NCBI RefSeq assembly: GCF_000826655.1 | Contig: NZ_JXJO01000019.1 | Coordinates: forward strand, 1-64,000 | Origin: Psychroserpens damuponensis | GTDB lineage: Bacteria > Bacteroidota > Bacteroidia > Flavobacteriales > Flavobacteriaceae | DNA: 64,000 nt | Reading direction: 5' to 3' | In this document: positions 1 to 64,000 of the stretch, in pieces | Numbering within the stretch: position 1 is the stretch's first letter | How the letters are laid out: every line of letters starts with the position of its first letter | Made by a program: the position numbers and the translations under genes | The notes under the pieces: model-generated | Databases searched by the model: none | Seen by the model: only the letters and a program-made list of their open reading frames with translations | Told to the model about the DNA's origin: nothing

Positions 1-1388
1 TCATTGTGGTGTACACCACCGTGACCGTCTCCGTGCATTATCATATTCATTTTAGAAACCCTTGCCATTCTTGGATTGGCATCTGTACCGAATATACATT
101 TATGCGATAAATGATGTAAACGACTTTTATTGTTATCGAGGTTTAATTCCTCATTGAGTTGCTTAAATAGTTTAGCTACTAAAGCATCTGTTTTTTCTTT
201 CTCTTTTTCGCTGGCTTTCAAATACGAATCATCAAAATATTGTTCTTTGATTTTTTCTTTTTGTAACTCAATATCTTCTTTTATATGTTCTCTTACATAT
301 TCAAAAGCATTAATTAAGAAACCACCAGAACCACTACAAGGGTCGCAAATACGTTCTCCTTCTTGTGGGTCTAATACGTTGGTCATAAACTCCACAATAG
401 TACGAGGCGTAAAAAACTGCCCTAATTCACCTCTAAAAGTTGTACCTAAGAATTTTTCAAAAGCAATACCCTTAACATCATCAGAGGTTTTAGATAGGTT
501 ATAAACTTGTAATTTCTCTACAATAGACAAGAAACTTTCTTTACGAATACGAATGTTATCATTATCGCTAAATAGAGCATCTTTAGCGTATTTTTCTTTT
601 GTTCTACGGAAAATGATTTGAACGTAATCTGTATTTTTATCGTCTCCTTGTAAATAAGGTCTAACGTTTTTGTTATACTCTTGCTCTAAGCGTTGGAACT
701 CTTTTTTAGAAAAGATGTTTTGTTTATCAAGTGAGTTTCTGTTATCACGTTCAAACACAATTTTAGTAAATAGGATTTTACTAATTTCATCAAATGCAGC
801 TTCAGGTGAAAGTTTATCATTGTTTCTAATTACATTATGGCATTGGTGTAATAGTTTAGCAAACTCGTCTTTTTCAAAAACCTTCTCATCTTGAAAAAGT
901 TTCTCTTTCTTTTTATCGTCTAATAATTCAGAAGCTTTTGGAATACGAGATAATTCCTTTCCTAAATTTTTTGGTATTTTTTCTTTGAACACTTGAAAAC
1001 ATCTGGTTTCTTTAGTGTTATGCGTAACAAAAAAATCTGCACTAACCCAAGTAGCATAGTTTAACCCTTGATAATAATCAGCAGGTTGTATGGTAACATT
1101 ATCAGATTTACATTCTATAACAATTGCTGCGTGTTTATCTTCATCTTTATCCTCTATAGTTTTCCAAATCACTATATCTGCACTTGCTCTTCCAGTTCCT
1201 CTTTGTGAATTGGTTACCTTTAATTCTTGTGCCATCTGCTCTAAACTGTAACCTAATTCATTAACTAAATGAACTATGAAATTTTGACGTACAATTTCTT
1301 CTGGTGTAGCTTCCAACCAAGCATCATCACCATTTAATGGAACTAATATTTTGGAATCGTTATCTTTATATTTTACTTCTAATGACAT
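1..1388 (-). CDS. N-6 adenine DNA methyltransferase (HsdM-like) with N-terminal nuclease-like domain, partial
   Basis: The first 462 residues are visible; the C-terminus lies beyond the left edge. Residues about 25-130 look like a type I restriction enzyme R-protein N-terminal fold of the PD-(D/E)xK type, with D71 (ADIVIWK) and E92-C-K94 (IECKS). The methyltransferase begins after a helical linker: the SAM-binding motif CDPCSGSGGF is at 348-357 and a conserved HGDG segment lies near the visible end. The NPPY/F motif would be off-window. It should methylate adenine in a specific site as part of a type I-like restriction-modification system; the specificity subunit is probably further left. The ATG lies 3 bases after the stop of the XRE gene, so the two are one operon. 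Whether the N-terminal domain cuts DNA or is structural cannot be told. Confidence 0.85.
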   Translation of the reverse strand, partial: MSLEVKYKDNDSKILVPLNGDDAWLEATPEEIVRQNFIVHLVNELGYSLEQMAQELKVTNSQRGTGRASADIVIWKTIEDKDEDKHAAIVIECKSDNVTIQPADYYQGLNYATWVSADFFVTHNTKETRCFQVFKEKIPKNLGKELSRIPKASELLDDKKKEKLFQDEKVFEKDEFAKLLHQCHNVIRNNDKLSPEAAFDEISKILFTKIVFERDNRNSLDKQNIFSKKEFQRLEQEYNKNVRPYLQGDDKNTDYVQIIFRRTKEKYAKDALFSDNDNIRIRKESFLSIVEKLQVYNLSKTSDDVKGIAFEKFLGTTFRGELGQFFTPRTIVEFMTNVLDPQEGERICDPCSGSGGFLINAFEYVREHIKEDIELQKEKIKEQYFDDSYLKASEKEKEKTDALVAKLFKQLNEELNLDNNKSRLHHLSHKCIFGTDANPRMARVSKMNMIMHGDGHGGVHHN

Positions 1389-1391
1389 AAG

Positions 1392-1694
1392 TTATTTAGA
1401 TTTCTTTGTAATATTTTGTAATTCTTCTTCTGCAATCTGTAGAGCTTGCAATGCTTGATCTTCATTTTCTACCAACTGAAATACTTGGTCTGCTAACCAA
1501 AGTGAAAACAGTTCGTTATAGTCAAGTTTGAAAAGTTTTGCTAAAGGTTTTATATGTTCACGTTTAGCGGTTTTTTCTCCTCTTTCTATTTTACTAAGCA
1601 TTGCGGTGTCAATGTCTAACTCTGCGGATAAGTGCCTGAGTAGCATTTCTTGTTCTTCTCTTTTAGACCGTATTAAGTCTCCGAATTTATTCAT
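1392..1694 (-). CDS. XRE-family HTH regulator (controller-like protein)
   Basis: A 100-residue protein whose first 65 residues form a Cro/C1-type helix-turn-helix (IRSKREEQEMLLRHLS, then DIDTAMLSKIERGEK). The C-terminal third is a helical extension. Small XRE proteins of this kind often sit directly before a modification gene and set its expression, as C proteins do. Here it precedes the methyltransferase gene by three bases. A 21-base palindrome overlapping a TATATTTG promoter element lies 25-45 bases upstream of its ATG, consistent with self-regulation. Direct control of the methyltransferase is inference from position. Confidence 0.85.
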   Translation of the reverse strand: MNKFGDLIRSKREEQEMLLRHLSAELDIDTAMLSKIERGEKTAKREHIKPLAKLFKLDYNELFSLWLADQVFQLVENEDQALQALQIAEEELQNITKKSK

Positions 1695-1718
1695 TGCTTA
1701 TTTGTTTGTATTAAATAC

Positions 1719-1739
1719 ATTTGTCAAATATAGACAAAT
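1719..1739 (-). promoter_or_regulatory. Promoter with overlapping palindromic operator of the XRE/methyltransferase operon
   Basis: ATTTGTC (1719-1725) and GACAAAT (1733-1739) are perfect inverted arms around a 7-base spacer. On the minus strand the bases 1725-1732 read TATATTTG, a full match to the Bacteroidota -7 element TAnnTTTG. A protein bound to the palindrome would cover the promoter. The predicted transcript starts near 1718 and gives a leader of about 24 bases. The likely binder is the XRE protein encoded just downstream. Confidence 0.65.
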
Positions 1740-1798
1740 TCAAAACAAACAAGAACAAAAACAACAATATGATTTACAAAAAGTGCAAAGGTTGCAAA

Positions 1799-4084
1799 CT
1801 ATAAAGAAGATGCAATCTTCTGATAGTGGCCATAACTCGGCTGCGAGAGGTGTGAACCTACCAATGATTTTAATAAGGCATCAATTGAGCGGTCTTTGAG
1901 TTGGTATTTCTTTCCTATTATTATGGCTTCTTCACGTTTAAAGTTTTGCGGTAAGGCTTCAAAGAATTGCTTTTTGTTGCTAGCACCTTTAAAAACGCCA
2001 GCTTCTTCTTTCTTTGGTAGATTGTTATACATTAACAAACCGTGTTGCAGATATACATTCGCTATCATTAAAGCCATTTCAAAATCTTCATCTGTACAGG
2101 TTACATTTTCTGAACAATCGCCATTATCAAACTTACGAAGTGCTGTGAATATCATAGTAATACGATACAAAACAAGTCCTAATCGTTTTACTACACTTCC
2201 TGCTTCTTCTGCTGTAAATGTGGTTACTTCAGTAAGCCATTGCTGCCCTGTATAATTAACTGTTTGCCATTGCTCTTGCGTTAAATGTATTTGTGTGTGA
2301 TTGGTTTCTAAGAAGTTTATCATTTCTAATACATTCTGCGATAACACTTCAAAATGGTCGTTTAAATTTAGGGTATTGCCGAAAGGCGATACATCTTTCC
2401 AAACTTGCTCTACTTTAAACGTATAGAATATGAAACGACTAAACAAACCATCTTCTGCTGATGAAATGATATTAGAAACTTGACCAGGAGTACCAGACAA
2501 TGCAACTGATAATTTAGTGTCTTTAATGATGATATACTCGTTATCTGTTTTACGAGAAATACTAATGGTTTCGTGGTGGAATGCTTTACGTAACATATCA
2601 GAATATCCGCCCCAATCTTGTTTAAATACTGCACCCATACTATCTGCTTCTGTTTCGCAAATAATTCCTTTTCCTTCATTTTGTTTGATATGACTTAGAA
2701 TAGCTGCTGAACTGGTGTTTGCAGGAATAAATACTACTTTAAAAGGTGGCTTTACAGGCTCTTCTGCGGTTTCTGTATCGTCTTTCTTTCTGTTTCGCTG
2801 TTCTGCCTTGTATTGAGCTAATTCGGCATCATAGATGGACTTATCTTGATTACTTTGTTCTAAAATACTTTCTTGATATGGGTCTGCCAATACTTTAGCA
2901 AATTTTAAAGCACCTTTTCCACTTGCTGCTGGAGCAATGATAAAAGAAAACAGATTAGGAAATACCGTTTGTTGAGCATATACACCTGATACATTTGGCA
3001 AACAACCACTAAGAATAGATAATGCACCTGTAAAGAACACATCACGTTCTCTTGGGTCTGTAAATGCCATTGTACCTTTTCTTAAAACCTCTGGTAGATT
3101 ATCAAATAATTGCTCGTCAAAAGTTGGTGTGTTTTTTAGGTAATCTTCATCACTTACTATCTCATTTGGTTGTGCTATTTGCTTATGACTTGGATAGCTC
3201 GCAAATTGCATAGCGTTGTTATCATAGGCTGATTTTACAGATGCTTTTATTTCCTCTTGGTTTAGGTCATAAGTATTTAGAATAAGATGCAAAGCATCAT
3301 CATACACGATTCCTCTCCTGTTGCAATTACAAGCCAATTGATATATGAAATTGTTTCGGTTGCCGTCTGCGTAACTTTCTTTGTTTTCGGTAAAAGTGAT
3401 AACCTCGGTAAAGGTTTCTGAATTATTGGCGTTTTCATTAGGAATAGGATTTTGAGTTACTACTGTTTTGGGTGTTGATGCTGTGAGAGGTTGTAAAACC
3501 GTTTCGGTTTTTACCTTGAACTTTTCGTTTTGTATGTTCTTATATCCGTCAGGATCATAAGACACAAAACACAACCTTGTAATGTCTTTGCATTTTGGGT
3601 CTGCTTCAATACCAACTTCTTTTTCATAATACGCTTGCACTTGTGCATAAGCGGTTTTATGATGTTCTGCATCTGTGTTTATTTCAATAAATACTTTTAG
3701 GCCATTACCACTTGGGCTTGTGAAACAAGCAAAAGTGTACGGAATGGATTGTATTTTCTGTTTTGCTTCTTGCAGCTCGTCTGGTTCTAACTTATCAAAA
3801 TCTAAGTGTACAAATCCGCTGTACTGTTTAAAGTATTCCATTTTACGACCACCTTCAAAAGTTGCGGAAGGTGTAAAAGCAACTAATTCTTTTTTGAATT
3901 GGTCTGCCCGTTCTGGTTTCCCCATTCCAATAGCCATACGAATAGCTTCAATAGGTTCTTTGTATTTGCCCTCAATAACGTCTTTTACTATTAGTAGTAA
4001 GGCTTTATTTTCTATGGGTTGATTGAAATTTTTATATATAGTAGATGATGCCATTTTAGAAGTATTTATGTGATTATTTTCCAT
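1799..4084 (-). CDS. BT4734-type primase-like / DUF3987 helicase-like replication protein
   Basis: 761 residues. Residues about 35-185 resemble the BT4734/VirE N-terminal primase-like domain, with HLDFD at 93-97 (paired acidic residues) and SPSGNGLKVF at 123-132. A PriCT-like helical segment follows at about 240-290. Residues 325-720 fit DUF3987, with a P-loop-like APAASGKG at 384-391. Such proteins start or support replication of Bacteroidota mobile elements and satellites. The first codons overlap the upstream HTH gene by 11 bases, so the two are translationally coupled; a second ATG at 4054 (MASSTIY) is also possible. It stops about 105 bases before the XRE start. Activity is inferred from family features. 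Confidence 0.75.
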   Translation of the reverse strand: MENNHINTSKMASSTIYKNFNQPIENKALLLIVKDVIEGKYKEPIEAIRMAIGMGKPERADQFKKELVAFTPSATFEGGRKMEYFKQYSGFVHLDFDKLEPDELQEAKQKIQSIPYTFACFTSPSGNGLKVFIEINTDAEHHKTAYAQVQAYYEKEVGIEADPKCKDITRLCFVSYDPDGYKNIQNEKFKVKTETVLQPLTASTPKTVVTQNPIPNENANNSETFTEVITFTENKESYADGNRNNFIYQLACNCNRRGIVYDDALHLILNTYDLNQEEIKASVKSAYDNNAMQFASYPSHKQIAQPNEIVSDEDYLKNTPTFDEQLFDNLPEVLRKGTMAFTDPRERDVFFTGALSILSGCLPNVSGVYAQQTVFPNLFSFIIAPAASGKGALKFAKVLADPYQESILEQSNQDKSIYDAELAQYKAEQRNRKKDDTETAEEPVKPPFKVVFIPANTSSAAILSHIKQNEGKGIICETEADSMGAVFKQDWGGYSDMLRKAFHHETISISRKTDNEYIIIKDTKLSVALSGTPGQVSNIISSAEDGLFSRFIFYTFKVEQVWKDVSPFGNTLNLNDHFEVLSQNVLEMINFLETNHTQIHLTQEQWQTVNYTGQQWLTEVTTFTAEEAGSVVKRLGLVLYRITMIFTALRKFDNGDCSENVTCTDEDFEMALMIANVYLQHGLLMYNNLPKKEEAGVFKGASNKKQFFEALPQNFKREEAIIIGKKYQLKDRSIDALLKSLVGSHLSQPSYGHYQKIASSL

Positions 4085-4358
4085 TGATAGGTGCTTTAAA
4101 ATTTTGGTCTAACAATTGGAGTATGTCTGATAAGCGGTAATAGATTTTGTACCCAATTTGGCAATAGCCTATGAGTCCGCTATCTCGCCAATATTGGGCG
4201 GTACGCTTACTTACATTCATTATCTGTAGAAACTCTTGGGTGTCGAAAAACACTTGGTCAGGATTGCTTCTTTGCTTGTCTTTAAGCATAAGCGTTAGTT
4301 CTGATAGTCTATCGTCTATCTGTTCTAACTTTTCGTCTAAAGGATGATAAAAGCCCAT
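4074..4358 (-). CDS. Small excisionase-like HTH protein
   Basis: 94 residues. An N-terminal amphipathic helix (about 8-30) is followed by a MerR/HTH_17-like winged helix at about 38-85 (TQEFLQIMNVSKRTAQYWRD, then the wing IGYKIYYRLSDI). Proteins of this type in Bacteroidota elements act as excision or replication regulators. It lies 2 bases after the preceding HTH gene and overlaps the primase gene by 11 bases, forming a three-gene unit. Its target is not known. Confidence 0.75.
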   Translation of the reverse strand: MGFYHPLDEKLEQIDDRLSELTLMLKDKQRSNPDQVFFDTQEFLQIMNVSKRTAQYWRDSGLIGYCQIGYKIYYRLSDILQLLDQNFKAPINGK

Positions 4359-4360
4359 AT

Positions 4361-4690
4361 CTAACTGCGTTTGTTTTGAATTAGATAATTGGCTGCTGCT
4401 TTTTCGATTTCGTCCGTAGAAGATTGACGGTTACGCTGTAACCATTCATCTAACTCGATACGATTGAAATAGAGTTTTTTACCCTGTGGGCAGAAATGCG
4501 GAACGGATTTCTGACTGGTAAGTTTGTACAGATGCGAAGCACTTATATCTAAATAGCTACAAGCATCATTGAAGTTTAATACTTCTTTTTTTAAGAGGTT
4601 TTGTTCCTCTATCTTTTGCTCAAGTCTGTTGAGCTTTTCTAAAATTAAATTTTCGTTACTCATTGTGTTACGATTTAAAAGGTTTAACAA
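4361..4690 (-). CDS. Excisionase-family HTH protein
   Basis: Up to 109 residues; the ATG at 4663 (MSNENLI) is equally plausible and would give 100. A coiled N-terminus (about 14-32) precedes a helix-turn-helix (NFDACSYLDISASHLYKLTS region, about 42-62) and a wing ending in YFNRIELDEWLQRN, the pattern of helix_turn_helix_17 proteins. It begins the unit that continues into the second HTH gene and the primase-like gene. Three direct copies of AGTAAGT lie upstream at 4748-4776 and may be its binding sites. Confidence 0.75.
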   Translation of the reverse strand: MLNLLNRNTMSNENLILEKLNRLEQKIEEQNLLKKEVLNFNDACSYLDISASHLYKLTSQKSVPHFCPQGKKLYFNRIELDEWLQRNRQSSTDEIEKAAANYLIQNKRS

Positions 4691-4747
4691 TCATTTCTGA
4701 CCGCTAAACTATTTCGTAACACTCTGGTAATCAGTTAGTGTGTAGGC

Positions 4748-4776
4748 ACTTACTGTGTAAACTTACTATACTTACT
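4748..4776 (-). repeat. Three direct ACTTACT repeats upstream of the HTH/primase unit
   Basis: ACTTACT occurs at 4748-4754, 4761-4767 and 4770-4776 on the plus strand, i.e. AGTAAGT in the direction of the genes. The first and third copies are 22 bases apart, about two helical turns. The position between the 356-residue gene and the HTH/primase unit suits an operator array or a small replication iteron set. Function is inference. Confidence 0.4.
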
Positions 4777-4784
4777 GTTTTTAT

Positions 4785-5855
4785 TTATAATTGGTTGAAT
4801 ATATTGTTAATAGTGTCAATATTTGTTGAGTATTCACTAACCTTTTTTTCGAGATTACTTTTACTAAATGGCTTATCATTGGTTGTATAAAATAAGTTTG
4901 AAGATGATAAAGATGTTGGACCAAGATTACTGAACATTGGTTTTAGCTTTCGCCAAACGTGGTTAAATAAATTTGATTGACAACCGATATAAACTTGTGG
5001 AGCACCTCTCTGTAAATCTCTACTTGTTAATACTGCATACAAATCATCAACTGTAGTTTTATCTTCATTTAAGAGTTCTATATTTCGATTCAATAGAGTA
5101 AGTATGGATTTTAGCTTTGTAGCATCTCCATTAAAACCAAAAGAGAAACGAGTATCTTTTTCAAACTTATAATCATCAATACCTAAGAATATATTATTTA
5201 CTGTTTGAAATTCAGGTGTTGGCTTATCAATCTCTATATCTGGAATGGGCTGTTGAAGTAGTTCTCCGTATAGCTCATTTTTGTTTGACGGTAATTCTGA
5301 AAGGAATTGAGGATATAACTTTTCGGTTTCCTTTAGAAAACGAATTACGTTAGTAATGAGTTGCGGAATAACATAAGCTGTCAAGTCGGTTTGCTTAAAA
5401 CTGTCTTGATCTGTTCCTATTCTTAATAATAGGTCTTTGCAAGATTTCACTACATTTTGAACTATTTCTTTTTTCTGAATTTCTCCAATGTCCTTATTTA
5501 TACATTTAAAAACTCTGTCTGATAGTCTTGTAGCTTCATTTAAAAGCAAATAATGATAAAACCTTTGTGTTGCTGTTGTTGGTTCAGCTAATTGAATTTC
5601 AACTAATGGATGCAGAATATCGTGGCTAATATCCGTATCAGCTTGTAAAAGATATATTTCCAAACCATCTTCTTTAAATAGATTAGGCTTGTTCTTATGG
5701 ATTTCCTTTAACGCTTTGTAATACTCGTTTATAGTCTGTGTAGGCTTTATGAAATTTGCAGACCTATTTTGTCTGTAAAACTTTTCATTGACTGCATCAC
5801 TTGCCCAAGGTTTTAAATCTCCATAGATGATGCTTTTAAAAATAGTTAGTTCCAT
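4785..5855 (-). CDS. Unrecognised mobile-element protein (possible RteC/DUF6617-like C-terminus)
   Basis: 356 residues, no signal peptide or membrane segment. The N-terminal two thirds are helical and charged; the C-terminal part (about 235-350) has the segment QVYIGCQSNLFNHVWRKLKP followed by LFYTTNDKPFSKSNL, which recalls small proteins (RteC- or DUF6617-like) carried next to integrases in Bacteroidota elements. That link is from memory and unverified. The stop of the integrase-side gap is one base: it starts 1 base after the integrase stop, so both are one transcript. No enzymatic motif was found. A regulatory role is possible but unsupported. Confidence 0.55.
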   Translation of the reverse strand: MELTIFKSIIYGDLKPWASDAVNEKFYRQNRSANFIKPTQTINEYYKALKEIHKNKPNLFKEDGLEIYLLQADTDISHDILHPLVEIQLAEPTTATQRFYHYLLLNEATRLSDRVFKCINKDIGEIQKKEIVQNVVKSCKDLLLRIGTDQDSFKQTDLTAYVIPQLITNVIRFLKETEKLYPQFLSELPSNKNELYGELLQQPIPDIEIDKPTPEFQTVNNIFLGIDDYKFEKDTRFSFGFNGDATKLKSILTLLNRNIELLNEDKTTVDDLYAVLTSRDLQRGAPQVYIGCQSNLFNHVWRKLKPMFSNLGPTSLSSSNLFYTTNDKPFSKSNLEKKVSEYSTNIDTINNIFNQL

Positions 5856-5856
5856 A

Positions 5857-6963
5857 TTATAAATCGAGTTGAATTTTATTAGCTGCTTCTTTCTTTTTGT
5901 TGTCTATTACTTTGGCATATATCTGAGTGGTTTTTAATTCTCTATGACCTAATAGTTTTGATACGGTATAAATATCTGTACCCATAGTAAGCTGTAGGGT
6001 TGCATAGGTGTGTCTTGCACAATGGAATGTGATGTTTTTGGTTATTCCTGCACGCATTACCCATTGTAATAATTTCATATTGTGCCAAGCACTATATTTT
6101 AAGCCTTTGAAAACACGCTCCGTTTGTTCCTGTTCTTCTCCTAACATATTGCGAGCTTGCTCGGAAATTGGTAGGGTTTCAGCTCCTTTGGTTTTTTGTT
6201 GTCTGAAACGAATGTAGTAGCCCATTTCATCAGAATGTTGTACCTCTGACCAAAGCAACTTATTTATATCTGACCATCTTAAACCAGTAAGACAAGCGAA
6301 TAAAAACGCAGTTTTTAATTGCTCACTTTCGCAATCTGCTTTTACTAATGCTTGAACTTCTTCTAAAGTTAGAAACTCTCTTTGTGGTTCTCCTTGTTTA
6401 AATCCCTGGACTTGCTCCGAAGGATTGTATTTTAAAATCCCATCTCTAACTGCTTGTTTTAATGCTGCCTTTAATTTATTGAAGTAGGAGTGTTTTGAAT
6501 TTTGAGATAATTCCTTGTTGCTTTTTGTTCGTGCTGTTTTATCTAAATAATCTTTAAAACCTTGTACCCATTCACGGTTGACTCTACTAAATGAAATATC
6601 TCTTGGACTGTATTTTCTTAGATGTTTACCAACACTATCCCAATTGCCATAATTACCTAAACTGGCTTTTCTCTTTTCTGTGAGTGCATCAAAATATAAT
6701 ATGAAACTGCCTTTTAGTTTTTCCTTATCTTGAAAATCATAAATATCATTCTGAATTTCTAAGTGTCGTTTAGCTCTTATACTTTCAGCTAATTGAAGTA
6801 TCGATTTGTTTTGGTCTTTCTCTGCCTTTGAAAGTGTACCTTTTTCTGGTTCAGGTGTGAGGTACAATTTAAGATATTCGTATTCTCGCTTACCATCTGC
6901 ATAGTAATCTAAATACAAACTGATTTTGTTTCCTTTCTTGCGTTTTCTTAATGTTACTTTCAT
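5857..6963 (-). CDS. Tyrosine recombinase (integrase) of the island
   Basis: 368 residues. An arm-binding N-terminus (about 1-85) and a SAM-like core-binding domain (about 85-185) precede the catalytic domain. The catalytic set is complete: R229 (TGLRW), a lysine near 257-259 (QKTKG), H314-x-x-R317 (HCARH), H340 (LGH) and nucleophile Y349 (QIYA). It should carry out site-specific integration and excision of the island. It is oriented with its start toward mnmE, 630 bases from the mnmE stop, next to the phased repeats at 7451-7522 that could be its arm sites. The downstream unknown gene begins one base after its stop. Confidence 0.92.
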   Translation of the reverse strand: MKVTLRKRKKGNKISLYLDYYADGKREYEYLKLYLTPEPEKGTLSKAEKDQNKSILQLAESIRAKRHLEIQNDIYDFQDKEKLKGSFILYFDALTEKRKASLGNYGNWDSVGKHLRKYSPRDISFSRVNREWVQGFKDYLDKTARTKSNKELSQNSKHSYFNKLKAALKQAVRDGILKYNPSEQVQGFKQGEPQREFLTLEEVQALVKADCESEQLKTAFLFACLTGLRWSDINKLLWSEVQHSDEMGYYIRFRQQKTKGAETLPISEQARNMLGEEQEQTERVFKGLKYSAWHNMKLLQWVMRAGITKNITFHCARHTYATLQLTMGTDIYTVSKLLGHRELKTTQIYAKVIDNKKKEAANKIQLDL

Positions 6964-6967
6964 AAGG

Positions 6968-7372
6968 CTAAATTTTAAAGAGATTATCGATTTCTGTCCG
7001 TTTTATAATAGTACGCCTACCTAATTTTGCAATGCTCAACTGGTTGCGTTTTATCATCCGCTGAATAGTCCATCTGCTTGCACCTAATAAATTGGCAGCT
7101 TCAGTAATGCTTAGAAATTCTTTATCTCTTAGATTGATATGATTTCCTGCTTGTGTAGGTAAGGTTTGCAGAGTTTGCAAGTTTTCGGAAGATGTAGGCT
7201 TGCTATTATTTATTTGCTCGGATAGGGTGGATTGTACTTTTTCTTCTCGCTTACGTTGTTTGTAGGCTTTACTTGCACAAGTATGACCGCAATACTTAGT
7301 GGTGGTCTTTTGTGCAACAAAAGCCATTCCACAGAATTGACAGAATTTCGGTATTTTAATTGTACTGCTCAT
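6968..7372 (-). CDS. Zinc-finger plus excisionase-type HTH protein
   Basis: 134 residues. The N-terminus has a four-cysteine zinc ribbon-like motif (C11-x-x-C14 and C28-x3-C32) followed by a basic stretch (KQRKREEK). A disordered linker leads to a C-terminal helix_turn_helix_17 domain at about 86-134 (ITEAANLLGASRWTIQRMIK). This matches excisionase-like proteins that direct tyrosine integrases. It starts the transcript that continues into the integrase 4 bases later. The phased repeats directly upstream are candidate binding sites. The assignment as excisionase is inference from fold and place. Confidence 0.75.
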   Translation of the reverse strand: MSSTIKIPKFCQFCGMAFVAQKTTTKYCGHTCASKAYKQRKREEKVQSTLSEQINNSKPTSSENLQTLQTLPTQAGNHINLRDKEFLSITEAANLLGASRWTIQRMIKRNQLSIAKLGRRTIIKRTEIDNLFKI

Positions 7373-7450
7373 TTGGTGCTACTTGTAGCTCAATGTTGCT
7401 TGGTGGTGCTATATGGTGCATCATTTCGCTTTGATTTGTTGCTTTATGAT

Positions 7451-7522
7451 TTGGGCAACAGATAAGCTATTAGGGCAACAATTGAACAACAAATATAAGA
7501 AATAAAGAGCAATTGGGCAACA
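7451..7522 (+). repeat. Helically phased TTGGGCAACA repeats at the island junction
   Basis: T(T/A)GGGCAACA lies at 7451-7460, 7471-7480 and 7513-7522, with a degenerate copy TTGAACAACA at 7482-7491. Successive spacings are 20, 11 and 31 bases, near whole turns of B-DNA, so all copies face one side of the helix. Two inverted TGTTGC hexamers occur at 7394-7399 and 7437-7442. The array is between the excisionase-like gene and the end of mnmE, as expected for integrase arm-type or excisionase sites. The gap 7373-7588 holds no gene. Confidence 0.55.
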
Positions 7523-7588
7523 AAAAAGAGACAGTAAAAACTTGTAAAGTCAATAAAAACAAGCAGTTAGAAAACAAAAGAAAGATAA

Positions 7589-7606
7589 TTACTTTCCAAT
7601 ACAAAA
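7589..7606 (-). other. Candidate attachment site in the last codons of mnmE
   Basis: The last 18 bases of mnmE on the minus strand read TTTTGTATTGGAAAGTAA and encode the conserved end FCIGK-stop. From memory, the Salmonella island SGI1 uses the corresponding last 18 bases of trmE/mnmE as its attachment site, and the two sequences differ at about two positions. Here a tyrosine-integrase island ends next to this site. The partner copy would lie left of the window. Exact crossover borders are not visible. Confidence 0.5.
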
Positions 7607-8980
7607 ATTCGCGAATATATTACCCAACAAATCATCATTAGTGATTTCGCCTGTAATCTCACCAAAATGGTATAAAGCTTGACGAATATCAATAGCCAAT
7701 AAATCTCCAGATAAATCTGATTCTAAACCGTACTTTACTTTTTGGATTTCCTCAAACGCTTTTAATAAAGCATCATAATGACGAGAATTAGTCACAATAG
7801 TTTCATTATTACGTAAAGCACCTGTATTAATAAGCTCTAATAATGATTGTGTTAATTGTTCTACTCCAAAACCAGTTTTAGCAGAGAGTAATTTAATTTC
7901 AGGAATAAGGTTTTGCATTTCTGAAATTTGAATATCGTCAATTTGGTCTATTTTATTAGACACTACAAGTAAAGGTTTTTGGGGATATTTATTCTTTATT
8001 TTTTCTAGCTCAATTTTAAATGCCGTACCTTTAGACTCGAACTCAGTACTATCAAATAAGAAGATAACCACTTGAGCTTGATCTATTTTTTCGAATGTTT
8101 TTTTAATTCCAATAGTTTCTACTACATCTTCGGTATCTCGTATTCCTGCAGTATCAATAAATCTAAACCCAATACCACCTATAGATATTTCATCTTCAAT
8201 AGTATCTCTTGTTGTTCCTGCTATTTCAGAAACTATAGCGCGTTCTTCATTTAAAAGTGCGTTGAGTAATGTAGACTTACCAACATTGGGTTCTCCAACA
8301 ATGGCTACAGGAATTCCGTTTTTTATAACATTGCCTACTGCAAAAGAATCTATTAATCGTTTGAGTACAAAGGTAATTCTTTCAACGAGTGCTTTAAATT
8401 GTGAACGATCGGCAAATTCTACGTCTTCTTCAGCAAAATCGAGTTCTAATTCTATTAGAGAGGCAAAATTTAAAAGCTCTTCTCTGAGTTTAGATATTTC
8501 CGAAGAAAAACCACCTCGCATTTGCTGCATTGCTACTTGATGAGAGGCTTCGTTATCACTCGCAATTAAATCTGCTACAGCTTCTGCTTGTGATAAATCT
8601 AATTTTCCGTTTAAAAATGCTCTTAATGTAAATTCTCCTGCGTTTGCCATTCGGCACCCTTTTCGAAGAAACAATTGAATAATTTCTTGTTGAATATATA
8701 AACTTCCGTGACAAGAAATCTCTACAACATGCTCTCCTGTGTACGAATTAGGATTCTTAAACACAGATACTAAAACCTCATCAATAACACGAGTATCATC
8801 TACAATATGTCCTAAATGAATGGTATGTGTCGGTTGCTTTTGTAATGATTTATTTGCTACTACAGAGGCAAAATGTGCGTCAACAATTGTAATAGCATCA
8901 TCACCAGAAAGTCTAATTACAGCAATTGCTCCACTACCAGATGCTGTTGCCAATGCTATAATTGTATCTTGTTGAATCAT
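7589..8980 (-). CDS. mnmE: tRNA uridine-5-carboxymethylaminomethyl(34) synthesis GTPase MnmE
   Basis: 463 residues, the usual length. With MnmG it modifies the wobble uridine of certain tRNAs in the cytoplasm. The N-terminal folate-binding domain starts IIALATASGSGAIAVIRLSG. The G domain is inserted in a helical domain: P-loop GEPNVGKS at 229-236, IAGTTRD as G2, DTAG at 276-279, and NKID near 341. The C-terminus ends in the invariant FCIGK. The start ATG at 8980 has a TACTTTTG promoter element just upstream at 8994-9001. Its 3' end is the probable insertion site of the neighbouring island, but the reading frame is intact. Confidence 0.97.
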   Translation of the reverse strand: MIQQDTIIALATASGSGAIAVIRLSGDDAITIVDAHFASVVANKSLQKQPTHTIHLGHIVDDTRVIDEVLVSVFKNPNSYTGEHVVEISCHGSLYIQQEIIQLFLRKGCRMANAGEFTLRAFLNGKLDLSQAEAVADLIASDNEASHQVAMQQMRGGFSSEISKLREELLNFASLIELELDFAEEDVEFADRSQFKALVERITFVLKRLIDSFAVGNVIKNGIPVAIVGEPNVGKSTLLNALLNEERAIVSEIAGTTRDTIEDEISIGGIGFRFIDTAGIRDTEDVVETIGIKKTFEKIDQAQVVIFLFDSTEFESKGTAFKIELEKIKNKYPQKPLLVVSNKIDQIDDIQISEMQNLIPEIKLLSAKTGFGVEQLTQSLLELINTGALRNNETIVTNSRHYDALLKAFEEIQKVKYGLESDLSGDLLAIDIRQALYHFGEITGEITNDDLLGNIFANFCIGK

Positions 8981-8993
8981 TATATATTTTTTA

Positions 8994-9001
8994 CAAAAGT
9001 A
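8994..9001 (-). promoter_or_regulatory. Promoter -7 element of mnmE
   Basis: On the minus strand 9001-8994 reads TACTTTTG, a full match to TAnnTTTG, 14 bases before the mnmE ATG. No clear -33 TTG was seen at the usual distance. Confidence 0.5.
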
Positions 9002-9033
9002 TTGCTATTTTAGAATTAATTATGAAATTAGGC

Positions 9034-9065
9034 TTGATTTTCTCTCAACTAACTTATTATATTTG
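9034..9065 (+). promoter_or_regulatory. Promoter of the TlpA-like lipoprotein gene
   Basis: TTG at 9034-9036 and TATATTTG at 9058-9065 are 21 bases apart and match the Bacteroidota consensus. The implied leader is about 100 bases and contains ACGTGTTG (9093-9100) and its inverted copy CAACACGT (9136-9143), which could form a hairpin or a protein site. Confidence 0.6.
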
Positions 9066-9173
9066 TAATGTAAATTTATAATTATATGACAAACGTGTTG
9101 AGAATGTTATCTCCAAATAAAATAGCATGATCAAACAACACGTAACGGTTTAAAAACAAATAGATATAGACAC

Positions 9174-10325
9174 ATGAAAAAATTAGTTACATTTTTAGCA
9201 ATTTGCTTATTAATTATGGGTTGTAAAACTGAAGATAAGAAGGCTCCTCTAGAAGGGTATCTTATTGAAGGCGAAGCGCCTGGGCTTTATAACGGGATTA
9301 GAATTCATTTACAATCTTTAGATGAACGCAATAGAAAAATTAATAGAGATACAGCCATTGTCATGAACGAAAAATTTGTTTTTGAAGGTAAAGTTGATAA
9401 GCAAGAAATTTGGTATTTAACAGTAAACAGTGTTAATGGCAGCTCTCCTTTTATAATTGATAACGACTATTATGCCATAACTGTAGATAAAGATAATATT
9501 GATAATACTGTAGTTAAAGGACCTCTGGCTAATGCTGCTTTAAAGGCTTATTTTAAAGATAGTAAAGAATTAGCTAATAGACGTACTAAATTGACTGGTC
9601 AATTGAGATCATCTAGTGATATGTCTACTCGTGAAAACATTAATACTCAAATGGTTCAGCTCAATAAAGATGAATCTAGTATTCCATTTATGCATATTGA
9701 AAAAAATAAAGATAATGTAGCCTCTTTAATTTTTATTAATAACGAATTGAATGCTAAAAATGCCGATGTAGATAAGCTAGCTAAAGCTTTAAATAATGTG
9801 AACAGTGAATTAAAAAACACTAATCTTGGTAAAGAAACAACGTTAAGAATTACTCAAACTCAAAAAATTAGAGCAGCAGAAGGTGCAACACAAATTGGTA
9901 GTATCGCACCTAATTTTACAGCACCTACACCAAACGGTAGTACATTATCGCTAAAAGAAACTCTAGGTAAGGTTACTATTATTGATTTTTGGGCAGCTTG
10001 GTGTGGCCCTTGTAGAAGAGAAAATCCTAATGTGGTTAAAGTGTACGAAAAATACCATAGTAAAGGCTTAGAAATCATTGGAGTTTCTTTAGATGGTAGT
10101 GGTAGACAAAAAGACCCAAAGGATGCTTGGGTGAAAGCAATAGCGCAAGACAAACTAACGTGGCATCACGTATCAAACCTTAATTATTTTAATGATCCGG
10201 TGGCAAGAACCTATAATATTAAATCAATTCCGGCAACATTTATTCTAGATGAAACAGGAAAAATTGTAGCTAAAAATTTAAGAGGAGCTGCACTTGAAGC
10301 GAAGATTTCAGAATTATTAAATTAA
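9174..10325 (+). CDS. TlpA-family thiol-disulfide lipoprotein with DUF4369-like N-terminus
   Basis: 383 residues. The N-terminus is a lipoprotein signal with lipobox ending at C17 (LLIMGC). Residues about 25-125 resemble DUF4369, a beta domain common before thioredoxin folds in Bacteroidota; a helical linker runs to about 235. The C-terminal domain is AhpC/TSA-Redoxin/TlpA-like with the redox pair C277-G-P-C280 (AAWCGPC) and a cis-proline segment (KSIPATF). It should act in the periplasm, attached to the membrane, in disulfide reduction or exchange. The gene stands alone with its own promoter and terminator. The physiological partner is unknown. Confidence 0.88.
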   Translation: MKKLVTFLAICLLIMGCKTEDKKAPLEGYLIEGEAPGLYNGIRIHLQSLDERNRKINRDTAIVMNEKFVFEGKVDKQEIWYLTVNSVNGSSPFIIDNDYYAITVDKDNIDNTVVKGPLANAALKAYFKDSKELANRRTKLTGQLRSSSDMSTRENINTQMVQLNKDESSIPFMHIEKNKDNVASLIFINNELNAKNADVDKLAKALNNVNSELKNTNLGKETTLRITQTQKIRAAEGATQIGSIAPNFTAPTPNGSTLSLKETLGKVTIIDFWAAWCGPCRRENPNVVKVYEKYHSKGLEIIGVSLDGSGRQKDPKDAWVKAIAQDKLTWHHVSNLNYFNDPVARTYNIKSIPATFILDETGKIVAKNLRGAALEAKISELLN

Positions 10326-10347
10326 AAAATAAGTACTTCGGAAATGA

Positions 10348-10376
10348 GCCTTTACAATTATAGTAAAGGCTTTTTT
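10348..10376 (+). terminator. Intrinsic terminator after the TlpA-like gene
   Basis: GCCTTTAC (10348-10355) and GTAAAGGC (10363-10370) form a perfect 8-base stem with a 7-base loop, followed by six T. It lies between convergent genes. A copy of the dispersed word CTTCGGAA (10336-10343) is directly in front. Confidence 0.85.
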
Positions 10377-10380
10377 CATT

Positions 10381-11016
10381 TTAAATCTTGCCTAACTTGT
10401 GCATTATAAATAAAACTACAATAGGAATTGCTAATAAACCTACCATTAAAAGATCGGTTTCAAATAAGGAAGGTTTCAAGATTAACGTGATGATGTAGCC
10501 ACCAACTGCTCCACCAAAGTGGGCATCATGACCTATATTACCAATTCTCTTTTTCATCCCATAAATAGAATATAACAAATATCCAATTCCAAAAACAAAC
10601 CCAGGAATGAAGAAATTAATTTTCATCATCGGGTTCATGAGTATTGCCGAATATAAAACTCCCATAACGGCTCCACTTGCGCCTACTGCACTATATTGAT
10701 ATTCATTTTGATGAAAATAATAAGACATCAAACTACCTAGAGTTAAACTACCTATATAAACAATTAAAAAATTAAGCTGGCCTAGATCATAAATTACCCA
10801 ATCTGCAAAGAAAAAGAGTGTAATCATATTAAAAATTAGATGTTGCATATCTGCATGCAAAAACCCAGAGCTAAACATTCTAAACTGTTCGCCTCTCTTT
10901 ATACTTCCAACATTAAACTTATAGCGTTCAAAAAAACCATAATCATTAAAACCTTTATAGGAAATCAACGCATTTGCTGCAATGATGATAATGGTAAATA
11001 AACTCAAACTACCCAT
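10381..11016 (-). CDS. Rhomboid-family intramembrane serine protease
   Basis: 211 residues with about six membrane segments. The catalytic serine is S114 in GASG (112-115) and the histidine is H166 in AHFGG. The conserved HxxxxHxxxN of the second helix region is H54, H59 and N63. It should cleave membrane proteins within the bilayer; the substrate is unknown. Length matches minimal bacterial rhomboids. It is transcribed away from the neighbouring acyltransferase gene from a compact divergent promoter region. Confidence 0.93.
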   Translation of the reverse strand: MGSLSLFTIIIIAANALISYKGFNDYGFFERYKFNVGSIKRGEQFRMFSSGFLHADMQHLIFNMITLFFFADWVIYDLGQLNFLIVYIGSLTLGSLMSYYFHQNEYQYSAVGASGAVMGVLYSAILMNPMMKINFFIPGFVFGIGYLLYSIYGMKKRIGNIGHDAHFGGAVGGYIITLILKPSLFETDLLMVGLLAIPIVVLFIMHKLGKI

Positions 11017-11039
11017 AGACTAGAAACTTTTATTATACA

Positions 11040-11061
11040 TATATTTGCTGTTGCAAATCTA
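11040..11061. promoter_or_regulatory. Overlapping divergent promoters for rhomboid and acyltransferase genes
   Basis: TATATTTG at 11040-11047 points right toward the acyltransferase. TAGATTTG, read on the minus strand from 11061 to 11054, points left toward the rhomboid gene. Between them TTTGC-TGTT-GCAAA (11044-11057) is an inverted repeat. The two -7 elements face each other, so the start sites would lie within the partner element and the two promoters should compete. Confidence 0.5.
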
Positions 11062-11068
11062 ATCAATA

Positions 11069-11983
11069 ATGCAATTTATAATATACATTTTAGTCTATCC
11101 TTTTTTATGGCTTATTTCTAAGCTTCCATTTTGGTTGCTTTATGGTTTTTCAGACCTGCTCTACCATTTAATTTATAGTGTTTTTGGATATCGAAAAAAA
11201 GTGGTCATCTCAAATTTAAAGCTTGTTTTTCCTGAAAAGAGTGAAAAAGAAATTAAAGTTATTACAAAAAAGTTTTATCATCACTTATGTGATATGATGG
11301 TTGAAGCTATAAAATCTTTAACGATTTCTGAAACTGAAATGAAAAAACGATTTAAGTTTACAAATTTAGAAATCCTGCAAGACCTTGAAAACAACGGAAG
11401 AAGTATTGCACTTATGTGTGGGCATTACGGAAGTTGGGAGTGGATATTCGTACTACAAAGTTATATTAAAAATAAAGGGTTTGCTGTTTATAAACGTATA
11501 GAAAATAAATATTTTGATAAACTTATAAAAGGTATTCGTGCCAAATATAATAGTGAGTTAATTACCACAAAAGAGACCATCCCAAAATTGTTAAGAGCAA
11601 AGGTTGAGAACAAAACGTTTATATGTGGCTTTGTTTCAGATCAATCAGCAAAAGCCTGGAAAGCATTACATTGGTCTGAGTTTATGGGCTATCGTGTACC
11701 TATGCATACTGGAGCCGAAATGCTAGCTAAACGTCTAGATATGGCTGTTGTATTTTTTAGAGTTAAACGTTTAAAAAGAGGATATTATGAAACCACGTTT
11801 GAAACCATTACCGAACATCCTAAAGAATTTGACAATTACGAGATTACCGATCAATTTTTTCGCTTAGTAGAGCAACAAATTAAAGAGGCTCCAGAATATT
11901 ACTTATGGACACATAAACGTTGGAAATACAAAGACGATTCTCCCGACAACTATAATGCAATTAAAGCGAAAACCACGACTTAA
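11069..11983 (+). CDS. Lipid A biosynthesis-type acyltransferase (LpxL/HtrB family)
   Basis: 304 residues. An N-terminal membrane helix (about 1-25) is followed by the acyltransferase domain. The catalytic HX4(D/E) motif is H119-YGSW-E124 (GHYGSWEW), and a DQSAK segment around 195 fits the second block. The family transfers acyl chains to lipid A precursors or to related membrane lipids on the inner face of the cytoplasmic membrane. The 3' end overlaps the convergent aminotransferase gene by 23 bases. Which acceptor is used here cannot be told. Confidence 0.88.
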   Translation: MQFIIYILVYPFLWLISKLPFWLLYGFSDLLYHLIYSVFGYRKKVVISNLKLVFPEKSEKEIKVITKKFYHHLCDMMVEAIKSLTISETEMKKRFKFTNLEILQDLENNGRSIALMCGHYGSWEWIFVLQSYIKNKGFAVYKRIENKYFDKLIKGIRAKYNSELITTKETIPKLLRAKVENKTFICGFVSDQSAKAWKALHWSEFMGYRVPMHTGAEMLAKRLDMAVVFFRVKRLKRGYYETTFETITEHPKEFDNYEITDQFFRLVEQQIKEAPEYYLWTHKRWKYKDDSPDNYNAIKAKTTT

Positions 11984-13466
11984 GCTGAGTATCGTTTTCA
12001 CTTACACCACTAAGTGATTCATGAATAAACTCATTTGTTTTCCCATCATATTGATAAGTTTTAGCCCAATCTTTATGGTTTTTAGCTAAGTCTTTAATAC
12101 TGTCGCAAACAAAAGCGATTTCCTCATTTGTTGTTGTTGGGTGTATAGACATACGAATCCAACCTGGCTTACGTACCAAATCTCCTATAGAAATTTCGTT
12201 AGTTAACTCATGACTAGTTTGCTGATCTACATGTAATAAAAAATGCCCATAAGTTCCTGCACAACTGCAACCACCACGTGTTTGAATTCCGAAGCGATCA
12301 TTTAATAATTTAACCCCAAGATTAAAATGTAAATCGTCTATATAAAATGAAATGACTCCTAAACGATCTTTATGTTGTCCTGCTAGAATATTAATATTAT
12401 CAACTTGTGATAATGACTTAAATACAATATCTACGAGCTCATGTTCGCGTTTTAAAATATTCTCAACTCCCATTTGCTCTTTGAGCTTTATACAAAGTGC
12501 TGTTTTTATGGTTTGTAAAAACCCTGGAGTTCCTCCATCTTCTCGATCTTCAATATTATCTATGTACTTATGTTCTCCCCAAGGGTTCGTCCAACTTACG
12601 GTACCACCTCCTGGACAATCGGGAATCATATTTTTATACAATTTTTTATTAAAAATCAATACTCCTGAAGTTCCTGGACCTCCTAAAAACTTATGAGGAG
12701 AAAAGAAGATAGCATCTAAATTTTGTAATTCATTTTCTGGATGCATATTCATGTCTACATATGGTGCCGAACATGCAAAATCTACAAAACAAACACCTCC
12801 ATGTTTATGCATCATTTCGGCAATATCATGATGAGGAGTTTGAATTCCTGTAACATTAGATCCACCAACAACCGATGCTATTTTTAATGTACAATCTTTA
12901 TATTGTTCTAGTAATTTCTCTAAATTTTCTAAGCAAAATAAACCTTCATCATCTGGAGGAATCACTTCCACCTTAGCAATGGTCTCTAACCAAGAGGTTT
13001 GATTTGAGTGATGTTCCATATGCGTTATAAATACAACAGGACGAATCTCATCAGGAATGGTTGTGTATTGTCTTAAATTTTCAGGCACTTTTAATCCCAA
13101 AATGCGTTGAAATTTATTGATAACACCTGTCATTCCATTTCCTGAAACGATAAGTACATCATCGTCATCGCAATTAACATGCTTTTTTATAATATGCTTA
13201 GCTTCATGATATGCTTTGGTCATTGCTGTTCCAGATACCGTTGTTTCGGTATGCGTATTGGCAACAAAAGGTCCAAATTCATTACAAAGTTTCTCCTCTA
13301 TTGGTCTATATAATCGTCCAGAAGCTGTCCAATCGGTATAAATGATTTTTTGATTTCCTAAAGGTGAATCAAAATCTTGATCAATACCAATGATATGTTG
13401 TCTGAATTGATCAAAATACAATTCGAGTTCAGAAGGCTTAGAGGTAGATATTTCCGTAGAAATCAT
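11961..13466 (-). CDS. Class V aminotransferase-fold PLP enzyme (cysteine desulfurase-like)
   Basis: 501 residues. The PLP lysine is K259 in FFSPHKFLGG; HH near 152-153 stacks on the cofactor in the family and D229 (FVDFACSAP) pairs with its nitrogen. A cysteine-rich loop RGGCSCAGTYGH near 400 occupies the region of the desulfurase active-site cysteine. This is the longer CsdA-like subfamily common in Bacteroidota and not the IscS housekeeping enzyme. No sulfur acceptor gene is nearby, so the reaction (desulfurase, selenocysteine lyase or another class V activity) is unsettled. The gap 13467-13615 upstream holds no gene. Confidence 0.85.
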   Translation of the reverse strand: MISTEISTSKPSELELYFDQFRQHIIGIDQDFDSPLGNQKIIYTDWTASGRLYRPIEEKLCNEFGPFVANTHTETTVSGTAMTKAYHEAKHIIKKHVNCDDDDVLIVSGNGMTGVINKFQRILGLKVPENLRQYTTIPDEIRPVVFITHMEHHSNQTSWLETIAKVEVIPPDDEGLFCLENLEKLLEQYKDCTLKIASVVGGSNVTGIQTPHHDIAEMMHKHGGVCFVDFACSAPYVDMNMHPENELQNLDAIFFSPHKFLGGPGTSGVLIFNKKLYKNMIPDCPGGGTVSWTNPWGEHKYIDNIEDREDGGTPGFLQTIKTALCIKLKEQMGVENILKREHELVDIVFKSLSQVDNINILAGQHKDRLGVISFYIDDLHFNLGVKLLNDRFGIQTRGGCSCAGTYGHFLLHVDQQTSHELTNEISIGDLVRKPGWIRMSIHPTTTNEEIAFVCDSIKDLAKNHKDWAKTYQYDGKTNEFIHESLSGVSENDTQLKSWFSL

Positions 13467-13615
13467 ATTTTTTATTTTCTATTTAACAAAACTTCTCAAT
13501 TTACTTTTTCGTCGTTCTATATAATTCATAATCTCATCATATACTTATTTATGAGTGAGCGTGAAACAAGTTCAAGGTAACGATAATTTTATACTATTTA
13601 CGACGCTTAAAGATA

Positions 13616-15004
13616 CTAAATATTGGCAATAGTTTTTATTTCTGAAATGATACGATCTGCTAAATCGTCTGCTTCAGTTTGACTTGGTGCTTCAGTATAA
13701 ATTCTAATAATTGGCTCAGTATTACTTTTTCTCAAATGTACCCAAGAATTCGCAAAGTCAATTTTTACACCATCAATGGTTGTTAATTTTTCTTCGGCAT
13801 ATTTATTTTCCATAGCCACAAGCAAGGCATCAACATCCAGCTCTGGCGTTAATTGTATTTTCTTTTTGCTCATAAAATAGTTAGGATAGCTTGCTCTAAG
13901 CGCACTTACTTTCATTTGCTTTTCTGCTAATAAACTTAAAAATAAAGCGACACCCACGAGTGCATCTCTTCCGTAGTGAGATTCAGGATATATAATTCCG
14001 CCATTTCCTTCACCACCAATTATCGCATTGTTTTTCTTCATGAGGTTAACCACATTAACTTCGCCTACTGCACTTGCTTCGTAGGTTCCGCCATGTTTTT
14101 CTGTAATATCACGTAAAGCACGTGTAGAACTCATATTGCTTACCGTATTTCCTGGTGTTTTACTTAACACGTAATCTGCACAAGCTACTAAGGTGTATTC
14201 TTCTCCAAACATCTCTCCTGTTTCGTCCATAAACGCTAAACGATCTACATCTGGATCTACCACAATACCAAAATCGGCATTGGCTTTTACTACAGCTTGA
14301 GATAAATCTGTTAAATGTTCTTTTAGCGGTTCTGGATTATGAGGAAAATGTCCTGTTGGGTCACAATATAATTTCACAGCTTGTACGCCTAATCGTTCTA
14401 ATAATAACGGAATTGCAATTCCACCTGTAGAATTCACACCATCAACAACTACTTTCAGGTTTGCTTTTTCAATGGCTTTTACATTTACCAACTCCATATC
14501 TAGAACCTCATCAATATGTAAATCAATATAAGCATCATTGATTGTGATTTCACCTAAATCATCAACTTCAGCAAATGCCATGTCATTAGATTCGGCTAAT
14601 GCTAAGATTTTAGCACCTTCTACTCCATTTAAAAATTCGCCATTAGCGTCTAATAATTTGAGTGCATTCCATTGTTTTGGATTGTGGCTTGCTGTTAAAA
14701 TAATACCACCATCTGCATGTTCCATAGGTACAGCAATTTCTACAGTTGGTGTAGTTGACAAACCAAGATCAATAACATGAATTCCTAGACCTACCAAAGT
14801 ATTCATCACTAAGTTTTGAATCATTTCTCCAGAAATTCTCGCATCTCTACCAACGACAACTCTATAATTTTCTTTATCGCGTTGTTGTTTTATCCATGTA
14901 CCATAAGCCGATGCAAATTTAACGGCATCTATTGGAGTTAAATTATCACCAACAGTTCCGCCAATGGTTCCACGTATTCCTGAGATTGATTTTATAAGTG
15001 TCAT
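13616..15004 (-). CDS. glmM: Phosphoglucosamine mutase (phosphohexomutase superfamily)
   Basis: 462 residues, the usual length. The phosphoserine loop TASHNPKQWNALK places catalytic S106; the magnesium loop is DPDVDR near 248-253; a sugar loop GEGNGG and the phosphate-binding RKSNTEPIIRIY near the C-terminus follow. It should turn glucosamine-6-phosphate into glucosamine-1-phosphate for UDP-GlcNAc, though phosphomannomutase/phosphoglucomutase activity is not excluded by sequence. Its ATG overlaps the stop of the upstream acyltransferase gene (TAATG), indicating coupled translation. Confidence 0.88.
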   Translation of the reverse strand: MTLIKSISGIRGTIGGTVGDNLTPIDAVKFASAYGTWIKQQRDKENYRVVVGRDARISGEMIQNLVMNTLVGLGIHVIDLGLSTTPTVEIAVPMEHADGGIILTASHNPKQWNALKLLDANGEFLNGVEGAKILALAESNDMAFAEVDDLGEITINDAYIDLHIDEVLDMELVNVKAIEKANLKVVVDGVNSTGGIAIPLLLERLGVQAVKLYCDPTGHFPHNPEPLKEHLTDLSQAVVKANADFGIVVDPDVDRLAFMDETGEMFGEEYTLVACADYVLSKTPGNTVSNMSSTRALRDITEKHGGTYEASAVGEVNVVNLMKKNNAIIGGEGNGGIIYPESHYGRDALVGVALFLSLLAEKQMKVSALRASYPNYFMSKKKIQLTPELDVDALLVAMENKYAEEKLTTIDGVKIDFANSWVHLRKSNTEPIIRIYTEAPSQTEADDLADRIISEIKTIANI

Positions 15005-16092
15005 TATCTAAATTTTGTTTTCAGTTTTAAAAAATAAGTTTCAAAATACTTATAGCTAATATGTGCTAAAAGTATGGTTAGTGCAAAAGTCAATATATAA
15101 ATTAAAAAAATGGTTATTGTAGCGTTAAAAATTTTGAGTTCTTGGATTTTAAGCATAAAAAACACGACAAAATTTAAGGCAATGACGTGAAACATGTAAA
15201 TCCCGTAACTAATATGTCCTAAATGGTTGAGAAAATTGTGGTTGAGCACTTTTCCGAAGTTATTATGAGCCAAGGTATGTACAAACAACCCAAATAATAA
15301 TGTCGTTGTTACATTACGCATCCAGAGCTCGTTAAACCTAAATAAATCGGTAAAAAAGTATAAACTGGTTGCTATGATTATAAGTATCGGAATACCTGCG
15401 GAAATTTTTAAAAATTCCAACTTGTGCTTTTCCTCTAAAATTGCTACAATACCACCAGAGAAGAGGAAAAAATAAACAAACTGAAAACGTTGTAATGCTT
15501 CGAAAATGTCTAAATGAAATACTATAAAATATGCTAAAGTTAAAACAGATAAGGCGAGTAAAATTCTATGTTTTCTAATAAAAAACAACAAAGGAGCAAT
15601 AAGTATGTAAAACTGTTCTTCGATGCCAATGGACCACAGTACTTCTAAAATTCCGCCAGGTTCGTAGAGTCTGCCAAAAATATTGGGAAGAAAAAAAGTG
15701 GTGAGTAACACACCTTCTCCTAGGTTGTAGTTGTTTTCAAATGGAATGTTTAAAGCTGGTAAAATGAGCCAATAAAATGTAAACCCAAATATGATTATGA
15801 GATAGTATAACGGGAAAATGCGAAGAATTCTACGTATGTAAAATTTCCGAATAGAAAAATCATCACGTTGTTTATATCTATATATAAGCCTGATGATTAA
15901 AAATCCGCTTAATACAAAAAACATATACACGGCTTCTGTACCTCTATTAAAAATGGGTGCATCTAGAAAATATGGAAGTCCTTGATTTCTGCTTAGTTGC
16001 GGAATATGAAAAAACAATACCAACGAAGCCAATAAAAAACGTAAGGGATCTAAATTTGGTAATCTATCCAAGTGTAAGCGTTTAGAACTCAA
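15004..16092 (-). CDS. Acyltransferase family 3 membrane protein (OafA/YrhL-like)
   Basis: 362 residues with about ten hydrophobic helices. The N-terminus NLDPLRFLLASLVLFFHIPQ carries the conserved arginine and histidine of acyltransferase family 3, and FLSGFLI with the GIEEQFY block near 155 are typical. The family moves acetyl or other acyl groups onto sugars of surface polymers. The start appears to be TTG at 16092: the frame upstream has no ATG or GTG before the divergent AcpH gene 19 bases away, and the first internal methionine is too far in. Overlap with glmM suggests a shared role in envelope sugars. Confidence 0.82.
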   Translation of the reverse strand: MSSKRLHLDRLPNLDPLRFLLASLVLFFHIPQLSRNQGLPYFLDAPIFNRGTEAVYMFFVLSGFLIIRLIYRYKQRDDFSIRKFYIRRILRIFPLYYLIIIFGFTFYWLILPALNIPFENNYNLGEGVLLTTFFLPNIFGRLYEPGGILEVLWSIGIEEQFYILIAPLLFFIRKHRILLALSVLTLAYFIVFHLDIFEALQRFQFVYFFLFSGGIVAILEEKHKLEFLKISAGIPILIIIATSLYFFTDLFRFNELWMRNVTTTLLFGLFVHTLAHNNFGKVLNHNFLNHLGHISYGIYMFHVIALNFVVFFMLKIQELKIFNATITIFLIYILTFALTILLAHISYKYFETYFLKLKTKFR

Positions 16093-16111
16093 AAATACAT
16101 ATATTTATTGA

Positions 16112-16723
16112 ATGAATTTTTTAGCCCATATTTTTCTTTCAAATAATGATAAGCAAATTACAATTGGTAATTTTATTGCTGATGGTATACGTGGAAAACA
16201 CTATAAAAAATATCCAATTGCTATTCAAAAAGGCATTTTATTACATCGACAAATTGACACCTTTACAGATGCGCATCCAACGGTACGATTGAGCACAAAA
16301 CGTTTGCATAAAAATTATGGCCATTACAGTGGAGTTATTGTTGATATTTTATACGATCACTTTTTGGCAAAAAACTGGAACCATTATTCTGAAATCCCTC
16401 TACCTGATTATATTGAAAGTTTTTATGATTTATTAGAAGACAATTATGAAACTTTACCTGTAAGAATTCAAAAAATGATGCCACACATGATTGCCGACAA
16501 TTGGTTATTAAGCTATGCTAAAATTGAGGGAATTCAAAAGGTTTTAGATGGCATGAATCGTAGAACCAAACTTAAATCTGGAATGAACACAGCAACTGTA
16601 GAACTTCAAGAATTCTATACAGAGTTTGAAGAAGAGTTCACCTCATTTTTTAAAGAACTGATTGTGTTTAGTAATGAGACCTTACAACGTATAGAAACAC
16701 AACTAAACACTCCTAAAATTTAG
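16112..16723 (+). CDS. Acyl carrier protein phosphodiesterase family protein (DUF479)
   Basis: 203 residues, close to the AcpH length. The opening MNFLAHIFLSNND and the DG of NFIADGIRG, plus the conserved HRQIDTFTDAHP (about 48-59) and DILYDHFLAKNW (about 75-86), match the HD-like DUF479 family. In E. coli AcpH removes the phosphopantetheine arm from acyl carrier protein. The same reaction is likely here, but relatives in Bacteroidota have not been widely tested. It is divergent from the family 3 acyltransferase gene. Confidence 0.88.
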   Translation: MNFLAHIFLSNNDKQITIGNFIADGIRGKHYKKYPIAIQKGILLHRQIDTFTDAHPTVRLSTKRLHKNYGHYSGVIVDILYDHFLAKNWNHYSEIPLPDYIESFYDLLEDNYETLPVRIQKMMPHMIADNWLLSYAKIEGIQKVLDGMNRRTKLKSGMNTATVELQEFYTEFEEEFTSFFKELIVFSNETLQRIETQLNTPKI

Positions 16724-16788
16724 TTTCAAGATTATTATTAATGTGAGTTGTGTTCATAAAAACACTGTGAATCTCCCTAGAATAATAG

Positions 16789-16796
16789 TAACTTTG
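16789..16796 (+). promoter_or_regulatory. Promoter -7 element before the 247-residue protein gene
   Basis: TAACTTTG matches TAnnTTTG fully. The GTG start is 15 bases downstream, giving a leader of about ten bases. No clear -33 TTG is present. Confidence 0.5.
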
Positions 16797-16811
16797 TAAA
16801 AAATATCTCTC

Positions 16812-17555
16812 GTGCCTAAACCGAAAAAAATTCTTAAAATTATAGGAGGAGTTATCATCTTCTTCACGTTGCCTACGCTACTTTTCTTTGCATTTATGTA
16901 TTTTAAATACAATGAAGATTTACCAACAGGAGAACAAGGTCCTGCTGCAGACCAACTGGCTACAAATATGTTGAACGCTCTTAATCATGAAGCTTACCAA
17001 GCTACAGATTACATAGAGTTTACTTTCAAAAAACGTCACCATTATAAATGGAGTAAAGCTAACAACACTTGTGAGGTTTATTGGAAAAATATTAAAGTAG
17101 AATTAGATTTGGCACATAACGACAAGTCTAGTGTTTACATTTCCGAAGAAAAATATATAGGAGATGATGCTCAAGAATACATTCAAAGCGCAGTTGATTA
17201 TTTCAACAATGATACTTTTTGGCTCGTGGCTCCTTACAAAGTTTTTGATGATGGTGTAGAACGCAGACTGGTAAAAACAGAAGCCAATAAAGACGCGCTT
17301 TTAATCACATATACCAATGGTGGCTCAACGCCTGGAGATTCTTATTTATGGCATTTGGATGACAACGGCAAACCTAAAAGCTACCAAATGTGGGTTGATA
17401 TTTTACCTATTGATGGTTTGGAAGCGTCATGGAGCGATTGGGAAACGACAGATACTGGAGCCGAATTACCAACTTTTCATAAGTTTTTGGCTTTTGGGTT
17501 AGAGATTGAAGGTTTAGAAACGAGTAAGCAGTCTTCAGTTGACGGTTTTCAGTGA
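16812..17555 (+). CDS. Hypothetical membrane-anchored protein
   Basis: 247 residues from a GTG start; the promoter element 15 bases upstream supports it. Residues about 10-32 are one strong transmembrane helix, then an extracytoplasmic domain rich in aromatic and acidic residues, with TFKKRHHYKW near 68-77 and a repeated tryptophan pattern (SWSDWETT) near 205. No known family was recognised. The last residues (KQSSVDGFQ) are encoded by a CAGT-rich stretch resembling a repeat, so the true conserved end may be a little earlier. It could be a surface or periplasmic protein of unknown role. Confidence 0.75.
   Translation: MPKPKKILKIIGGVIIFFTLPTLLFFAFMYFKYNEDLPTGEQGPAADQLATNMLNALNHEAYQATDYIEFTFKKRHHYKWSKANNTCEVYWKNIKVELDLAHNDKSSVYISEEKYIGDDAQEYIQSAVDYFNNDTFWLVAPYKVFDDGVERRLVKTEANKDALLITYTNGGSTPGDSYLWHLDDNGKPKSYQMWVDILPIDGLEASWSDWETTDTGAELPTFHKFLAFGLEIEGLETSKQSSVDGFQ
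17526..17553 (+). repeat. CAGT-rich degenerate repeat overlapping a gene end
   Basis: AAGCAGTCTTCAGTTGACGG then TTTTCAGTG. CAGT recurs, and TTTTCAGTG is the inverse of CACTGAAAA at 18096-18104. The stretch encodes the last residues of the preceding protein. Confidence 0.35.
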
Positions 17556-17616
17556 GATTGGTGCATCAAAATTGTGAGTTTCATATTTGAATCTAGACTA
17601 TTGTATTCATAATTAG

Positions 17617-17988
17617 ATGAAAAAGATTTTTGAACTTACATACGAATTCCTAATGCTTCTCTCAAAACTTACTGGTTTTAGCTACAAGGAAATTAATATT
17701 ATTGTCTGGTTTATTCTTATACCTTTGAGTTGGACTTTTCTAATTGACAAAATAAAAGGAAAGCACTATTTTAAAGTTGGGTTTTCGGGAGTAATTATTC
17801 TTTTACTTATAGGTATAAAAGATTTCTCAGAATTTTCTAACCAGCTTTTTGATATTTCGGCAGATTTTCTAAGAGGTTTTAATCTTGTTGGTATGGATTA
17901 TACTGCTGCTTCTGTGGTGATTTGCTTGTTAGTTCCTTTGGTGGTTTATGGTGTTTTGATTAGAAAAGCCTATTTTTTGAAGTCGTAA
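17617..17988 (+). CDS. Hypothetical small membrane protein
   Basis: 123 residues with three likely membrane segments (about 28-42, 52-66 and 93-115: TAASVVICLLVPLVVYGVLI). No family recognised. It stands alone, flanked at 17526-17553 and 18083-18104 by CAGT-type repeats in opposite orientation. The region 17989-18104 downstream has no gene. Confidence 0.65.
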   Translation: MKKIFELTYEFLMLLSKLTGFSYKEINIIVWFILIPLSWTFLIDKIKGKHYFKVGFSGVIILLLIGIKDFSEFSNQLFDISADFLRGFNLVGMDYTAASVVICLLVPLVVYGVLIRKAYFLKS

Positions 17989-18082
17989 CTCAAGTAGAAG
18001 TTGTAACACAAAAACCTGAAAGCGTTTTATCGTTATTTAAATACCAAAATCTTACTGAATTAGCATTAAACTTCCACTACAT

Positions 18083-18104
18083 ACTGAACACTGAACACTG
18101 AAAA
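18083..18104 (+). repeat. Tandem ACTGAACA repeat
   Basis: ACTGAACA occurs twice in tandem followed by ACTGAAAA, ending at the stop codon of the next minus-strand gene. It is an inverted relative of the CAGT stretch at 17526-17553. Confidence 0.5.
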
Positions 18105-18632
18105 TTATTTAGACTTCTGCCCAACAAACTGCTGCGTCTTCATTTTAAACAAGACATTAAAACTTGTTAAACTGCCGTAACTACGTGTGATATATTGTTG
18201 TAAATCGATTTTTTCTTGTTCGTCAAGATTTTTACTCGAATTAATTTTTTGTTCCATGACACGTAAACGATCTCTTACCATTGTGATTTTATGAAAGAAA
18301 CTATCAATTCCCATTTCTTTACCTTGCAAGCTAGTATCTCCTGGTTCTAGAATGAGCTTTCCTCCTTTCCATTTATCTGAAATGTTTACGATTTCAGACG
18401 TATCGCTCCATTTTTTTAGAATATGAACCAGACTGCTTTCTACTTCAGCAAAACTGATGGTATCGACGTCATCTTCACAGGCTTCAATAACTTCAAAATC
18501 ACTATTAAGGTCTATGGTTTCTAATCCGCTGTCCATAAACGTCACCCAATACTGTTTTGATGTGACATTTGTAACGACACCTTTTCCAAATTCGTTATGA
18601 TTTATTCTTGATCCTATTCCTAATAATTGCAT
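18105..18632 (-). CDS. Hypothetical protein with UvrD C-terminal/Tudor-like N-terminal domain
   Basis: 175 residues from ATG 18632 (MQLLGIGSRI); a longer form from 18668 adds 12 residues and is less likely. Residues about 5-45 (GSRINHNEFGKGVVTNVTSK, then a beta strand pattern ending in a leucine/acidic stretch) resemble the small barrel at the C-terminus of UvrD/PcrA helicases, also seen in the PcrA of this window. A helical region with repeated charged residues follows (about 110-170). No catalytic motif. It could bind nucleic acid or a protein partner; role unknown. Confidence 0.65.
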   Translation of the reverse strand: MQLLGIGSRINHNEFGKGVVTNVTSKQYWVTFMDSGLETIDLNSDFEVIEACEDDVDTISFAEVESSLVHILKKWSDTSEIVNISDKWKGGKLILEPGDTSLQGKEMGIDSFFHKITMVRDRLRVMEQKINSSKNLDEQEKIDLQQYITRSYGSLTSFNVLFKMKTQQFVGQKSK

Positions 18633-18811
18633 AATTTTATTGTTTATTTTGAAAACTAAAATAGACATTTAATTACAAATTCAGTCTTGATATCTTAATA
18701 AATTATGGATAACTAAAAAATACTAACAACAAGCACAAGACGCGAAAACAGTAAAGATTTAAAAGCTGTTAATTATTTACAAAATGAATATTAGCTATCG
18801 TTATTTTTAAC

Positions 18812-18819
18812 TATTTTTG
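18812..18819 (+). promoter_or_regulatory. Promoter -7 element of the small secreted protein gene
   Basis: TATTTTTG matches TAnnTTTG, 30 bases before the ATG at 18849. The gap 18669-18848 holds no gene. Confidence 0.4.
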
Positions 18820-18848
18820 AATTATTCGCAATAAAAACCACTTATATT

Positions 18849-19196
18849 ATGAAAAAACTATTATTCATATTCTTATTATCAGGATTCTTTAGTATTTCAT
18901 TTGCTCAAGAAACACCTAAAATTGGTGATATTTTACAAATAAACGAACCGAAAGCGCAAACATATCATCACATAGATTTTCCTAAACCCAATATTTTAAT
19001 AAAACGAGGTACTGTAACAGGGTACAAAAGTGTGTATGGAACTACTGTGGTTGTATCTAAAATTGAAACCAATAAAGACGGATCTACTTATGTGATTTTA
19101 AAACGAAAAGATGACACCAAATTTTTTGGATACTTATCTAAAGTTAAAGCTAATTATAGTAAATCGATAGCATCTGGTGAACTATCAATTCCGTAG
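18849..19196 (+). CDS. Small secreted protein, SH3-like
   Basis: 115 residues. A signal peptide ends near residue 20 (SISFAQ). The mature part is about 95 residues of alternating beta strands (GDILQINEP, KRGTVTGYKS, TVVVSKIET, TYVILKRKDD), consistent with a small SH3-like barrel, though no family is recognised. It is a single-gene unit with its own promoter and a strong terminator. Location is periplasm or outer membrane surface; function unknown. Confidence 0.75.
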   Translation: MKKLLFIFLLSGFFSISFAQETPKIGDILQINEPKAQTYHHIDFPKPNILIKRGTVTGYKSVYGTTVVVSKIETNKDGSTYVILKRKDDTKFFGYLSKVKANYSKSIASGELSIP

Positions 19197-19221
19197 AAAA
19201 CATAAACATTATTATATTGAA

Positions 19222-19253
19222 AATGTGTCGTTAATACGTCACATTTTTTTTTT
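19222..19253 (+). terminator. Intrinsic terminator after the small secreted protein gene
   Basis: AATGTG-T-CGT (19222-19231) pairs with ACG-T-CACATT (19236-19245) around a TAAT loop with one T-T mismatch, followed by eight or more T. Confidence 0.8.
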
Positions 19254-19328
19254 GACAACCAATAACTAGTCTTTATTATGTGCCAATTGATGTCATTATC
19301 TTCACCTTAAAATAATAACTAAAATCTG

Positions 19329-19336
19329 TACCTTTG
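19329..19336 (+). promoter_or_regulatory. Promoter -7 element of uvrA
   Basis: TACCTTTG matches TAnnTTTG 37 bases before the uvrA ATG. No clear -33 TTG at the standard distance. No obvious LexA-type box was recognised. Confidence 0.5.
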
Positions 19337-19372
19337 CACTTTTGCTATTAAAACATATATACCTATAGATTT

Positions 19373-22201
19373 ATGACCAAATTTGATGATGCAATTGAGG
19401 TACAAGGTGCTAGAGTTCACAACCTAAAAAATATTGATGTTACAATTCCGCGAGAACAACTTGTTGTGATTACAGGTTTGTCTGGTAGTGGGAAATCATC
19501 ACTTGCCTTTGATACCATTTATGCCGAAGGTCAACGTCGTTATATCGAAACATTTTCGGCTTATGCGAGACAGTTTCTTGGCGGATTAGAACGACCAGAT
19601 GTAGATAAAATTGATGGGCTTTCTCCTGTTATTGCTATAGAGCAAAAAACAACTAGTAAATCGCCTAGGTCTACTGTTGGCACCATTACCGAAATTTATG
19701 ACTTTTTAAGATTACTCTACGCTCGAGCTAGTGATGCTTACAGTTATAATACTGGTGAGAAAATGGTAAGTTATAGTGACGAACAAATTAAAGACTTAAT
19801 AAAAAAGAGTTATAAAGGCAAAAAAATAAATATCCTCTCTCCTGTTATACGTTCGCGTAAAGGTCATTATAGAGAATTGTTTGAACAAATTGCAAAACAA
19901 GGTTTTGTAAAAGTAAGAGCAGATGGTGATATTAGAGATCTAGTTAAAGGTATGAAGCTAGATCGTTACAAAATGCATGACATTGAAATCGTTATTGACA
20001 GATTAAAAATTGATGATACCGATGATAATGATAAACGTTTAGCCGAAACAATAAATACTGCCATGTATCATGGTGACGATGTACTTATGGTGCTTGATCA
20101 TGACACTAATGAAGTGCGTTATTTTAGTCGTAATTTAATGTGTCCATCCTCTGGGATTTCCTACCCAAACCCAGAACCCAATAACTTCTCTTTCAACTCT
20201 CCTAAAGGCGCTTGCCAAACCTGTAATGGTATTGGCACTTTGTATCAGGTAAATGAACAAAAGATTGTACCAGACGATTCCATTTCTATAAAAGCTGGTG
20301 CTTTAGCTCCACATGGTCCACAAAAAAACAGTTGGATTTTTAAACAGTTTGAAACCATAGCACAGCGTTTTGATTTTAATTTAAATGATGCTTACAAAAG
20401 TATTCCTTCGGAAGCTAAACAAATGATATTATATGGCGGAAACGACAAGTTTTCAGTAGAAAGTAAAACTTTAGGCGTCACAAGAGATTATAAAATCGAT
20501 TTTGAAGGTGTTGCTAATTTTATTGAAAGTCAATATAAAAATGCCGAAACAACTTCATTAAAACGTTGGGCAAAAGACTATATGGACAAAGTAGAATGTC
20601 CTACTTGTGAAGGCTCTCGATTGAGAAAAGAATCGCTTTACTTTAAAGTTAATGGTTTTAATATTGCCGAGTTAGCCAATATGGATATTGTAGATTTGGC
20701 CGATTGGTTTTCAACATTAAACAACAAATTAAGTGCAACTCAATTAAAAATTGCCGAAGAAGTTGTTAAAGAAATAAAAGCAAGATTAAACTTTTTATTA
20801 GACGTAGGCTTAAATTATTTGTCTTTAAATCGTAGCTCAAAGTCACTATCAGGTGGCGAAGCCCAACGTATTAGATTAGCCACGCAAATTGGATCTCAAT
20901 TGGTTGGTGTACTTTATATATTAGACGAGCCAAGTATAGGTTTGCACCAACGCGATAATGAAAAATTAATTAACTCCTTAGTTTCACTGCGCGATATTGG
21001 CAACTCTGTTATTGTCGTTGAGCATGATAAGGATATGATTGAGCGCGCAGATTATGTGATTGATATAGGACCAAAAGCAGGAAAATTTGGTGGAGAAATT
21101 ATAAGTATTGGTACTCCTTCGGAAATGTTAACACACGACACTTTAACCGCAGATTATATTAATGGGAAGCGAGAAATACCTGTTCCGAAGAAAAGAAGAA
21201 CAGGCAATGGTAAAAAAATAGTATTAAAAAATTGTACTGGTAATAATTTAAAAAATGTATCCATTGAGCTTCCGTTAGGAAAAATGATAGGAATCACTGG
21301 TGTTTCTGGTAGCGGAAAATCAACCTTAATTAATGAAACGTTATACCCTATCATGAATGCCTACTATTTTAATGGTGTAAAAAAACCAATGCCTTACAAA
21401 AGCATAAAAGGTTTGGAGCATTGTGACAAGGTTATTGACATTAACCAGTCGCCAATTGGACGAACACCACGAAGTAATCCAGCTACTTACACAAAAACCT
21501 TTGATGAGATTCGTAGTTTATTTGCTAAAATCCCTGAAGCCATGATTAGAGGTTATAAGCCAGGACGTTTTAGTTTTAATGTAAAAGGTGGCCGTTGTGA
21601 AACATGCCAAGGAGGTGGTTTACGAGTTATAGAAATGAATTTTTTACCAGATGTTTATGTAGAATGTGAAACCTGTCAAGGCAAACGTTTTAATAGAGAA
21701 ACCTTAGAAATTAGATACAAAGGAAAATCTATTAGCGATGTTCTAGACATGACGATGAGTGAGGCTGTAGATTTCTTTGAGCACATCCCTAAAATTCATA
21801 GAAAATTAAAAACAATTGTTGATGTAGGTTTAGGTTACATAACTCTGGGGCAGCAAAGCACGACGCTATCTGGTGGAGAAGCACAACGTATTAAGTTAGC
21901 CACAGAATTAAGCAAACGAGATACTGGTAATACCTTTTATATTTTAGACGAACCTACAACAGGCTTGCATTTTGAAGATATAAGAGTCTTAATGCTTGTT
22001 CTCAATGAATTAGTAGACAAAGGCAATACCGTTTTAATTATTGAACATAATCTAGATGTTGTAAAACTATGTGATTATATTATTGATATTGGCTACGAAG
22101 GTGGTCAAGGAGGTGGCGAAGTCGTTGCTAAAGGCACTCCAGAACAAATCATAAAAGATAAAAAGAGTTATACTGCTAAATTTCTAAAAAAGGAGCTATA
22201 A
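19373..22201 (+). CDS. uvrA: Excinuclease ABC subunit A
   Basis: 942 residues, the standard length. UvrA scans DNA for bulky damage and loads UvrB in nucleotide excision repair. Two ABC ATPase units are visible: Walker A GLSGSGKS at 35-42 and GVSGSGKST near 643-651, each with LSGGEAQRI and an ILDEP Walker B. Zinc-binding CxxC pairs occur in each half (CPSSG/CQTC near 255-285 and CETC-x-GG-CETC near 740-770). The gene is monocistronic; a copy of TTCCGAAG lies just after the stop (22221-22228). Confidence 0.98.
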
Positions 22202-22356
22202 AGTTTATAATTAGGCACATTTCCGAAGTTATTGTTCTATAGAAAGGGTAAAAAAACCGAATTCGTCCTCTATCGAGTAATATGTTAATTCTATCGCTTT
22301 CATAATTTTTATTGAGACGTACTTTGGTGTATATTAGAGTATAACAAAAACACTAA

Positions 22357-22530
<174 letters not shown>

Positions 22531-22555
22531 GTTAACAATTAGAAATGTATATCAT

Positions 22556-22588
22556 GAGCTGTCTATTAATTTAGATAGCTCTTTTTTT
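22556..22588 (+). terminator. Intrinsic terminator after the lmo0937-type gene
   Basis: GAGCTGTCTA (22556-22565) pairs with TAGATAGCTC (22572-22581) with one G-T pair around a 6-base loop; seven T follow. Confidence 0.88.
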
Positions 22589-22645
22589 GTTTATAAATCA
22601 CGTAACTAAAACACTAATTCTTACTGATTTTAACCTCTTTTCACT

Positions 22646-22653
22646 TAAATTTG
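22646..22653 (+). promoter_or_regulatory. Promoter -7 element of the LOG-like gene
   Basis: TAAATTTG matches TAnnTTTG 34 bases before the ATG at 22687. Confidence 0.5.
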
Positions 22654-22686
22654 TGGCTATGTCAAGATTAAAAATATTAAACATAT

Positions 22687-23373
22687 ATGAGAAAAGAACA
22701 AAATACTAAACGATGGAATGAGATCAAAACAAATGACTCTTGGGCGATTTTTAAAATCATGGGAGAATTTGTAAATGGCTATGAAAAACTAAGTAAAATT
22801 GGGCCATGCGTTTCTATTTTTGGATCTGCAAGAACAAAGCCAGATCATAAATACTATAAGTTAGCAGAAGAAATGGCTTCTAAAATTGTAGACCATGGAT
22901 ATGGCGTTATCACAGGTGGTGGCCCAGGAATTATGGAAGCAGGAAATAAAGGAGCGCATATTGCTGGAGGAACTTCGGTAGGATTAAATATAGAATTACC
23001 TTTTGAACAACATGATAACCCGTACATTGACAACGATAAAAGTTTAGATTTTGATTATTTCTTTGTTCGTAAGGTCATGTTTGTAAAATACTCTCAAGGC
23101 TTTGTTGTAATGCCTGGAGGTTTTGGAACTTTAGATGAACTTTTTGAAGCAATGACGTTGATTCAAACCAACAAAATTGAAAAATTTCCAATCATTCTCG
23201 TTGGAATCGATTTTTGGGGTGGATTAATGGACTGGGTTAAATCTACACTTTTAGAAGCCGGTAATATTAGCCCTAAAGATCTAGATTTAATTCATTTGGT
23301 TGATTCTACCGATGAAGTGATTACAATACTAGATAACTTCTATAAAGATTATGGCTTAAGTCCTAATTTCTAA
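22687..23373 (+). CDS. LOG-family protein (TIGR00730-like Rossmann fold)
   Basis: 228 residues. GGGPGIMEA at 77-85 and PGGFGTLDE at 143-151 are the two signature motifs of the lysine decarboxylase-like/LOG family. Enzymes of this family hydrolyse nucleoside 5'-monophosphates (cytokinin riboside monophosphate or AMP/IMP-like substrates) to base and ribose 5-phosphate. The substrate here is not determined by sequence. Cytoplasmic; own promoter. Confidence 0.9.
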   Translation: MRKEQNTKRWNEIKTNDSWAIFKIMGEFVNGYEKLSKIGPCVSIFGSARTKPDHKYYKLAEEMASKIVDHGYGVITGGGPGIMEAGNKGAHIAGGTSVGLNIELPFEQHDNPYIDNDKSLDFDYFFVRKVMFVKYSQGFVVMPGGFGTLDELFEAMTLIQTNKIEKFPIILVGIDFWGGLMDWVKSTLLEAGNISPKDLDLIHLVDSTDEVITILDNFYKDYGLSPNF

Positions 23374-23458
23374 ACTTGTAAATAGTAAAATCATCTTGAC
23401 TTTTGTTGTGTTGATAGAAGTCAAGATGAATTCTCAAATAGATTTCACGATTAACGCT

Positions 23459-24721
23459 ATGATTAAGAAATTACTTTTATTTGTATTTACAGGTTTCCTA
23501 TCAATCTCGTCTGTATGTGGACAAACAGATTTTAAACTCATGTTTTATAATGTACTTAACTTCCCTTTAGAAGATGCTGTGCCTAATAGAATTAATGATT
23601 TAGAATTTATATTAGAGGATTACAGACCCGATCTTTTCATGGTATGTGAGCTCAATAATAGTTCTGGAGCAATGGCAATTTTGAGTTCTCTTCAAGCTAT
23701 AAATCCAAATTACGAAAGCGCAACATTTACGCTCAACACCTCAGATGATAATATAGGTAATCAAAATGATTTACAGCAATTAATGTATTATGATAGTTCT
23801 AAATTCATTTTAGAAAGTCAAGATGTCATCACAACGATTTTTAGAGATTTTAACCATTATCAATTAAAAATAAACTCTATTGAACAATCTACAACACCAA
23901 TTGTTCTTGATGTTTTTGTTTGTCACTTAAAAGCCTCTAGTGGCACAACAAATCAACAATCTAGATTGGCAATGGTTGAAGATTTATACAGTTATCTAGA
24001 CACCTTACCTGCAGACAGTAATATTATACTCGCAGGAGATTTTAATGTGTACACAAACTCTGAGCCTGCATTTCAAAAACTTATTGATCCAACTAATAAC
24101 ATTGTATTAGTAGATCCTGCAAATCGTATTGGCAGTTGGCATAATAACCCTAATTATGTTGATGTTATGACACAATCTACACGCACTCAAACAGGACTTG
24201 GCGGAACAACAGGAGGTTTTGATGACCGTTTTGATTTTATTATGACCTCAGAAAATATGACCTCTAACCCTAACCTGTCGTTTATTTCAGGGAGCTACGA
24301 TGTTTACGGAAATAATGAAAATATAGATTGCTATAATCAATCTATCAATTCGTTAGATTGCTCTGGAACAGAGTTTTCATTTGCCACTCGTGATGCATTA
24401 CACAATTTTAGTGATCATCTTCCCGTTACATTACAACTACAAACCAATCAATCATTAAGTATCCCAGAATTAAGTACTCAAGAAATGATTGCTATTCTAG
24501 GATCTAACCTTATTGAGCATACCTTAAATTTAAAAATAGATTTAAGCTTACAAAACCAACTAGAACTATATATAATTAATAGTCTAGGGCAAGTTGTAAA
24601 AACTGTTGACGTTAATAATTCGTTAATATCAATAGATGCTTCACAATTTAGCAGTGGCATCTATTATATTACAAGTTCAAAATTTCAGTTTAAACCATTA
24701 AAATTTGTAGTTACCCATTGA
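23459..24721 (+). CDS. Secreted endonuclease/exonuclease/phosphatase-family protein with C-terminal sorting domain
   Basis: About 420 residues from the ATG at 23459; the frame is open upstream to 23396 but the signal peptide (MIKKLLLFVFTGFLSI, cleavage after VCG-Q) fixes the start. The catalytic domain of about 310 residues has the EEP pattern: MFYNVLNFP, CELN, LAGDFNVYT (central D and N) and a final SDHLPV. The last 80 residues form a Por/T9SS type A-like domain (LYIINSLGQVVK, then GIYYITS and a short basic end), so the protein should be exported across the outer membrane. Substrate could be nucleic acid or a phosphodiester. A four-base overlap couples it to the next gene. Confidence 0.85.
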   Translation: MIKKLLLFVFTGFLSISSVCGQTDFKLMFYNVLNFPLEDAVPNRINDLEFILEDYRPDLFMVCELNNSSGAMAILSSLQAINPNYESATFTLNTSDDNIGNQNDLQQLMYYDSSKFILESQDVITTIFRDFNHYQLKINSIEQSTTPIVLDVFVCHLKASSGTTNQQSRLAMVEDLYSYLDTLPADSNIILAGDFNVYTNSEPAFQKLIDPTNNIVLVDPANRIGSWHNNPNYVDVMTQSTRTQTGLGGTTGGFDDRFDFIMTSENMTSNPNLSFISGSYDVYGNNENIDCYNQSINSLDCSGTEFSFATRDALHNFSDHLPVTLQLQTNQSLSIPELSTQEMIAILGSNLIEHTLNLKIDLSLQNQLELYIINSLGQVVKTVDVNNSLISIDASQFSSGIYYITSSKFQFKPLKFVVTH

Positions 24722-27555
24722 GACAAAATTCTTTTCTATGTATCGCCATCTTTTTTTGGAGTTGTGTTGTTTTTAGCCAAAACAGCATTGACCTTACTGC
24801 TTCTATTGATATTACAACTAAAACCATACAAGTTAAAGAACGTATTGTGTATCAAAATGAAAGTAATGATACTTTGTCAATTATATATCTTAATGATTGG
24901 AACAATTCCTATTCCACAAAAAAAACACCATTAGCAAAACGATTTACAGAAGAGTTTAACGACAAGTTTCATTTTGCAAAAAGTGAACAGCGAGGTTACA
25001 CAATTATTACTAATATTAATGATCAAAATGGCAACTCACTCGATTATGAGAATTTAAAAGCCTCTCCAGATGTCATTTCTGTTCAGCTTCAAACACCGTT
25101 ACTACCAAATCAATCTTATGACATATCTTTAACCTATGATTTGGTATTGCCAGATGATAGTTTTACTGGTTATGGCATTAGCCCAAATAAAGATTTAAAT
25201 TTAAAATATTGGTACATTACTCCTGTTGTTTATAATGGCGACTGGAACTATTACAGCAATAAAAATCTAGATGATTTATTTATTCCAAAAGCAGATCTAA
25301 AATTTCAAATAGAATTCCCGTTAAACTATCAATTAATTTCAGAGCTTAACACATTAGATATTAGGCAAACACGCGATAAACAAACGTATTTTTTATTCGG
25401 AAAAGAGCGTGTTAACACACATTTGATACTCAAGAAATTTTCAGATTTTAAATTTGTTCAAACCGACGATTTTACCATTTTCTCAAATCTGTCTAGTGAC
25501 GGCATTACTTCCGAAGAAAAAGCAATCATCACAGATAAAATTACACGCTTTATAACAGAAACATTAGGAGAATATCCTCATGAGCGCCTGCTTATCACTA
25601 AAGATGATTATAAAAAAGATCCCTTGTATGGTTTAAATCAATTGCCAGATTTTATTCGTCCGTTTCCTGATAATTTTCAATATGAATTAAAATTATTAAA
25701 AACAGCACTTAATAAGTATTTAGAAAACACATTACTTATAAATCCTAGAAAAGACTATTGGCTAAGAGATGGCATACAAATATATTTCTTAATGAAATAT
25801 GTTGAAACCTATTACCCAAACACAAGACTCTTAGGGACTTTAGCAAATTTTTGGGGTATTCGATCTTTTCACGCTTCCGATCTTAAATACAACGATCAAT
25901 TCAATCTCTTTTTTATGCAAATGGTGCGAAATAATCGCGATCAAGCCTTAACCACTTCAAAAGATTCATTACTAAAATATAATGCTAATATCGCAGGAAA
26001 ATATAAAGCAGGAATTGGTTTACGATATTTAGATAATTATGTAAATTCTAATGTGGTAGAAACCACAATTTATGAGTATTTAAAAAACAACCAATTAAAA
26101 GTTACAAACTCTACAAGTTTTGAGAGCCTCATCAAATCTAAAACCAAGAAAGATATAAACTGGTTTTTTACAGATTATATAGACTCTAGTAAAAAGATAG
26201 ATTTTAAACTCAAAGATTTAGAAAAAACCGAAGACTCTATTAAGTTTACTATTAGAAACAAACGTGACAACGCCATGCCAATATCGTTGTTTACATTTAA
26301 AAACGATACCATTGCGTCAATATCTTGGATTAACAATATAAAAGAAGATAGTACGATAGTATTACCTAGAAATAGCACAGAAAAACTTGCCCTTAATTAT
26401 GATAATACCATCCCAGAATTTAATTTAAGAGACAATTATAAATCATTAAAAGGCTTCCCATTTAACAATAAACCGTTTCAATTTAGACTGTTTAAAGACA
26501 TAGAAGACCCTAACTATAATCAACTATTTTTAATGCCTTTAGTAGAGTTTAACAATATTTATGACGGCTTAACTATTGGTGCAAAATTTTATAATAAAAC
26601 GGTATTGAGAAAACGTTTAAATTATAAATTTTCACCTCAATATGCTACAAAATCAAAAACCTTAACTGGAGGTGGCTCATTATACTATACACATCATATC
26701 GAAAATTTTGACCTCTATAGAATAACCTATGGCATCAATGCAAAATACAACTCATTTGCCGAAGATTCCTTTGTAAAAGTTTATACGCCTAGCGTTTCCT
26801 TCTATTTTAGAGACAACAATGACTTTAGATCTGACAAATCAAAATATTTAAACCTTCGTTTTCTAGACATATCAAGAGAAGTAGGAGAAAATGCTGTAAT
26901 TGAAGATTTATTAGATCCAGATTATAGCGTATTAAATTTACGTTATGTGAGTTCAAATCCGGGATTAGTTAATTTTAATAAGTGGTATTATGATGTACAA
27001 TTTGCCAATAAATTCGGAAAAGTTGCTGTAAATTATGAGTATAGAAAATTATCAGAAAGCAATAGGCAGTTTAACTTACGCTTATTTGCAGGAACTTTCT
27101 TGTATAATAAAACCGATTTAAATTCAGACTATTTTAGTTTCGCTCTTGATAGACCAACAGATTATTTATTTGATTATAATTATTTAGGTCGCTCTGAAGC
27201 TTCAGGAGTTTTTAGTCAGCAAATTATAATTGCCGAAGGTGGCTTTAAATCCAAATTAGAAACACCATTTGCCAATCAATGGATGACAACCGCAAACGTA
27301 AGTACAACGATTTGGAAATACATTGAAGCTTATGGAGATTTAGGTGTTGTAAAAAACAAAGGACATAAGCCTGCTTTTGTATACGACTCTGGTATAAAAT
27401 TAGATTTAGTAACCGATTATTTTGAGCTCTACTTTCCTATTTATTCTAATCTAGGCTGGGAAGTTGGTCAACCTCATTACGACCAAAAAATCAGAATTAA
27501 ATTTACATTAGACCCTCAAGCATTATTAGGATTATTTAGACGAAAATGGTATTAA
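24718..27555 (+). CDS. Degenerate M1 metallopeptidase-like domain fused to an outer-membrane beta-barrel
   Basis: 945 residues. The start is TTG overlapping the preceding TGA by 4 bases; no ATG lies in frame before the signal peptide (FLCIAIFFWSCVVFSQ). Residues 25-240 look like the M1 N-terminal beta domain, followed by an M1-like central region to about 520. The zinc motif HExxH-x18-E is missing: the matching helix reads WLRDGIQIYFLMKYVE, and there is no GAMEN. From about 570 a C-terminal region with repeated aromatic beta strands ending in FRRKWY fits an outer-membrane barrel. A binding or scaffold role is more likely than proteolysis. Confidence 0.65.
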   Translation: MRQNSFLCIAIFFWSCVVFSQNSIDLTASIDITTKTIQVKERIVYQNESNDTLSIIYLNDWNNSYSTKKTPLAKRFTEEFNDKFHFAKSEQRGYTIITNINDQNGNSLDYENLKASPDVISVQLQTPLLPNQSYDISLTYDLVLPDDSFTGYGISPNKDLNLKYWYITPVVYNGDWNYYSNKNLDDLFIPKADLKFQIEFPLNYQLISELNTLDIRQTRDKQTYFLFGKERVNTHLILKKFSDFKFVQTDDFTIFSNLSSDGITSEEKAIITDKITRFITETLGEYPHERLLITKDDYKKDPLYGLNQLPDFIRPFPDNFQYELKLLKTALNKYLENTLLINPRKDYWLRDGIQIYFLMKYVETYYPNTRLLGTLANFWGIRSFHASDLKYNDQFNLFFMQMVRNNRDQALTTSKDSLLKYNANIAGKYKAGIGLRYLDNYVNSNVVETTIYEYLKNNQLKVTNSTSFESLIKSKTKKDINWFFTDYIDSSKKIDFKLKDLEKTEDSIKFTIRNKRDNAMPISLFTFKNDTIASISWINNIKEDSTIVLPRNSTEKLALNYDNTIPEFNLRDNYKSLKGFPFNNKPFQFRLFKDIEDPNYNQLFLMPLVEFNNIYDGLTIGAKFYNKTVLRKRLNYKFSPQYATKSKTLTGGGSLYYTHHIENFDLYRITYGINAKYNSFAEDSFVKVYTPSVSFYFRDNNDFRSDKSKYLNLRFLDISREVGENAVIEDLLDPDYSVLNLRYVSSNPGLVNFNKWYYDVQFANKFGKVAVNYEYRKLSESNRQFNLRLFAGTFLYNKTDLNSDYFSFALDRPTDYLFDYNYLGRSEASGVFSQQIIIAEGGFKSKLETPFANQWMTTANVSTTIWKYIEAYGDLGVVKNKGHKPAFVYDSGIKLDLVTDYFELYFPIYSNLGWEVGQPHYDQKIRIKFTLDPQALLGLFRRKWY

Positions 27556-27722
27556 ACGCTTTATTTAAACCCATAATAGTTTATAATAATTATATGTTTC
27601 TCAAAAAACTTTAACACTTTTCTATTTCCGAAGAGCCACTTCATATTAAAGAGTATCTGCATAAGTATAATCAAGAATTTGTAATTTGCAGTATAACAAC
27701 GGCCAATCTCATTAAAAAATCC

Positions 27723-27750
27723 TTAACAGAACTGTTAATATTTGCAAATA
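27723..27750. promoter_or_regulatory. Two adjacent palindromes upstream of the E1 promoter
   Basis: TTAACAG-AA-CTGTTAA (27723-27738) is a perfect 7-base inverted repeat; TATTTGCAAATA (27739-27750) follows without a gap and is a perfect palindrome. They lie about 68 bases upstream of the promoter, as an activator or repressor pair might. No regulator is assigned. Confidence 0.4.
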
Positions 27751-27817
27751 ATTACTAAATATTCTTAAAATACCGTTTTTTTTTATCATATTCTTAATAT
27801 TATAACAATCTTCATGG

Positions 27818-27848
27818 TTGTAACATAAGCAAATTTTTGCTAAATTTG
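27818..27848 (+). promoter_or_regulatory. Promoter of the E1 dehydrogenase gene
   Basis: TTG at 27818-27820, a 20-base spacer and TAAATTTG at 27841-27848 form a full match to the Bacteroidota consensus. The ATG is 19 bases beyond. Confidence 0.75.
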
Positions 27849-27867
27849 CAGCTAATAATTCACACTT

Positions 27868-30279
27868 ATGCCGACACAAACTAAAGGGACTTCAGAGATA
27901 ACTTTTCAAGATTTCAAAGATGAAATTTTGAGCGATTACAAAACCGCTTTAATTAGTAGAGAATGTAGTCTGTTGGGTCGTCGAGAGGTTCTTACTGGTA
28001 AGGCTAAGTTTGGAATTTTTGGTGATGGTAAAGAAGTGCCTCAACTGGCTTGGGCTAAAGTGTTCAAAAATGGAGATTTTAGATCGGGTTACTATCGTGA
28101 TCAAACGTTAATGATGTCTATTGGCAAATTAACTATCCAACAATTTTTTGCTGGGTTGTATGCGCATACGTCTATTGAAGCAGATCCAATGAGTGCAGGA
28201 CGACAAATGGGTGGCCATTTTGGCACTCATAGTTTAGAGGATGATGGTGATTGGAAAAACCTTACTAAGCAAAAAAATTCTAGTGCAGATATCTCTCCTA
28301 CTGCTGGGCAAATGCCAAGATTATTAGGTTTAGCACAAGCATCCAAAATTTACCGAAATGTTGAAGGTATTGATACTACAAAATTTTCGGTTGAAGGTAA
28401 TGAAATTGCTTGGGGAACCATTGGTAACGCAAGTACAAGTGAAGGTTTATTTTTTGAAACTATTAATGCTGCAGGTGTTTTACAAGTACCAATGGTAATA
28501 AGTGTTTGGGATGATGAATATGGAATATCTGTTCATGCAAAGCACCAAACTACAAAGGAAAACATTTCAGAAATACTAAAAGGTTTTCAAAGAGATGAGC
28601 ATAATAATGGTTATGAAATTTTAAAAGTTAAAGGTTGGGATTATACGGCTTTAATTGAAACTTATCAAAAGGCAGAACGTATTGCTCGTGAAGAACACGT
28701 ACCGGTTTTAATTCATGTTATAGAATTAACACAACCACAAGGCCACTCTACTTCTGGCAGTCATGAACGTTACAAAAGTAAAGAGCGTTTAGATTGGGAA
28801 AAAGAACATGATTGTATTGCCCAAATGAAATTATGGATGATAGCTAACAACATCGCTACAGAAGATGAATTAGACGTTGTGCATAAAAATGTAAAAAAAG
28901 ATGTAAGACAAGGTAAAAAAGCAGCTTGGAATGCATTTTTAAAACCAATTTTAGATGAAAGAACTAAGGCTGTTACTTTGATTAAAGCGGCTTCTCAAAA
29001 AAGTTCTAATCGTGCCTTTATTACGAAAACTATCAATGATTTAGTTGAAATACAAGAACCTGGAAGAAAAGATGTCATGTCTGCTTGCAGAAAAGCATTA
29101 CGATACCTTGTTGGTGAAGAGTCTCCTGAAAAAACAACACTACAGCATTGGATTAACAGCTATTTTGAAGAAATTCAACCAACATACAGTTCTCATTTAC
29201 ACAGCGCATCTAAATGGTCGGCTATAAATGCTAAAGAAGTAAAACCAACGTATGATGACGATGCTGAGTCTGTTGATGCGAGATTAGTAATTAGAGATAA
29301 TTTTGATGCTATTTTTAATAATTATCCTGAAACCTTAATTTTTGGAGAAGATTCTGGAAATATTGGTGATGTTAATCAAGGACTAGAAGGACTTCAAGAA
29401 AAATATGGCGAACTTCGTGTTGCAGATGTTGGCATTAGAGAAGCTACAATTTTAGGACAAGGTATTGGGATGGCAATGCGTGGCCTACGTCCTATTGCAG
29501 AAATTCAATATTTAGATTATATCCTTTATGCGTTACAAATCATGAGTGATGATTTAGCAACGTTACAATATAGAACTAAAGGAAAGCAAAAAGCACCTTT
29601 AATAATTAGAACAAGAGGTCACAGATTAGAAGGTATTTGGCATTCTGGATCTCAGTTAGGTGGTATTATAAATTTAGTGAGAGGTATTCATGTTCTAGTA
29701 CCAAGAAATATGACCAAAGCTGCAGGATTTTATAACACGCTTTTAGAGTGTGATGAGCCTGCACTAATTATAGAGTGCTTAAACGGGTATCGTTTAAAAG
29801 AAAAAATGCCTAATAATATTGGTGAATTTAAAACACCTATTGGAGTTGTAGAAACCATAAAAGAAGGAACCGATATTACATTAGTATCATATGGTTCTAC
29901 ATTAAGAATTGTAGCACAAACCGCTAAAGAATTACTTGAGGTTGGCATTGATGCAGAAGTTATTGACGTACAATCTCTATTACCTTTTGATCTTAATCAT
30001 GATATTGTAAAGAGTGTTGCAAAAACAAATCGATTAATGATTATTGATGAAGACGTTCCTGGTGGAGCATCTGCTTATATTTTAAATGAAATCGTAAATA
30101 CTCAAAATGGTTTTGTGCATTTAGATAGTGCACCAAAAACATTAACAGCAAAACCGCATCGTCCAGCATACGGAACCGATGGTGATTATTTTTCAAAACC
30201 TTCTGCTGAAGACATTTTTGAAGCCGTTTACGATGTCATGCACGAAACGAATCCTAGTGATTTTCCTAAGCTGAGATAA
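27868..30279 (+). CDS. Fused alpha/beta 2-oxoacid dehydrogenase E1 (branched-chain type, thiamine pyrophosphate-dependent)
   Basis: 803 residues. The N-terminal half (to about 400) is the E1 alpha type, with GNASTSEG at 186-193 in the thiamine-binding fold and the HSTSGSHERYKS-like loop near 290. The C-terminal half (about 470-800) is the transketolase-like beta subunit: FGEDSGNIGDVNQG, ADVGIREATILGQG, RTRGHRLEGIWHSG and a final DEDVPGGASAY. It decarboxylates a branched-chain or related 2-oxoacid and passes the acyl group to E2. Such one-chain E1 enzymes are common in Bacteroidota. E2 and E3 genes are not in the window, so the substrate is not fixed. Own promoter and terminator. Confidence 0.9.
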   Translation: MPTQTKGTSEITFQDFKDEILSDYKTALISRECSLLGRREVLTGKAKFGIFGDGKEVPQLAWAKVFKNGDFRSGYYRDQTLMMSIGKLTIQQFFAGLYAHTSIEADPMSAGRQMGGHFGTHSLEDDGDWKNLTKQKNSSADISPTAGQMPRLLGLAQASKIYRNVEGIDTTKFSVEGNEIAWGTIGNASTSEGLFFETINAAGVLQVPMVISVWDDEYGISVHAKHQTTKENISEILKGFQRDEHNNGYEILKVKGWDYTALIETYQKAERIAREEHVPVLIHVIELTQPQGHSTSGSHERYKSKERLDWEKEHDCIAQMKLWMIANNIATEDELDVVHKNVKKDVRQGKKAAWNAFLKPILDERTKAVTLIKAASQKSSNRAFITKTINDLVEIQEPGRKDVMSACRKALRYLVGEESPEKTTLQHWINSYFEEIQPTYSSHLHSASKWSAINAKEVKPTYDDDAESVDARLVIRDNFDAIFNNYPETLIFGEDSGNIGDVNQGLEGLQEKYGELRVADVGIREATILGQGIGMAMRGLRPIAEIQYLDYILYALQIMSDDLATLQYRTKGKQKAPLIIRTRGHRLEGIWHSGSQLGGIINLVRGIHVLVPRNMTKAAGFYNTLLECDEPALIIECLNGYRLKEKMPNNIGEFKTPIGVVETIKEGTDITLVSYGSTLRIVAQTAKELLEVGIDAEVIDVQSLLPFDLNHDIVKSVAKTNRLMIIDEDVPGGASAYILNEIVNTQNGFVHLDSAPKTLTAKPHRPAYGTDGDYFSKPSAEDIFEAVYDVMHETNPSDFPKLR

Positions 30280-30322
30280 TTCATAGTTTTTACATTTTCA
30301 GTAAAACTATTTTACAATATTT

Positions 30323-30353
30323 AAAAATCTGTCACACACTGACAGATTTTTTT
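30323..30353 (+). terminator. Strong intrinsic terminator after the E1 gene
   Basis: AAAAATCTGTCA (30323-30334) and TGACAGATTTTT (30340-30351) are perfect 12-base arms around CACAC; the T-run reaches 30353. Confidence 0.92.
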
Positions 30354-30378
30354 ATCTTTATAGGAAACTAACCAACCT

Positions 30379-31983
30379 ATGCTTTCAAAACAAGATAAAG
30401 AACAACTAAGAGGTACTATTTTTAGACATTTAGATGGTATTGCCACTTCTACTTCTGCTTATGCTTTACATAAAAAAGGTGTATTAGATTATCTTTTAGA
30501 GCATAACACTGCTAATTTAAAAACATTAACTAATACATTTAACGCTAACGAAGGCTATCTTAATGTAGCTTTACGCGTATTATGTTCTCAAGGTTGGCTC
30601 ACCCAACATTTAGAAAATAAAACAGATCATATCATTTATACCATAAACTCAAATAGTAAACGTGCTTTTGAACTGGTTCCTTTATATGAACAAGCTGTTC
30701 ATCTTCTTAACTATTCTGTTTCATTCCCAAACGAAAACATTGGTCCTGATGCCTTTAGTGCATTAGAGAAAATTTTTAATGTGTATGAACAAAATTTCGG
30801 CTTAGATATTTCCGAAGCCAACGTGGTAGAATACCAATTATTAAAACATATTGAAGGCACAATAGTAGCACCAATTATCGTGCTTTTAGGCGTCAATGGC
30901 TTGTTTCATAAATATTTTATGGAAGCCTCTTTTACTGCCGAAGAATATCATAAAAACCCAGAGAGTTTTAAAAAAATATTAGATTTCTTTGCACATTTGG
31001 GATGGTTTAAAAAGAAAAAAAACACGTACCAATTTACAGATGAAGGCTTGTTTTTCGCCAAACGTGCCAGTGCATATGGAGTGACCGTTTCATATTTACC
31101 AACCTTTGTGCATTTAGATGATTTAATCTTCGGAAATGCAAACATCCTTAAAACTGCGTCGCCAGATGAAACAGAGAAACATGTACATCGAGAAATGAAT
31201 GTTTGGGGAAGTGGTGGTGCACATTCTACTTATTTTAAAGTTATTGATCAAGTCATTATCAAACTTTTTAATAAACCAATTGACGAACAGCCTAAGGGAA
31301 TTCTAGATATGGGTTGTGGTAATGGTGCATTTATTCAACATATATTTGATGTTATAGAACATCAAACACTTCGAGGTAAAATGCTTGATGAATATCCCTT
31401 ACTATTGGTTGGTGCAGATTTTAATCAGGCTGCCTTAAAAGTAACCAGAGCTAATTTAATTAAAGCAGATATTTGGGCAAAAGTCATTTGGGGAGACATT
31501 GGTAGACCAGATATTCTAGCTAAAGATCTAAAAGAAGATTATAACATTGAGCTTGGCGACTTACTTAATGTACGTACATTTTTAGATCACAATCGTATTT
31601 GGGAAACTCCAAAAACGGAAACCAAAAGAACCAGTAAATCCTCTGGAGCATATGCAAGTTCAGGAAAGCGCTTATCAAATAATTTGGTTGAAGACTCACT
31701 ATTAGAACACCTCACAAAATGGAAACCATACGTAGAACGCTTTGGCTTATTAATGATAGAATTACATACTGTAAATCCAAAACTTGTGGCTCAAAATATT
31801 GGTAAAACTGCAGCCACTGCTTATGATGCTACTCATGGCTACAGCGATCAATATATTCTAGAAGTTGATGTGTTTAATGCTGTTGCTAGCCACGCAGGTT
31901 TGCATCCAGATGCACACTATTTTTCTAAATTCCCTAATAACGACCTAGCAACCGTAAGCGTTAACTTATTAAAAGGTAACTAA
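30379..31983 (+). CDS. Class I SAM-dependent methyltransferase with N-terminal winged-helix regions (possibly AprA-related)
   Basis: 534 residues. Two winged-helix-like segments precede the catalytic domain (about 20-75, ALHKKGVLDYLLE, and about 190-235, a repeat-like FKKILDFFAHLGWFKKKKNT). The SAM motif DMGCGNGAF lies near 308-316 and an acidic GADFNQAAL near 350. A long insert with TKRTSKSSGAYASSGKR follows. The layout suggests O-methyltransferase-like or the AprA-related methyltransferase group named in Bacteroidota genomes (from memory). A TATCTTTA element is just upstream within the previous terminator. The next gene, DoxX-like, starts 19 bases after the stop and may be cotranscribed. 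The substrate is unknown. Confidence 0.75.
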   Translation: MLSKQDKEQLRGTIFRHLDGIATSTSAYALHKKGVLDYLLEHNTANLKTLTNTFNANEGYLNVALRVLCSQGWLTQHLENKTDHIIYTINSNSKRAFELVPLYEQAVHLLNYSVSFPNENIGPDAFSALEKIFNVYEQNFGLDISEANVVEYQLLKHIEGTIVAPIIVLLGVNGLFHKYFMEASFTAEEYHKNPESFKKILDFFAHLGWFKKKKNTYQFTDEGLFFAKRASAYGVTVSYLPTFVHLDDLIFGNANILKTASPDETEKHVHREMNVWGSGGAHSTYFKVIDQVIIKLFNKPIDEQPKGILDMGCGNGAFIQHIFDVIEHQTLRGKMLDEYPLLLVGADFNQAALKVTRANLIKADIWAKVIWGDIGRPDILAKDLKEDYNIELGDLLNVRTFLDHNRIWETPKTETKRTSKSSGAYASSGKRLSNNLVEDSLLEHLTKWKPYVERFGLLMIELHTVNPKLVAQNIGKTAATAYDATHGYSDQYILEVDVFNAVASHAGLHPDAHYFSKFPNNDLATVSVNLLKGN

Positions 31984-32002
31984 ATAACTCAATTATATAT
32001 AT

Positions 32003-32377
32003 ATGAAAAAAAACTTTACAGATTTAGCATTACTCATCCTTAGATTAGGTTTTGGCGGTTTTATGTTAACGCATGGTATTCCAAAAATTAGTAAATTATC
32101 AAATGCTGCCGAATTTCCTGATCCATTAGGCATTGGCGGATTACCTTCATTAATTTTATGCCTCATTGGTGAAGTACTTGCTCCTATACTAATTATTGTA
32201 GGTTTTAAAACCAAATGGGCTGCAATTCCTGCTGCCGTAACTATGCTTGTCGCTGCTTTTGTAATACATGCTAAAGATGATTTAGCAACCAAAGAACACG
32301 CTTTGTTATTTTGCTTAGCCTTTGTTGTTATCTTTTTAGCAGGACCAGGAAAACTATCAATTGACAGAATAAAATAA
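32003..32377 (+). CDS. DoxX-family membrane protein
   Basis: 124 residues with four hydrophobic segments. LILRLGFGGFMLTHGIPKI at the start and FLIGEVLAPILIIVGF-like centre (CLIGEVLAPILIIVGF) are typical of DoxX. The family is found in membrane redox systems, but its role in Bacteroidota is unclear. It closely follows the methyltransferase gene and is followed by a copy of the dispersed word (32388-32395). Confidence 0.88.
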   Translation: MKKNFTDLALLILRLGFGGFMLTHGIPKISKLSNAAEFPDPLGIGGLPSLILCLIGEVLAPILIIVGFKTKWAAIPAAVTMLVAAFVIHAKDDLATKEHALLFCLAFVVIFLAGPGKLSIDRIK

Positions 32378-32383
32378 TTAGTC

Positions 32384-32405
32384 TTTTCTTCGGAAATGTA
32401 ACTCA
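32384..32405 (+). repeat. 22-base repeat containing the dispersed word, copy 1
   Basis: Starts TTTTCTTCGGAAATGTAAC and is identical over 22 bases to 35232-35253. It lies directly after the DoxX-like gene. Confidence 0.85.
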
Positions 32406-32490
32406 CCAAAAATTGTGACTTAAATATTGTATTTTAGCACGCTGTTTGCTCACATGTAAACGGCATCTATATCTATCTAAATTATATGAA

Positions 32491-33681
32491 ATGAAAAAAA
32501 AATCCCTATTAATTTTCGCTTGCTTAGCGATTTGTGTGTCAAGTTTTGCACAACGAACAATGTCTGAAAAAATCGGTTTTTTCAACCTAAGAACTCCAAA
32601 CAACCCTTTAGATCAATCTATTAAGACCTACAACGTAATTGTAGAAACACCTTATACGCTAACGGTTGAAGAACTTAACACACAATCTCTTGCAGATTTT
32701 GAAGTTGAAAAAGCAAATTATGCTCAAGTCGTTATAGATAGCGAAGCAGAATTTGAAGAGCGTTTAGCTGGTCATGAAGAAGAAGTAAAAAAAGCTGAAG
32801 CACGTTATGATAAAGAAATGGCCAATTTTAAAGAGTTGTCACTTCTAGAACGTTTAGCCTTAACTGAACAAGGTAAAAAACCAGCACTTAAAGTCCCTTC
32901 AAAACCAACTTACGTTGCGCCTAGAGAACCTGTATATATTCAACCAAATTTAGATGATCATCTTATTTTTGACAATCAAGTATTGGCAGATAATGTAGCG
33001 TTATTAGGTTTTGAGAAAGGAAGTGATCTTTTAATTGTAATCAATATTACAAAAATGGCTTTTCAGGATAATGGCGGACAAACATTTTACGCACAACCTA
33101 CAAACCTTAAAGTGATGCAAGGTGCTACTATCATTGATGAGAAAACCTTTGATGATGAGTTTCAATTTTTAACGTCTTCTAATAGTAACACGATTAATTT
33201 AGATCGTTATGAGAAAAACAACGTTAAAAAAATCATGACAAATATTGGCACTTATATCAATGAAGAATTTGGTTTTATTCCTGTTGCATCTTCTGTGACT
33301 ATAGAATTTCCGAAGAACAAAAAAAGAGAATATGACATTTTAGAGAATGCCAAAATTAAAGCGATTTCTGCATTTAGAAAAATGAAGAAAGATGCCTCTT
33401 CTGAAACTAGAGAACGTGCTACTGCAGAACTTATGGCTGTTAGAGACATCTGGACTTCTGAATTAGCTAAAGTAGATTACAATGACAAAAAAGCATTAAT
33501 GAACAAAGATATTGCTATCATGTTATTTTATAATTTAATGCAAGTAGACATTAACTTAAAAGACAAGGCACAAGCAGAAGTAACTTTGGCTGCATTTCAA
33601 GAGCAACGCATTAACTTAGATTTAAACTACGACGAGAAAAACGCATTTACAAAACTTGAAGAGCAAATTTATAAACTATAA
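32491..33681 (+). CDS. Hypothetical secreted protein
   Basis: 396 residues from the ATG at 32491, which gives a good signal peptide (LLIFACLAICVSSFAQ); an upstream in-frame ATG at 32446 adds 15 unlikely residues. Residues about 85-125 form a charged coiled-coil-like helix; a beta region follows at 150-230 and a helical C-terminus at 290-390 (repeat-like, AFRKMKKDASSETRERATAE). No family recognised. The neighbouring secreted protein gene starts 2 bases after its stop, so the two probably work together in the periplasm or outer membrane. Confidence 0.75.
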   Translation: MKKKSLLIFACLAICVSSFAQRTMSEKIGFFNLRTPNNPLDQSIKTYNVIVETPYTLTVEELNTQSLADFEVEKANYAQVVIDSEAEFEERLAGHEEEVKKAEARYDKEMANFKELSLLERLALTEQGKKPALKVPSKPTYVAPREPVYIQPNLDDHLIFDNQVLADNVALLGFEKGSDLLIVINITKMAFQDNGGQTFYAQPTNLKVMQGATIIDEKTFDDEFQFLTSSNSNTINLDRYEKNNVKKIMTNIGTYINEEFGFIPVASSVTIEFPKNKKREYDILENAKIKAISAFRKMKKDASSETRERATAELMAVRDIWTSELAKVDYNDKKALMNKDIAIMLFYNLMQVDINLKDKAQAEVTLAAFQEQRINLDLNYDEKNAFTKLEEQIYKL

Positions 33682-33683
33682 TT

Positions 33684-35132
33684 ATGAAAAAAATTGTAAT
33701 TACCTTAATTGCCAGTTTAACCATTGGTTTTAGTTTTGCTCAAGTATTTAACACTGAGCATAGTGCACATTTTACAAAAGAAAGTAAAAAGGATATTTAT
33801 AAAATACACTTTCCAACTGCCTACGGTTTTACAACGTTACATCATTTAGACAATGTCATGATGGATAACATCAAAGCAATGGTGTTTACAAAGTACGACC
33901 AAGAAATGAAGGCTGGAGAAACAATGACCTTTAATTTACCAAAATTAGGTTTGCGTGCTTCAGATTTGCAAGAGACCATAGAAATTGACGATAAATTGAT
34001 TGTCTTATCTACTGTAATGGATAAAAAATCGGCTAAGCATAATCTTAACGCTCAAGTGTTTAACAATACTAATTTTAGTGTGAATGACAATAAGGTAATT
34101 GCTTCATTTCCTATTGAGAAATATTCAAAATCTGGGTTTTATAATATTGCTATTTCTCCAGATCAAACTAAATTTGCCATTGTTGCTAATATGCCATTCG
34201 TAAAGAAAACGCAAGAAAAAGTAAAGGTTTGGGTCTATGATATGCAACTCAATTTACTTTGGGAACAAAGCGAAACATTATCATATGAAAGCGATAGAGC
34301 TTATAACGAACAGATTTTTTTACAAAACTCTGGCATTGTTTTAATGAACAAAACTATTGATGCCTACAAAAAGAGTAGACACAATAAATTATTAGCTTTT
34401 AATGGTAAAGGTGTTGAAACCTTTGATTTTTCTCAAGACGGTTTTTTACCAATGAATATGCAACTCATTAATGTTAATGGTTTACCTATGCTTACAGGAT
34501 TCTACTGGAATGGCAAAAAAACAATCATCAAAATCAATAGCAAAGAAGGTAATGAAAACAATGGTGCCTTTTTATATGATTTAGGTACAAAAACGTTAAT
34601 AGGCATTCATGAATGGAGCGACAAATTAGATGCTTCAGATTTAAAAAGCCTTGAAGTTGTAGATGTCACCATTAAAGGTGATGATATCTACATGATTGGA
34701 GAAAAATACCTGTACGATAGTGAATTTAGAAAAAATGGAAATACAACAACCACAGATCTAGATTATCTTTATACCTATGGTTCTAGCGTAATCGTAAATT
34801 TTGATACCAAAGGAACTTTAAAAGGATTTATCCCTTTATTTAATTCTAAACAATACAAAAACGAAGCTAAAGAACGAGGATCATTAACAACTTTGGTGTT
34901 AGAAAACGGCTTGCGAGTGTTCTCAAACAATGACAACCACATTACAATGAATTCGTTTTTTGTTGATGCAAGAGAAACATTTAATTACCCAAGGGTTATC
35001 CCTTTTGATCATGGTACAGCAACAATACCAAACGTCATTCCTCATACGGTTAGAGACGTAAAAAATTACGCTATGGTATATTATATCACACAATACAGAG
35101 ATCGTTATTGGTTTAATAAAATGACTTGGTAA
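33684..35132 (+). CDS. Hypothetical secreted protein, beta-propeller-like
   Basis: 482 residues with a signal peptide ending near 19 (SFAQ). The rest is beta-rich with a repeating pattern (KFAIVANMPF, KVWVYDMQLNLLWEQSE, KLLAFNGKG, GAFLYDLGTK), consistent with a propeller, although no family is recognised. It is cotranscribed with the preceding secreted protein and ended by a strong terminator. Function unknown. Confidence 0.75.
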   Translation: MKKIVITLIASLTIGFSFAQVFNTEHSAHFTKESKKDIYKIHFPTAYGFTTLHHLDNVMMDNIKAMVFTKYDQEMKAGETMTFNLPKLGLRASDLQETIEIDDKLIVLSTVMDKKSAKHNLNAQVFNNTNFSVNDNKVIASFPIEKYSKSGFYNIAISPDQTKFAIVANMPFVKKTQEKVKVWVYDMQLNLLWEQSETLSYESDRAYNEQIFLQNSGIVLMNKTIDAYKKSRHNKLLAFNGKGVETFDFSQDGFLPMNMQLINVNGLPMLTGFYWNGKKTIIKINSKEGNENNGAFLYDLGTKTLIGIHEWSDKLDASDLKSLEVVDVTIKGDDIYMIGEKYLYDSEFRKNGNTTTTDLDYLYTYGSSVIVNFDTKGTLKGFIPLFNSKQYKNEAKERGSLTTLVLENGLRVFSNNDNHITMNSFFVDARETFNYPRVIPFDHGTATIPNVIPHTVRDVKNYAMVYYITQYRDRYWFNKMTW

Positions 35133-35162
35133 GATTAAAATAGACTAGAGCTTGGATATTTA

Positions 35163-35253
35163 AAATTTCCGAAGACCTATAAAAAAGCTAGTTAGATAGT
35201 ACGCTAACTAGCTTTTTTGGTTTTAAGTCATTTTTCTTCGGAAATGTAACTCA
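35163..35253. repeat. Inverted pair of the dispersed word around a terminator
   Basis: TTCCGAAG (35167-35174) lies before and CTTCGGAA (35236-35243) after the terminator at 35181-35218. The right arm is part of the 22-base exact repeat (35232-35253) shared with 32384-32405. Confidence 0.75.
35181..35218 (+). terminator. Strong intrinsic terminator after the secreted-protein pair
   Basis: AAAAAAGCTAGTTAG (35181-35195) and CTAACTAGCTTTTTT (35204-35218) form a perfect 15-base arm pair with an 8-base loop, active in either direction. Confidence 0.93.
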
Positions 35254-35297
35254 ATTGATTAATTTTAGAATTATAATATAGTCTCATAACACCAATC

Positions 35298-35768
35298 ATG
35301 AAAGCAGTATCTGTAGTCACCATAAGAAAAGAACTCAAGCATAAATCTAATGAAGAATTAGCAGAGCTTTGCCTACGCCTTTCTCGTTTTAAAAAGGAAA
35401 ACAAAGAGCTTCTCACCTATTTACTGTTTGAAGCAGATAGCGAACAAGGCTATATCGAAACTGTAAAAGCTGAAATTGATGAGCAATTTGAAATTATAAA
35501 TACTAATAGCTATTTCTACATTAAAAAAAGTGTTCGTAAAATTTTAAGAAACACTAAAAAGTACATTAGATACTCGCTCAACAAAGAGACTGAAGTTGAA
35601 CTCCTCCTCTACTTTTGTAAAAAATTAAAAGAAATGAAACCGTCTATGCGTCGCAACACAACGTTGACAAATCTTTATGATCGTAACATAGAAGCCATAA
35701 CAAAAAAGGTTTTAAAGCTTCATGAAGATTTGCAATATGATTACCAAAACATATTACAAGATTATTAG
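35298..35768 (+). CDS. Hypothetical helical protein
   Basis: 156 residues, almost wholly alpha-helical and basic, with no signal. KHKSNEELAELCLRLSRFKK and RKILRNTKKYIRYSLN suggest a helical bundle. No family recognised by name, though proteins of this look are common in Flavobacteriaceae. The next gene's ATG follows its stop directly, so the two are coupled. Confidence 0.7.
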   Translation: MKAVSVVTIRKELKHKSNEELAELCLRLSRFKKENKELLTYLLFEADSEQGYIETVKAEIDEQFEIINTNSYFYIKKSVRKILRNTKKYIRYSLNKETEVELLLYFCKKLKEMKPSMRRNTTLTNLYDRNIEAITKKVLKLHEDLQYDYQNILQDY

Positions 35769-36452
35769 ATGTTTAACTTTAAATATTTAATAGTTATATT
35801 ATTACTTCTTAGTGGTTTTCAAGACACTACTCCTAATATATGTTATCATAGTATTTATACAGGACCTAATGACCAAAGGCCAATTGTAGTTGATCTATGG
35901 TTTAGCAACATAGGAAAAAAGCTCATAAAAGAAACCAAAGATTCAAAAAATAGAGTGATTCAACTCGAATTTTTACGGGATGGAACTTACTCTAGTTTTG
36001 GTAATTTTCCAATAGCAAAAGTCACTTATACATACGTTGAAAACACTATAATAGAAACCTCTTATGATAAACACGGAAACACCATTTACGTAGATAAATT
36101 TGGTGCACATTATCAATCTATTTATCATTTAGATGACAACGGATTGATTGTAAAAGCCGAAAGAATCTATGATTTTGATACTAAGGATCCTGTTTGGAAA
36201 CAACTACACATGAAACCACCAACTAAAGCTGACCTTAAAACAGAAGCTCGTGATTATTTCACGGAATATTATGCAAATAAACCACTGGAAGTAGAATTCT
36301 ATAAATATTCATATTATAAACTTAATGGTGTCTACCCTGTCTCTAAAGATTACCAATTAGAAAGTGATTATAAAACAAAATACTTAGATTATTTAATAGA
36401 AGAAGGTATTGCCATTGGTGTACATAAACTTTTAAAAACCACTCATAACTAA
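35769..36452 (+). CDS. Hypothetical secreted protein
   Basis: 227 residues. A signal peptide ends near 20 (LLLLSGFQD). The mature part is beta-rich with tyrosine-rich strands (TYTYVENTIIETSYDKHGN) and no known motif; it may be periplasmic. The ATG immediately follows the stop of the helical protein gene. A bidirectional terminator follows. Confidence 0.7.
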   Translation: MFNFKYLIVILLLLSGFQDTTPNICYHSIYTGPNDQRPIVVDLWFSNIGKKLIKETKDSKNRVIQLEFLRDGTYSSFGNFPIAKVTYTYVENTIIETSYDKHGNTIYVDKFGAHYQSIYHLDDNGLIVKAERIYDFDTKDPVWKQLHMKPPTKADLKTEARDYFTEYYANKPLEVEFYKYSYYKLNGVYPVSKDYQLESDYKTKYLDYLIEEGIAIGVHKLLKTTHN

Positions 36453-36500
36453 TATATTTTACGTAGTCACACATTCTATTTCAAATGGAGTAAAAAAAAA

Positions 36501-36528
36501 GCACAGCAACAAAAATGTGTTACTGTGC
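36501..36528. terminator. Bidirectional terminator between convergent genes
   Basis: GCACAG-C-AACA (36501-36511) pairs with TGTT-A-CTGTGC (36518-36528). A run of nine A lies left and four T right, so it is strongest for the minus-strand amidotransferase-like gene. Confidence 0.8.
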
Positions 36529-36580
36529 TTTTCAACATAAAAGATATGTTTAAAACTCAATCATGTTATTTGATACAAGA

Positions 36581-37141
36581 TTATGCAGTTTGCATATCAT
36601 GCTTACCTTCATAAACCTCTTCTACTAATTTAGAGCAGAATGCTGGTAAATCATTAGGATTTCTACTTGTTACTAATCCTTCATCTACAACAACTTCTTC
36701 ATCTACCCAATTTGCTCCTGCATTAATAATATCTTTTTTGATAGAATTAAATGATGTCACTTTTCTATCTTTTAAAACATCTGCCTCTACTAATAACCAT
36801 GGTGCATGGCATATGGCTGCAACAGGTTTATGATTTTCAAAAAACGATTTTGTAAAGTTTACAGCTTTTTCATTACGTCTTAATTTGTCAGGATTAATAA
36901 CGCCTCCTGGTAAGACTAATGCATTATAATCTGATTGTGATACTTGATCTAAGGTTTTGTCAACATCATATTCGTTACTCCAATTCCCATCAGCCCAAGC
37001 TTTTATTTTACCAGAATCTTCAGATACAATATGCACATCGGCTCCAGCTTCTTTTAAAGCATTCATTGGTTCTCTTAATTCACTTTCTTCAAATCCATTT
37101 GTTGCTAAAATTGCAACTTTCTTTCTTTCTAAGTTTTCCAT
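36581..37141 (-). CDS. DJ-1/PfpI-family protein (type 1 glutamine amidotransferase-like)
   Basis: 186 residues, the usual length. The nucleophile elbow has C111-H112 (AAICHAPWLL) and an acidic residue near 18-21 (NGFEESE), the PfpI/YhbO pattern. Members act as general-stress hydrolases or deglycase-like proteins; the precise reaction is debated. The gene is single, facing a terminator on its right-to-left path. Confidence 0.9.
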   Translation of the reverse strand: MENLERKKVAILATNGFEESELREPMNALKEAGADVHIVSEDSGKIKAWADGNWSNEYDVDKTLDQVSQSDYNALVLPGGVINPDKLRRNEKAVNFTKSFFENHKPVAAICHAPWLLVEADVLKDRKVTSFNSIKKDIINAGANWVDEEVVVDEGLVTSRNPNDLPAFCSKLVEEVYEGKHDMQTA

Positions 37142-37204
37142 TTTTACTATTTTGGTTTTTATTGTTAATAATTTCGATTACTTCAATATAACACACAAAT
37201 AGCC

Positions 37205-37231
37205 TTAAACCCAATATTTTAAAGGGTTTAA
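37205..37231 (-). terminator. Hairpin after holA, weak terminator candidate
   Basis: TTAAACCC (37205-37212) and GGGTTTAA (37224-37231) form an 8-base stem. A second pair, AGCCTTAA (37201-37208) and TTAAGGCT (37262-37269), encloses it. No T-run follows. Confidence 0.35.
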
Positions 37232-37268
37232 CGATGATTTAATAGTTTGTGTTAATGGATGTTAAGGC

Positions 37269-38273
37269 TTAACTAAAAATCTTAACCAGTAATTCTTTAA
37301 GCAAATCTCCTTGAGGTACAGCATTAGATTGTACACCTTTACTACGTACATCAAATTCACGTAATGTAGAAATCACCTGACTCACTTTTCGCATCGGAAA
37401 ATTGCGTGCTGCAGTCACATATTCATTCACAAAATATGGGTTAATTTTTAATGCAGATGCTACATTTCTCGGGTTTTTGTCATTTAAACCATGATAATGC
37501 AACAGTTGTGAAAAGAAACTAAACAATAGTGAAACCGTCATCACCATTGGGTTGTCCTTAGGATTATCGGCAAAATACTTTACAATTTTGAATGCTTTTA
37601 GAGTATCTCCTGCTCCAATCGCTTTTCGTAACTCAAAATTATTGTAATCTTTACTAATTCCAATATGTTGTTCAACATGTTCTGCGGAAATTTGAGTACC
37701 TTCAGGTAGTACTATTTTAAGTTTTTCTAGTTCGTTGTTAATTTTACTTAAGTCGGTCCCTAAAAACTCAACAAGCATTTGGGATGCTTTTGGTGAAATG
37801 GTATAGTTTTGTCCGGCTAAAACACGACGAATCCATTCTCCAACCTGATTTTCGTACATTTTTTTGCTTTCAAAAGCAACACCAGTTTTTTTTATGGCTT
37901 TGTATAAAGCTTTCCTTTTATCAACCTTTTTGTACTTATAGTTAATCACCAACACTGTAGAAGGTTGAGGATTGGCTGCATAAGCTGCTAATTTTTCTAT
38001 AGAACGAGATAAATCTTGCGCTTCTTTTACAATAACAACTTGGCGTTCTGCCATCATAGGAAAACGTTTCGCATTACCAACAATGTCATCAATAGTAACA
38101 TCACGACCATATAAAACCATTTGGTTGAATCCCTTTTCTTCTTCGACAAGGACATTATTTTCAATATAATCTGAAATCGCATCAATATAATAAGGCTCCT
38201 CACCCATTAAAAAATAAATGGGTTTAATATTTCCTTTTTTGATATCTGCTACAATAAGCTTTACGTCGTCCAA
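37269..38273 (-). CDS. holA: DNA polymerase III subunit delta
   Basis: 334 residues. The N-terminus PIYFLMGEEPYYIDAISDYI is the delta signature, followed by AAA-like folds without an intact P-loop, with LNNELEKL in the middle helical region (about 205-215) and a C-terminal collar domain. Delta opens the beta clamp in the clamp loader. The gene is divergent from the small restriction-type nuclease-like gene, an arrangement often seen in Bacteroidota. Confidence 0.93.
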   Translation of the reverse strand: MDDVKLIVADIKKGNIKPIYFLMGEEPYYIDAISDYIENNVLVEEEKGFNQMVLYGRDVTIDDIVGNAKRFPMMAERQVVIVKEAQDLSRSIEKLAAYAANPQPSTVLVINYKYKKVDKRKALYKAIKKTGVAFESKKMYENQVGEWIRRVLAGQNYTISPKASQMLVEFLGTDLSKINNELEKLKIVLPEGTQISAEHVEQHIGISKDYNNFELRKAIGAGDTLKAFKIVKYFADNPKDNPMVMTVSLLFSFFSQLLHYHGLNDKNPRNVASALKINPYFVNEYVTAARNFPMRKVSQVISTLREFDVRSKGVQSNAVPQGDLLKELLVKIFS

Positions 38274-38325
38274 CTTCTAAAAATTGTGATTTTTTAATCT
38301 CTAATCTTAAAAATAAGACTTGAGA

Positions 38326-38356
38326 TTTGGTATTTGTTTTTTGTAAGTTAACTTTG
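38326..38356 (+). promoter_or_regulatory. Promoter of the nuclease-like gene next to holA
   Basis: TTTG at 38326-38329, a 19-base spacer, and TAACTTTG at 38349-38356, a full consensus match. The ATG is 22 bases further. Confidence 0.75.
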
Positions 38357-38377
38357 AAAAAATCCTAGTTTGCATCT

Positions 38378-38821
38378 ATGCAAGAATTAAATTTTCCTAA
38401 GTTTAAATTCCGTTTCAAAAGTAACGAAAATAAAGTTTCTATTTTTGATGCTATTCGTAAAAAATTCATCGTTTTACAACCCGAAGAATGGGTACGTCAA
38501 CATTGTGTACACTATTTAATAGACTATAAAAAATATCCAAAATCTTTAATAAATGTTGAAAAAGAACTCAAAGTTAACGGGTTATCAAAACGCTATGATA
38601 TAGTAGTTTTCAATACTGATGGTAGTATACATTTAATTGTAGAATGTAAATCGCATAAAATTAAGATTGACCAAACTACATTTGACCAAATTGCACGTTA
38701 TAATTTAGCTTTAAACGCTACCTATTTAATGGTCACTAACGGAATTAATCATTATTATTGTATGATGGATTTTGAGAAAGAACGTTATATGTTTCTAGAA
38801 GATGTACCAGAGTATTCTTGA
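38378..38821 (+). CDS. Solitary type I restriction R-protein N-terminal-like domain
   Basis: 147 residues. RYDIVVF (D near 73) and LIVECKSHKI (E-x-K near 88-90) form a PD-(D/E)xK core, of the HSDR_N_2 kind. No helicase or methyltransferase is attached or nearby, and the gene lies by holA, a pairing seen in Bacteroidota, so it is probably a housekeeping nuclease-fold protein and not a restriction system. Cytoplasmic; role unknown. A dispersed word follows the stop (38828-38835). Confidence 0.8.
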   Translation: MQELNFPKFKFRFKSNENKVSIFDAIRKKFIVLQPEEWVRQHCVHYLIDYKKYPKSLINVEKELKVNGLSKRYDIVVFNTDGSIHLIVECKSHKIKIDQTTFDQIARYNLALNATYLMVTNGINHYYCMMDFEKERYMFLEDVPEYS

Positions 38822-38896
38822 AGTTTTCTTCGGAAATGTGATTTTATAACACTATTTATTTAAATCGTAATTAGTAATAATGCATTAGGTCAAAAC

Positions 38897-39655
38897 ATGT
38901 GGTTTAAAAAACAAAAAAACATAGATTTATTTAATCACCCTCTTATCTCAAAATTAGATGCAAACGTAGCTGGACTTTTAAATATCAATGTTATTTCCAC
39001 TAATCTAGAAAAACTAAAACAATTTCATAAAGAAGAAATAAAACAAAGTGGTATAGCCCCAAACGACATCGTTTTGTTATATGAAAAGCATAATGAAGAC
39101 CTGATAAAATTTATTTGTTATACGTATCATCAAGAACTAAAATTTGAAGAAAACAATACGCGCCCAAACCAACAAGATTCCAAAACATTAGGATTAAGTA
39201 AAGCATTTAGTATAACATATGCTATATATTACTTTTTCTTAAAAAATGATAAAAAACAGCTATCAAAGTATTTATCAAAAAGAAGAATCCCACAATACGA
39301 GAAATTTAATCAACGACTTCAACAATATGATACGCTCTCAAAAGGTGTTATGTTTGCAGATTCATATATTCAATATGCAGGTGGTTATAATAAAGAACAT
39401 GTAAATTCTAGTGATATTACAAAAGCACTTGATGATATCAAAAAAATGGACGAAGAACATGGTGCTTTTTGGATTGCGATGTTAATTGAAGATGAAGAAT
39501 TTATCATAGAAGTAGACAAAGGTTTAAACCTATCTTTTATATTTGGAGACGAAGAGTTTCAATATAAATCACAAGATCGAAATGAGACTAAATCAATTTT
39601 AGAATTACATATTAATAAAGAATTTGATAACATAAAATCAATCGTAAAAAAATAA
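38897..39655 (+). CDS. Hypothetical soluble protein
   Basis: 252 residues, no signal or membrane helix. Mostly helical; features include a lysine-rich segment (LKNDKKQLSKYLSKRR) at 117-132 and an acidic C-terminus (EDEEFIIEVD). No family recognised. The following glycosyltransferase frame begins 33 bases after the stop. Confidence 0.65.
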   Translation: MWFKKQKNIDLFNHPLISKLDANVAGLLNINVISTNLEKLKQFHKEEIKQSGIAPNDIVLLYEKHNEDLIKFICYTYHQELKFEENNTRPNQQDSKTLGLSKAFSITYAIYYFFLKNDKKQLSKYLSKRRIPQYEKFNQRLQQYDTLSKGVMFADSYIQYAGGYNKEHVNSSDITKALDDIKKMDEEHGAFWIAMLIEDEEFIIEVDKGLNLSFIFGDEEFQYKSQDRNETKSILELHINKEFDNIKSIVKK

Positions 39656-39688
39656 ATAATCACAATACCTTATTAAAACCCTAAAATC

Positions 39689-40669
39689 CTGAAAACAGCA
39701 ATCGTTATACTCAACTGGAACGGAAAAGAATTACTAGAAAAATTCTTACCATCTGTCACGCAATATTCTGAAGGCGCAGAGATTTATGTCGCAGATAATG
39801 CATCTACTGATGATTCTATCGATTTTGTAGTGAGCACATTTCCGCAGGTAAAGATCATAAAAAATGAAATAAATGGTGGTTATGCTAAAGGATATAATGA
39901 AGCACTAAAACAAGTAAATGCAGACGTTTTTTGTTTATTAAATAGTGATGTAGAAGTCACACCAAACTGGCTCACTCCTATTATTAATGAATTTGAAACG
40001 AACGCTAATACTAACATTATTCAACCAAAAATTTTAGACTATAAAAACAAAGCGTATTTTGAATATGCTGGAGCAGCTGGTGGTTTTATAGACACATACG
40101 GTTACGCCTATTGTAGAGGTCGTATTTTTGATACTATTGAAAAAGATGAAGGCCAATACAATGACACAACATCGATATTTTGGGCTTCAGGTGCTTGTTT
40201 GTTTATTAAAAAATCAGTTTTTAATACACTCAACGGTTTTGATGAAAGCTATTTTGCGCATTTTGAAGAAATAGATTTATGTTGGCGAGCATATAATGCT
40301 GGTTTTAACACAACATATGTTGGTGCTTCAACCGTATATCATGTTGGAGGCGCAACTTTAAATGCTATCAACCCCAAAAAAACATATCTTAATTTTAGAA
40401 ACAGTTTATTTACACTTACCAAAAATTGTGAACGCCCTCTTTTTGGCATTATATTTATTAGATTGACACTTGATGGCCTTGCAGGTTTGAAATTTTTATT
40501 CAGTTTAAAAACTGCTCATTTTATTGCTATTTTAAAGGCCCATTTTAGCTTTTATGCTAACTTAACAAGGCTTTTAAAACAACGTAAAACCCTTCCGAAG
40601 AAAAAAAAGAACTACAAAATCACCTCAATCGTCTGGTCCTACTTCATTAAAAAACGTCGTACATACTAA
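39689..40669 (+). CDS. Family 2 glycosyltransferase, apparently starting at CTG
   Basis: 326 residues if translation starts at CTG 39689. The frame is open from a TAA at 39674 with no ATG, GTG or TTG until GTG 39830, yet the bases between encode the essential start of a GT-A fold: KTAIVILNWNGKELL and DNASTDDS. Starting at 39830 would delete these. The nucleotide-binding strand is NSDVEV (DxD-like) near 90 and the catalytic GFDESYFAHFEEIDLC block lies near 185-200. The C-terminal part is hydrophobic. It should add a sugar to a lipid- or polymer-linked acceptor. The start needs protein-level proof. Confidence 0.8.
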   Translation: MKTAIVILNWNGKELLEKFLPSVTQYSEGAEIYVADNASTDDSIDFVVSTFPQVKIIKNEINGGYAKGYNEALKQVNADVFCLLNSDVEVTPNWLTPIINEFETNANTNIIQPKILDYKNKAYFEYAGAAGGFIDTYGYAYCRGRIFDTIEKDEGQYNDTTSIFWASGACLFIKKSVFNTLNGFDESYFAHFEEIDLCWRAYNAGFNTTYVGASTVYHVGGATLNAINPKKTYLNFRNSLFTLTKNCERPLFGIIFIRLTLDGLAGLKFLFSLKTAHFIAILKAHFSFYANLTRLLKQRKTLPKKKKNYKITSIVWSYFIKKRRTY

Positions 40670-40728
40670 TTGTTAGTAAATGTGTTAAAATTTTAGTTAA
40701 ATACATTAATAGGAACTGTACTTTTCTC

Positions 40729-40736
40729 TAATTTTG
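40729..40736 (+). promoter_or_regulatory. Promoter -7 element of the OmpA-like lipoprotein gene
   Basis: TAATTTTG matches TAnnTTTG; the leader would be about 50 bases. Confidence 0.5.
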
Positions 40737-40791
40737 GTGTGTTCTAAGAAATGAACATGTAAAAATTTATAACTAATTTTTAAAAACTATT

Positions 40792-41649
40792 ATGAAAAAA
40801 TTAATGCTATTAAGTGTTGCTGGAATGTTGATTTTGACTTCATGTGTGTCTAAGAAAGAATTTATGGCACTAGAAACAAAACATAAAGAAACACAAGACT
40901 TATTAAACTCTGCAACTGTAAAATTAAATAGCTGTTTGTCTGATAAAGCGGCTGCTATGGCACGTGTAGAAACAATGAAAGATCAATTATCTGACTTACG
41001 AAAGACCAACCAAGATTTAATTGATACTAAAGGTAATTTAACGACATTAACACAAAAAGGTGCTGAGAACTTAGAAAAATCTTTAGAAAGCTTAAAAGAA
41101 AGAGATTTAAAAATTACAAGATTACAAGATGCTTTAACAAAAAAGGATAGTGTAACTCTTGCCATTGTATCTAGTTTAAAAAAGGCTGTTGGTATAAGTG
41201 ACCCAGATATTGAGGTAAATGTTGAAAAAGGTGTGGTATTTATTTCTATTGCAGATAAGTTATTATTCCAATCTGGAAGCTATAATGTAACGTCTAGAGC
41301 TAAAGATGTACTTGCAAAAGTGGCTAAAGTCATTAATAGTAAGCCTAACTTTGAAGCTATGGTAGAATCTCATACAGACAATGTTCCTTACAAAAAAGGC
41401 GTTTTAATTGATAACTGGGATTTAAGTGTAAAACGTGCAACATCTGTTGTGAGAGTTTTAGAAGAACTTGAAGTTAACCCTCAACAATTAATTGCTGCTG
41501 GTCGTAGCTCTTACGTGCCATTAGTAGAAAATGACACTGCAGATAATAAAGCAAAAAACAGACGTACTCGTATTGTTGTGCTTCCTAAAATTGACCAATT
41601 CTATGAAATGGTTGAAGAGGAAATGAAAAATTTATCTGAAGGAAACTAA
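40792..41649 (+). CDS. OmpA-family lipoprotein
   Basis: 285 residues. The signal ends at a lipobox C18 (ILTSC). Residues 25-120 form a coiled coil (ALETKHKETQDLLNSATVKL through the SLESLKERDLK region). The C-terminal OmpA domain (about 150-275) has the peptidoglycan-binding pattern: LFQSGSYNVT, VESHTDN, NWDLSVKRA and NRRTRIVV. It should link the outer membrane to peptidoglycan. Own promoter and strong terminator. Confidence 0.92.
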   Translation: MKKLMLLSVAGMLILTSCVSKKEFMALETKHKETQDLLNSATVKLNSCLSDKAAAMARVETMKDQLSDLRKTNQDLIDTKGNLTTLTQKGAENLEKSLESLKERDLKITRLQDALTKKDSVTLAIVSSLKKAVGISDPDIEVNVEKGVVFISIADKLLFQSGSYNVTSRAKDVLAKVAKVINSKPNFEAMVESHTDNVPYKKGVLIDNWDLSVKRATSVVRVLEELEVNPQQLIAAGRSSYVPLVENDTADNKAKNRRTRIVVLPKIDQFYEMVEEEMKNLSEGN

Positions 41650-41673
41650 TTCTGAAAATATAAATATAAAAAA

Positions 41674-41702
41674 AGCTCAATCGAAAGATTGGGCTTTTTT
41701 TT
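41674..41702 (+). terminator. Intrinsic terminator after the OmpA-like gene
   Basis: AGCTCAATC (41674-41682) and GATTGGGCT (41687-41695) with one G-T pair around a GAAA tetraloop; eight T follow. Confidence 0.93.
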
Positions 41703-41742
41703 GTGTCAAATGGTGACTATATAAATTCTCAATAAAATTGGT

Positions 41743-42363
41743 TTAAAATATCTCCAAACTCCCTTTTCCTTCTCTAATAACTATAGGTTCATCTTCAGAC
41801 AAATCAATAATGGTAGACCCTTCGTTTCCTCCATAACCACCATCAATCACGATATCTACTAAATTATCCCATTTTTCGAGAATAAGTTCAGGGTCAGTAG
41901 TATATTCAACAACAACATCTTCATCACGTATAGATGTAGATACTAAAGGATTACCCAATTGTTTTACAATCTCTAAAGTTATGGGATTATCTGGCACACG
42001 AATACCAACCGTTTTTCGTTTTTTAAAAGGGTGAGGTAAACTTTTAGAACCTGGTAAAATAAAAGTATAAGGACCAGGAAGTGCACGCTTTAAAATTTTA
42101 AACGTTGTCGTATCAATCTGTTTCACATAATCACTAAGATTACTCAAATCTTCACAAATAAATGAAAAATTAGACTTTTCTAACTTTACACCTTTTATTC
42201 TTGCAATTTTCTCTAATGCCTTGATTTTAGTTATATCACAACCCAAACCATACACCGTATCTGTTGGATAAATCACCAAACCGCCACGCTTTAAAACATC
42301 AACCACTTTCTTAATCTCCTTAGGGTTAGGATTTTCTTCATAAATTCTTATCAGTTGTGCCAT
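41743..42363 (-). CDS. L-threonylcarbamoyladenylate synthase (Sua5/YciO/YrdC family)
   Basis: 206 residues. The YrdC fold shows LVIYPTDTVYGLGCD (about 32-46), KR and the PGPYTFIL block with a conserved arginine/serine region (VGIRVPDNP, STSIRDED). The short length without a Sua5 extension fits TsaC or the related YciO. TsaC makes threonylcarbamoyl-AMP for the t6A base of tRNA. YciO-type proteins may differ, so the exact role needs comparison with the rest of the genome. Confidence 0.85.
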   Translation of the reverse strand: MAQLIRIYEENPNPKEIKKVVDVLKRGGLVIYPTDTVYGLGCDITKIKALEKIARIKGVKLEKSNFSFICEDLSNLSDYVKQIDTTTFKILKRALPGPYTFILPGSKSLPHPFKKRKTVGIRVPDNPITLEIVKQLGNPLVSTSIRDEDVVVEYTTDPELILEKWDNLVDIVIDGGYGGNEGSTIIDLSEDEPIVIREGKGSLEIF

Positions 42364-42465
42364 AATAATGTACCTTAAAATTACGTTACAAAGTAATTAA
42401 TTATTTTATTATGTCATAAGTCTCATTCTATTTTTATTAACGAGCTAAGCTTTAATTACAAACCC

Positions 42466-43332
42466 ATGAAAACTCTAAAACTCACACTACTGTTACTTTT
42501 TGTTTCCTTCGGAATTTCTTCATGTTCAGATGATGACACTATAGCTAACGACCCTCAACATGGAGAACCTTTAGAATTTCGTCAAGAATTAAATGTGTCC
42601 TACGGAAATGATACAGATCAAGTTTTTGATATCTATTTACCTGCAAACCGAACATTAAACACCAAAGTTATGATTTTGGTTCATGGCGGAGGATGGACAT
42701 CTGGTGATAAAACAGATATGGATGTATTTAAAGATATCATGCTTGAAGATTTACCAAATATTGCCATTGTAAATATAAATTATAGATTAGCAGATCCAGA
42801 TAATCAACCTTATCCTATGCAAATAGATGATATTACAACTGTTGTAAATATGCTCAAAGCCAATCAAAACGATTATGTAATTTCAAATGATATTGCTTTT
42901 TTAGGCACAAGTGCTGGTGCTCATTTATCTATGCTATGGAGCTATGCTTTTGATACAGCCAATGATGTGCAAATGGTTGCAAGTGTTGTAGGACCTACAA
43001 ATTTCACAGATCCAGCTTATTTAGAAAATGAAGACCCTTTGTTACAAGAAGTAATTGATACCTTTGGTGTCGATACAACCCTACCGTATTTAGAAGAAAT
43101 TAGTCCGTATCACCAAGCAACATCAACATCACCTCCTACAATTTTGTTTTATGGTGGTCAAGATCCTTTAATCCCAACAAGTCAAGGTGTTGATATGGAT
43201 TTAAAATTATCAGAACTTGGTGTGACACATCAATTTACACTATACCCAAATGCTGGTCATGGTTGGGTTGGTTTAGAATTGCTAGATACTTGGACAAAAG
43301 TTAAAGCTTTTACGCAAACTCATCTAGAATAA
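42466..43332 (+). CDS. Secreted alpha/beta hydrolase lipoprotein (esterase-like)
   Basis: 288 residues. Lipobox at C20 (GISSC). The oxyanion motif HGGGW at 73-77, nucleophile elbow GTSAG near 146-150 with the serine in the middle, acid in YGGQDPLIP near 228 and histidine in GHGW near 266 make a complete hormone-sensitive lipase-like triad. It is likely an outer-membrane or periplasmic esterase of unknown substrate. Start ATG is supported by the signal peptide. Confidence 0.85.
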   Translation: MKTLKLTLLLLFVSFGISSCSDDDTIANDPQHGEPLEFRQELNVSYGNDTDQVFDIYLPANRTLNTKVMILVHGGGWTSGDKTDMDVFKDIMLEDLPNIAIVNINYRLADPDNQPYPMQIDDITTVVNMLKANQNDYVISNDIAFLGTSAGAHLSMLWSYAFDTANDVQMVASVVGPTNFTDPAYLENEDPLLQEVIDTFGVDTTLPYLEEISPYHQATSTSPPTILFYGGQDPLIPTSQGVDMDLKLSELGVTHQFTLYPNAGHGWVGLELLDTWTKVKAFTQTHLE

Positions 43333-43371
43333 ACGATTGTAACATTTGCTAAATTATGTCGTCTTATAAAT

Positions 43372-44334
43372 ATGCGAAATCTCTTTACGATACTCTTTTT
43401 TGTAATTGTTACATATTCGCATGGGTTTTCAAAAGGAAACCCAAAAACTATTAGTTTTCCTAAAGCTGAAATTTTAAACGAACACACCACGAGAATTCCA
43501 TTTAAACTTATTGATAATCTCATCGTTATAGAAGCAGAGCTTTTAAAGCAAAAAGGTGATTTTATAATAGACACAGGATCTGAATCCCTCATTCTTAACA
43601 AAGTTCATTTTAAAGCTAGAAAGTCCTTATCCAGCAGTTCTAAAGAAACTTCAGGAGTTATTGATGTTATTGACAATCCCTTAGAAAAGCAATTACGCGA
43701 ATTTATCATTCAGGACATCACAATAGAAGATAAAAAATCTGATGTTATAGATTTATCTCATATTGAAACGAGTAAAAAGATTCACCTTTTAGGCATAATT
43801 GGATATGATATTTTAAAAGATTACGAAGTGTTTATTGATATGTATTTAAATCAAATTACTTTATCTCGAGTAAATTCTAAAGGACAAAAACTAGACACAA
43901 GACCTTATTTAGAGAAAATTATAGACACTGTAAATTTCAAACTAAGAAAACACACCATTGTAGTAGAAGCTTCAATTGATAACCACAATTTAAAATTTGG
44001 TCTTGACACAGCTGCAGAATACAATCAACTCAATAAAAGAACTAGTAAAAAAATCCTGAAATATTTCTATCCTTCTAAACGATTAATGCTCATTGGAGCT
44101 AGTGGAAGAAAAATTGAAGTTATGGCAGGAAAATTGTATCGTGTTAAATTAAGTGATCAAATTTATTTTGCACCAATGACTACATTACTTACAAACCTCA
44201 ATCAAATGAATGAGGCGTTCGGCACATCATTAGACGGCATTTTAGGATATGAGTTTTTTAGACAGCAACGTACGATCATTAATTATAAAAAAGAAAAGCT
44301 TTACTTTGTAGAATACCCATTAATTAAACAGTGA
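43372..44334 (+). CDS. Retropepsin-like aspartic protease family protein
   Basis: 320 residues. A signal peptide-like N-terminus (about 1-20) precedes two repeats of the clan AA fold: FIIDTGSES with D67-T-G in the first half and FGLDTAAEY in the second, where the third residue is Ala instead of Gly. LLGIIGYDIL and LDGILGYEFF are the paired flap-side strands. A two-lobed periplasmic aspartic protease is likely, with a slightly altered second motif that may reduce activity. The next gene begins with a 4-base GTGA overlap, so they are coupled. Confidence 0.8.
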   Translation: MRNLFTILFFVIVTYSHGFSKGNPKTISFPKAEILNEHTTRIPFKLIDNLIVIEAELLKQKGDFIIDTGSESLILNKVHFKARKSLSSSSKETSGVIDVIDNPLEKQLREFIIQDITIEDKKSDVIDLSHIETSKKIHLLGIIGYDILKDYEVFIDMYLNQITLSRVNSKGQKLDTRPYLEKIIDTVNFKLRKHTIVVEASIDNHNLKFGLDTAAEYNQLNKRTSKKILKYFYPSKRLMLIGASGRKIEVMAGKLYRVKLSDQIYFAPMTTLLTNLNQMNEAFGTSLDGILGYEFFRQQRTIINYKKEKLYFVEYPLIKQ

Positions 44335-45299
44335 AAACCTTAATTAAATATATCATTTTTTTAATCGTTGTTTTGGCAACATGGACCACTATTGCCCAAA
44401 ATAATAAAGGATATCGCTATGATGGCAATTATGTAATTTTCACTTTTAGTAAGTTTGATTATGAAGAATTTACTAAAGACAACTCCAATGATTTCATCAA
44501 ATTTGAAGATTTAAATATCAATAATGTTGTTGTGGCAGGAGAATTCAATAATTGGTCAAAATACGACTGGAAAATGCAAAAAATAAATGACCATACCTAC
44601 GAACTTAGAAAACATATCAATGATTTCAAAGATGAATTTACATGGGAATTTAAATTTATTGTCAACAATCAATATTGGGCAGAACCATCTGAATTAGACC
44701 CAAATATCAAATTATCAAATATCAAACGAAGTAACCTCAATGTTTATAATTTAAAAATGGATACACATGCAGCTAATCCTAACCCAAAAGGAAATGTAAC
44801 CTTTAGGTTAAGAGGTTACGAGCATGCTAAAAACATCATTGTTTCTGGATCTTTTAATAGATGGAATGAGCACGACTTAAAAATGTATAAAGTCGATGAA
44901 GGTTGGGAGTTAAAATTAGACATCAAACCAGGAGAATACGAATACAAATTTATAGTCGATGGCCATTGGATTGTTGACCCTTCTAACCCATCAAGAGTAG
45001 TTAATGAATTTGGACATTTCAACTCTTTAATTAATGTTGGCAAATATGTAACGTTTAGACTTAAAGGCTACAGCAATGCCAATCGTATTATTCTTGCTGG
45101 CTCTTTTAATGACTGGAACGAGCACGATATAGAATTACAAAAAACAGACAATAATTATTGGAAACTACATTTACCTTTACCTGCTGGAAAACATTATTAT
45201 AAATTTATTATCGACGGAAATTGGATTCTAGATCCTGATAATCCTATTAAAGAATACGATGGGAAAGGAAACATTAACTCCGTTTTTATGGTGAAGTAG
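44331..45299 (+). CDS. Secreted protein with three glycogen-binding-like (CBM48/AMPK) domains
   Basis: 322 residues from a GTG that overlaps the previous TGA. A signal peptide ends near 22 (TTIAQ). Three tandem domains follow, about 35-140, 153-238 and 240-322, each with the pattern VxGxFNxW, a charged turn, and YKFIxDGxW(I/V)xDP (clearest in domains 2 and 3: VSGSFNRWNEHD and LAGSFNDWNEHD). Such domains bind alpha-glucans. No enzyme domain is attached. The coupling with the aspartic protease-like gene is unusual. It could bind a polysaccharide in the periplasm or on the surface. Confidence 0.82.
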   Translation: MKTLIKYIIFLIVVLATWTTIAQNNKGYRYDGNYVIFTFSKFDYEEFTKDNSNDFIKFEDLNINNVVVAGEFNNWSKYDWKMQKINDHTYELRKHINDFKDEFTWEFKFIVNNQYWAEPSELDPNIKLSNIKRSNLNVYNLKMDTHAANPNPKGNVTFRLRGYEHAKNIIVSGSFNRWNEHDLKMYKVDEGWELKLDIKPGEYEYKFIVDGHWIVDPSNPSRVVNEFGHFNSLINVGKYVTFRLKGYSNANRIILAGSFNDWNEHDIELQKTDNNYWKLHLPLPAGKHYYKFIIDGNWILDPDNPIKEYDGKGNINSVFMVK

Positions 45300-45379
45300 C
45301 TTAGTTCACTTTCTAAAATATTAGAGATTTATTTACTTCTACAATTCATCTTCAAACTAAAATTTCCGAAAAAAACATA

Positions 45380-47707
45380 CTACCCAAGCACATCCAACTT
45401 CGCAAATCGTAACAACAATTTCTTAACTCCTCCAATTTCAAAATTAATTTCAGCCTTAGTGTCTGGACCTTTACCTTCAATTTTTAAAACTTCTCCTTTT
45501 CCGAAGCGACCATGCTCAACAAAATTACCAACGACCAAATTACCATCAAAAAGATTAGCTTTTTCTGTTGCATTTGATTTGGTGACGCGTTTCAAATTTT
45601 TAGGTGCTACAAATTTTGGAGGTTTTTTAGCATCAGACTTACGTCTTATAATAGGTTTTTTAAATCGAATTTGATCTGGCTCTACATCACCAAAAATATC
45701 TGCATTTAACATTGGGTTTTGTCGTGGATCATTCACAGGTGTAATAATTTCTACGAATTTATCATCAATCTCCTGTATAAAACGACTAGGTTCGGCATCA
45801 ATTAATTTTCCCCAACGATAGCGCGACAAAGTGTACGTTAAATATGCCTGTTTCTCAGCTCTAGTTAACGCCACGTAAAATAAACGTCGCTCCTCCTCTA
45901 ATTCACTACGTGTATTCATACTCATGGCACTTGGGAACAAATCTTCTTCCATACCAACAATAAACACATACGGAAATTCTAACCCTTTTGCTAGGTGAAT
46001 CGTCATCATAGCCACATGATTAGGGTCTCCTTTATCTCCATCTAAATCTGTTGCTAGAGCTACATCTTCTAAAAATTCTGCAAGAGAATCTCCTGCATCT
46101 GCAATTTCTATTTGACCTTCAACAAAATCTTTAATACCATTTAAAAGTTCTTCTACGTTTTCTAATCGTACTTGACCTTCTGGTGTACCATCTTTATTAA
46201 CTTCTCTAATTAATCCGGTAGTTTTAGTCACATGTGCTGTTAACTCAAATGCGTTGGCAGTTTGGTTCATCACTTGAAAACTTTCAATAAGTGTGACAAA
46301 ATTTTTCAGCTTCCCTTTGGTCCCTTTATTAATATTGATATCAATTTTATCAATATGTTGAAGGACTTCAAAAATCGATTTCCCGAAACCATTTGCAGCA
46401 ACAACCAAACGATCAATAGTGGTTTGTCCTATACCACGAGCAGGATAATTAATAACTCGTTTCAAGGCTTCTTCATCGGCTGGATTTAAAATTAAGCGCA
46501 GATATGCCGTAACATCTTTAATCTCTTTACGCTGGTAAAAGGATAATCCGCCATAAATACGATATGGAATATCGCGTTTTCTAAGAGCATCTTCAATAGC
46601 TCTAGATTGCGCATTGGTTCTATATAAAACAGCAAAATCACTATTTGGTAATTGGTGATTCATTTTGGTTTCAAAAATAGTACTAGCTACATAACGACCT
46701 TCATCACCATCGGTCAAAGATCGGTTAACTTTTACCTTTTCGCCTTCTACATTTGCAGTCCAAACTACTTTATCTAATTTAGTTTTGTTATGCTCAATTA
46801 CAGAATTTGCTGCGCCAACAATGTTTTTTGTAGAACGGTAATTTTGTTCTAATCTAAATACTTTAACATCGTCGTAATCTTTCTGAAAATTTAAAATGTT
46901 ATTGATATTCGCACCTCGAAAGGCATAAATACTTTGCGCATCATCTCCTACCACACAAATATTTTGAAAACGATCAGACAAAGCTCTCACAATTAAATAC
47001 TGAGAATGGTTGGTATCCTGATACTCATCTACCAAAATATACCTAAACTTGTTTTGGTATTGTGCCAATACATTTGGAAAGCGCGTTAACAACTCATTAG
47101 TTCGCAAGAGTAAATCATCAAAATCCATAGCACCAGCTTTAAAGCAACGATCTACATAATTTTTGTAGATTTCTCCCATTCTTGGTCGTCTTGCTGCAGT
47201 ATCTGCTTCTATTAATTCAGAATTTTTTAAATACGCCTTAACCGTTATTAAATTATTTTTATAAGATGATATACGACTATAAACCTGCTTCGTTTTATAA
47301 ACATCCTTATCTAAGCCCATTTCTTTTATAATTGAGCCTAACAATTTTTGAGAATCTTGCGTATCGTAGATTGTAAAATTGCTCGGAAACCCTAAATGAT
47401 GACCTTCAAATCGTAATATTTTAGCAAAAACCGAGTGAAAAGTTCCCATCCAAAGGTTTTTGGCTTCATCACCAACAATATCGGCAATTCTGCCCTTCAT
47501 TTCTTTAGCAGCTTTATTCGTAAAGGTCAACGCCAAAATATTAAACGAATCTACTCCCTTACTCATTAAATAGGCAATACGATATGTTAACACTCTCGTT
47601 TTACCAGATCCTGCACCTGCAATAATAATCATTGGTCCATCTACTTGGACGGTTGGCTCATATTGCGCTTCGTTTAATTGACTTAAATACTTCTCCAAAT
47701 TTTTCAT
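45380..47707 (-). CDS. UvrD/PcrA-type ATP-dependent DNA helicase
   Basis: 775 residues. Superfamily 1A motifs are in order: Q-motif LNEAQYEPT, Walker A GAGSGKT at 31-37, LVDEYQDTN as Walker B, GDDAQSIY (III), LEQNYRS (IV), TIHLAKGLEF (V) and VALTRA (VI). The C-terminal small barrel (about 715-765, GRFGKGEVLKIEG) is the one recalled in the 175-residue protein at 18105. It unwinds DNA in repair and restart and removes RecA-like filaments. The gap to 45300 has no gene. Confidence 0.95.
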   Translation of the reverse strand: MKNLEKYLSQLNEAQYEPTVQVDGPMIIIAGAGSGKTRVLTYRIAYLMSKGVDSFNILALTFTNKAAKEMKGRIADIVGDEAKNLWMGTFHSVFAKILRFEGHHLGFPSNFTIYDTQDSQKLLGSIIKEMGLDKDVYKTKQVYSRISSYKNNLITVKAYLKNSELIEADTAARRPRMGEIYKNYVDRCFKAGAMDFDDLLLRTNELLTRFPNVLAQYQNKFRYILVDEYQDTNHSQYLIVRALSDRFQNICVVGDDAQSIYAFRGANINNILNFQKDYDDVKVFRLEQNYRSTKNIVGAANSVIEHNKTKLDKVVWTANVEGEKVKVNRSLTDGDEGRYVASTIFETKMNHQLPNSDFAVLYRTNAQSRAIEDALRKRDIPYRIYGGLSFYQRKEIKDVTAYLRLILNPADEEALKRVINYPARGIGQTTIDRLVVAANGFGKSIFEVLQHIDKIDININKGTKGKLKNFVTLIESFQVMNQTANAFELTAHVTKTTGLIREVNKDGTPEGQVRLENVEELLNGIKDFVEGQIEIADAGDSLAEFLEDVALATDLDGDKGDPNHVAMMTIHLAKGLEFPYVFIVGMEEDLFPSAMSMNTRSELEEERRLFYVALTRAEKQAYLTYTLSRYRWGKLIDAEPSRFIQEIDDKFVEIITPVNDPRQNPMLNADIFGDVEPDQIRFKKPIIRRKSDAKKPPKFVAPKNLKRVTKSNATEKANLFDGNLVVGNFVEHGRFGKGEVLKIEGKGPDTKAEINFEIGGVKKLLLRFAKLDVLG

Positions 47708-47842
47708 TTTTAATCGAACGTGAAATTAACCAAAAGCCCTGTTTTTTTGCAACGTTTTTATAAATAATTATAAACAATTAGCACAACAAACGTACTTAAC
47801 ATTTTTTTGAATATCTTTAAGCATAATCCATAAGCTTATAAT

Positions 47843-49120
47843 ATGCGATACCTCTTTATTTTAGCGTTTTTCTTCGGAAATTTTACAGCATTTGCACAAC
47901 CTGATCTTGAAAAGGATATTATTGATATCGAATCTAAAGTAATTGAATGGCGCAGACATTTTCATGAGCACCCAGAATTATCAAATCAAGAATTTAAAAC
48001 TGCCGAAAAAATTGAAGCGCATTTAAAGTCATTAGGTTTAGAAGTTAAAACTGGAGTTGCTATCACAGGAGTTGTTGGCATATTAAAAGGTGATCATCCA
48101 GGGCAAGTGGTAGCCTTAAGAGCAGATATTGATGCATTACCTGTAACAGAGCGCAACGACCTACCATTTAAAAGTACAGTAGAAACCGAATTTCTAGGTA
48201 CAAAAACAGGTGTTATGCATGCTTGTGGTCATGATACACATACTGCAATTTTAATGGGAGTTGCAGAAGTGTTATCAAAACATAAAGACAAAATAAAAGG
48301 CACAGTAAAATTTATTTTTCAACCTGCAGAAGAAGGTCCGCCTCCTGGAGAAGAAGGTGGTGCAAAACTCATGATTAAAGAAGGCGTGTTAGAAAACCCA
48401 AAAGTAGATGTTATTTTTGGGTTACACATAAATGCAGGAACACCTGTTGGCATTTTAAAATATAAAAAAGGTGGCATTATGGCTTCTGTAGAACGCTTTG
48501 TTATTAATGTAAAAGGAAAACAAACCCATGGCTCTCAACCTTGGTCTGGTGTAGATCCTATTTTAATTTCGGCTAAAATTATTGACGGATTGCAAACTAT
48601 TATCAGTAGAGAAGCCAAATTAACAGATGAAGCGGCTGTAATTACTGTTGGAAAAATTACCGCAGGAACACGCTTTAATATCATCCCAGAAACAGCCGAA
48701 CTCATTGGCACTGTAAGAACATTAGATCCTGCAATGCGAGAAATGATAGAGCGACGAATGAAAGAAATGACAGAAACCATTGCCAAAGCTTATGGTGGCG
48801 AAGCTACAATTACCTTTAGAAATCAAACATCAATTACGTATAACGATCCAGATTTGGTAGATCAAATGCTACCAACATTACAAAATGTAGCTGGTACAGC
48901 CAATGTACAAATCGTGAAAGCAACAACAGGTGGTGAAGACTTTTCATATTTTCAAGAAATTGTTCCTGGTTTATATTTCTTTTTAGGAGGCATGACTCCA
49001 GGAGAGGAAAGTAAAGGCGCTTTTCCTCATCACACACCAGATTTTATGATAGATGAAAGCGGAATGCTACTAGGTGTAAAATCCCTTACGCAACTCACTT
49101 TAGACTATTTAAACCAGTAA
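47843..49120 (+). CDS. M20-family amidohydrolase/aminoacylase, secreted
   Basis: 425 residues. A signal peptide ends near 18-19 (TAFAQ). The metal site includes HACGHDTH at 126-133 and PAEEG near 165; HHTPDF near 390 gives the last ligand. Relatives remove acyl or amino acid groups (hippurate hydrolase, IAA-amino acid hydrolase type). Periplasmic. The signal peptide contains a copy of the dispersed word (47872-47879). Ends 4 bases before the next convergent gene. Confidence 0.9.
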   Translation: MRYLFILAFFFGNFTAFAQPDLEKDIIDIESKVIEWRRHFHEHPELSNQEFKTAEKIEAHLKSLGLEVKTGVAITGVVGILKGDHPGQVVALRADIDALPVTERNDLPFKSTVETEFLGTKTGVMHACGHDTHTAILMGVAEVLSKHKDKIKGTVKFIFQPAEEGPPPGEEGGAKLMIKEGVLENPKVDVIFGLHINAGTPVGILKYKKGGIMASVERFVINVKGKQTHGSQPWSGVDPILISAKIIDGLQTIISREAKLTDEAAVITVGKITAGTRFNIIPETAELIGTVRTLDPAMREMIERRMKEMTETIAKAYGGEATITFRNQTSITYNDPDLVDQMLPTLQNVAGTANVQIVKATTGGEDFSYFQEIVPGLYFFLGGMTPGEESKGAFPHHTPDFMIDESGMLLGVKSLTQLTLDYLNQ

Positions 49121-49124
49121 AATC

Positions 49125-50690
49125 TCATTCTTTTTTACCATCTCCTGCCATTGCAGACAGCAATCCAGATTGTGCGTTTTTCCACACGTAATTAAAAACG
49201 GACTTGGTTTTATCACGATCAACAGTTTTGGTATCACTTTCACGAAAATCATCGGTCTCGTTTTTGCTATCTTTTGAAATGAAGAGATTCACCAATCCAG
49301 ATAAGAATTTATTTTTCTCTTTTCCGTCGTCTTTCAAAATAATGACATCAAATTGATCATAATCTGTTTTCAAATCCACTTGAGATGTATTTACAGTTCC
49401 ATCTATGGTAAAATAGGTTTTTAAGAGTGCGCCTTCTAATTTAAGATTTAAATTAGGTTGCATAAATTGATTTAAATGTTCGGCTTGTAACAAGCCAATA
49501 TCAGCTTTAAACATAAATCTATCATTGATATCACTAACATCAAAATTCCAATTGACATTAAGAGGTGTATCTTTCATAAAAATTGTAGATATATTAATTG
49601 TTGTCTTTAAAGTATCTGCATCATTATTTGAGACATTTTTAATTGTGGCGTCAAAATTTGAAAACTCCAATTTACCCGCTGGTTTATCTATTTTCACTTT
49701 TTCTTCATAAACTATTTGTCCGTTATTAATAGAGACTTTATTTAAATCTAAATCAAAACCAAGCTCTCTTAACATTTTGCTATACAATGGCTTGTGTTTT
49801 ACATCATCTGCAATTAACTTATCTCTATAAACTTCTAAATCTAGTGTATTAAAATCAATTTGATTAGCCTCAAAACGCGATCTCATACCTTTTTTTAAAA
49901 CCACATTCTGATTTTTTATGTCAATTGAATTTATACTTAAATCAATATAATCACGTTCGGTTTTAAGTTGCTTTGATAGTCCTTGTTTTGAATATTTGGT
50001 TTGAATTTTAACTTCGGAAAGTTTAGAGTTTTTATCATTTATGTCTATAGATTTCACAAATAGATCATCAAAATCATTGAGTTGATATTTTAAATTCTTA
50101 GTAGAAAAATTAAAATCACCTATAACAAAAGGTAATTTTGAAGATTCGGATGATTTAGACGTGATGGACGATAATTTAATATTTAGATGTTCCGAAGAAA
50201 AAAGTAAAGAATCATTGTCAATATCAAAAACGTTTATTTTGGCATTTTCAACATAGAATTCCTCAATATTAAATGTCTTTTTTAAATTTCCTTCAAGCAT
50301 CGCATCGTAACTCTGTTCTTGGACGTTTTTATTATGATAATAAGTGATGTTTGGCTCTATTAATTTTGCTGATTCTAAATTTATAGCATCATTACGATAC
50401 AGCTCCCAATAACTTAAATTGTTAACCTCAAGGCTTTTGAATGCAATTTGTGCGTTTATCTCGTTAGTTACCTGACCTTTAATGGTCACTAACGGGTTTT
50501 CTAGTGTCAAATTTCCGGAGAGAAGATCAATATCAGCATTGTTATATTGCAAATTAATATGATCAGGCAAATTTTGTACTAAGCTTTCAAATTTACTGGC
50601 TGCCAAATGCTTAGCAGTAAAGAGCCCTACGAGCGCTAAAACGAAAACAATTATAAATATTATTCCTACTTTTTTTCTATTTATTGCCAT
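49125..50690 (-). CDS. AsmA/DUF748-like membrane-anchored protein
   Basis: 521 residues from ATG 50690 (MAINRKKVGIIFI); an earlier ATG at 50711 adds seven residues with no signal-like value. One N-terminal membrane helix (about 8-28) is followed by a large beta-rich periplasmic region (repeating strands such as LEVNNLSYWELYRNDAI and IDFNTLDLEVY). This resembles the AsmA-like/DUF748 family of bridge-type lipid transport or envelope proteins. The 30 residues before the C-terminus (about 480-510) are charged and low in order. Role inferred from family look only. Confidence 0.65.
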   Translation of the reverse strand: MAINRKKVGIIFIIVFVLALVGLFTAKHLAASKFESLVQNLPDHINLQYNNADIDLLSGNLTLENPLVTIKGQVTNEINAQIAFKSLEVNNLSYWELYRNDAINLESAKLIEPNITYYHNKNVQEQSYDAMLEGNLKKTFNIEEFYVENAKINVFDIDNDSLLFSSEHLNIKLSSITSKSSESSKLPFVIGDFNFSTKNLKYQLNDFDDLFVKSIDINDKNSKLSEVKIQTKYSKQGLSKQLKTERDYIDLSINSIDIKNQNVVLKKGMRSRFEANQIDFNTLDLEVYRDKLIADDVKHKPLYSKMLRELGFDLDLNKVSINNGQIVYEEKVKIDKPAGKLEFSNFDATIKNVSNNDADTLKTTINISTIFMKDTPLNVNWNFDVSDINDRFMFKADIGLLQAEHLNQFMQPNLNLKLEGALLKTYFTIDGTVNTSQVDLKTDYDQFDVIILKDDGKEKNKFLSGLVNLFISKDSKNETDDFRESDTKTVDRDKTKSVFNYVWKNAQSGLLSAMAGDGKKE

Positions 50691-50762
50691 TCTATAAAGA
50701 TAAAGATTCATTACTTTTATGTCGATGAAATTTAAACATCTTTAACTCACTAATTAAACGCA

Positions 50763-52316
50763 ATGGATACATTTATTAACGTTATCACTTCAATATCATG
50801 GTGGATGTGGATTCTCATCGTATTAGCTATTGTAGCAATTCGAGATGTCTTTCAAAACAAACATACCATACAACACAACTTTCCTATTGTAGGTCATATT
50901 AGATATTGGTTTGAGAGTATTGGGCCAGAAATTCGCCAATATTTTGTAGCTAATAATAGAGAAGAACTACCGTTTAACCGTATTGAACGTAGTTGGGTTT
51001 ATGCATCATCAAAAAATGAAAATAACTATGAAGGTTTTGGTACTGATAGAGATATTTATGCACATCAACACATTTTTATTAATAATGCAATGATGCCTTA
51101 TCAAATTAGTGACAACCATCCTAATAGTCTAGATCAAAGCTTTTTGCCTTGTGCTAAAGTGATGGGTGCATTTAATAAGCGTAAAAAACCGTATCGTCCA
51201 GCATCTGTTATAAATGTGTCTGCGATGAGTTTTGGTTCGCTATCAGCTACAGCTGTAGAATCTTTAAATAAAGGAGTAAAAATGGCTCATGCTTATCATA
51301 ATACAGGCGAAGGCGGATTATCACCTTATCATAGTAATGGTGGTGATGTTGTGTTTCACTTTGGCACAGGATACTTTGGAGTTAGAGCGGCTGATGGTGG
51401 ATTTTCAATGGAGAAAATGATAAAACTTGTTGAAGATAATCCGTTTATACGCGCTATTGAAGTGAAGCTTTCTCAAGGAGCAAAACCTGGAAAAGGTGGT
51501 GTATTACCTGGAGCTAAAATCACTCAAGAAATTGCTAATATAAGAGGTGTTGAAGTTGGAAAAACGGTCTTATCTCCTCCCAATCATAAAGCATTTTCTA
51601 ATGTACCAGAAATGATAGATTTTATTGAAAAAATAGCCGAAGCAACTGGCTTACCTGTTGGTATTAAAGCTGCTATTGGAAAATTAGAACAATGGGAAGA
51701 ACTTGCTGATCTCATGATTAAAACAGGTAAAGGTCCAGATTTTATTACTGTAGATGGTGGTGAAGGTGGTACTGGTGCTGCACCTCCTAGTTTTGCAGAT
51801 CATGTCTCACTACCTTGGGTATATGGCTTTGGAGATTTATATAAATTATTTAAAAACAAAGGTTTAAGTGAGCGCATTGTATTTATAGGTAGTGGCAAAC
51901 TTGGCTTTCCAGCTAAAGCGGCTATGGCATTCGCCATGGGAGCAGATGTTATTAATGTAGCTCGAGAAGCCATGATGAGTATTGGTTGTATACAAGCACA
52001 AATTTGCCATACTAACAAATGTCCAAGTGGTGTTGCGACACAAAATAAATGGCTACAAAAAGGTATTGACCCTACATTAAAATCTGTGAGACTTGCTCAA
52101 TATTTTAAAACGTTTAGAAAAGAATTTATTGAAATTACTCATGCAGCAGGTTACGAACACCCTTGCCAATTTACAATGGATGATATAGATGTTAACGTTG
52201 ACGATCATAATTTATCTAAACAATTGTCTAATACATACCAATATCACAAAACAAAAGTACCTTTCACCTCTATGCAAGATTTAAAAAACTGCATGCATTT
52301 AGGAGGAAACTATTAA
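50763..52316 (+). CDS. FMN-binding glutamate synthase-family protein
   Basis: 517 residues. An N-terminal membrane-like helix (about 10-25) precedes the GltB central/FMN domain with GEGGLSPYH, TVDGGEGGTGAAPPSF near 335 and the iron-sulfur region with CHTNKCPSGVATQ near 418-430. There is no amidotransferase domain. It oxidises or reduces an unknown substrate with FMN; the function in Bacteroidota is unclear. The next small protein gene starts 52 bases later. Confidence 0.88.
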   Translation: MDTFINVITSISWWMWILIVLAIVAIRDVFQNKHTIQHNFPIVGHIRYWFESIGPEIRQYFVANNREELPFNRIERSWVYASSKNENNYEGFGTDRDIYAHQHIFINNAMMPYQISDNHPNSLDQSFLPCAKVMGAFNKRKKPYRPASVINVSAMSFGSLSATAVESLNKGVKMAHAYHNTGEGGLSPYHSNGGDVVFHFGTGYFGVRAADGGFSMEKMIKLVEDNPFIRAIEVKLSQGAKPGKGGVLPGAKITQEIANIRGVEVGKTVLSPPNHKAFSNVPEMIDFIEKIAEATGLPVGIKAAIGKLEQWEELADLMIKTGKGPDFITVDGGEGGTGAAPPSFADHVSLPWVYGFGDLYKLFKNKGLSERIVFIGSGKLGFPAKAAMAFAMGADVINVAREAMMSIGCIQAQICHTNKCPSGVATQNKWLQKGIDPTLKSVRLAQYFKTFRKEFIEITHAAGYEHPCQFTMDDIDVNVDDHNLSKQLSNTYQYHKTKVPFTSMQDLKNCMHLGGNY

Positions 52317-52367
52317 ACATTTATTTTAAAAATAATTAAGTTTACATTTTAAACATACAACACAACT

Positions 52368-52886
52368 ATGGATCTTGATATTTTAGGACTTTTATTATAC
52401 TGTATTCCTGCTTTAGTCACAGGAGCTATTGCCTTTTTATTTTTTAAAGAACACATTGAAAATGAAAACAATAGACGTGAATTTATGATTCAGAAAGATT
52501 TACAAAAAGACAGCTTACCTGTAAGACTTCAAGCTTATGAACGGTTATCATTATACTTAGAAAGAATTAAACCGGCTAAATTACTCTTGAGAGTCACGCC
52601 AACATCTTCAAAAAAAGAAGATTATGAAGCACTTGTTATAGCAAATATAGAACAAGAATTTGACCATAATTTAGCACAGCAAATTTATGTTACAGATGAT
52701 TGTTGGAGCATTACCTCTACAGCTAAAAATGCCACCATTCAAATGATTAGAAATGCTGCGCAATCTGAAAAAGTAGATACTGCCGATAAATTGCGAGAAG
52801 TTATATTAACAGATATGGTAGACAAAAGAGCGCCAAGTGATGCTGCATTATCTTATATTAAAGAAGAAGTGTCTAGACTTTGGTAA
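52368..52886 (+). CDS. Small membrane-anchored protein of unknown function (possibly DUF7935)
   Basis: 172 residues. One N-terminal hydrophobic helix (about 5-25: LGLLLYCIPALVTGAIAFLFF) and a cytoplasmic-looking domain with LQAYERLSLYLERIKP near 54-70. Proteins of this look follow the FMN protein in other Flavobacteriaceae, and the name DUF7935 is a guess from memory. No enzyme motif. The 3' end is 6 bases from the convergent patatin gene. Confidence 0.65.
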   Translation: MDLDILGLLLYCIPALVTGAIAFLFFKEHIENENNRREFMIQKDLQKDSLPVRLQAYERLSLYLERIKPAKLLLRVTPTSSKKEDYEALVIANIEQEFDHNLAQQIYVTDDCWSITSTAKNATIQMIRNAAQSEKVDTADKLREVILTDMVDKRAPSDAALSYIKEEVSRLW

Positions 52887-52891
52887 GTATA

Positions 52892-53788
52892 TTATAATAC
52901 AGATTCACTATCATGCTTAACTTTAGCGTAACTATAGCCTTGCTCCCACCATTTTGTCATTAAACGTTTACTAAAAATCAATGAATTTTCAGTTAAGCTT
53001 GTTGGTGTATAGTAAAGATTGAGTTTCACTCCTCTATTTTTAGCAGCTAATTTACCAATGACTATATCATTTTTCTCTACTTGATCCAATAAATGCCCAA
53101 ATAAATTAAGCATCAATGAAAATGGATTTTTACCCAATATTTTCGTGCGTTCCATTTGTTCAGCTTCTAAAACAATAGCATCAATCTCTGTAGCTCCACG
53201 TAAAATAGCTTCTCGTATTGGGATTACGCATCCCAAACCACCATCGGCATACTCATAGCCATTAACGGTAGCCAAAGACATAAACGGAATGTAATTACAG
53301 GAAATCCAAATCCAGTTACAAAACTCCTCGTAGGTATGATCTTTAATAGATTTATATTCTACGCGATTCATAGACAAATTAGAAACCGTAACTACAACGT
53401 CCTCTTTTGTTTTTCTAATACTATCAAACTCCGCTTTAGTAAAATTGCGTTTTATATGTCGCTTCAATGCTTTACTCTCTCCAAACGTACGTTTACGTCT
53501 CATAAACTGCCAGAGTGAATTTACAAAATCAATAGACACATACTCTCGATCTCCTTTTTTTCGCTGTACAAAAGGACTCACACTAAAAATATCATGCTGT
53601 TGCACATTTGTAAATATATTGTACAACTTCCCTATATCTCCTAAAGCTAAGTGATTTACTAACAAACTCCCTGTAGATGTTCCTAAAAACATGTCGTATT
53701 CTCGACCTTGACCTTCCATTAAATACTGCGCCACACCTCCTGCAAATGCACCTTTACTTCCACCTCCAGATATTACTAAAGCTCTCAT
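52892..53788 (-). CDS. Patatin-like phospholipase
   Basis: 298 residues. The glycine-rich oxyanion loop GGGSKGAFAGG (8-18), nucleophile elbow GTSTG with S38 at 36-40, and catalytic D182 in DGG (182-184) form the Ser-Asp dyad of patatins. It should hydrolyse lipid acyl groups in the cytoplasm or inner membrane. The ATG overlaps the M1 peptidase stop by 4 bases (ATGA), so it is translated with it. Confidence 0.9.
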   Translation of the reverse strand: MRALVISGGGSKGAFAGGVAQYLMEGQGREYDMFLGTSTGSLLVNHLALGDIGKLYNIFTNVQQHDIFSVSPFVQRKKGDREYVSIDFVNSLWQFMRRKRTFGESKALKRHIKRNFTKAEFDSIRKTKEDVVVTVSNLSMNRVEYKSIKDHTYEEFCNWIWISCNYIPFMSLATVNGYEYADGGLGCVIPIREAILRGATEIDAIVLEAEQMERTKILGKNPFSLMLNLFGHLLDQVEKNDIVIGKLAAKNRGVKLNLYYTPTSLTENSLIFSKRLMTKWWEQGYSYAKVKHDSESVL

Positions 53789-55782
53789 TTCTGTTCGTTT
53801 TTAAGTTGCTCAATTAATCGTTTGTATGCACTGTCATTCTCTAACTCATCGATCACCTGTTTTGCATATTTTGAAAATCGCCAGTTATGATGCTTTGTAG
53901 CCTTTAAAAGACTTTTTATAGATTTAGATTCAAATCCACCAATGAGTTTTAAATAATCAAATGCTCGCATTCGTAATTCAAAATGATGATTAGGAGACGT
54001 ATACCCAATTAACTCATTCAAAACATCTTGTTTTTTATTTGGCTGAAATTCAACCGTATTTAAATGCAGTACCAACCACAAACATCGCACATTATAATCG
54101 TTAAACCCTTTTATATCTTTAGTTTTCTGCAAGTATTTGATACGTTCCTCTGGGAAGTTAACCCATAAACTATACAATGCCGCTTCAATGGTAACATAAG
54201 ATTTATCATTTAATAGCGATTCGTAGTGAGGTTTTAGTTCTTTCGGAATTTCAGTAACATATTGAGCTATTGCCTGTCGCACTTCTAAACTATTATTAAA
54301 AGCTTCAGGTTCGATATGTTTTGACACCTGACTCACGACTTTTATTTTTGCCTTATCGGAAATATTAGACACCAAATAATCTTTGCATTTTTGGGTATAC
54401 TCATTACAATCAACAGCTAGATAGTCTCTCATAAAAGCAGATTTTTTAAGACTTTTTACCACGGCATCTTCCGGAAGTTTAACTTCTGTCAACCAATCAT
54501 CTACAAAGCCAGATAAATCTTGTTGGCTTGATGTTTCTACCTCAGAAATAAAATCTGTAGTTGTTACATTTCCGAAGCTATGCTTACCTAAATACGTTTT
54601 CACAGCAGTTGTAAATGCTGAGTCTCCAACCTGCTCTCGCAATACATGCAAAGCCCAAGCGCCTTTTTTATAAAAGGTTGTACTGCTCGATTTGGCATCT
54701 AAAAGTGAGGTGCTTTGTCCTGCTTTTTCTTGAGCAATTAATTCTTGAGCGTTTTCAAACAACTGCCAATAATAATGATCGTCTCCAAAAATATTGCGTT
54801 CTGCCAACAAAGCGTAATAAGTAGCAAAACCTTCTTGAAGCCAGTGATGCTCTCCAGAAGTTGCCGTTACCAAATCTCCAAACCATTGATGTGCCAACTC
54901 ATGCGCATTAACTGTAATGTAGTTTTTATCATTAAACCCAATAGAATCTACCATAAAACTGTCTGAGAAAATCGTGAGACTCGTATTTTCCATCCCAGAA
55001 TACAGAAAGTCTTTTACAGGTACTTGCTTATAATTTTGCCAAGGATATGCGACACCAATCTCTTCTTCTAAGAAATCAAACATTTGTTTTGAATAACGAT
55101 ATGTTGGCTCAACTTTAAGCGAATCGTTTGGGTAATAGTAATATTCTAGAGGGATTCCAGATTTTGAGGTTTCTGTTTTTTTATTGTAGTTACCTATGGC
55201 TAAAGCGACTAAGTAACTGGACATTGGCTTTTGCATCTCGTAATGCCATTTAGTATAGTCTTCTCCAACCTCTTTGTTTATGAGTTTTCCATTAGCTAAA
55301 ACCTCATAACCATTTTCATAAGTGATTGATAAATCAAATTCTATTTTATCGTTAACATCATCGATGCTTGGTAGCCAGTTGCTGGTGTATTTCCCTTGAC
55401 CTTGTGTCCAGATTTGATCGTCAATGAAGTACATTGCCTTTTTGGGATAGGAAAAATAAATTAATTTAAATTCATAAATAGAGTCTTTCACCATGTCATT
55501 GGTGAAATTAAATATTAAGCGATTAGCATCGTAAGTATGACGAGCTTTAAAATTGCTATTATGAATTTCATAATGATCAATTCTATTTCCCGCATCAATA
55601 AAGACAGAGTCTATTTCTTTTAAAATTTTAAATTTATATACTACACTCCCTTTAACCAAACCTAAAGAGTTGTCAAAACCAATATCAGCTTTAATACTTA
55701 TAAAATCTACATAATCCGATTGTTGAGCGGTTATAGTTCCGAAGAAAAAAAAGAAAAATATAATTTGCAAATATTGCTTCAT
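53785..55782 (-). CDS. M1-family zinc aminopeptidase, secreted
   Basis: 665 residues. A signal peptide ends near 19-20 (ITAQ). GMENT at 263-267 and HELAHQ at 294-299 (H294, E295, H298) with E317 (18 residues between) give a complete M1 zinc site. A HEAT-like C-terminal region (about 455-665) follows. It should remove N-terminal residues from peptides in the periplasm or surface. It is the functional counterpart to the degenerate M1-like protein at 24718. The patatin gene overlaps its stop by 4 bases. Confidence 0.93.
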   Translation of the reverse strand: MKQYLQIIFFFFFFGTITAQQSDYVDFISIKADIGFDNSLGLVKGSVVYKFKILKEIDSVFIDAGNRIDHYEIHNSNFKARHTYDANRLIFNFTNDMVKDSIYEFKLIYFSYPKKAMYFIDDQIWTQGQGKYTSNWLPSIDDVNDKIEFDLSITYENGYEVLANGKLINKEVGEDYTKWHYEMQKPMSSYLVALAIGNYNKKTETSKSGIPLEYYYYPNDSLKVEPTYRYSKQMFDFLEEEIGVAYPWQNYKQVPVKDFLYSGMENTSLTIFSDSFMVDSIGFNDKNYITVNAHELAHQWFGDLVTATSGEHHWLQEGFATYYALLAERNIFGDDHYYWQLFENAQELIAQEKAGQSTSLLDAKSSSTTFYKKGAWALHVLREQVGDSAFTTAVKTYLGKHSFGNVTTTDFISEVETSSQQDLSGFVDDWLTEVKLPEDAVVKSLKKSAFMRDYLAVDCNEYTQKCKDYLVSNISDKAKIKVVSQVSKHIEPEAFNNSLEVRQAIAQYVTEIPKELKPHYESLLNDKSYVTIEAALYSLWVNFPEERIKYLQKTKDIKGFNDYNVRCLWLVLHLNTVEFQPNKKQDVLNELIGYTSPNHHFELRMRAFDYLKLIGGFESKSIKSLLKATKHHNWRFSKYAKQVIDELENDSAYKRLIEQLKNEQK

Positions 55783-55850
55783 ACGTAGGTTTTATCAAAG
55801 ATGAGACCAAAATACGGAATTTCACACCATAAATAAAGTTCGAAGCTATG

Positions 55851-55876
55851 AGATTCTTCGCTGCGCTTAGAATGAC
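55851..55876. repeat. Intergenic AGATTCTTCGCTGCGC-type repeat
   Basis: AGATTCTTCGCTGCGCTTAG then AATGAC. ATTCT (55853-55857) and AGAAT (55870-55874) can pair. Sequences of this kind are common intergenic repeats in other Bacteroidota, from memory. The gap 55783-55979 has no gene. Confidence 0.45.
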
Positions 55877-55979
55877 ATTTTCGCTTAACCAATTAAAACC
55901 ATGATTATTTCATAATATAATATGTATTTCAATTGCCAATGAGATTCTCTTTTCGTGGGAATTTGGTAAATTCGCAACT

Positions 55980-58118
55980 ATGAGCTCTAAACTTCAAACT
56001 CCTATAGATTACCTCAAAGGTGTTGGTCCTAATCGCGCAGATTTATTGCGAAGCGAGTTGGGCATTCACACCTATCAGGATTTGATTAACGTATTTCCAA
56101 ATCGTTATTTAGACCGAACTAAGTATTACAAAATTAACCAATTACAACGCAACAGTGCCGAAGTGCAAATTGTTGGAAAAATCACAGGTTTTAAAGAAAT
56201 TGCACAAAAACGAGGTAAGCGTTTGGTAGCAACGTTTCAAGACGATACAGGACGCATGGAACTGGTTTGGTTTAGAGGCCAAAAATGGATTAAAGAGAGC
56301 TTTAAACCCAATGTGCCTTATGTGATCTTCGGAAAAGTAAATTGGTTTAATGGTGTCTTTTCCATGCCACATCCAGAATTTGAACTTTTAAAAGTGCATG
56401 AAAAGAAAATAAGCACAACCATGCAAGCGGTTTATCCATCTACCGAAAAGTTATCCAACAAGGGTATTACGAATAAAGTGATGAATACCATTATGCAAAA
56501 TTTGTTTTTAGAAACCAACGGAAGGTTTTCTGAAACATTATCAAATAATATTCTAACTGAGCTTAAACTGCTATCAAAAAGTGATGCCCTTTTTAATGTT
56601 CATTTTCCTAAAAACAATGAACTCTTAGCGCGTGCTCAATACCGATTAAAATTTGAAGAATTATTCTACATTCAATTACAATTAATTTTAAAAAACCTTA
56701 TTCATAAATCAAAAATAAAAGGCGTACCTTTTACACAAGTTGGTACATTATTTAATTCGTTTTACAAAGACCATTTACCATTTGAATTAACAGGTGCGCA
56801 AAAGCGAGTTCTCAAAGAAATTAGAAACGATTTAGGCAGCAATGCGCAAATGAATCGACTTTTACAAGGTGATGTAGGTTCTGGGAAAACAATAGTTGCC
56901 TTCATGTCAATGCTTATGGCACTTGACAACGGTTTTCAAGCTTGTTTAATGGCACCAACTGAAATTTTGTCAGTACAGCACTATCAAGGTTTAAGCGAGC
57001 TGGCTAACAAATTGAATATCAGCATAAAATTACTCACAGGTTCAAGTAACACTTCACAACGTAAAGACATTCACAAATCTTTAGAAAATGGCGATTTGCA
57101 AATTTTAATTGGCACTCACGCTTTACTTGAGGACAAGGTGAAATTTAAAAATTTAGGTCTCGCCATTATTGATGAGCAACATAGATTTGGAGTTGCTCAA
57201 CGCTCTAAATTATGGAAAAAAGGACCTGCTTCTACACTACCAAATGAGACTGAGGTTAACATCATTCCGCCACATATTTTAGTAATGACTGCGACTCCAA
57301 TTCCGCGCACTTTAGCCATGTCGGTTTATGGTGATTTAGACATCTCTGTTATTGACGAATTACCGCCAGGAAGACAAGCCATAAAAACCGTGCATCGTTA
57401 TGATTCAAATCGGTTAAAAGTGTTGCGATTTATGCGTGATGAAATAGAAAAAGGTAGGCAAATTTACATGGTATATCCATTAATTCAGGAAAGTGAACAT
57501 ATGGATTATAAAGATTTAATGGATGGCTATGAGAGTGTAGTTAGAGAATTTCCGCAGCCAAAATATCAGATTTCTATAGTACATGGCAAAATGAAGCCTG
57601 CAGACAAAGAATTTGAAATGCAACGTTTTGTAAAAGGCGAAACACAAATCATGGTGGCTACAACTGTTATTGAAGTTGGCGTTAATGTACCTAACGCCTC
57701 GGTGATGATTATTGAAAGTGCAGAGCGTTTTGGTTTATCTCAACTACATCAGTTAAGAGGTCGTGTTGGTCGTGGTGCAGAACAAAGTTATTGCATTTTA
57801 ATGACGAGCCATAAAATGAGTCAAGACAGCAAAACACGTATAGAAACCATGACAAAAACCAGTGATGGCTTTGAAATTGCCGAAGTAGATTTACAACTTA
57901 GAGGACCAGGAGATATTATGGGAACGCAACAAAGTGGAGTTTTAAATTTAAAAATAGCCAATATTTTGTTAGACAAAGATATTTTACAAAACGCACGTTT
58001 TTATGCAAAACGCTTACTATCAAACGATCCATCACTAGTACAACCTGAACATAAAGTGATATTAGATGCCTATCGTGAAATTAGCAAATACAAAAACATT
58101 TGGAATTATATTTCTTAA
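55980..58118 (+). CDS. recG: ATP-dependent DNA helicase RecG
   Basis: 712 residues. The N-terminal wedge domain with an OB fold (about 60-140: VQIVGKITGF, TGRMELVWFRG) precedes a superfamily 2 helicase: Walker A GDVGSGKT at 297-304, IIDEQHRFGV (Walker B variant typical of RecG), MTATPIPRTLA, and QLHQLRGRVGRG (VI). RecG remodels stalled forks and Holliday junctions. Its own unit; the amine oxidase gene begins 16 bases after the stop and may be cotranscribed. Confidence 0.97.
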   Translation: MSSKLQTPIDYLKGVGPNRADLLRSELGIHTYQDLINVFPNRYLDRTKYYKINQLQRNSAEVQIVGKITGFKEIAQKRGKRLVATFQDDTGRMELVWFRGQKWIKESFKPNVPYVIFGKVNWFNGVFSMPHPEFELLKVHEKKISTTMQAVYPSTEKLSNKGITNKVMNTIMQNLFLETNGRFSETLSNNILTELKLLSKSDALFNVHFPKNNELLARAQYRLKFEELFYIQLQLILKNLIHKSKIKGVPFTQVGTLFNSFYKDHLPFELTGAQKRVLKEIRNDLGSNAQMNRLLQGDVGSGKTIVAFMSMLMALDNGFQACLMAPTEILSVQHYQGLSELANKLNISIKLLTGSSNTSQRKDIHKSLENGDLQILIGTHALLEDKVKFKNLGLAIIDEQHRFGVAQRSKLWKKGPASTLPNETEVNIIPPHILVMTATPIPRTLAMSVYGDLDISVIDELPPGRQAIKTVHRYDSNRLKVLRFMRDEIEKGRQIYMVYPLIQESEHMDYKDLMDGYESVVREFPQPKYQISIVHGKMKPADKEFEMQRFVKGETQIMVATTVIEVGVNVPNASVMIIESAERFGLSQLHQLRGRVGRGAEQSYCILMTSHKMSQDSKTRIETMTKTSDGFEIAEVDLQLRGPGDIMGTQQSGVLNLKIANILLDKDILQNARFYAKRLLSNDPSLVQPEHKVILDAYREISKYKNIWNYIS

Positions 58119-58133
58119 ACAACTATATTTTAA

Positions 58134-59201
58134 ATGCAAAACAAAACAGCAGATGTCGTAATTATTGGAGCAGGTTTAACTGGCCTAACACTTGCTTATT
58201 ATTTAAAACAATTAGATGTTTCTTTATTAATCATTGAAGCGAGGGATCGAATTGGAGGACGAATCTACACAAAACAAAATGCAAACCAGGCTCCTTTAGA
58301 ACTTGGAGCAACATGGTTAGTTAACGAGCATAGAGAACTCCTAAATCTAATAAAAACATTGGATCTTGAGGTTTTTGAGCAATTCTACGGAACAACCGCT
58401 ATTTATGAACCTAATACAGAAAACCCAGCTCAATTAGTAAAACTCCCACAAAACAACCATAGTAGTTATCGTATAAAAAACGGAACGCAAAGTATGATTA
58501 AAGCACTTTCTGAAACGTTAGACTCAAATCAAATTATAACTAATTGTGAGATTTCTGAGATTGCAGAGCATACTGGTAACATTACAGCAACTTCCAAAAG
58601 TTTTGAATTCACTTGTAAGCACATAGTCTCAACCCTACCTCCTCAACTTTTTGAAAATACGATAAACGTTAAACCTGAACTACCACCTAGTGTCAAAGAA
58701 ATTATGAAAAACACGCATACTTGGATGCACGATTCCATCAAGGTTGGATTTACATTTGCGAATCCTTTTTGGAAAAACATCAGTACAAGTGGTACAATTT
58801 ATAGTAATGTAAGTGTTTTACAAGAATTTTATGATCACTCCAGCGCAGATAATACCAAACATGCTTTGGTAGGTTTTATGAATAAAGAACTAAACCACTA
58901 CACAAAAGCACAAAGAAAAGATCTTGCACTAAAGCAATTAGAACGTTATTACGGTAGTCATATCCATGATTACTTATCGTATGAAGAATTAGCTTGGAAA
59001 AACGAAACGTTTACAACAGCGGTTAACAATAGCTATATTATGCCACAACGTAACAATGGCCACCCTGTTTTTCAAGAGGCTTATTTAAATAACACCTTGT
59101 TTATTGCTGGAACAGAGACAAGTGAGTTTGCTCCTGGCAAGATGGAAGGCGCAATTAGAAGTGCACAACGGGTTTTCAATCAAATTAAATCACTTTTATA
59201 A
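58134..59201 (+). CDS. FAD-dependent amine oxidase-family protein
   Basis: 355 residues. The dinucleotide-binding VIIGAGLTGLTLAYYL at about 9-24, LLIIEARDRIGGRI near 31-44 and a C-terminal FIAGTETSEFAPGKMEGA (FAD-pyrophosphate contact) are diagnostic for the flavin amine oxidase family. Somewhat short, without a long signal. It may oxidise an amine or another small substrate. The stop is 26 bases before miaE, and the two are probably cotranscribed. Confidence 0.85.
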   Translation: MQNKTADVVIIGAGLTGLTLAYYLKQLDVSLLIIEARDRIGGRIYTKQNANQAPLELGATWLVNEHRELLNLIKTLDLEVFEQFYGTTAIYEPNTENPAQLVKLPQNNHSSYRIKNGTQSMIKALSETLDSNQIITNCEISEIAEHTGNITATSKSFEFTCKHIVSTLPPQLFENTINVKPELPPSVKEIMKNTHTWMHDSIKVGFTFANPFWKNISTSGTIYSNVSVLQEFYDHSSADNTKHALVGFMNKELNHYTKAQRKDLALKQLERYYGSHIHDYLSYEELAWKNETFTTAVNNSYIMPQRNNGHPVFQEAYLNNTLFIAGTETSEFAPGKMEGAIRSAQRVFNQIKSLL

Positions 59202-59226
59202 GTATCTTTATCAAAAAATTAGAACC

Positions 59227-59814
59227 ATGAGCATGCTTCACCTTAAATTAGCAACCGATCCACGTTGGGCAAAACTCGCAGAAGACAATATTGAAGAAAT
59301 CTTAACAGATCATGCTTGGTGTGAACAAAAAGCATGTACAAATGCGATTACTATTATTACACATAACTCTGAGTATCCAGATCTGGTTACAGAATTATTA
59401 GAACTCGCTAAGGAAGAATTAGAACATTTTCAAATGGTACATGATATCATAAAAAAACGAGGCTACACCTTAGGCAGAGAACGAAAAGACAGCTACGTTA
59501 ATGAACTGTACAAGTTTATGAATAAAGGCGGAAGCAGACTACAAAGTATGGTTGATCGTTTATTATTTTCGGCTATGATAGAAGCACGTAGTTGCGAACG
59601 TTTTAAACTCTTATCACAACGTATTAAAGACGAAGAATTATCTAAATTTTATTATGACTTAATGGTTAGTGAAGCTGGACATTACACCACATTTATAACA
59701 TTTGCTCGAAAATACGGTAAAGACATTGATGTTGACAAACGCTGGAAAGAACTTGTTGAGTTTGAAGCAGAAGTTATTAAAAGCTACGGAAAGTCTGAAT
59801 CTATTCATGGTTAA
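59227..59814 (+). CDS. miaE: tRNA-(ms2io6A) hydroxylase-like protein
   Basis: 195 residues from ATG 59227; the frame is open upstream into the oxidase gene, but MSMLHLKLATDPRWA is the family start. Di-iron ligands appear as ExxH pairs: E64-x-x-H67 (EELEHFQ), E119 (MIEARSCERF) and E149-x-x-H152 (SEAGHY). MiaE hydroxylates the isopentenyl group of A37 in tRNA. The start places the gene as a close follower of the amine oxidase gene. Confidence 0.9.
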   Translation: MSMLHLKLATDPRWAKLAEDNIEEILTDHAWCEQKACTNAITIITHNSEYPDLVTELLELAKEELEHFQMVHDIIKKRGYTLGRERKDSYVNELYKFMNKGGSRLQSMVDRLLFSAMIEARSCERFKLLSQRIKDEELSKFYYDLMVSEAGHYTTFITFARKYGKDIDVDKRWKELVEFEAEVIKSYGKSESIHG

Positions 59815-59885
59815 GTAAATCCCTTTTTTAAGAAAATTTTATGCTTGGTTTTTCTTCGGAAAGTCTCACAGTTCAAAAAAAGCTT

Positions 59886-59893
59886 TAATTTTG
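59886..59893 (+). promoter_or_regulatory. TAATTTTG promoter element almost at a start codon
   Basis: TAATTTTG matches TAnnTTTG and ends only 4 bases before the ATG at 59898, so the transcript could be leaderless. There is no -33 TTG at the expected distance. A dispersed CTTCGGAA (59854-59861) lies upstream. Confidence 0.4.
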
Positions 59894-59897
59894 TAGC

Positions 59898-60269
59898 ATG
59901 AAAATTAAACTTACATCATTTCTTACATTACTCTTAGGATTCTGCTTTTTTGCAGCTTACCCAAGCGCTAACGATGTAAATTTAATTCCTAAAACTCATT
60001 TTGAAGTTTCACATGATGATGTAAACGACTCATCTTTAAAACCAGTTAGCTATCTTCATACCAATGATTCTCTAGACAGAATCTTTACTAACAACCAAAA
60101 CACATACACTCCAGTAGTTCTAAAAAAACTTACTGATGCTAACACAAAAGCAAACATAAACAAACACCAAACGGTAGTTGAACTCAATAAATCTCATCAA
60201 TACGAGACGCACCTCATACTGAGTTTTTTAACAACCGATATTATTTTCCCTTTTCACAACTTTTGGTAA
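59898..60269 (+). CDS. Hypothetical small secreted protein
   Basis: 123 residues. A signal peptide ends near 20-24 (GFCFFAAYPSA). The mature part is polar and low in order, rich in Asn, Thr, Lys, with an aromatic C-terminal end (IIFPFHNFW). No family recognised. Stands alone. The gap 60270-60369 has only a weak hairpin (TGTCAT-TTA-ATGACA, 60289-60303). Confidence 0.6.
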   Translation: MKIKLTSFLTLLLGFCFFAAYPSANDVNLIPKTHFEVSHDDVNDSSLKPVSYLHTNDSLDRIFTNNQNTYTPVVLKKLTDANTKANINKHQTVVELNKSHQYETHLILSFLTTDIIFPFHNFW

Positions 60270-60369
60270 TTCATTTTCATTTTTAAGCTGTCATTTAATG
60301 ACAACACTTTTTTAGCAATGTATCTACACAATGCTAATATCATAATACATTAACTTAAAAATTTTTAAA

Positions 60370-60846
60370 ATGAGTTTAGGAATAACTATTACATCAGCAG
60401 TTTTAGTACTGTTGGTGACTACACCTGTTGTACTTATACAACAACAACAAAAGAAAAAAGAACGTAAGCTGTTAAACGCCTTGAAAGCCTTAGCCAATCA
60501 ACATAAAAGTAAATTAGCAGAGTTTGAAGTGTTTAAAAATTTTGCTATTGGATTAGACGCAAACAATCATAATTTATTTTTTTATAAACAGAATTCTAAA
60601 AAAGAAATCTCTCAACGTATCGACCTTAACAATATTAAAAGCTGCGGAATTTTAAATTCTAAAAAAGCGAATCATACAGATAAGCACGACACCATTGTGA
60701 GATTACAATTAGTTTTAAACCCTAAAAGCAGTTCTAAACACGAACAAAACATTGAAATATTTAATCAAATAGATGATTTTCAACTAAATGGTGAATTAGA
60801 AGTGATACAAAAATGGGAACATATTATTCAAAATAATTTAAATTAA
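60370..60846 (+). CDS. Hypothetical membrane-anchored protein
   Basis: 158 residues: one N-terminal helix (about 5-25), a KKKERK stretch, then a domain with strands (FAIGLDANNHNLFFYKQN, RIDLNNIKSCGIL, IVRLQLVLNPKS), suggestive of a small PH-like fold. No family recognised. Followed by a good terminator. Confidence 0.65.
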   Translation: MSLGITITSAVLVLLVTTPVVLIQQQQKKKERKLLNALKALANQHKSKLAEFEVFKNFAIGLDANNHNLFFYKQNSKKEISQRIDLNNIKSCGILNSKKANHTDKHDTIVRLQLVLNPKSSSKHEQNIEIFNQIDDFQLNGELEVIQKWEHIIQNNLN

Positions 60847-60870
60847 GATTTTTAACTTAAAATTCCACTT

Positions 60871-60907
60871 TTAAGCCTTGATATACTATATTAAGGCTTA
60901 ACTTTTT
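60871..60907 (+). terminator. Intrinsic terminator before marC
   Basis: TTAAGCCTT (60871-60879) and AAGGCTTAA (60893-60901) form a 9-base stem with inner ATAT pairs possible; five T follow at 60903-60907. The marC ATG is 8 bases later. Confidence 0.8.
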
Positions 60908-60914
60908 GTGATTT

Positions 60915-61523
60915 ATGATAGAAATAGTAACCTCAATATTTTTTTTAATTGCCGTTATAGACCCATTAGGATCAGTACCTGTATACCTAGAAGCGACAAA
61001 ACAATTTGACAAAAAACATAAAATAAAAATAGCGGTACGCGCGTCAATAATTGCCTTTTTTATTTTATTATTTTTTATTGTTATCGGTCAATTGATTTTA
61101 GAAGGCATGGAAGTCTCCCTAGATGCGTTTCAAATTTCGGGAGGTGTTATTCTTTTTCTATTTGCATTAACTATGATTTTTGGAGATGGTAAACCCGAAA
61201 CAGAAAAACATTCTATTAAAGACTACAAACATGTAACTATATTTCCTGTAGCAATCCCATCTATCGCTTCACCTGGAGCGATTATGGCTGTGGTGCTCAT
61301 GACCGATAATCACCACTACACAATACAACAACAAATAATGACCACAGCTTTAGTTTTACTTGTCATTATTTTAACCTGCTTATTATTACTGGCTGCAAAC
61401 CTTGTACAAAAGAGAATTGGAGACTATGGGATTACTGTAATTAGCAAAATTATGGGATTAATTTTAGCGTCTTACGCGATACAAAGCATATTGAGTGGTG
61501 TCAAGGATTTTTTCTTTGTATAA
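60915..61523 (+). CDS. MarC-family inner-membrane protein
   Basis: 202 residues with six hydrophobic segments and the family motif FLIAVIDPLGSVPVY near 11-25, GGVILFLFALTM (about 75-87) and PSIASPGAIMAVVLM near 115-128. MarC proteins have no settled function. The gene starts right after a terminator and convergent with the TlpA-like lipoprotein gene 8 bases downstream. Confidence 0.9.
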   Translation: MIEIVTSIFFLIAVIDPLGSVPVYLEATKQFDKKHKIKIAVRASIIAFFILLFFIVIGQLILEGMEVSLDAFQISGGVILFLFALTMIFGDGKPETEKHSIKDYKHVTIFPVAIPSIASPGAIMAVVLMTDNHHYTIQQQIMTTALVLLVIILTCLLLLAANLVQKRIGDYGITVISKIMGLILASYAIQSILSGVKDFFFV

Positions 61524-61530
61524 ACACTCA

Positions 61531-62745
61531 CTACTCTGCTAACAACTCATCAACAAAGCTCTCAAATTCTGCTTTAAATTCTATATATTTTTCACCTGTT
61601 GCTGGCCCATTAAATCCGGTATGAATCTTTCTCACCTTACCTTTTTTATCTATATAGATTGAGGTTGGATACGACAATACATGATTTAACATTGGTAATT
61701 TTTCTTGAGCTTGAGCCTTATCTGAAGACCCATACTGAGCCAACAAGATTGGATATTGAATTCCCACGTCATCCTTTAAACGTTTTATACTCTTAAATGC
61801 TTTATCTTTAGACTTAGCATACTCAAAAGCCAATGCAACAAATTCTATATCCTTTTTGGCATTATTACTATAATACTCTGAATAGTATTTACTCTCATCC
61901 AAACAGTTAGGACACCATGATCCCATAATTTGCACGATAACAACCTTATCCCTAAAACGCTTATCAGATAACGACACCTGAGTACTATCAGTATCAGGAA
62001 AGGTAAACTCTAAGGCGTCATAGCCTTTTTTTAGAAATGTAAGATCATTAGCGCTTGGCAATTCATAAGTCTCATTACGCTTAGCAATAAAAGGTTCTTC
62101 CCAATGATTTCCTGAGTAGAATTTTCCGTTCATGGTACTGTCTTTTACTGTAGCCGTAAATAAAAATGCATGTGCACCATCAAAGGTTGATAGCTTCATA
62201 ATATCACCATCCATAACGCCTTCTAAATAACGATAATCTCCTGTTGTTGTTCTAAAAGTCCCTGTAACCTCAGTTCCATTTTGTTCAAAAACACCTTTTG
62301 CTATATATTTATCTTCTTCGGAATTTGGACTAAACACAGTCTCCCAATTACCTGTCACATTTTGACTAGGTGTTTCATTTTTAATGCTGAAACGATCCTT
62401 ATTTGATAATTCTGCCGAGAAAGACACCACGCGATCTAAACTTTCTTTTACAAAACTTCCTTTGAGATGCCCATCTTTTAAAACTGCTTTAATATAGCCT
62501 TCAAAAACTGGAGTTTTTATGACAATTGTATCGTGAGAATACGTTATATCTGTAACTAGAATCACTTCATCAGCATTAGAAATTTTTAGGGCATCTCGAG
62601 ATGTTACTTCAAAATTAAATGGTAACACTTCGGTATCAGTTAATTGCAATTCTGCTCTCCAAACTCCTTCTGGCAATGCATCTGAACGATTGAGATTACA
62701 ACCAAAAACAAGTATTAATATTGGTAAAAGAATTAGTTTTCGCAT
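61531..62745 (-). CDS. TlpA-like redox lipoprotein with an N-terminal beta domain
   Basis: 404 residues from ATG 62745; the frame opens at 62769 but the lipoprotein signal MRKLILLPILILVFGC (C16) and the position of the TATATTTG element fix the start. A beta-rich region (about 20-220, with repeats such as NGTEVTGTFRTTTGDYRY) precedes a thioredoxin-like domain with CxxC near 270-275 (GSWCPNC). It should act in periplasmic thiol exchange. A second copy of this architecture after the 9174 gene. Function inferred. Confidence 0.82.
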   Translation of the reverse strand: MRKLILLPILILVFGCNLNRSDALPEGVWRAELQLTDTEVLPFNFEVTSRDALKISNADEVILVTDITYSHDTIVIKTPVFEGYIKAVLKDGHLKGSFVKESLDRVVSFSAELSNKDRFSIKNETPSQNVTGNWETVFSPNSEEDKYIAKGVFEQNGTEVTGTFRTTTGDYRYLEGVMDGDIMKLSTFDGAHAFLFTATVKDSTMNGKFYSGNHWEEPFIAKRNETYELPSANDLTFLKKGYDALEFTFPDTDSTQVSLSDKRFRDKVVIVQIMGSWCPNCLDESKYYSEYYSNNAKKDIEFVALAFEYAKSKDKAFKSIKRLKDDVGIQYPILLAQYGSSDKAQAQEKLPMLNHVLSYPTSIYIDKKGKVRKIHTGFNGPATGEKYIEFKAEFESFVDELLAE

Positions 62746-62779
62746 CATGAGCTTTATTTTTAAAAACATTTCGTCTCCA

Positions 62780-62787
62780 CAAATATA
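62780..62787 (-). promoter_or_regulatory. Promoter -7 element of the TlpA-like gene
   Basis: On the minus strand 62787-62780 reads TATATTTG, a full TAnnTTTG match. With the start at 62745 the leader is about 30 bases; from 62769 the transcript would be nearly leaderless. Confidence 0.55.
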
Positions 62788-62918
62788 AACTTCTTACAAC
62801 TATTGTCTAGCAAAGTGTTTAATATCAATCTTTTTTTGGGTTTTTAAAATTTCCGAAGAAAATATTAAGATTAGGGCTATTTTTTAACAAAAAACTATCG
62901 CTAAACTATTAGTATTAT

Positions 62919-62926
62919 TATCTTTG
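62919..62926 (+). promoter_or_regulatory. Promoter -7 element of pheT
   Basis: TATCTTTG matches TAnnTTTG 21 bases before the pheT ATG. A dispersed word (62851-62858) is upstream. There is no pheS gene in front, so pheT has its own promoter. Confidence 0.55.
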
Positions 62927-62946
62927 CCAATTGACAAAATAAGACG

Positions 62947-64000
62947 ATGAAAATATCATACAACTGGCTAAAACAATTTTTAAAAACCGATTGGCCTGCT
63001 GAGAAAACTGGAGATTTATTAACCGATTTAGGTCTAGAAATTGAAGGTATAGACAGTTACCAATCTGTAAAAGGAGGATTAGAGGGTATTGTTGTAGGTG
63101 AGGTTTTAACTTGCGTACAACATCCAAATGCAGATAGATTAAAAGTAACTACTGTAAATATTGGTGCTAACGAACCATTACAAATTGTTTGTGGAGCTCC
63201 TAATGTTGCTGCTGGTCAAAAAGTGCCTGTTGCTACTATTGGAACCACTTTATATACTGAAACTGGTGAAGCCTGGAAAATCAAGAAAGGAAAAATTAGA
63301 GGTGAGCAAAGTCACGGTATGATTTGCGCTGAAGACGAATTAGGTCTTGGAAAATCTCATGATGGGATTATGGTTCTTGATGCCGACATTGAAGTTGGAG
63401 CACTAGCTTCAGATATATTTGATATCGAAAATGATGAGGTTTTTGAAATAGGCTTAACTCCAAACAGAGCAGATGCCATGAGTCATTATGGTGTTGCTCG
63501 TGATTTAAAAGCGGGTTTATTACAAACTGATGATATTAATACTGAATTAATAACACCATCGGTTAGCTCGTTTCACGTAGACCGTAGATCACTAAAAGTA
63601 AGTGTCGAGGTTGAAGATTACAATTTGGCTCCTCGCTACTGTGGTATAACTATTACAGGTATTAAAGTTGAAGATTCACCTGCCTGGATACAACACAGAT
63701 TAAAAGCTATTGGTTTAACACCAAAAAACAATATTGTTGACATTACCAACTACGTGTTACATGAATTAGGGCAACCATTGCATGCCTTTGATGCTGCTAA
63801 AATTTCGGGAAGTAAAGTGGTTGTAAAAACCTTACCTGAAGGCACATTATTTACGACTCTAGATGATGTAGAGCGCAAACTAAGTGCTGATGATCTAATG
63901 ATTTGCGATGACGAAAAACCAATGTGCATTGCTGGTGTTTTTGGAGGTGCGTATTCTGGTGTTACCGAAACGACTACTAGTATTTTCTTAGAAAGTGCAT
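62947..64000 (+). CDS. pheT: Phenylalanine-tRNA ligase beta subunit, N-terminal part
   Basis: The first 351 residues are visible; the family length is about 800. The start MKISYNWLKQFLKTD, the tRNA-binding EMAP-like domain (about 40-155, with HPNADRLK and GAPNVAAGQKVPVA) and the B3/B4 editing region entry (LTPNRADAMSHYGVARDLKA, VDITNYVLHELGQPLHAFD) identify it. The right edge cuts the gene. It forms a heterotetramer with PheS, whose gene is not adjacent here. Confidence 0.97.
   Translation, partial: MKISYNWLKQFLKTDWPAEKTGDLLTDLGLEIEGIDSYQSVKGGLEGIVVGEVLTCVQHPNADRLKVTTVNIGANEPLQIVCGAPNVAAGQKVPVATIGTTLYTETGEAWKIKKGKIRGEQSHGMICAEDELGLGKSHDGIMVLDADIEVGALASDIFDIENDEVFEIGLTPNRADAMSHYGVARDLKAGLLQTDDINTELITPSVSSFHVDRRSLKVSVEVEDYNLAPRYCGITITGIKVEDSPAWIQHRLKAIGLTPKNNIVDITNYVLHELGQPLHAFDAAKISGSKVVVKTLPEGTLFTTLDDVERKLSADDLMICDDEKPMCIAGVFGGAYSGVTETTTSIFLESA

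Follow-up and report, generated by a model that had tools for sequence, protein, structure and literature searches.

What is the octamer CTTCGGAA, and what maintains it at so many places in the DNA of a flavobacterium? In the stretch that raises this question (the window, 64,000 nt of Psychroserpens damuponensis), we counted 30 exact copies in both orientations (13 and 17), with 1.24 expected; the first begins at 8498 and the last ends at 62858 (Table 1). A preliminary description of the window had reported at least 29 copies in ~55 kb where about one would arise by chance, and the present count agrees with it.

Abundance of the word

In 100 dinucleotide shuffles of the window, the maximum was 5 copies of CTTCGGAA. 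The 3.95-Mb genome holds 1,520 copies (741 and 779 on the two strands), compared with 175 for the word read backwards; the corresponding counts for the 14-mer TTTTCTTCGGAAAT, which has seven copies inside the window, are 158 and 2. Based on a third-order Markov model of the 454 kb tested, CTTCGGAA is the most over-represented 8-mer (196 copies vs. 9.7 expected). The local observation thus holds for the genome, with a count far above expectation, and known uptake sequences (DUS and USS) likewise show a large genome-wide excess over composition.

Neither codon usage, as the preliminary description had argued from reading frames, nor protein sequence accounts for the word. We reject them as its cause because 165 coding copies were present, compared with 7.4 after synonymous-codon shuffling; in the two other genomes analyzed in this way, the values were 182 vs. 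8.9 and 51 vs. 4.8. Among 167 coding copies in 474 kb, the word encodes Ser-Glu in 94, Phe-Gly in 49 and Pro-Lys in 19, the three contexts originally noted, and only 5 copies occupy the frame that demands CGG or CGA arginine codons; therefore, three of the six frame-and-orientation cases hold most copies. Our analysis shows CTTCGGAA to be a chromosome-wide DNA motif, maintained by a force acting on DNA and not on protein.

Table 1. Copies of CTTCGGAA and TTTTCTTCGGAAAT in the window, and a contrasting region that holds neither
Feature	Position	Strand	Core	Context
Word-free element beside mnmE	1799..7372	-		Tyrosine integrase (5857-6963), two HTH_17 proteins, DUF3987 primase-like protein, DUF6617
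14-mer TTTTCTTCGGAAAT	8496..8509	-	8498-8505	Within mnmE (7589-8980), the first copy to the right of the mobile element
Core CTTCGGAA	10336..10343	+		Intergenic, convergent genes on either side
Core CTTCGGAA	12287..12294	-		Coding
Core CTTCGGAA	15252..15259	-		Coding
14-mer TTTTCTTCGGAAAT	17139..17152	-	17141-17148	Coding
Core CTTCGGAA	20406..20413	+		In uvrA
Core CTTCGGAA	21117..21124	+		In uvrA
Core CTTCGGAA	21183..21190	-		In uvrA; 66 bp from the 21117 copy, opposite orientation
Core CTTCGGAA	22221..22228	-		Intergenic, 19 bp after uvrA
Core CTTCGGAA	25509..25516	-		Coding
Core CTTCGGAA	27626..27633	-		Intergenic
Core CTTCGGAA	30810..30817	-		Coding
Core CTTCGGAA	31128..31135	+		Coding
14-mer TTTTCTTCGGAAAT	32384..32397	+	32388-32395	Coding status unsure because two ORFs overlap (31993-32409 minus, 32003-32377 plus)
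Core CTTCGGAA	33308..33315	-		Coding
Core CTTCGGAA	35167..35174	-		Intergenic, one flank of a terminator-like stem
14-mer TTTTCTTCGGAAAT	35232..35245	+	35236-35243	Intergenic, opposite flank of the same stem as the 35167 copy
14-mer TTTTCTTCGGAAAT	38824..38837	+	38828-38835	Intergenic, 6 bp after a gene
Core CTTCGGAA	40593..40600	-		Coding; also in 5 of 14 gap-free aligned relatives (G014, G016, G006, G008, G020)
Core CTTCGGAA	42507..42514	+		Coding
Core CTTCGGAA	45499..45506	-		In pcrA/uvrD-like gene; also in 3 of 20 aligned relatives (G016, G006, G021)
14-mer TTTTCTTCGGAAAT	47868..47881	+	47872-47879	Coding
Core CTTCGGAA	50012..50019	+		Coding
Core CTTCGGAA	50190..50197	-		Coding
Core CTTCGGAA	54570..54577	-		Coding; in 0 of 14 gap-free aligned relatives
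Core CTTCGGAA	55737..55744	-		Coding
Core CTTCGGAA	56327..56334	+		In recG; also in 10 of 20 aligned relatives
Core CTTCGGAA	59854..59861	+		Intergenic
Core CTTCGGAA	62316..62323	+		Coding
14-mer TTTTCTTCGGAAAT	62849..62862	-	62851-62858	Intergenic

Architecture of the motif

Profiles of the sites extend the motif to ~30 bp, with a T-tract on the left of the core and A-rich arms on the right; the profile is sharpest at intergenic copies, and genic copies have the same form in weaker strength. The extension beyond eight bases that had been suspected is therefore real, and a core with weaker AT-rich flanks is typical of DUS and USS. Beside 421 copies of CTTCGGAA, the core variants CTACGGAA, CTGCGGAA and CTCCGGAA occurred 98, 85 and 18 times. 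In each of five word-rich genomes from four genera, CTTCGGAA outnumbered its one-letter variants, so no dialect split was seen among them. Slight differences in these variants were observed between genera. Candidate dialects at single loci had other identities: those at L066 and L106 were a 7-bp tandem repeat, and that at L130 was an inverted-repeat element.

Placement on the chromosome

Intergenic copies lie mainly 3' of genes, as first described, with densities per kb of 1.47 in gaps between convergent genes, 1.14 between tandem genes and 0.49 between divergent genes. We analyzed chromosomal placement in a single-contig relative (G006), in which each of 19 stretches ~200 kb apart contained 3 to 18 copies; the distribution was even, the spacing of copies was near-exponential, and no clustering near the terminus of the kind expected of matS-like sites appeared in these stretches. 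With the leading strand taken from local GC skew, the locally G-rich strand carried 98 copies in the 19 stretches and the opposite strand 117; across the whole G006 genome, the two strands carry 1085 and 1089. An even spread without strand preference is what DUS and USS show.

Two regions that lack the word are of interest with respect to origin. A low-GC polysaccharide cluster of 38.1 kb, probably foreign based on its genes and GC content, contains no copy of CTTCGGAA (chance of ~1e-5). No copy lies in the initial 8.5 kb of the window either, where an integrase element looks foreign on the same grounds; this is weak when taken alone because only ~3.7 copies were expected. Scarcity in recently acquired DNA, another property of DUS and USS, is thus seen here in one 38-kb cluster and one short element, both presumed foreign. 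With the polysaccharide cluster left out, word density showed no trend across GC quartiles.

Conservation among relatives

At orthologous places (G012 and G018 left out, and alignments gapped at the word scored as not kept), close word-rich relatives kept CTTCGGAA in 70 of 109 cases, compared with 69 of 601 for control words; such retention across related species is also a property of DUS and USS. Retention also exceeded that of control words between word-poor relatives (29 of 65 vs. 157 of 1377), so the system could have been lost there only slowly or in part. At 45499..45506, the 17 of 20 relatives without the word depart from it at positions 0, 3 and 6 and nowhere else; all three are third positions of codons.

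Copy number ranges from 278 to 2,174 among 23 genomes of the genus, a nearly eightfold span. Its word-poor members keep some excess over synonymous shuffling (11 vs. 2.6 and 5 vs. 1.8), and 13 of them pooled gave 31 vs. 4.1. Across the family, occurrence is patchy: by hand count, CTTCGGAA is abundant in ~18 of 236 sampled genera. It is the top 8-mer in genomes G322 and G057 and the third in 40 kb of G029. Neither five groups of named relatives, whose loci are not independent because they are orthologous, nor 20 to 80 kb from each of five genomes of another family yielded a word with a similar count. Of 80 named loci, 50 were chosen for counting and 49 covered, all but that of Psychroserpens luteus.

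Uptake genes and candidate readers

Part of the unusual Riemerella-type set of uptake genes is found in this genome, namely ComEC and a CarboxypepD_reg outer-membrane protein with an adjoining DUF5689 lipoprotein gene. In R. anatipestifer, genes with the domains of this pair are essential for transformation (PMC8459023). The available text of PMC7965970 describes a preference of R. columbina for its own DNA and F. johnsoniae as not competent under the conditions tried. Our literature search on the genus found no report of uptake, binding or competence measurements.

The outer-membrane/DUF5689 pair also occurs in word-poor genomes, and in the genus the same word goes along with two widely differing forms of the pair; the pair does not cleanly separate word-rich from word-poor genomes, and it singled out no reader candidate. 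We considered the type of outer-membrane protein as the determinant of the word and rejected it. In a 101-row tree, the link looked striking: for 29 genomes of the family, selected by their word status, the well-supported clade B held 10 of 14 word-rich and 4 of 15 word-poor genomes, and clade A held 0 of 14 and 7 of 15. However, the genome studied here is word-rich with form A, the clade split largely mirrors the species tree, and a paired test on the species tree did not independently support the link (3 supported pairs, median p of 1). Named rows of the tree had been picked by likeness to this genome's own outer-membrane protein. No state was assigned to 10 of the 101 rows, whose ratios lay at 1.5-2.5; G246 lacked a match to the outer-membrane protein, and where a gene was split, its second piece (L235, L265) was excluded. 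The paired test lacked RecG of G102 and excluded G264, with its gene in two pieces, and G018, with a split over contigs.

An AlphaFold model for the DUF5689 lipoprotein was similar over ~190 residues to adhesin, carbohydrate-binding and ephrin-receptor domains. Because no DNA-binding fold was among the 50 matches listed, we did not use this model as support.

Alternative explanations

The preliminary description had left the word as either an uptake word or a chromosome-organising site. Five features favor the former and disfavor Chi and strand- or terminus-linked sites: even spread, strand neutrality, absence from two foreign-looking regions, Haemophilus-like architecture and patchy occurrence in the family. 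A site of another organising type, bound by an abundant nucleoid protein with a long sequence-specific footprint, would account for the even spread in both orientations, the frequency of one site per ~2 kb, the long motif with AT-rich arms and the retention of sites between species. For housekeeping architecture, however, both the absence from the probably foreign 38-kb cluster and the nearly eightfold copy range within one genus are odd, and we know of no nucleoid protein that binds some 1,500 sites through a fixed 8-bp core; we regard this explanation as unlikely. It is quite improbable that CTTCGGAA is the target of a genome-wide methyltransferase, whether in the manner of HIP1 or as a methyl tag like that of Campylobacter uptake. 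HIP1, too, is highly iterated, and the available text of PMC4390886 links it to orphan methyltransferases, but it is a palindrome, whereas CTTCGGAA differs from its own reverse complement and consists of eight contiguous base pairs with long arms. Less probable still is a Chi-like recombination hot spot or KOPS-like polar site: an over-represented octamer missing from foreign-looking DNA would suit it, yet the orientation with replication that such sites require is absent from G006, and the lack of strand bias argues the same way, as had been proposed.

Even smaller is the chance that the word acts as a hairpin, with CTTCGG as a UNCG tetraloop plus closing pair and the T-run and A-run as stem. 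The best tolerated core change does fall at the N of UNCG, and a 4-bp TTTC/GAAA stem is possible in 101 of 421 copies; however, positions -3 and +8 are complementary in 219 of 421 copies (225.4 expected), so that compensatory stem changes (covariation) are not seen. Furthermore, AA follows CTTCGG in 421 of 637 cases; in the 216 cases where it does not, 19 have 2-bp stems (15.3 expected), and the orientation within genes (91:76) is unlike that of an RNA signal. Finally, abundance alone would fit two further readings, both of which we consider almost certainly wrong: that the copies are leftovers of a dispersed repeat, or that they are a by-product of the use of particular codons and dipeptides. 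Only 7 similar flank pairs were found among 206 sites, 6 of them <2.5 kb apart, so the common flanks of a transposed repeat are lacking, and synonymous shuffling counts against the by-product.

A putative DNA uptake word and its meaning

From these features we infer an uptake function: in one group of Flavobacteriaceae, CTTCGGAA, with its T-tract and A-rich arms, likely serves as a DNA uptake (self-recognition) sequence. Duplex DNA bearing the word, which would come mostly from kin, would be preferred by a DNA-binding protein at the cell surface or in the periplasm. Such DNA would cross the outer membrane, perhaps via the Riemerella-type TonB-dependent-receptor-like protein and its DUF5689 lipoprotein, enter via ComEC and recombine by DprA and RecA; because incoming word-bearing alleles would be favored, the word would accumulate by molecular drive.

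To our knowledge, only two families of bacteria, both Proteobacteria, have established uptake words, and no ComP-type reader is known to us for this group. The Pasteurellaceae USS (Haemophilus influenzae) resembles CTTCGGAA in its short fixed core, ~30-bp motif with AT-rich arms and genome-wide excess; its core AAGTGCGGT is unrelated, whereas here arms lie on both sides, the phylum is another and the uptake role is putative. The Neisseriaceae DUS is likewise a self word across the genome with patchy occurrence in its family, but it is an unrelated word, and CTTCGGAA lacks a dialect split in the genomes tested. Cyanobacterial HIP1 shares the form of a highly iterated octamer across the whole genome, its palindrome being tied to methyltransferases. 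The available text of PMC1939737 names the same two families with uptake words and gives a 29-bp consensus for the Haemophilus sequence. The Riemerella machinery (PMC8459023) is similar in the genes described above; however, Riemerella has no established uptake word, and the k-mer table in the available text of PMC7965970 has A/T-rich words. We found no DNA uptake sequence reported in Bacteroidota in the literature searched.

If the uptake reading is true, biased self-DNA uptake would have evolved again in Bacteroidota, quite possibly with different machinery, and DNA exchange would be suggested among flavobacteria not known as transformable. More tentatively, self-recognising DNA uptake may have arisen here independently for a third time, and the reader would then be a surface complex (TonB-dependent-receptor-like porin and DUF5689 lipoprotein) and not a type IV pilus; because genera have one word in common, they may form a family-wide DNA exchange community. 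The graded copy number in one genus (278 to 2,174 in 23 genomes) offers a natural series for the gain or fading of the word.

Abundance of the word and shape of the motif

The window contains 30 copies of CTTCGGAA (other strand: TTCCGAAG) against 1.24 expected and a maximum of 5 in 100 shuffles, and the draft genome (3,945,764 bases in 106 contigs) contains 1,520, divided 741/779 between the strands. The word read backwards, a rough yardstick only because it has GC in place of the word's CG, occurs 175 times in the same genome; the 14-mer TTTTCTTCGGAAAT occurs 158 times and its control twice. We therefore applied a third-order Markov model to 454 kb (the window plus stretches from three contigs), where 196 copies were found against 9.7 expected. 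The over-representation claimed in the preliminary description is confirmed and extends genome-wide. The next-ranked words were overlapping pieces of the same motif. Among one-letter variants in the 454 kb, third-letter changes were most raised (CTACGGAA, 41 vs. 5.4; CTGCGGAA, 30 vs. 3.6; CTCCGGAA, 8 vs. 1.4), and CTTCGGCA, CTTCGGTA, and CTTCCGAA were raised approximately three- to fourfold under the same model. Also raised was GATCCTGC (41 vs. 5.3), and several 12-mers recur, such as CACAGAATGTGG.

The clearest profile came from 68 intergenic copies of this genome and the relative G006, whose single 3.84-Mb contig carries 2,174 copies. The motif opens with some nine T-rich bases and continues through the fixed core to A at +8 (60/68) and T at +9 (52/68), followed by A-rich stretches around +13 to +16 and +20 to +24. 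Preferences at 353 coding copies are alike but weaker.

Placement and alternative explanations

Based on a synonymous-codon shuffle, which holds proteins and codon usage constant, coding copies number 165 against 7.4 in this genome, 182 against 8.9 in G006, and 51 against 4.8, 52 against 5.5, and 19 against 3.0 in the genomes G322, G057, and G029; this rules out a by-product of codon usage, as the preliminary description had argued. Its reading of the encoded residues as Ser-Glu, Phe-Gly, or Pro-Lys covers 94, 49, and 19 of 167 coding copies, the other 5 being Arg-containing pairs; orientation relative to the gene is 91:76. It had also named remnants of a single repeat with shared flanks as grounds for refutation, but the flanks are unlike one another (7 similar pairs at 206 sites, 6 of them ≤2.5 kb apart), which rules out a dispersed repeat.

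Within this genome, 18.9% of copies lie wholly inside the non-coding 8%, and convergent gene pairs have 1.47 copies per kb between them compared with 0.49 for divergent pairs, in agreement with the claim that intergenic copies sit mainly after genes. A hairpin is suggested by CTTCGG, which matches a UNCG tetraloop with its closing pair; however, this explanation fails, as there is no compensatory change (complementary -3/+8 pairs: 219 vs. 225.4 expected), other stems number 19 against 15.3 expected, and AA directly follows CTTCGG in 421 of 637 cases. Chi and KOPS do not fit the orientation data, since the locally G-rich strand is not preferred in G006 (98:117), a result that upholds the earlier case against a Chi-like role. 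Even spread speaks against terminus sites: 3 to 18 copies occur in each of 19 20-kb stretches of G006, sampled one per ~200 kb, and spacing is near-exponential. A nucleoid protein binding site is a possible explanation.

Word-free regions

The longest word-free stretch in the 474 kb examined spans 38.1 kb (chance ~1e-5). All eight proteins scanned there are polysaccharide-type or would fit in a polysaccharide cluster: glycosyl and sugar transferases, an acyltransferase, an aminotransferase, a Wzt-like exporter, and one transglutaminase-like protein. The first 8.5 kb of the window, which hold the tyrosine integrase element, lack the word against ~3.7 copies expected, weak evidence alone; the first copy sits within mnmE. 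We infer that both regions are foreign DNA, and all evidence on foreign DNA comes from these two. With the 38.1-kb cluster set aside, word density shows no consistent trend across GC quartiles.

Coordinates of features discussed in the text (L, locus handle)
Feature	Location	Details
Polysaccharide cluster	G000:C1:161746-199848 (L018, L019)	30% GC; 0 word copies
Integrated element by mnmE	window 1799-7372	tyrosine integrase, two HTH_17, DUF3987/BT4734-like primase, DUF6617
Opposed word pair	window 35167-35243	brackets terminator-like stem between two genes
Outer-membrane/DUF5689 pair, two forms	L042:7631-11873; L056:8489-12831	60 and 32% identical; three flanking genes 87-90%
Endonuclease/exonuclease/phosphatase-family protein (PF19580)	L042:6421-7491	divergent, adjoining the pair
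7-bp unit CAGTCAT in tandem, possibly phase-variable	L066:14778-14835; L106:11285-11325	

Conservation and distribution

Conservation was assessed over 20 to 24 kb of orthologous DNA from 21 genomes of the genus. Of 23 aligned places between this genome and its three close, word-rich relatives, 17 retain the word; for random 8-mers, the retained share is 19 to 25%. An all-pairs tally, which counts each pair both ways and is thus not independent, used 276 composition-matched words as controls. Among the eight word-richest genomes, the word is kept at 70/109 places (controls, 69/601) in pairs with ≥78% identity and at 76/209 (164/2117) in more distant pairs; the corresponding values for the 13 poorer genomes are 29/65 (157/1377) and 32/227 (493/7719), and rich-to-poor pairs gave 24/53 and 66/475. 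At position 45499, the word is present in this genome and the relatives G016, G006, and G021, and 17 other aligned relatives deviate solely at word positions 0, 3, and 6, which are codon third positions. Because G014 and G003, of the same subclade in the RecG tree, carry the common form, gain and exchange between lineages is likelier here than simple descent.

Copy number ranges from 278 to 2,174 across 23 genomes of the genus, which is probably Psychroserpens: at a Psychroserpens luteus locus, the outer-membrane protein and three proteins next to it match at 89 to 91%. By hand count, 27 of 299 genomes in the family, in 18 of 236 genera, have ≥400 copies and ≥2.5 times the control. Within other families of the order (~190 of 246 sampled genomes), the count never exceeds 564, and genomes with ≥100 copies stay within ~3.5 times the control. 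Among 49 named genomes, selected for their similarity to a single protein encoded here, Algibacter miyuki is outstanding (847 vs. 256 for the control), two Lacinutrix-like genomes are at about twofold, and Winogradskyella and the remainder are around or under the control. In 11 Winogradskyella loci, AATATCCC is raised (36 vs. 4.4 in 242 kb, with 20 distinct left flanks); because these loci are orthologous, another word there is only a lead.

Candidate uptake machinery

Riemerella species are naturally transformable, and R. columbina favors its own DNA, the search for its word being left open by the authors (PMC7965970). Transformation of R. anatipestifer requires ComEC, DprA, ComF, RecA, and four unusual proteins, two of which are an outer-membrane protein with a CarboxypepD_reg domain and the DUF5689 protein encoded next to it; homologues were reported from Psychroserpens (PMC8459023). 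Among the papers listed in searches of open-licence PubMed Central, none reports this word or any uptake word in Bacteroidota, and passages of a 2025 natural-transformation review give the Neisseria word and contain none of the terms Bacteroid-, Riemerella, or Flavobacter- (PMC12236230).

This genome encodes ComEC and an adjacent outer-membrane/DUF5689 pair of this kind. The pair itself is not supported as the reader of the word, because a DUF5689 protein occurs in all 12 genomes first tested, at any word count, and because the pair takes two markedly different forms at one locus in word-rich members of a single genus. This arrangement resembles the outcome of allelic replacement at a surface locus; 3 of 23 genomes carry this genome's form. 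The PF19580 protein, with a homologue in 79 of 80 named loci, could serve DNA uptake as a nuclease partner.

The word is a DNA motif maintained genome-wide and lacking in two foreign-looking regions. Word-bearing DNA would be preferentially taken up, and the word may accumulate through molecular drive.
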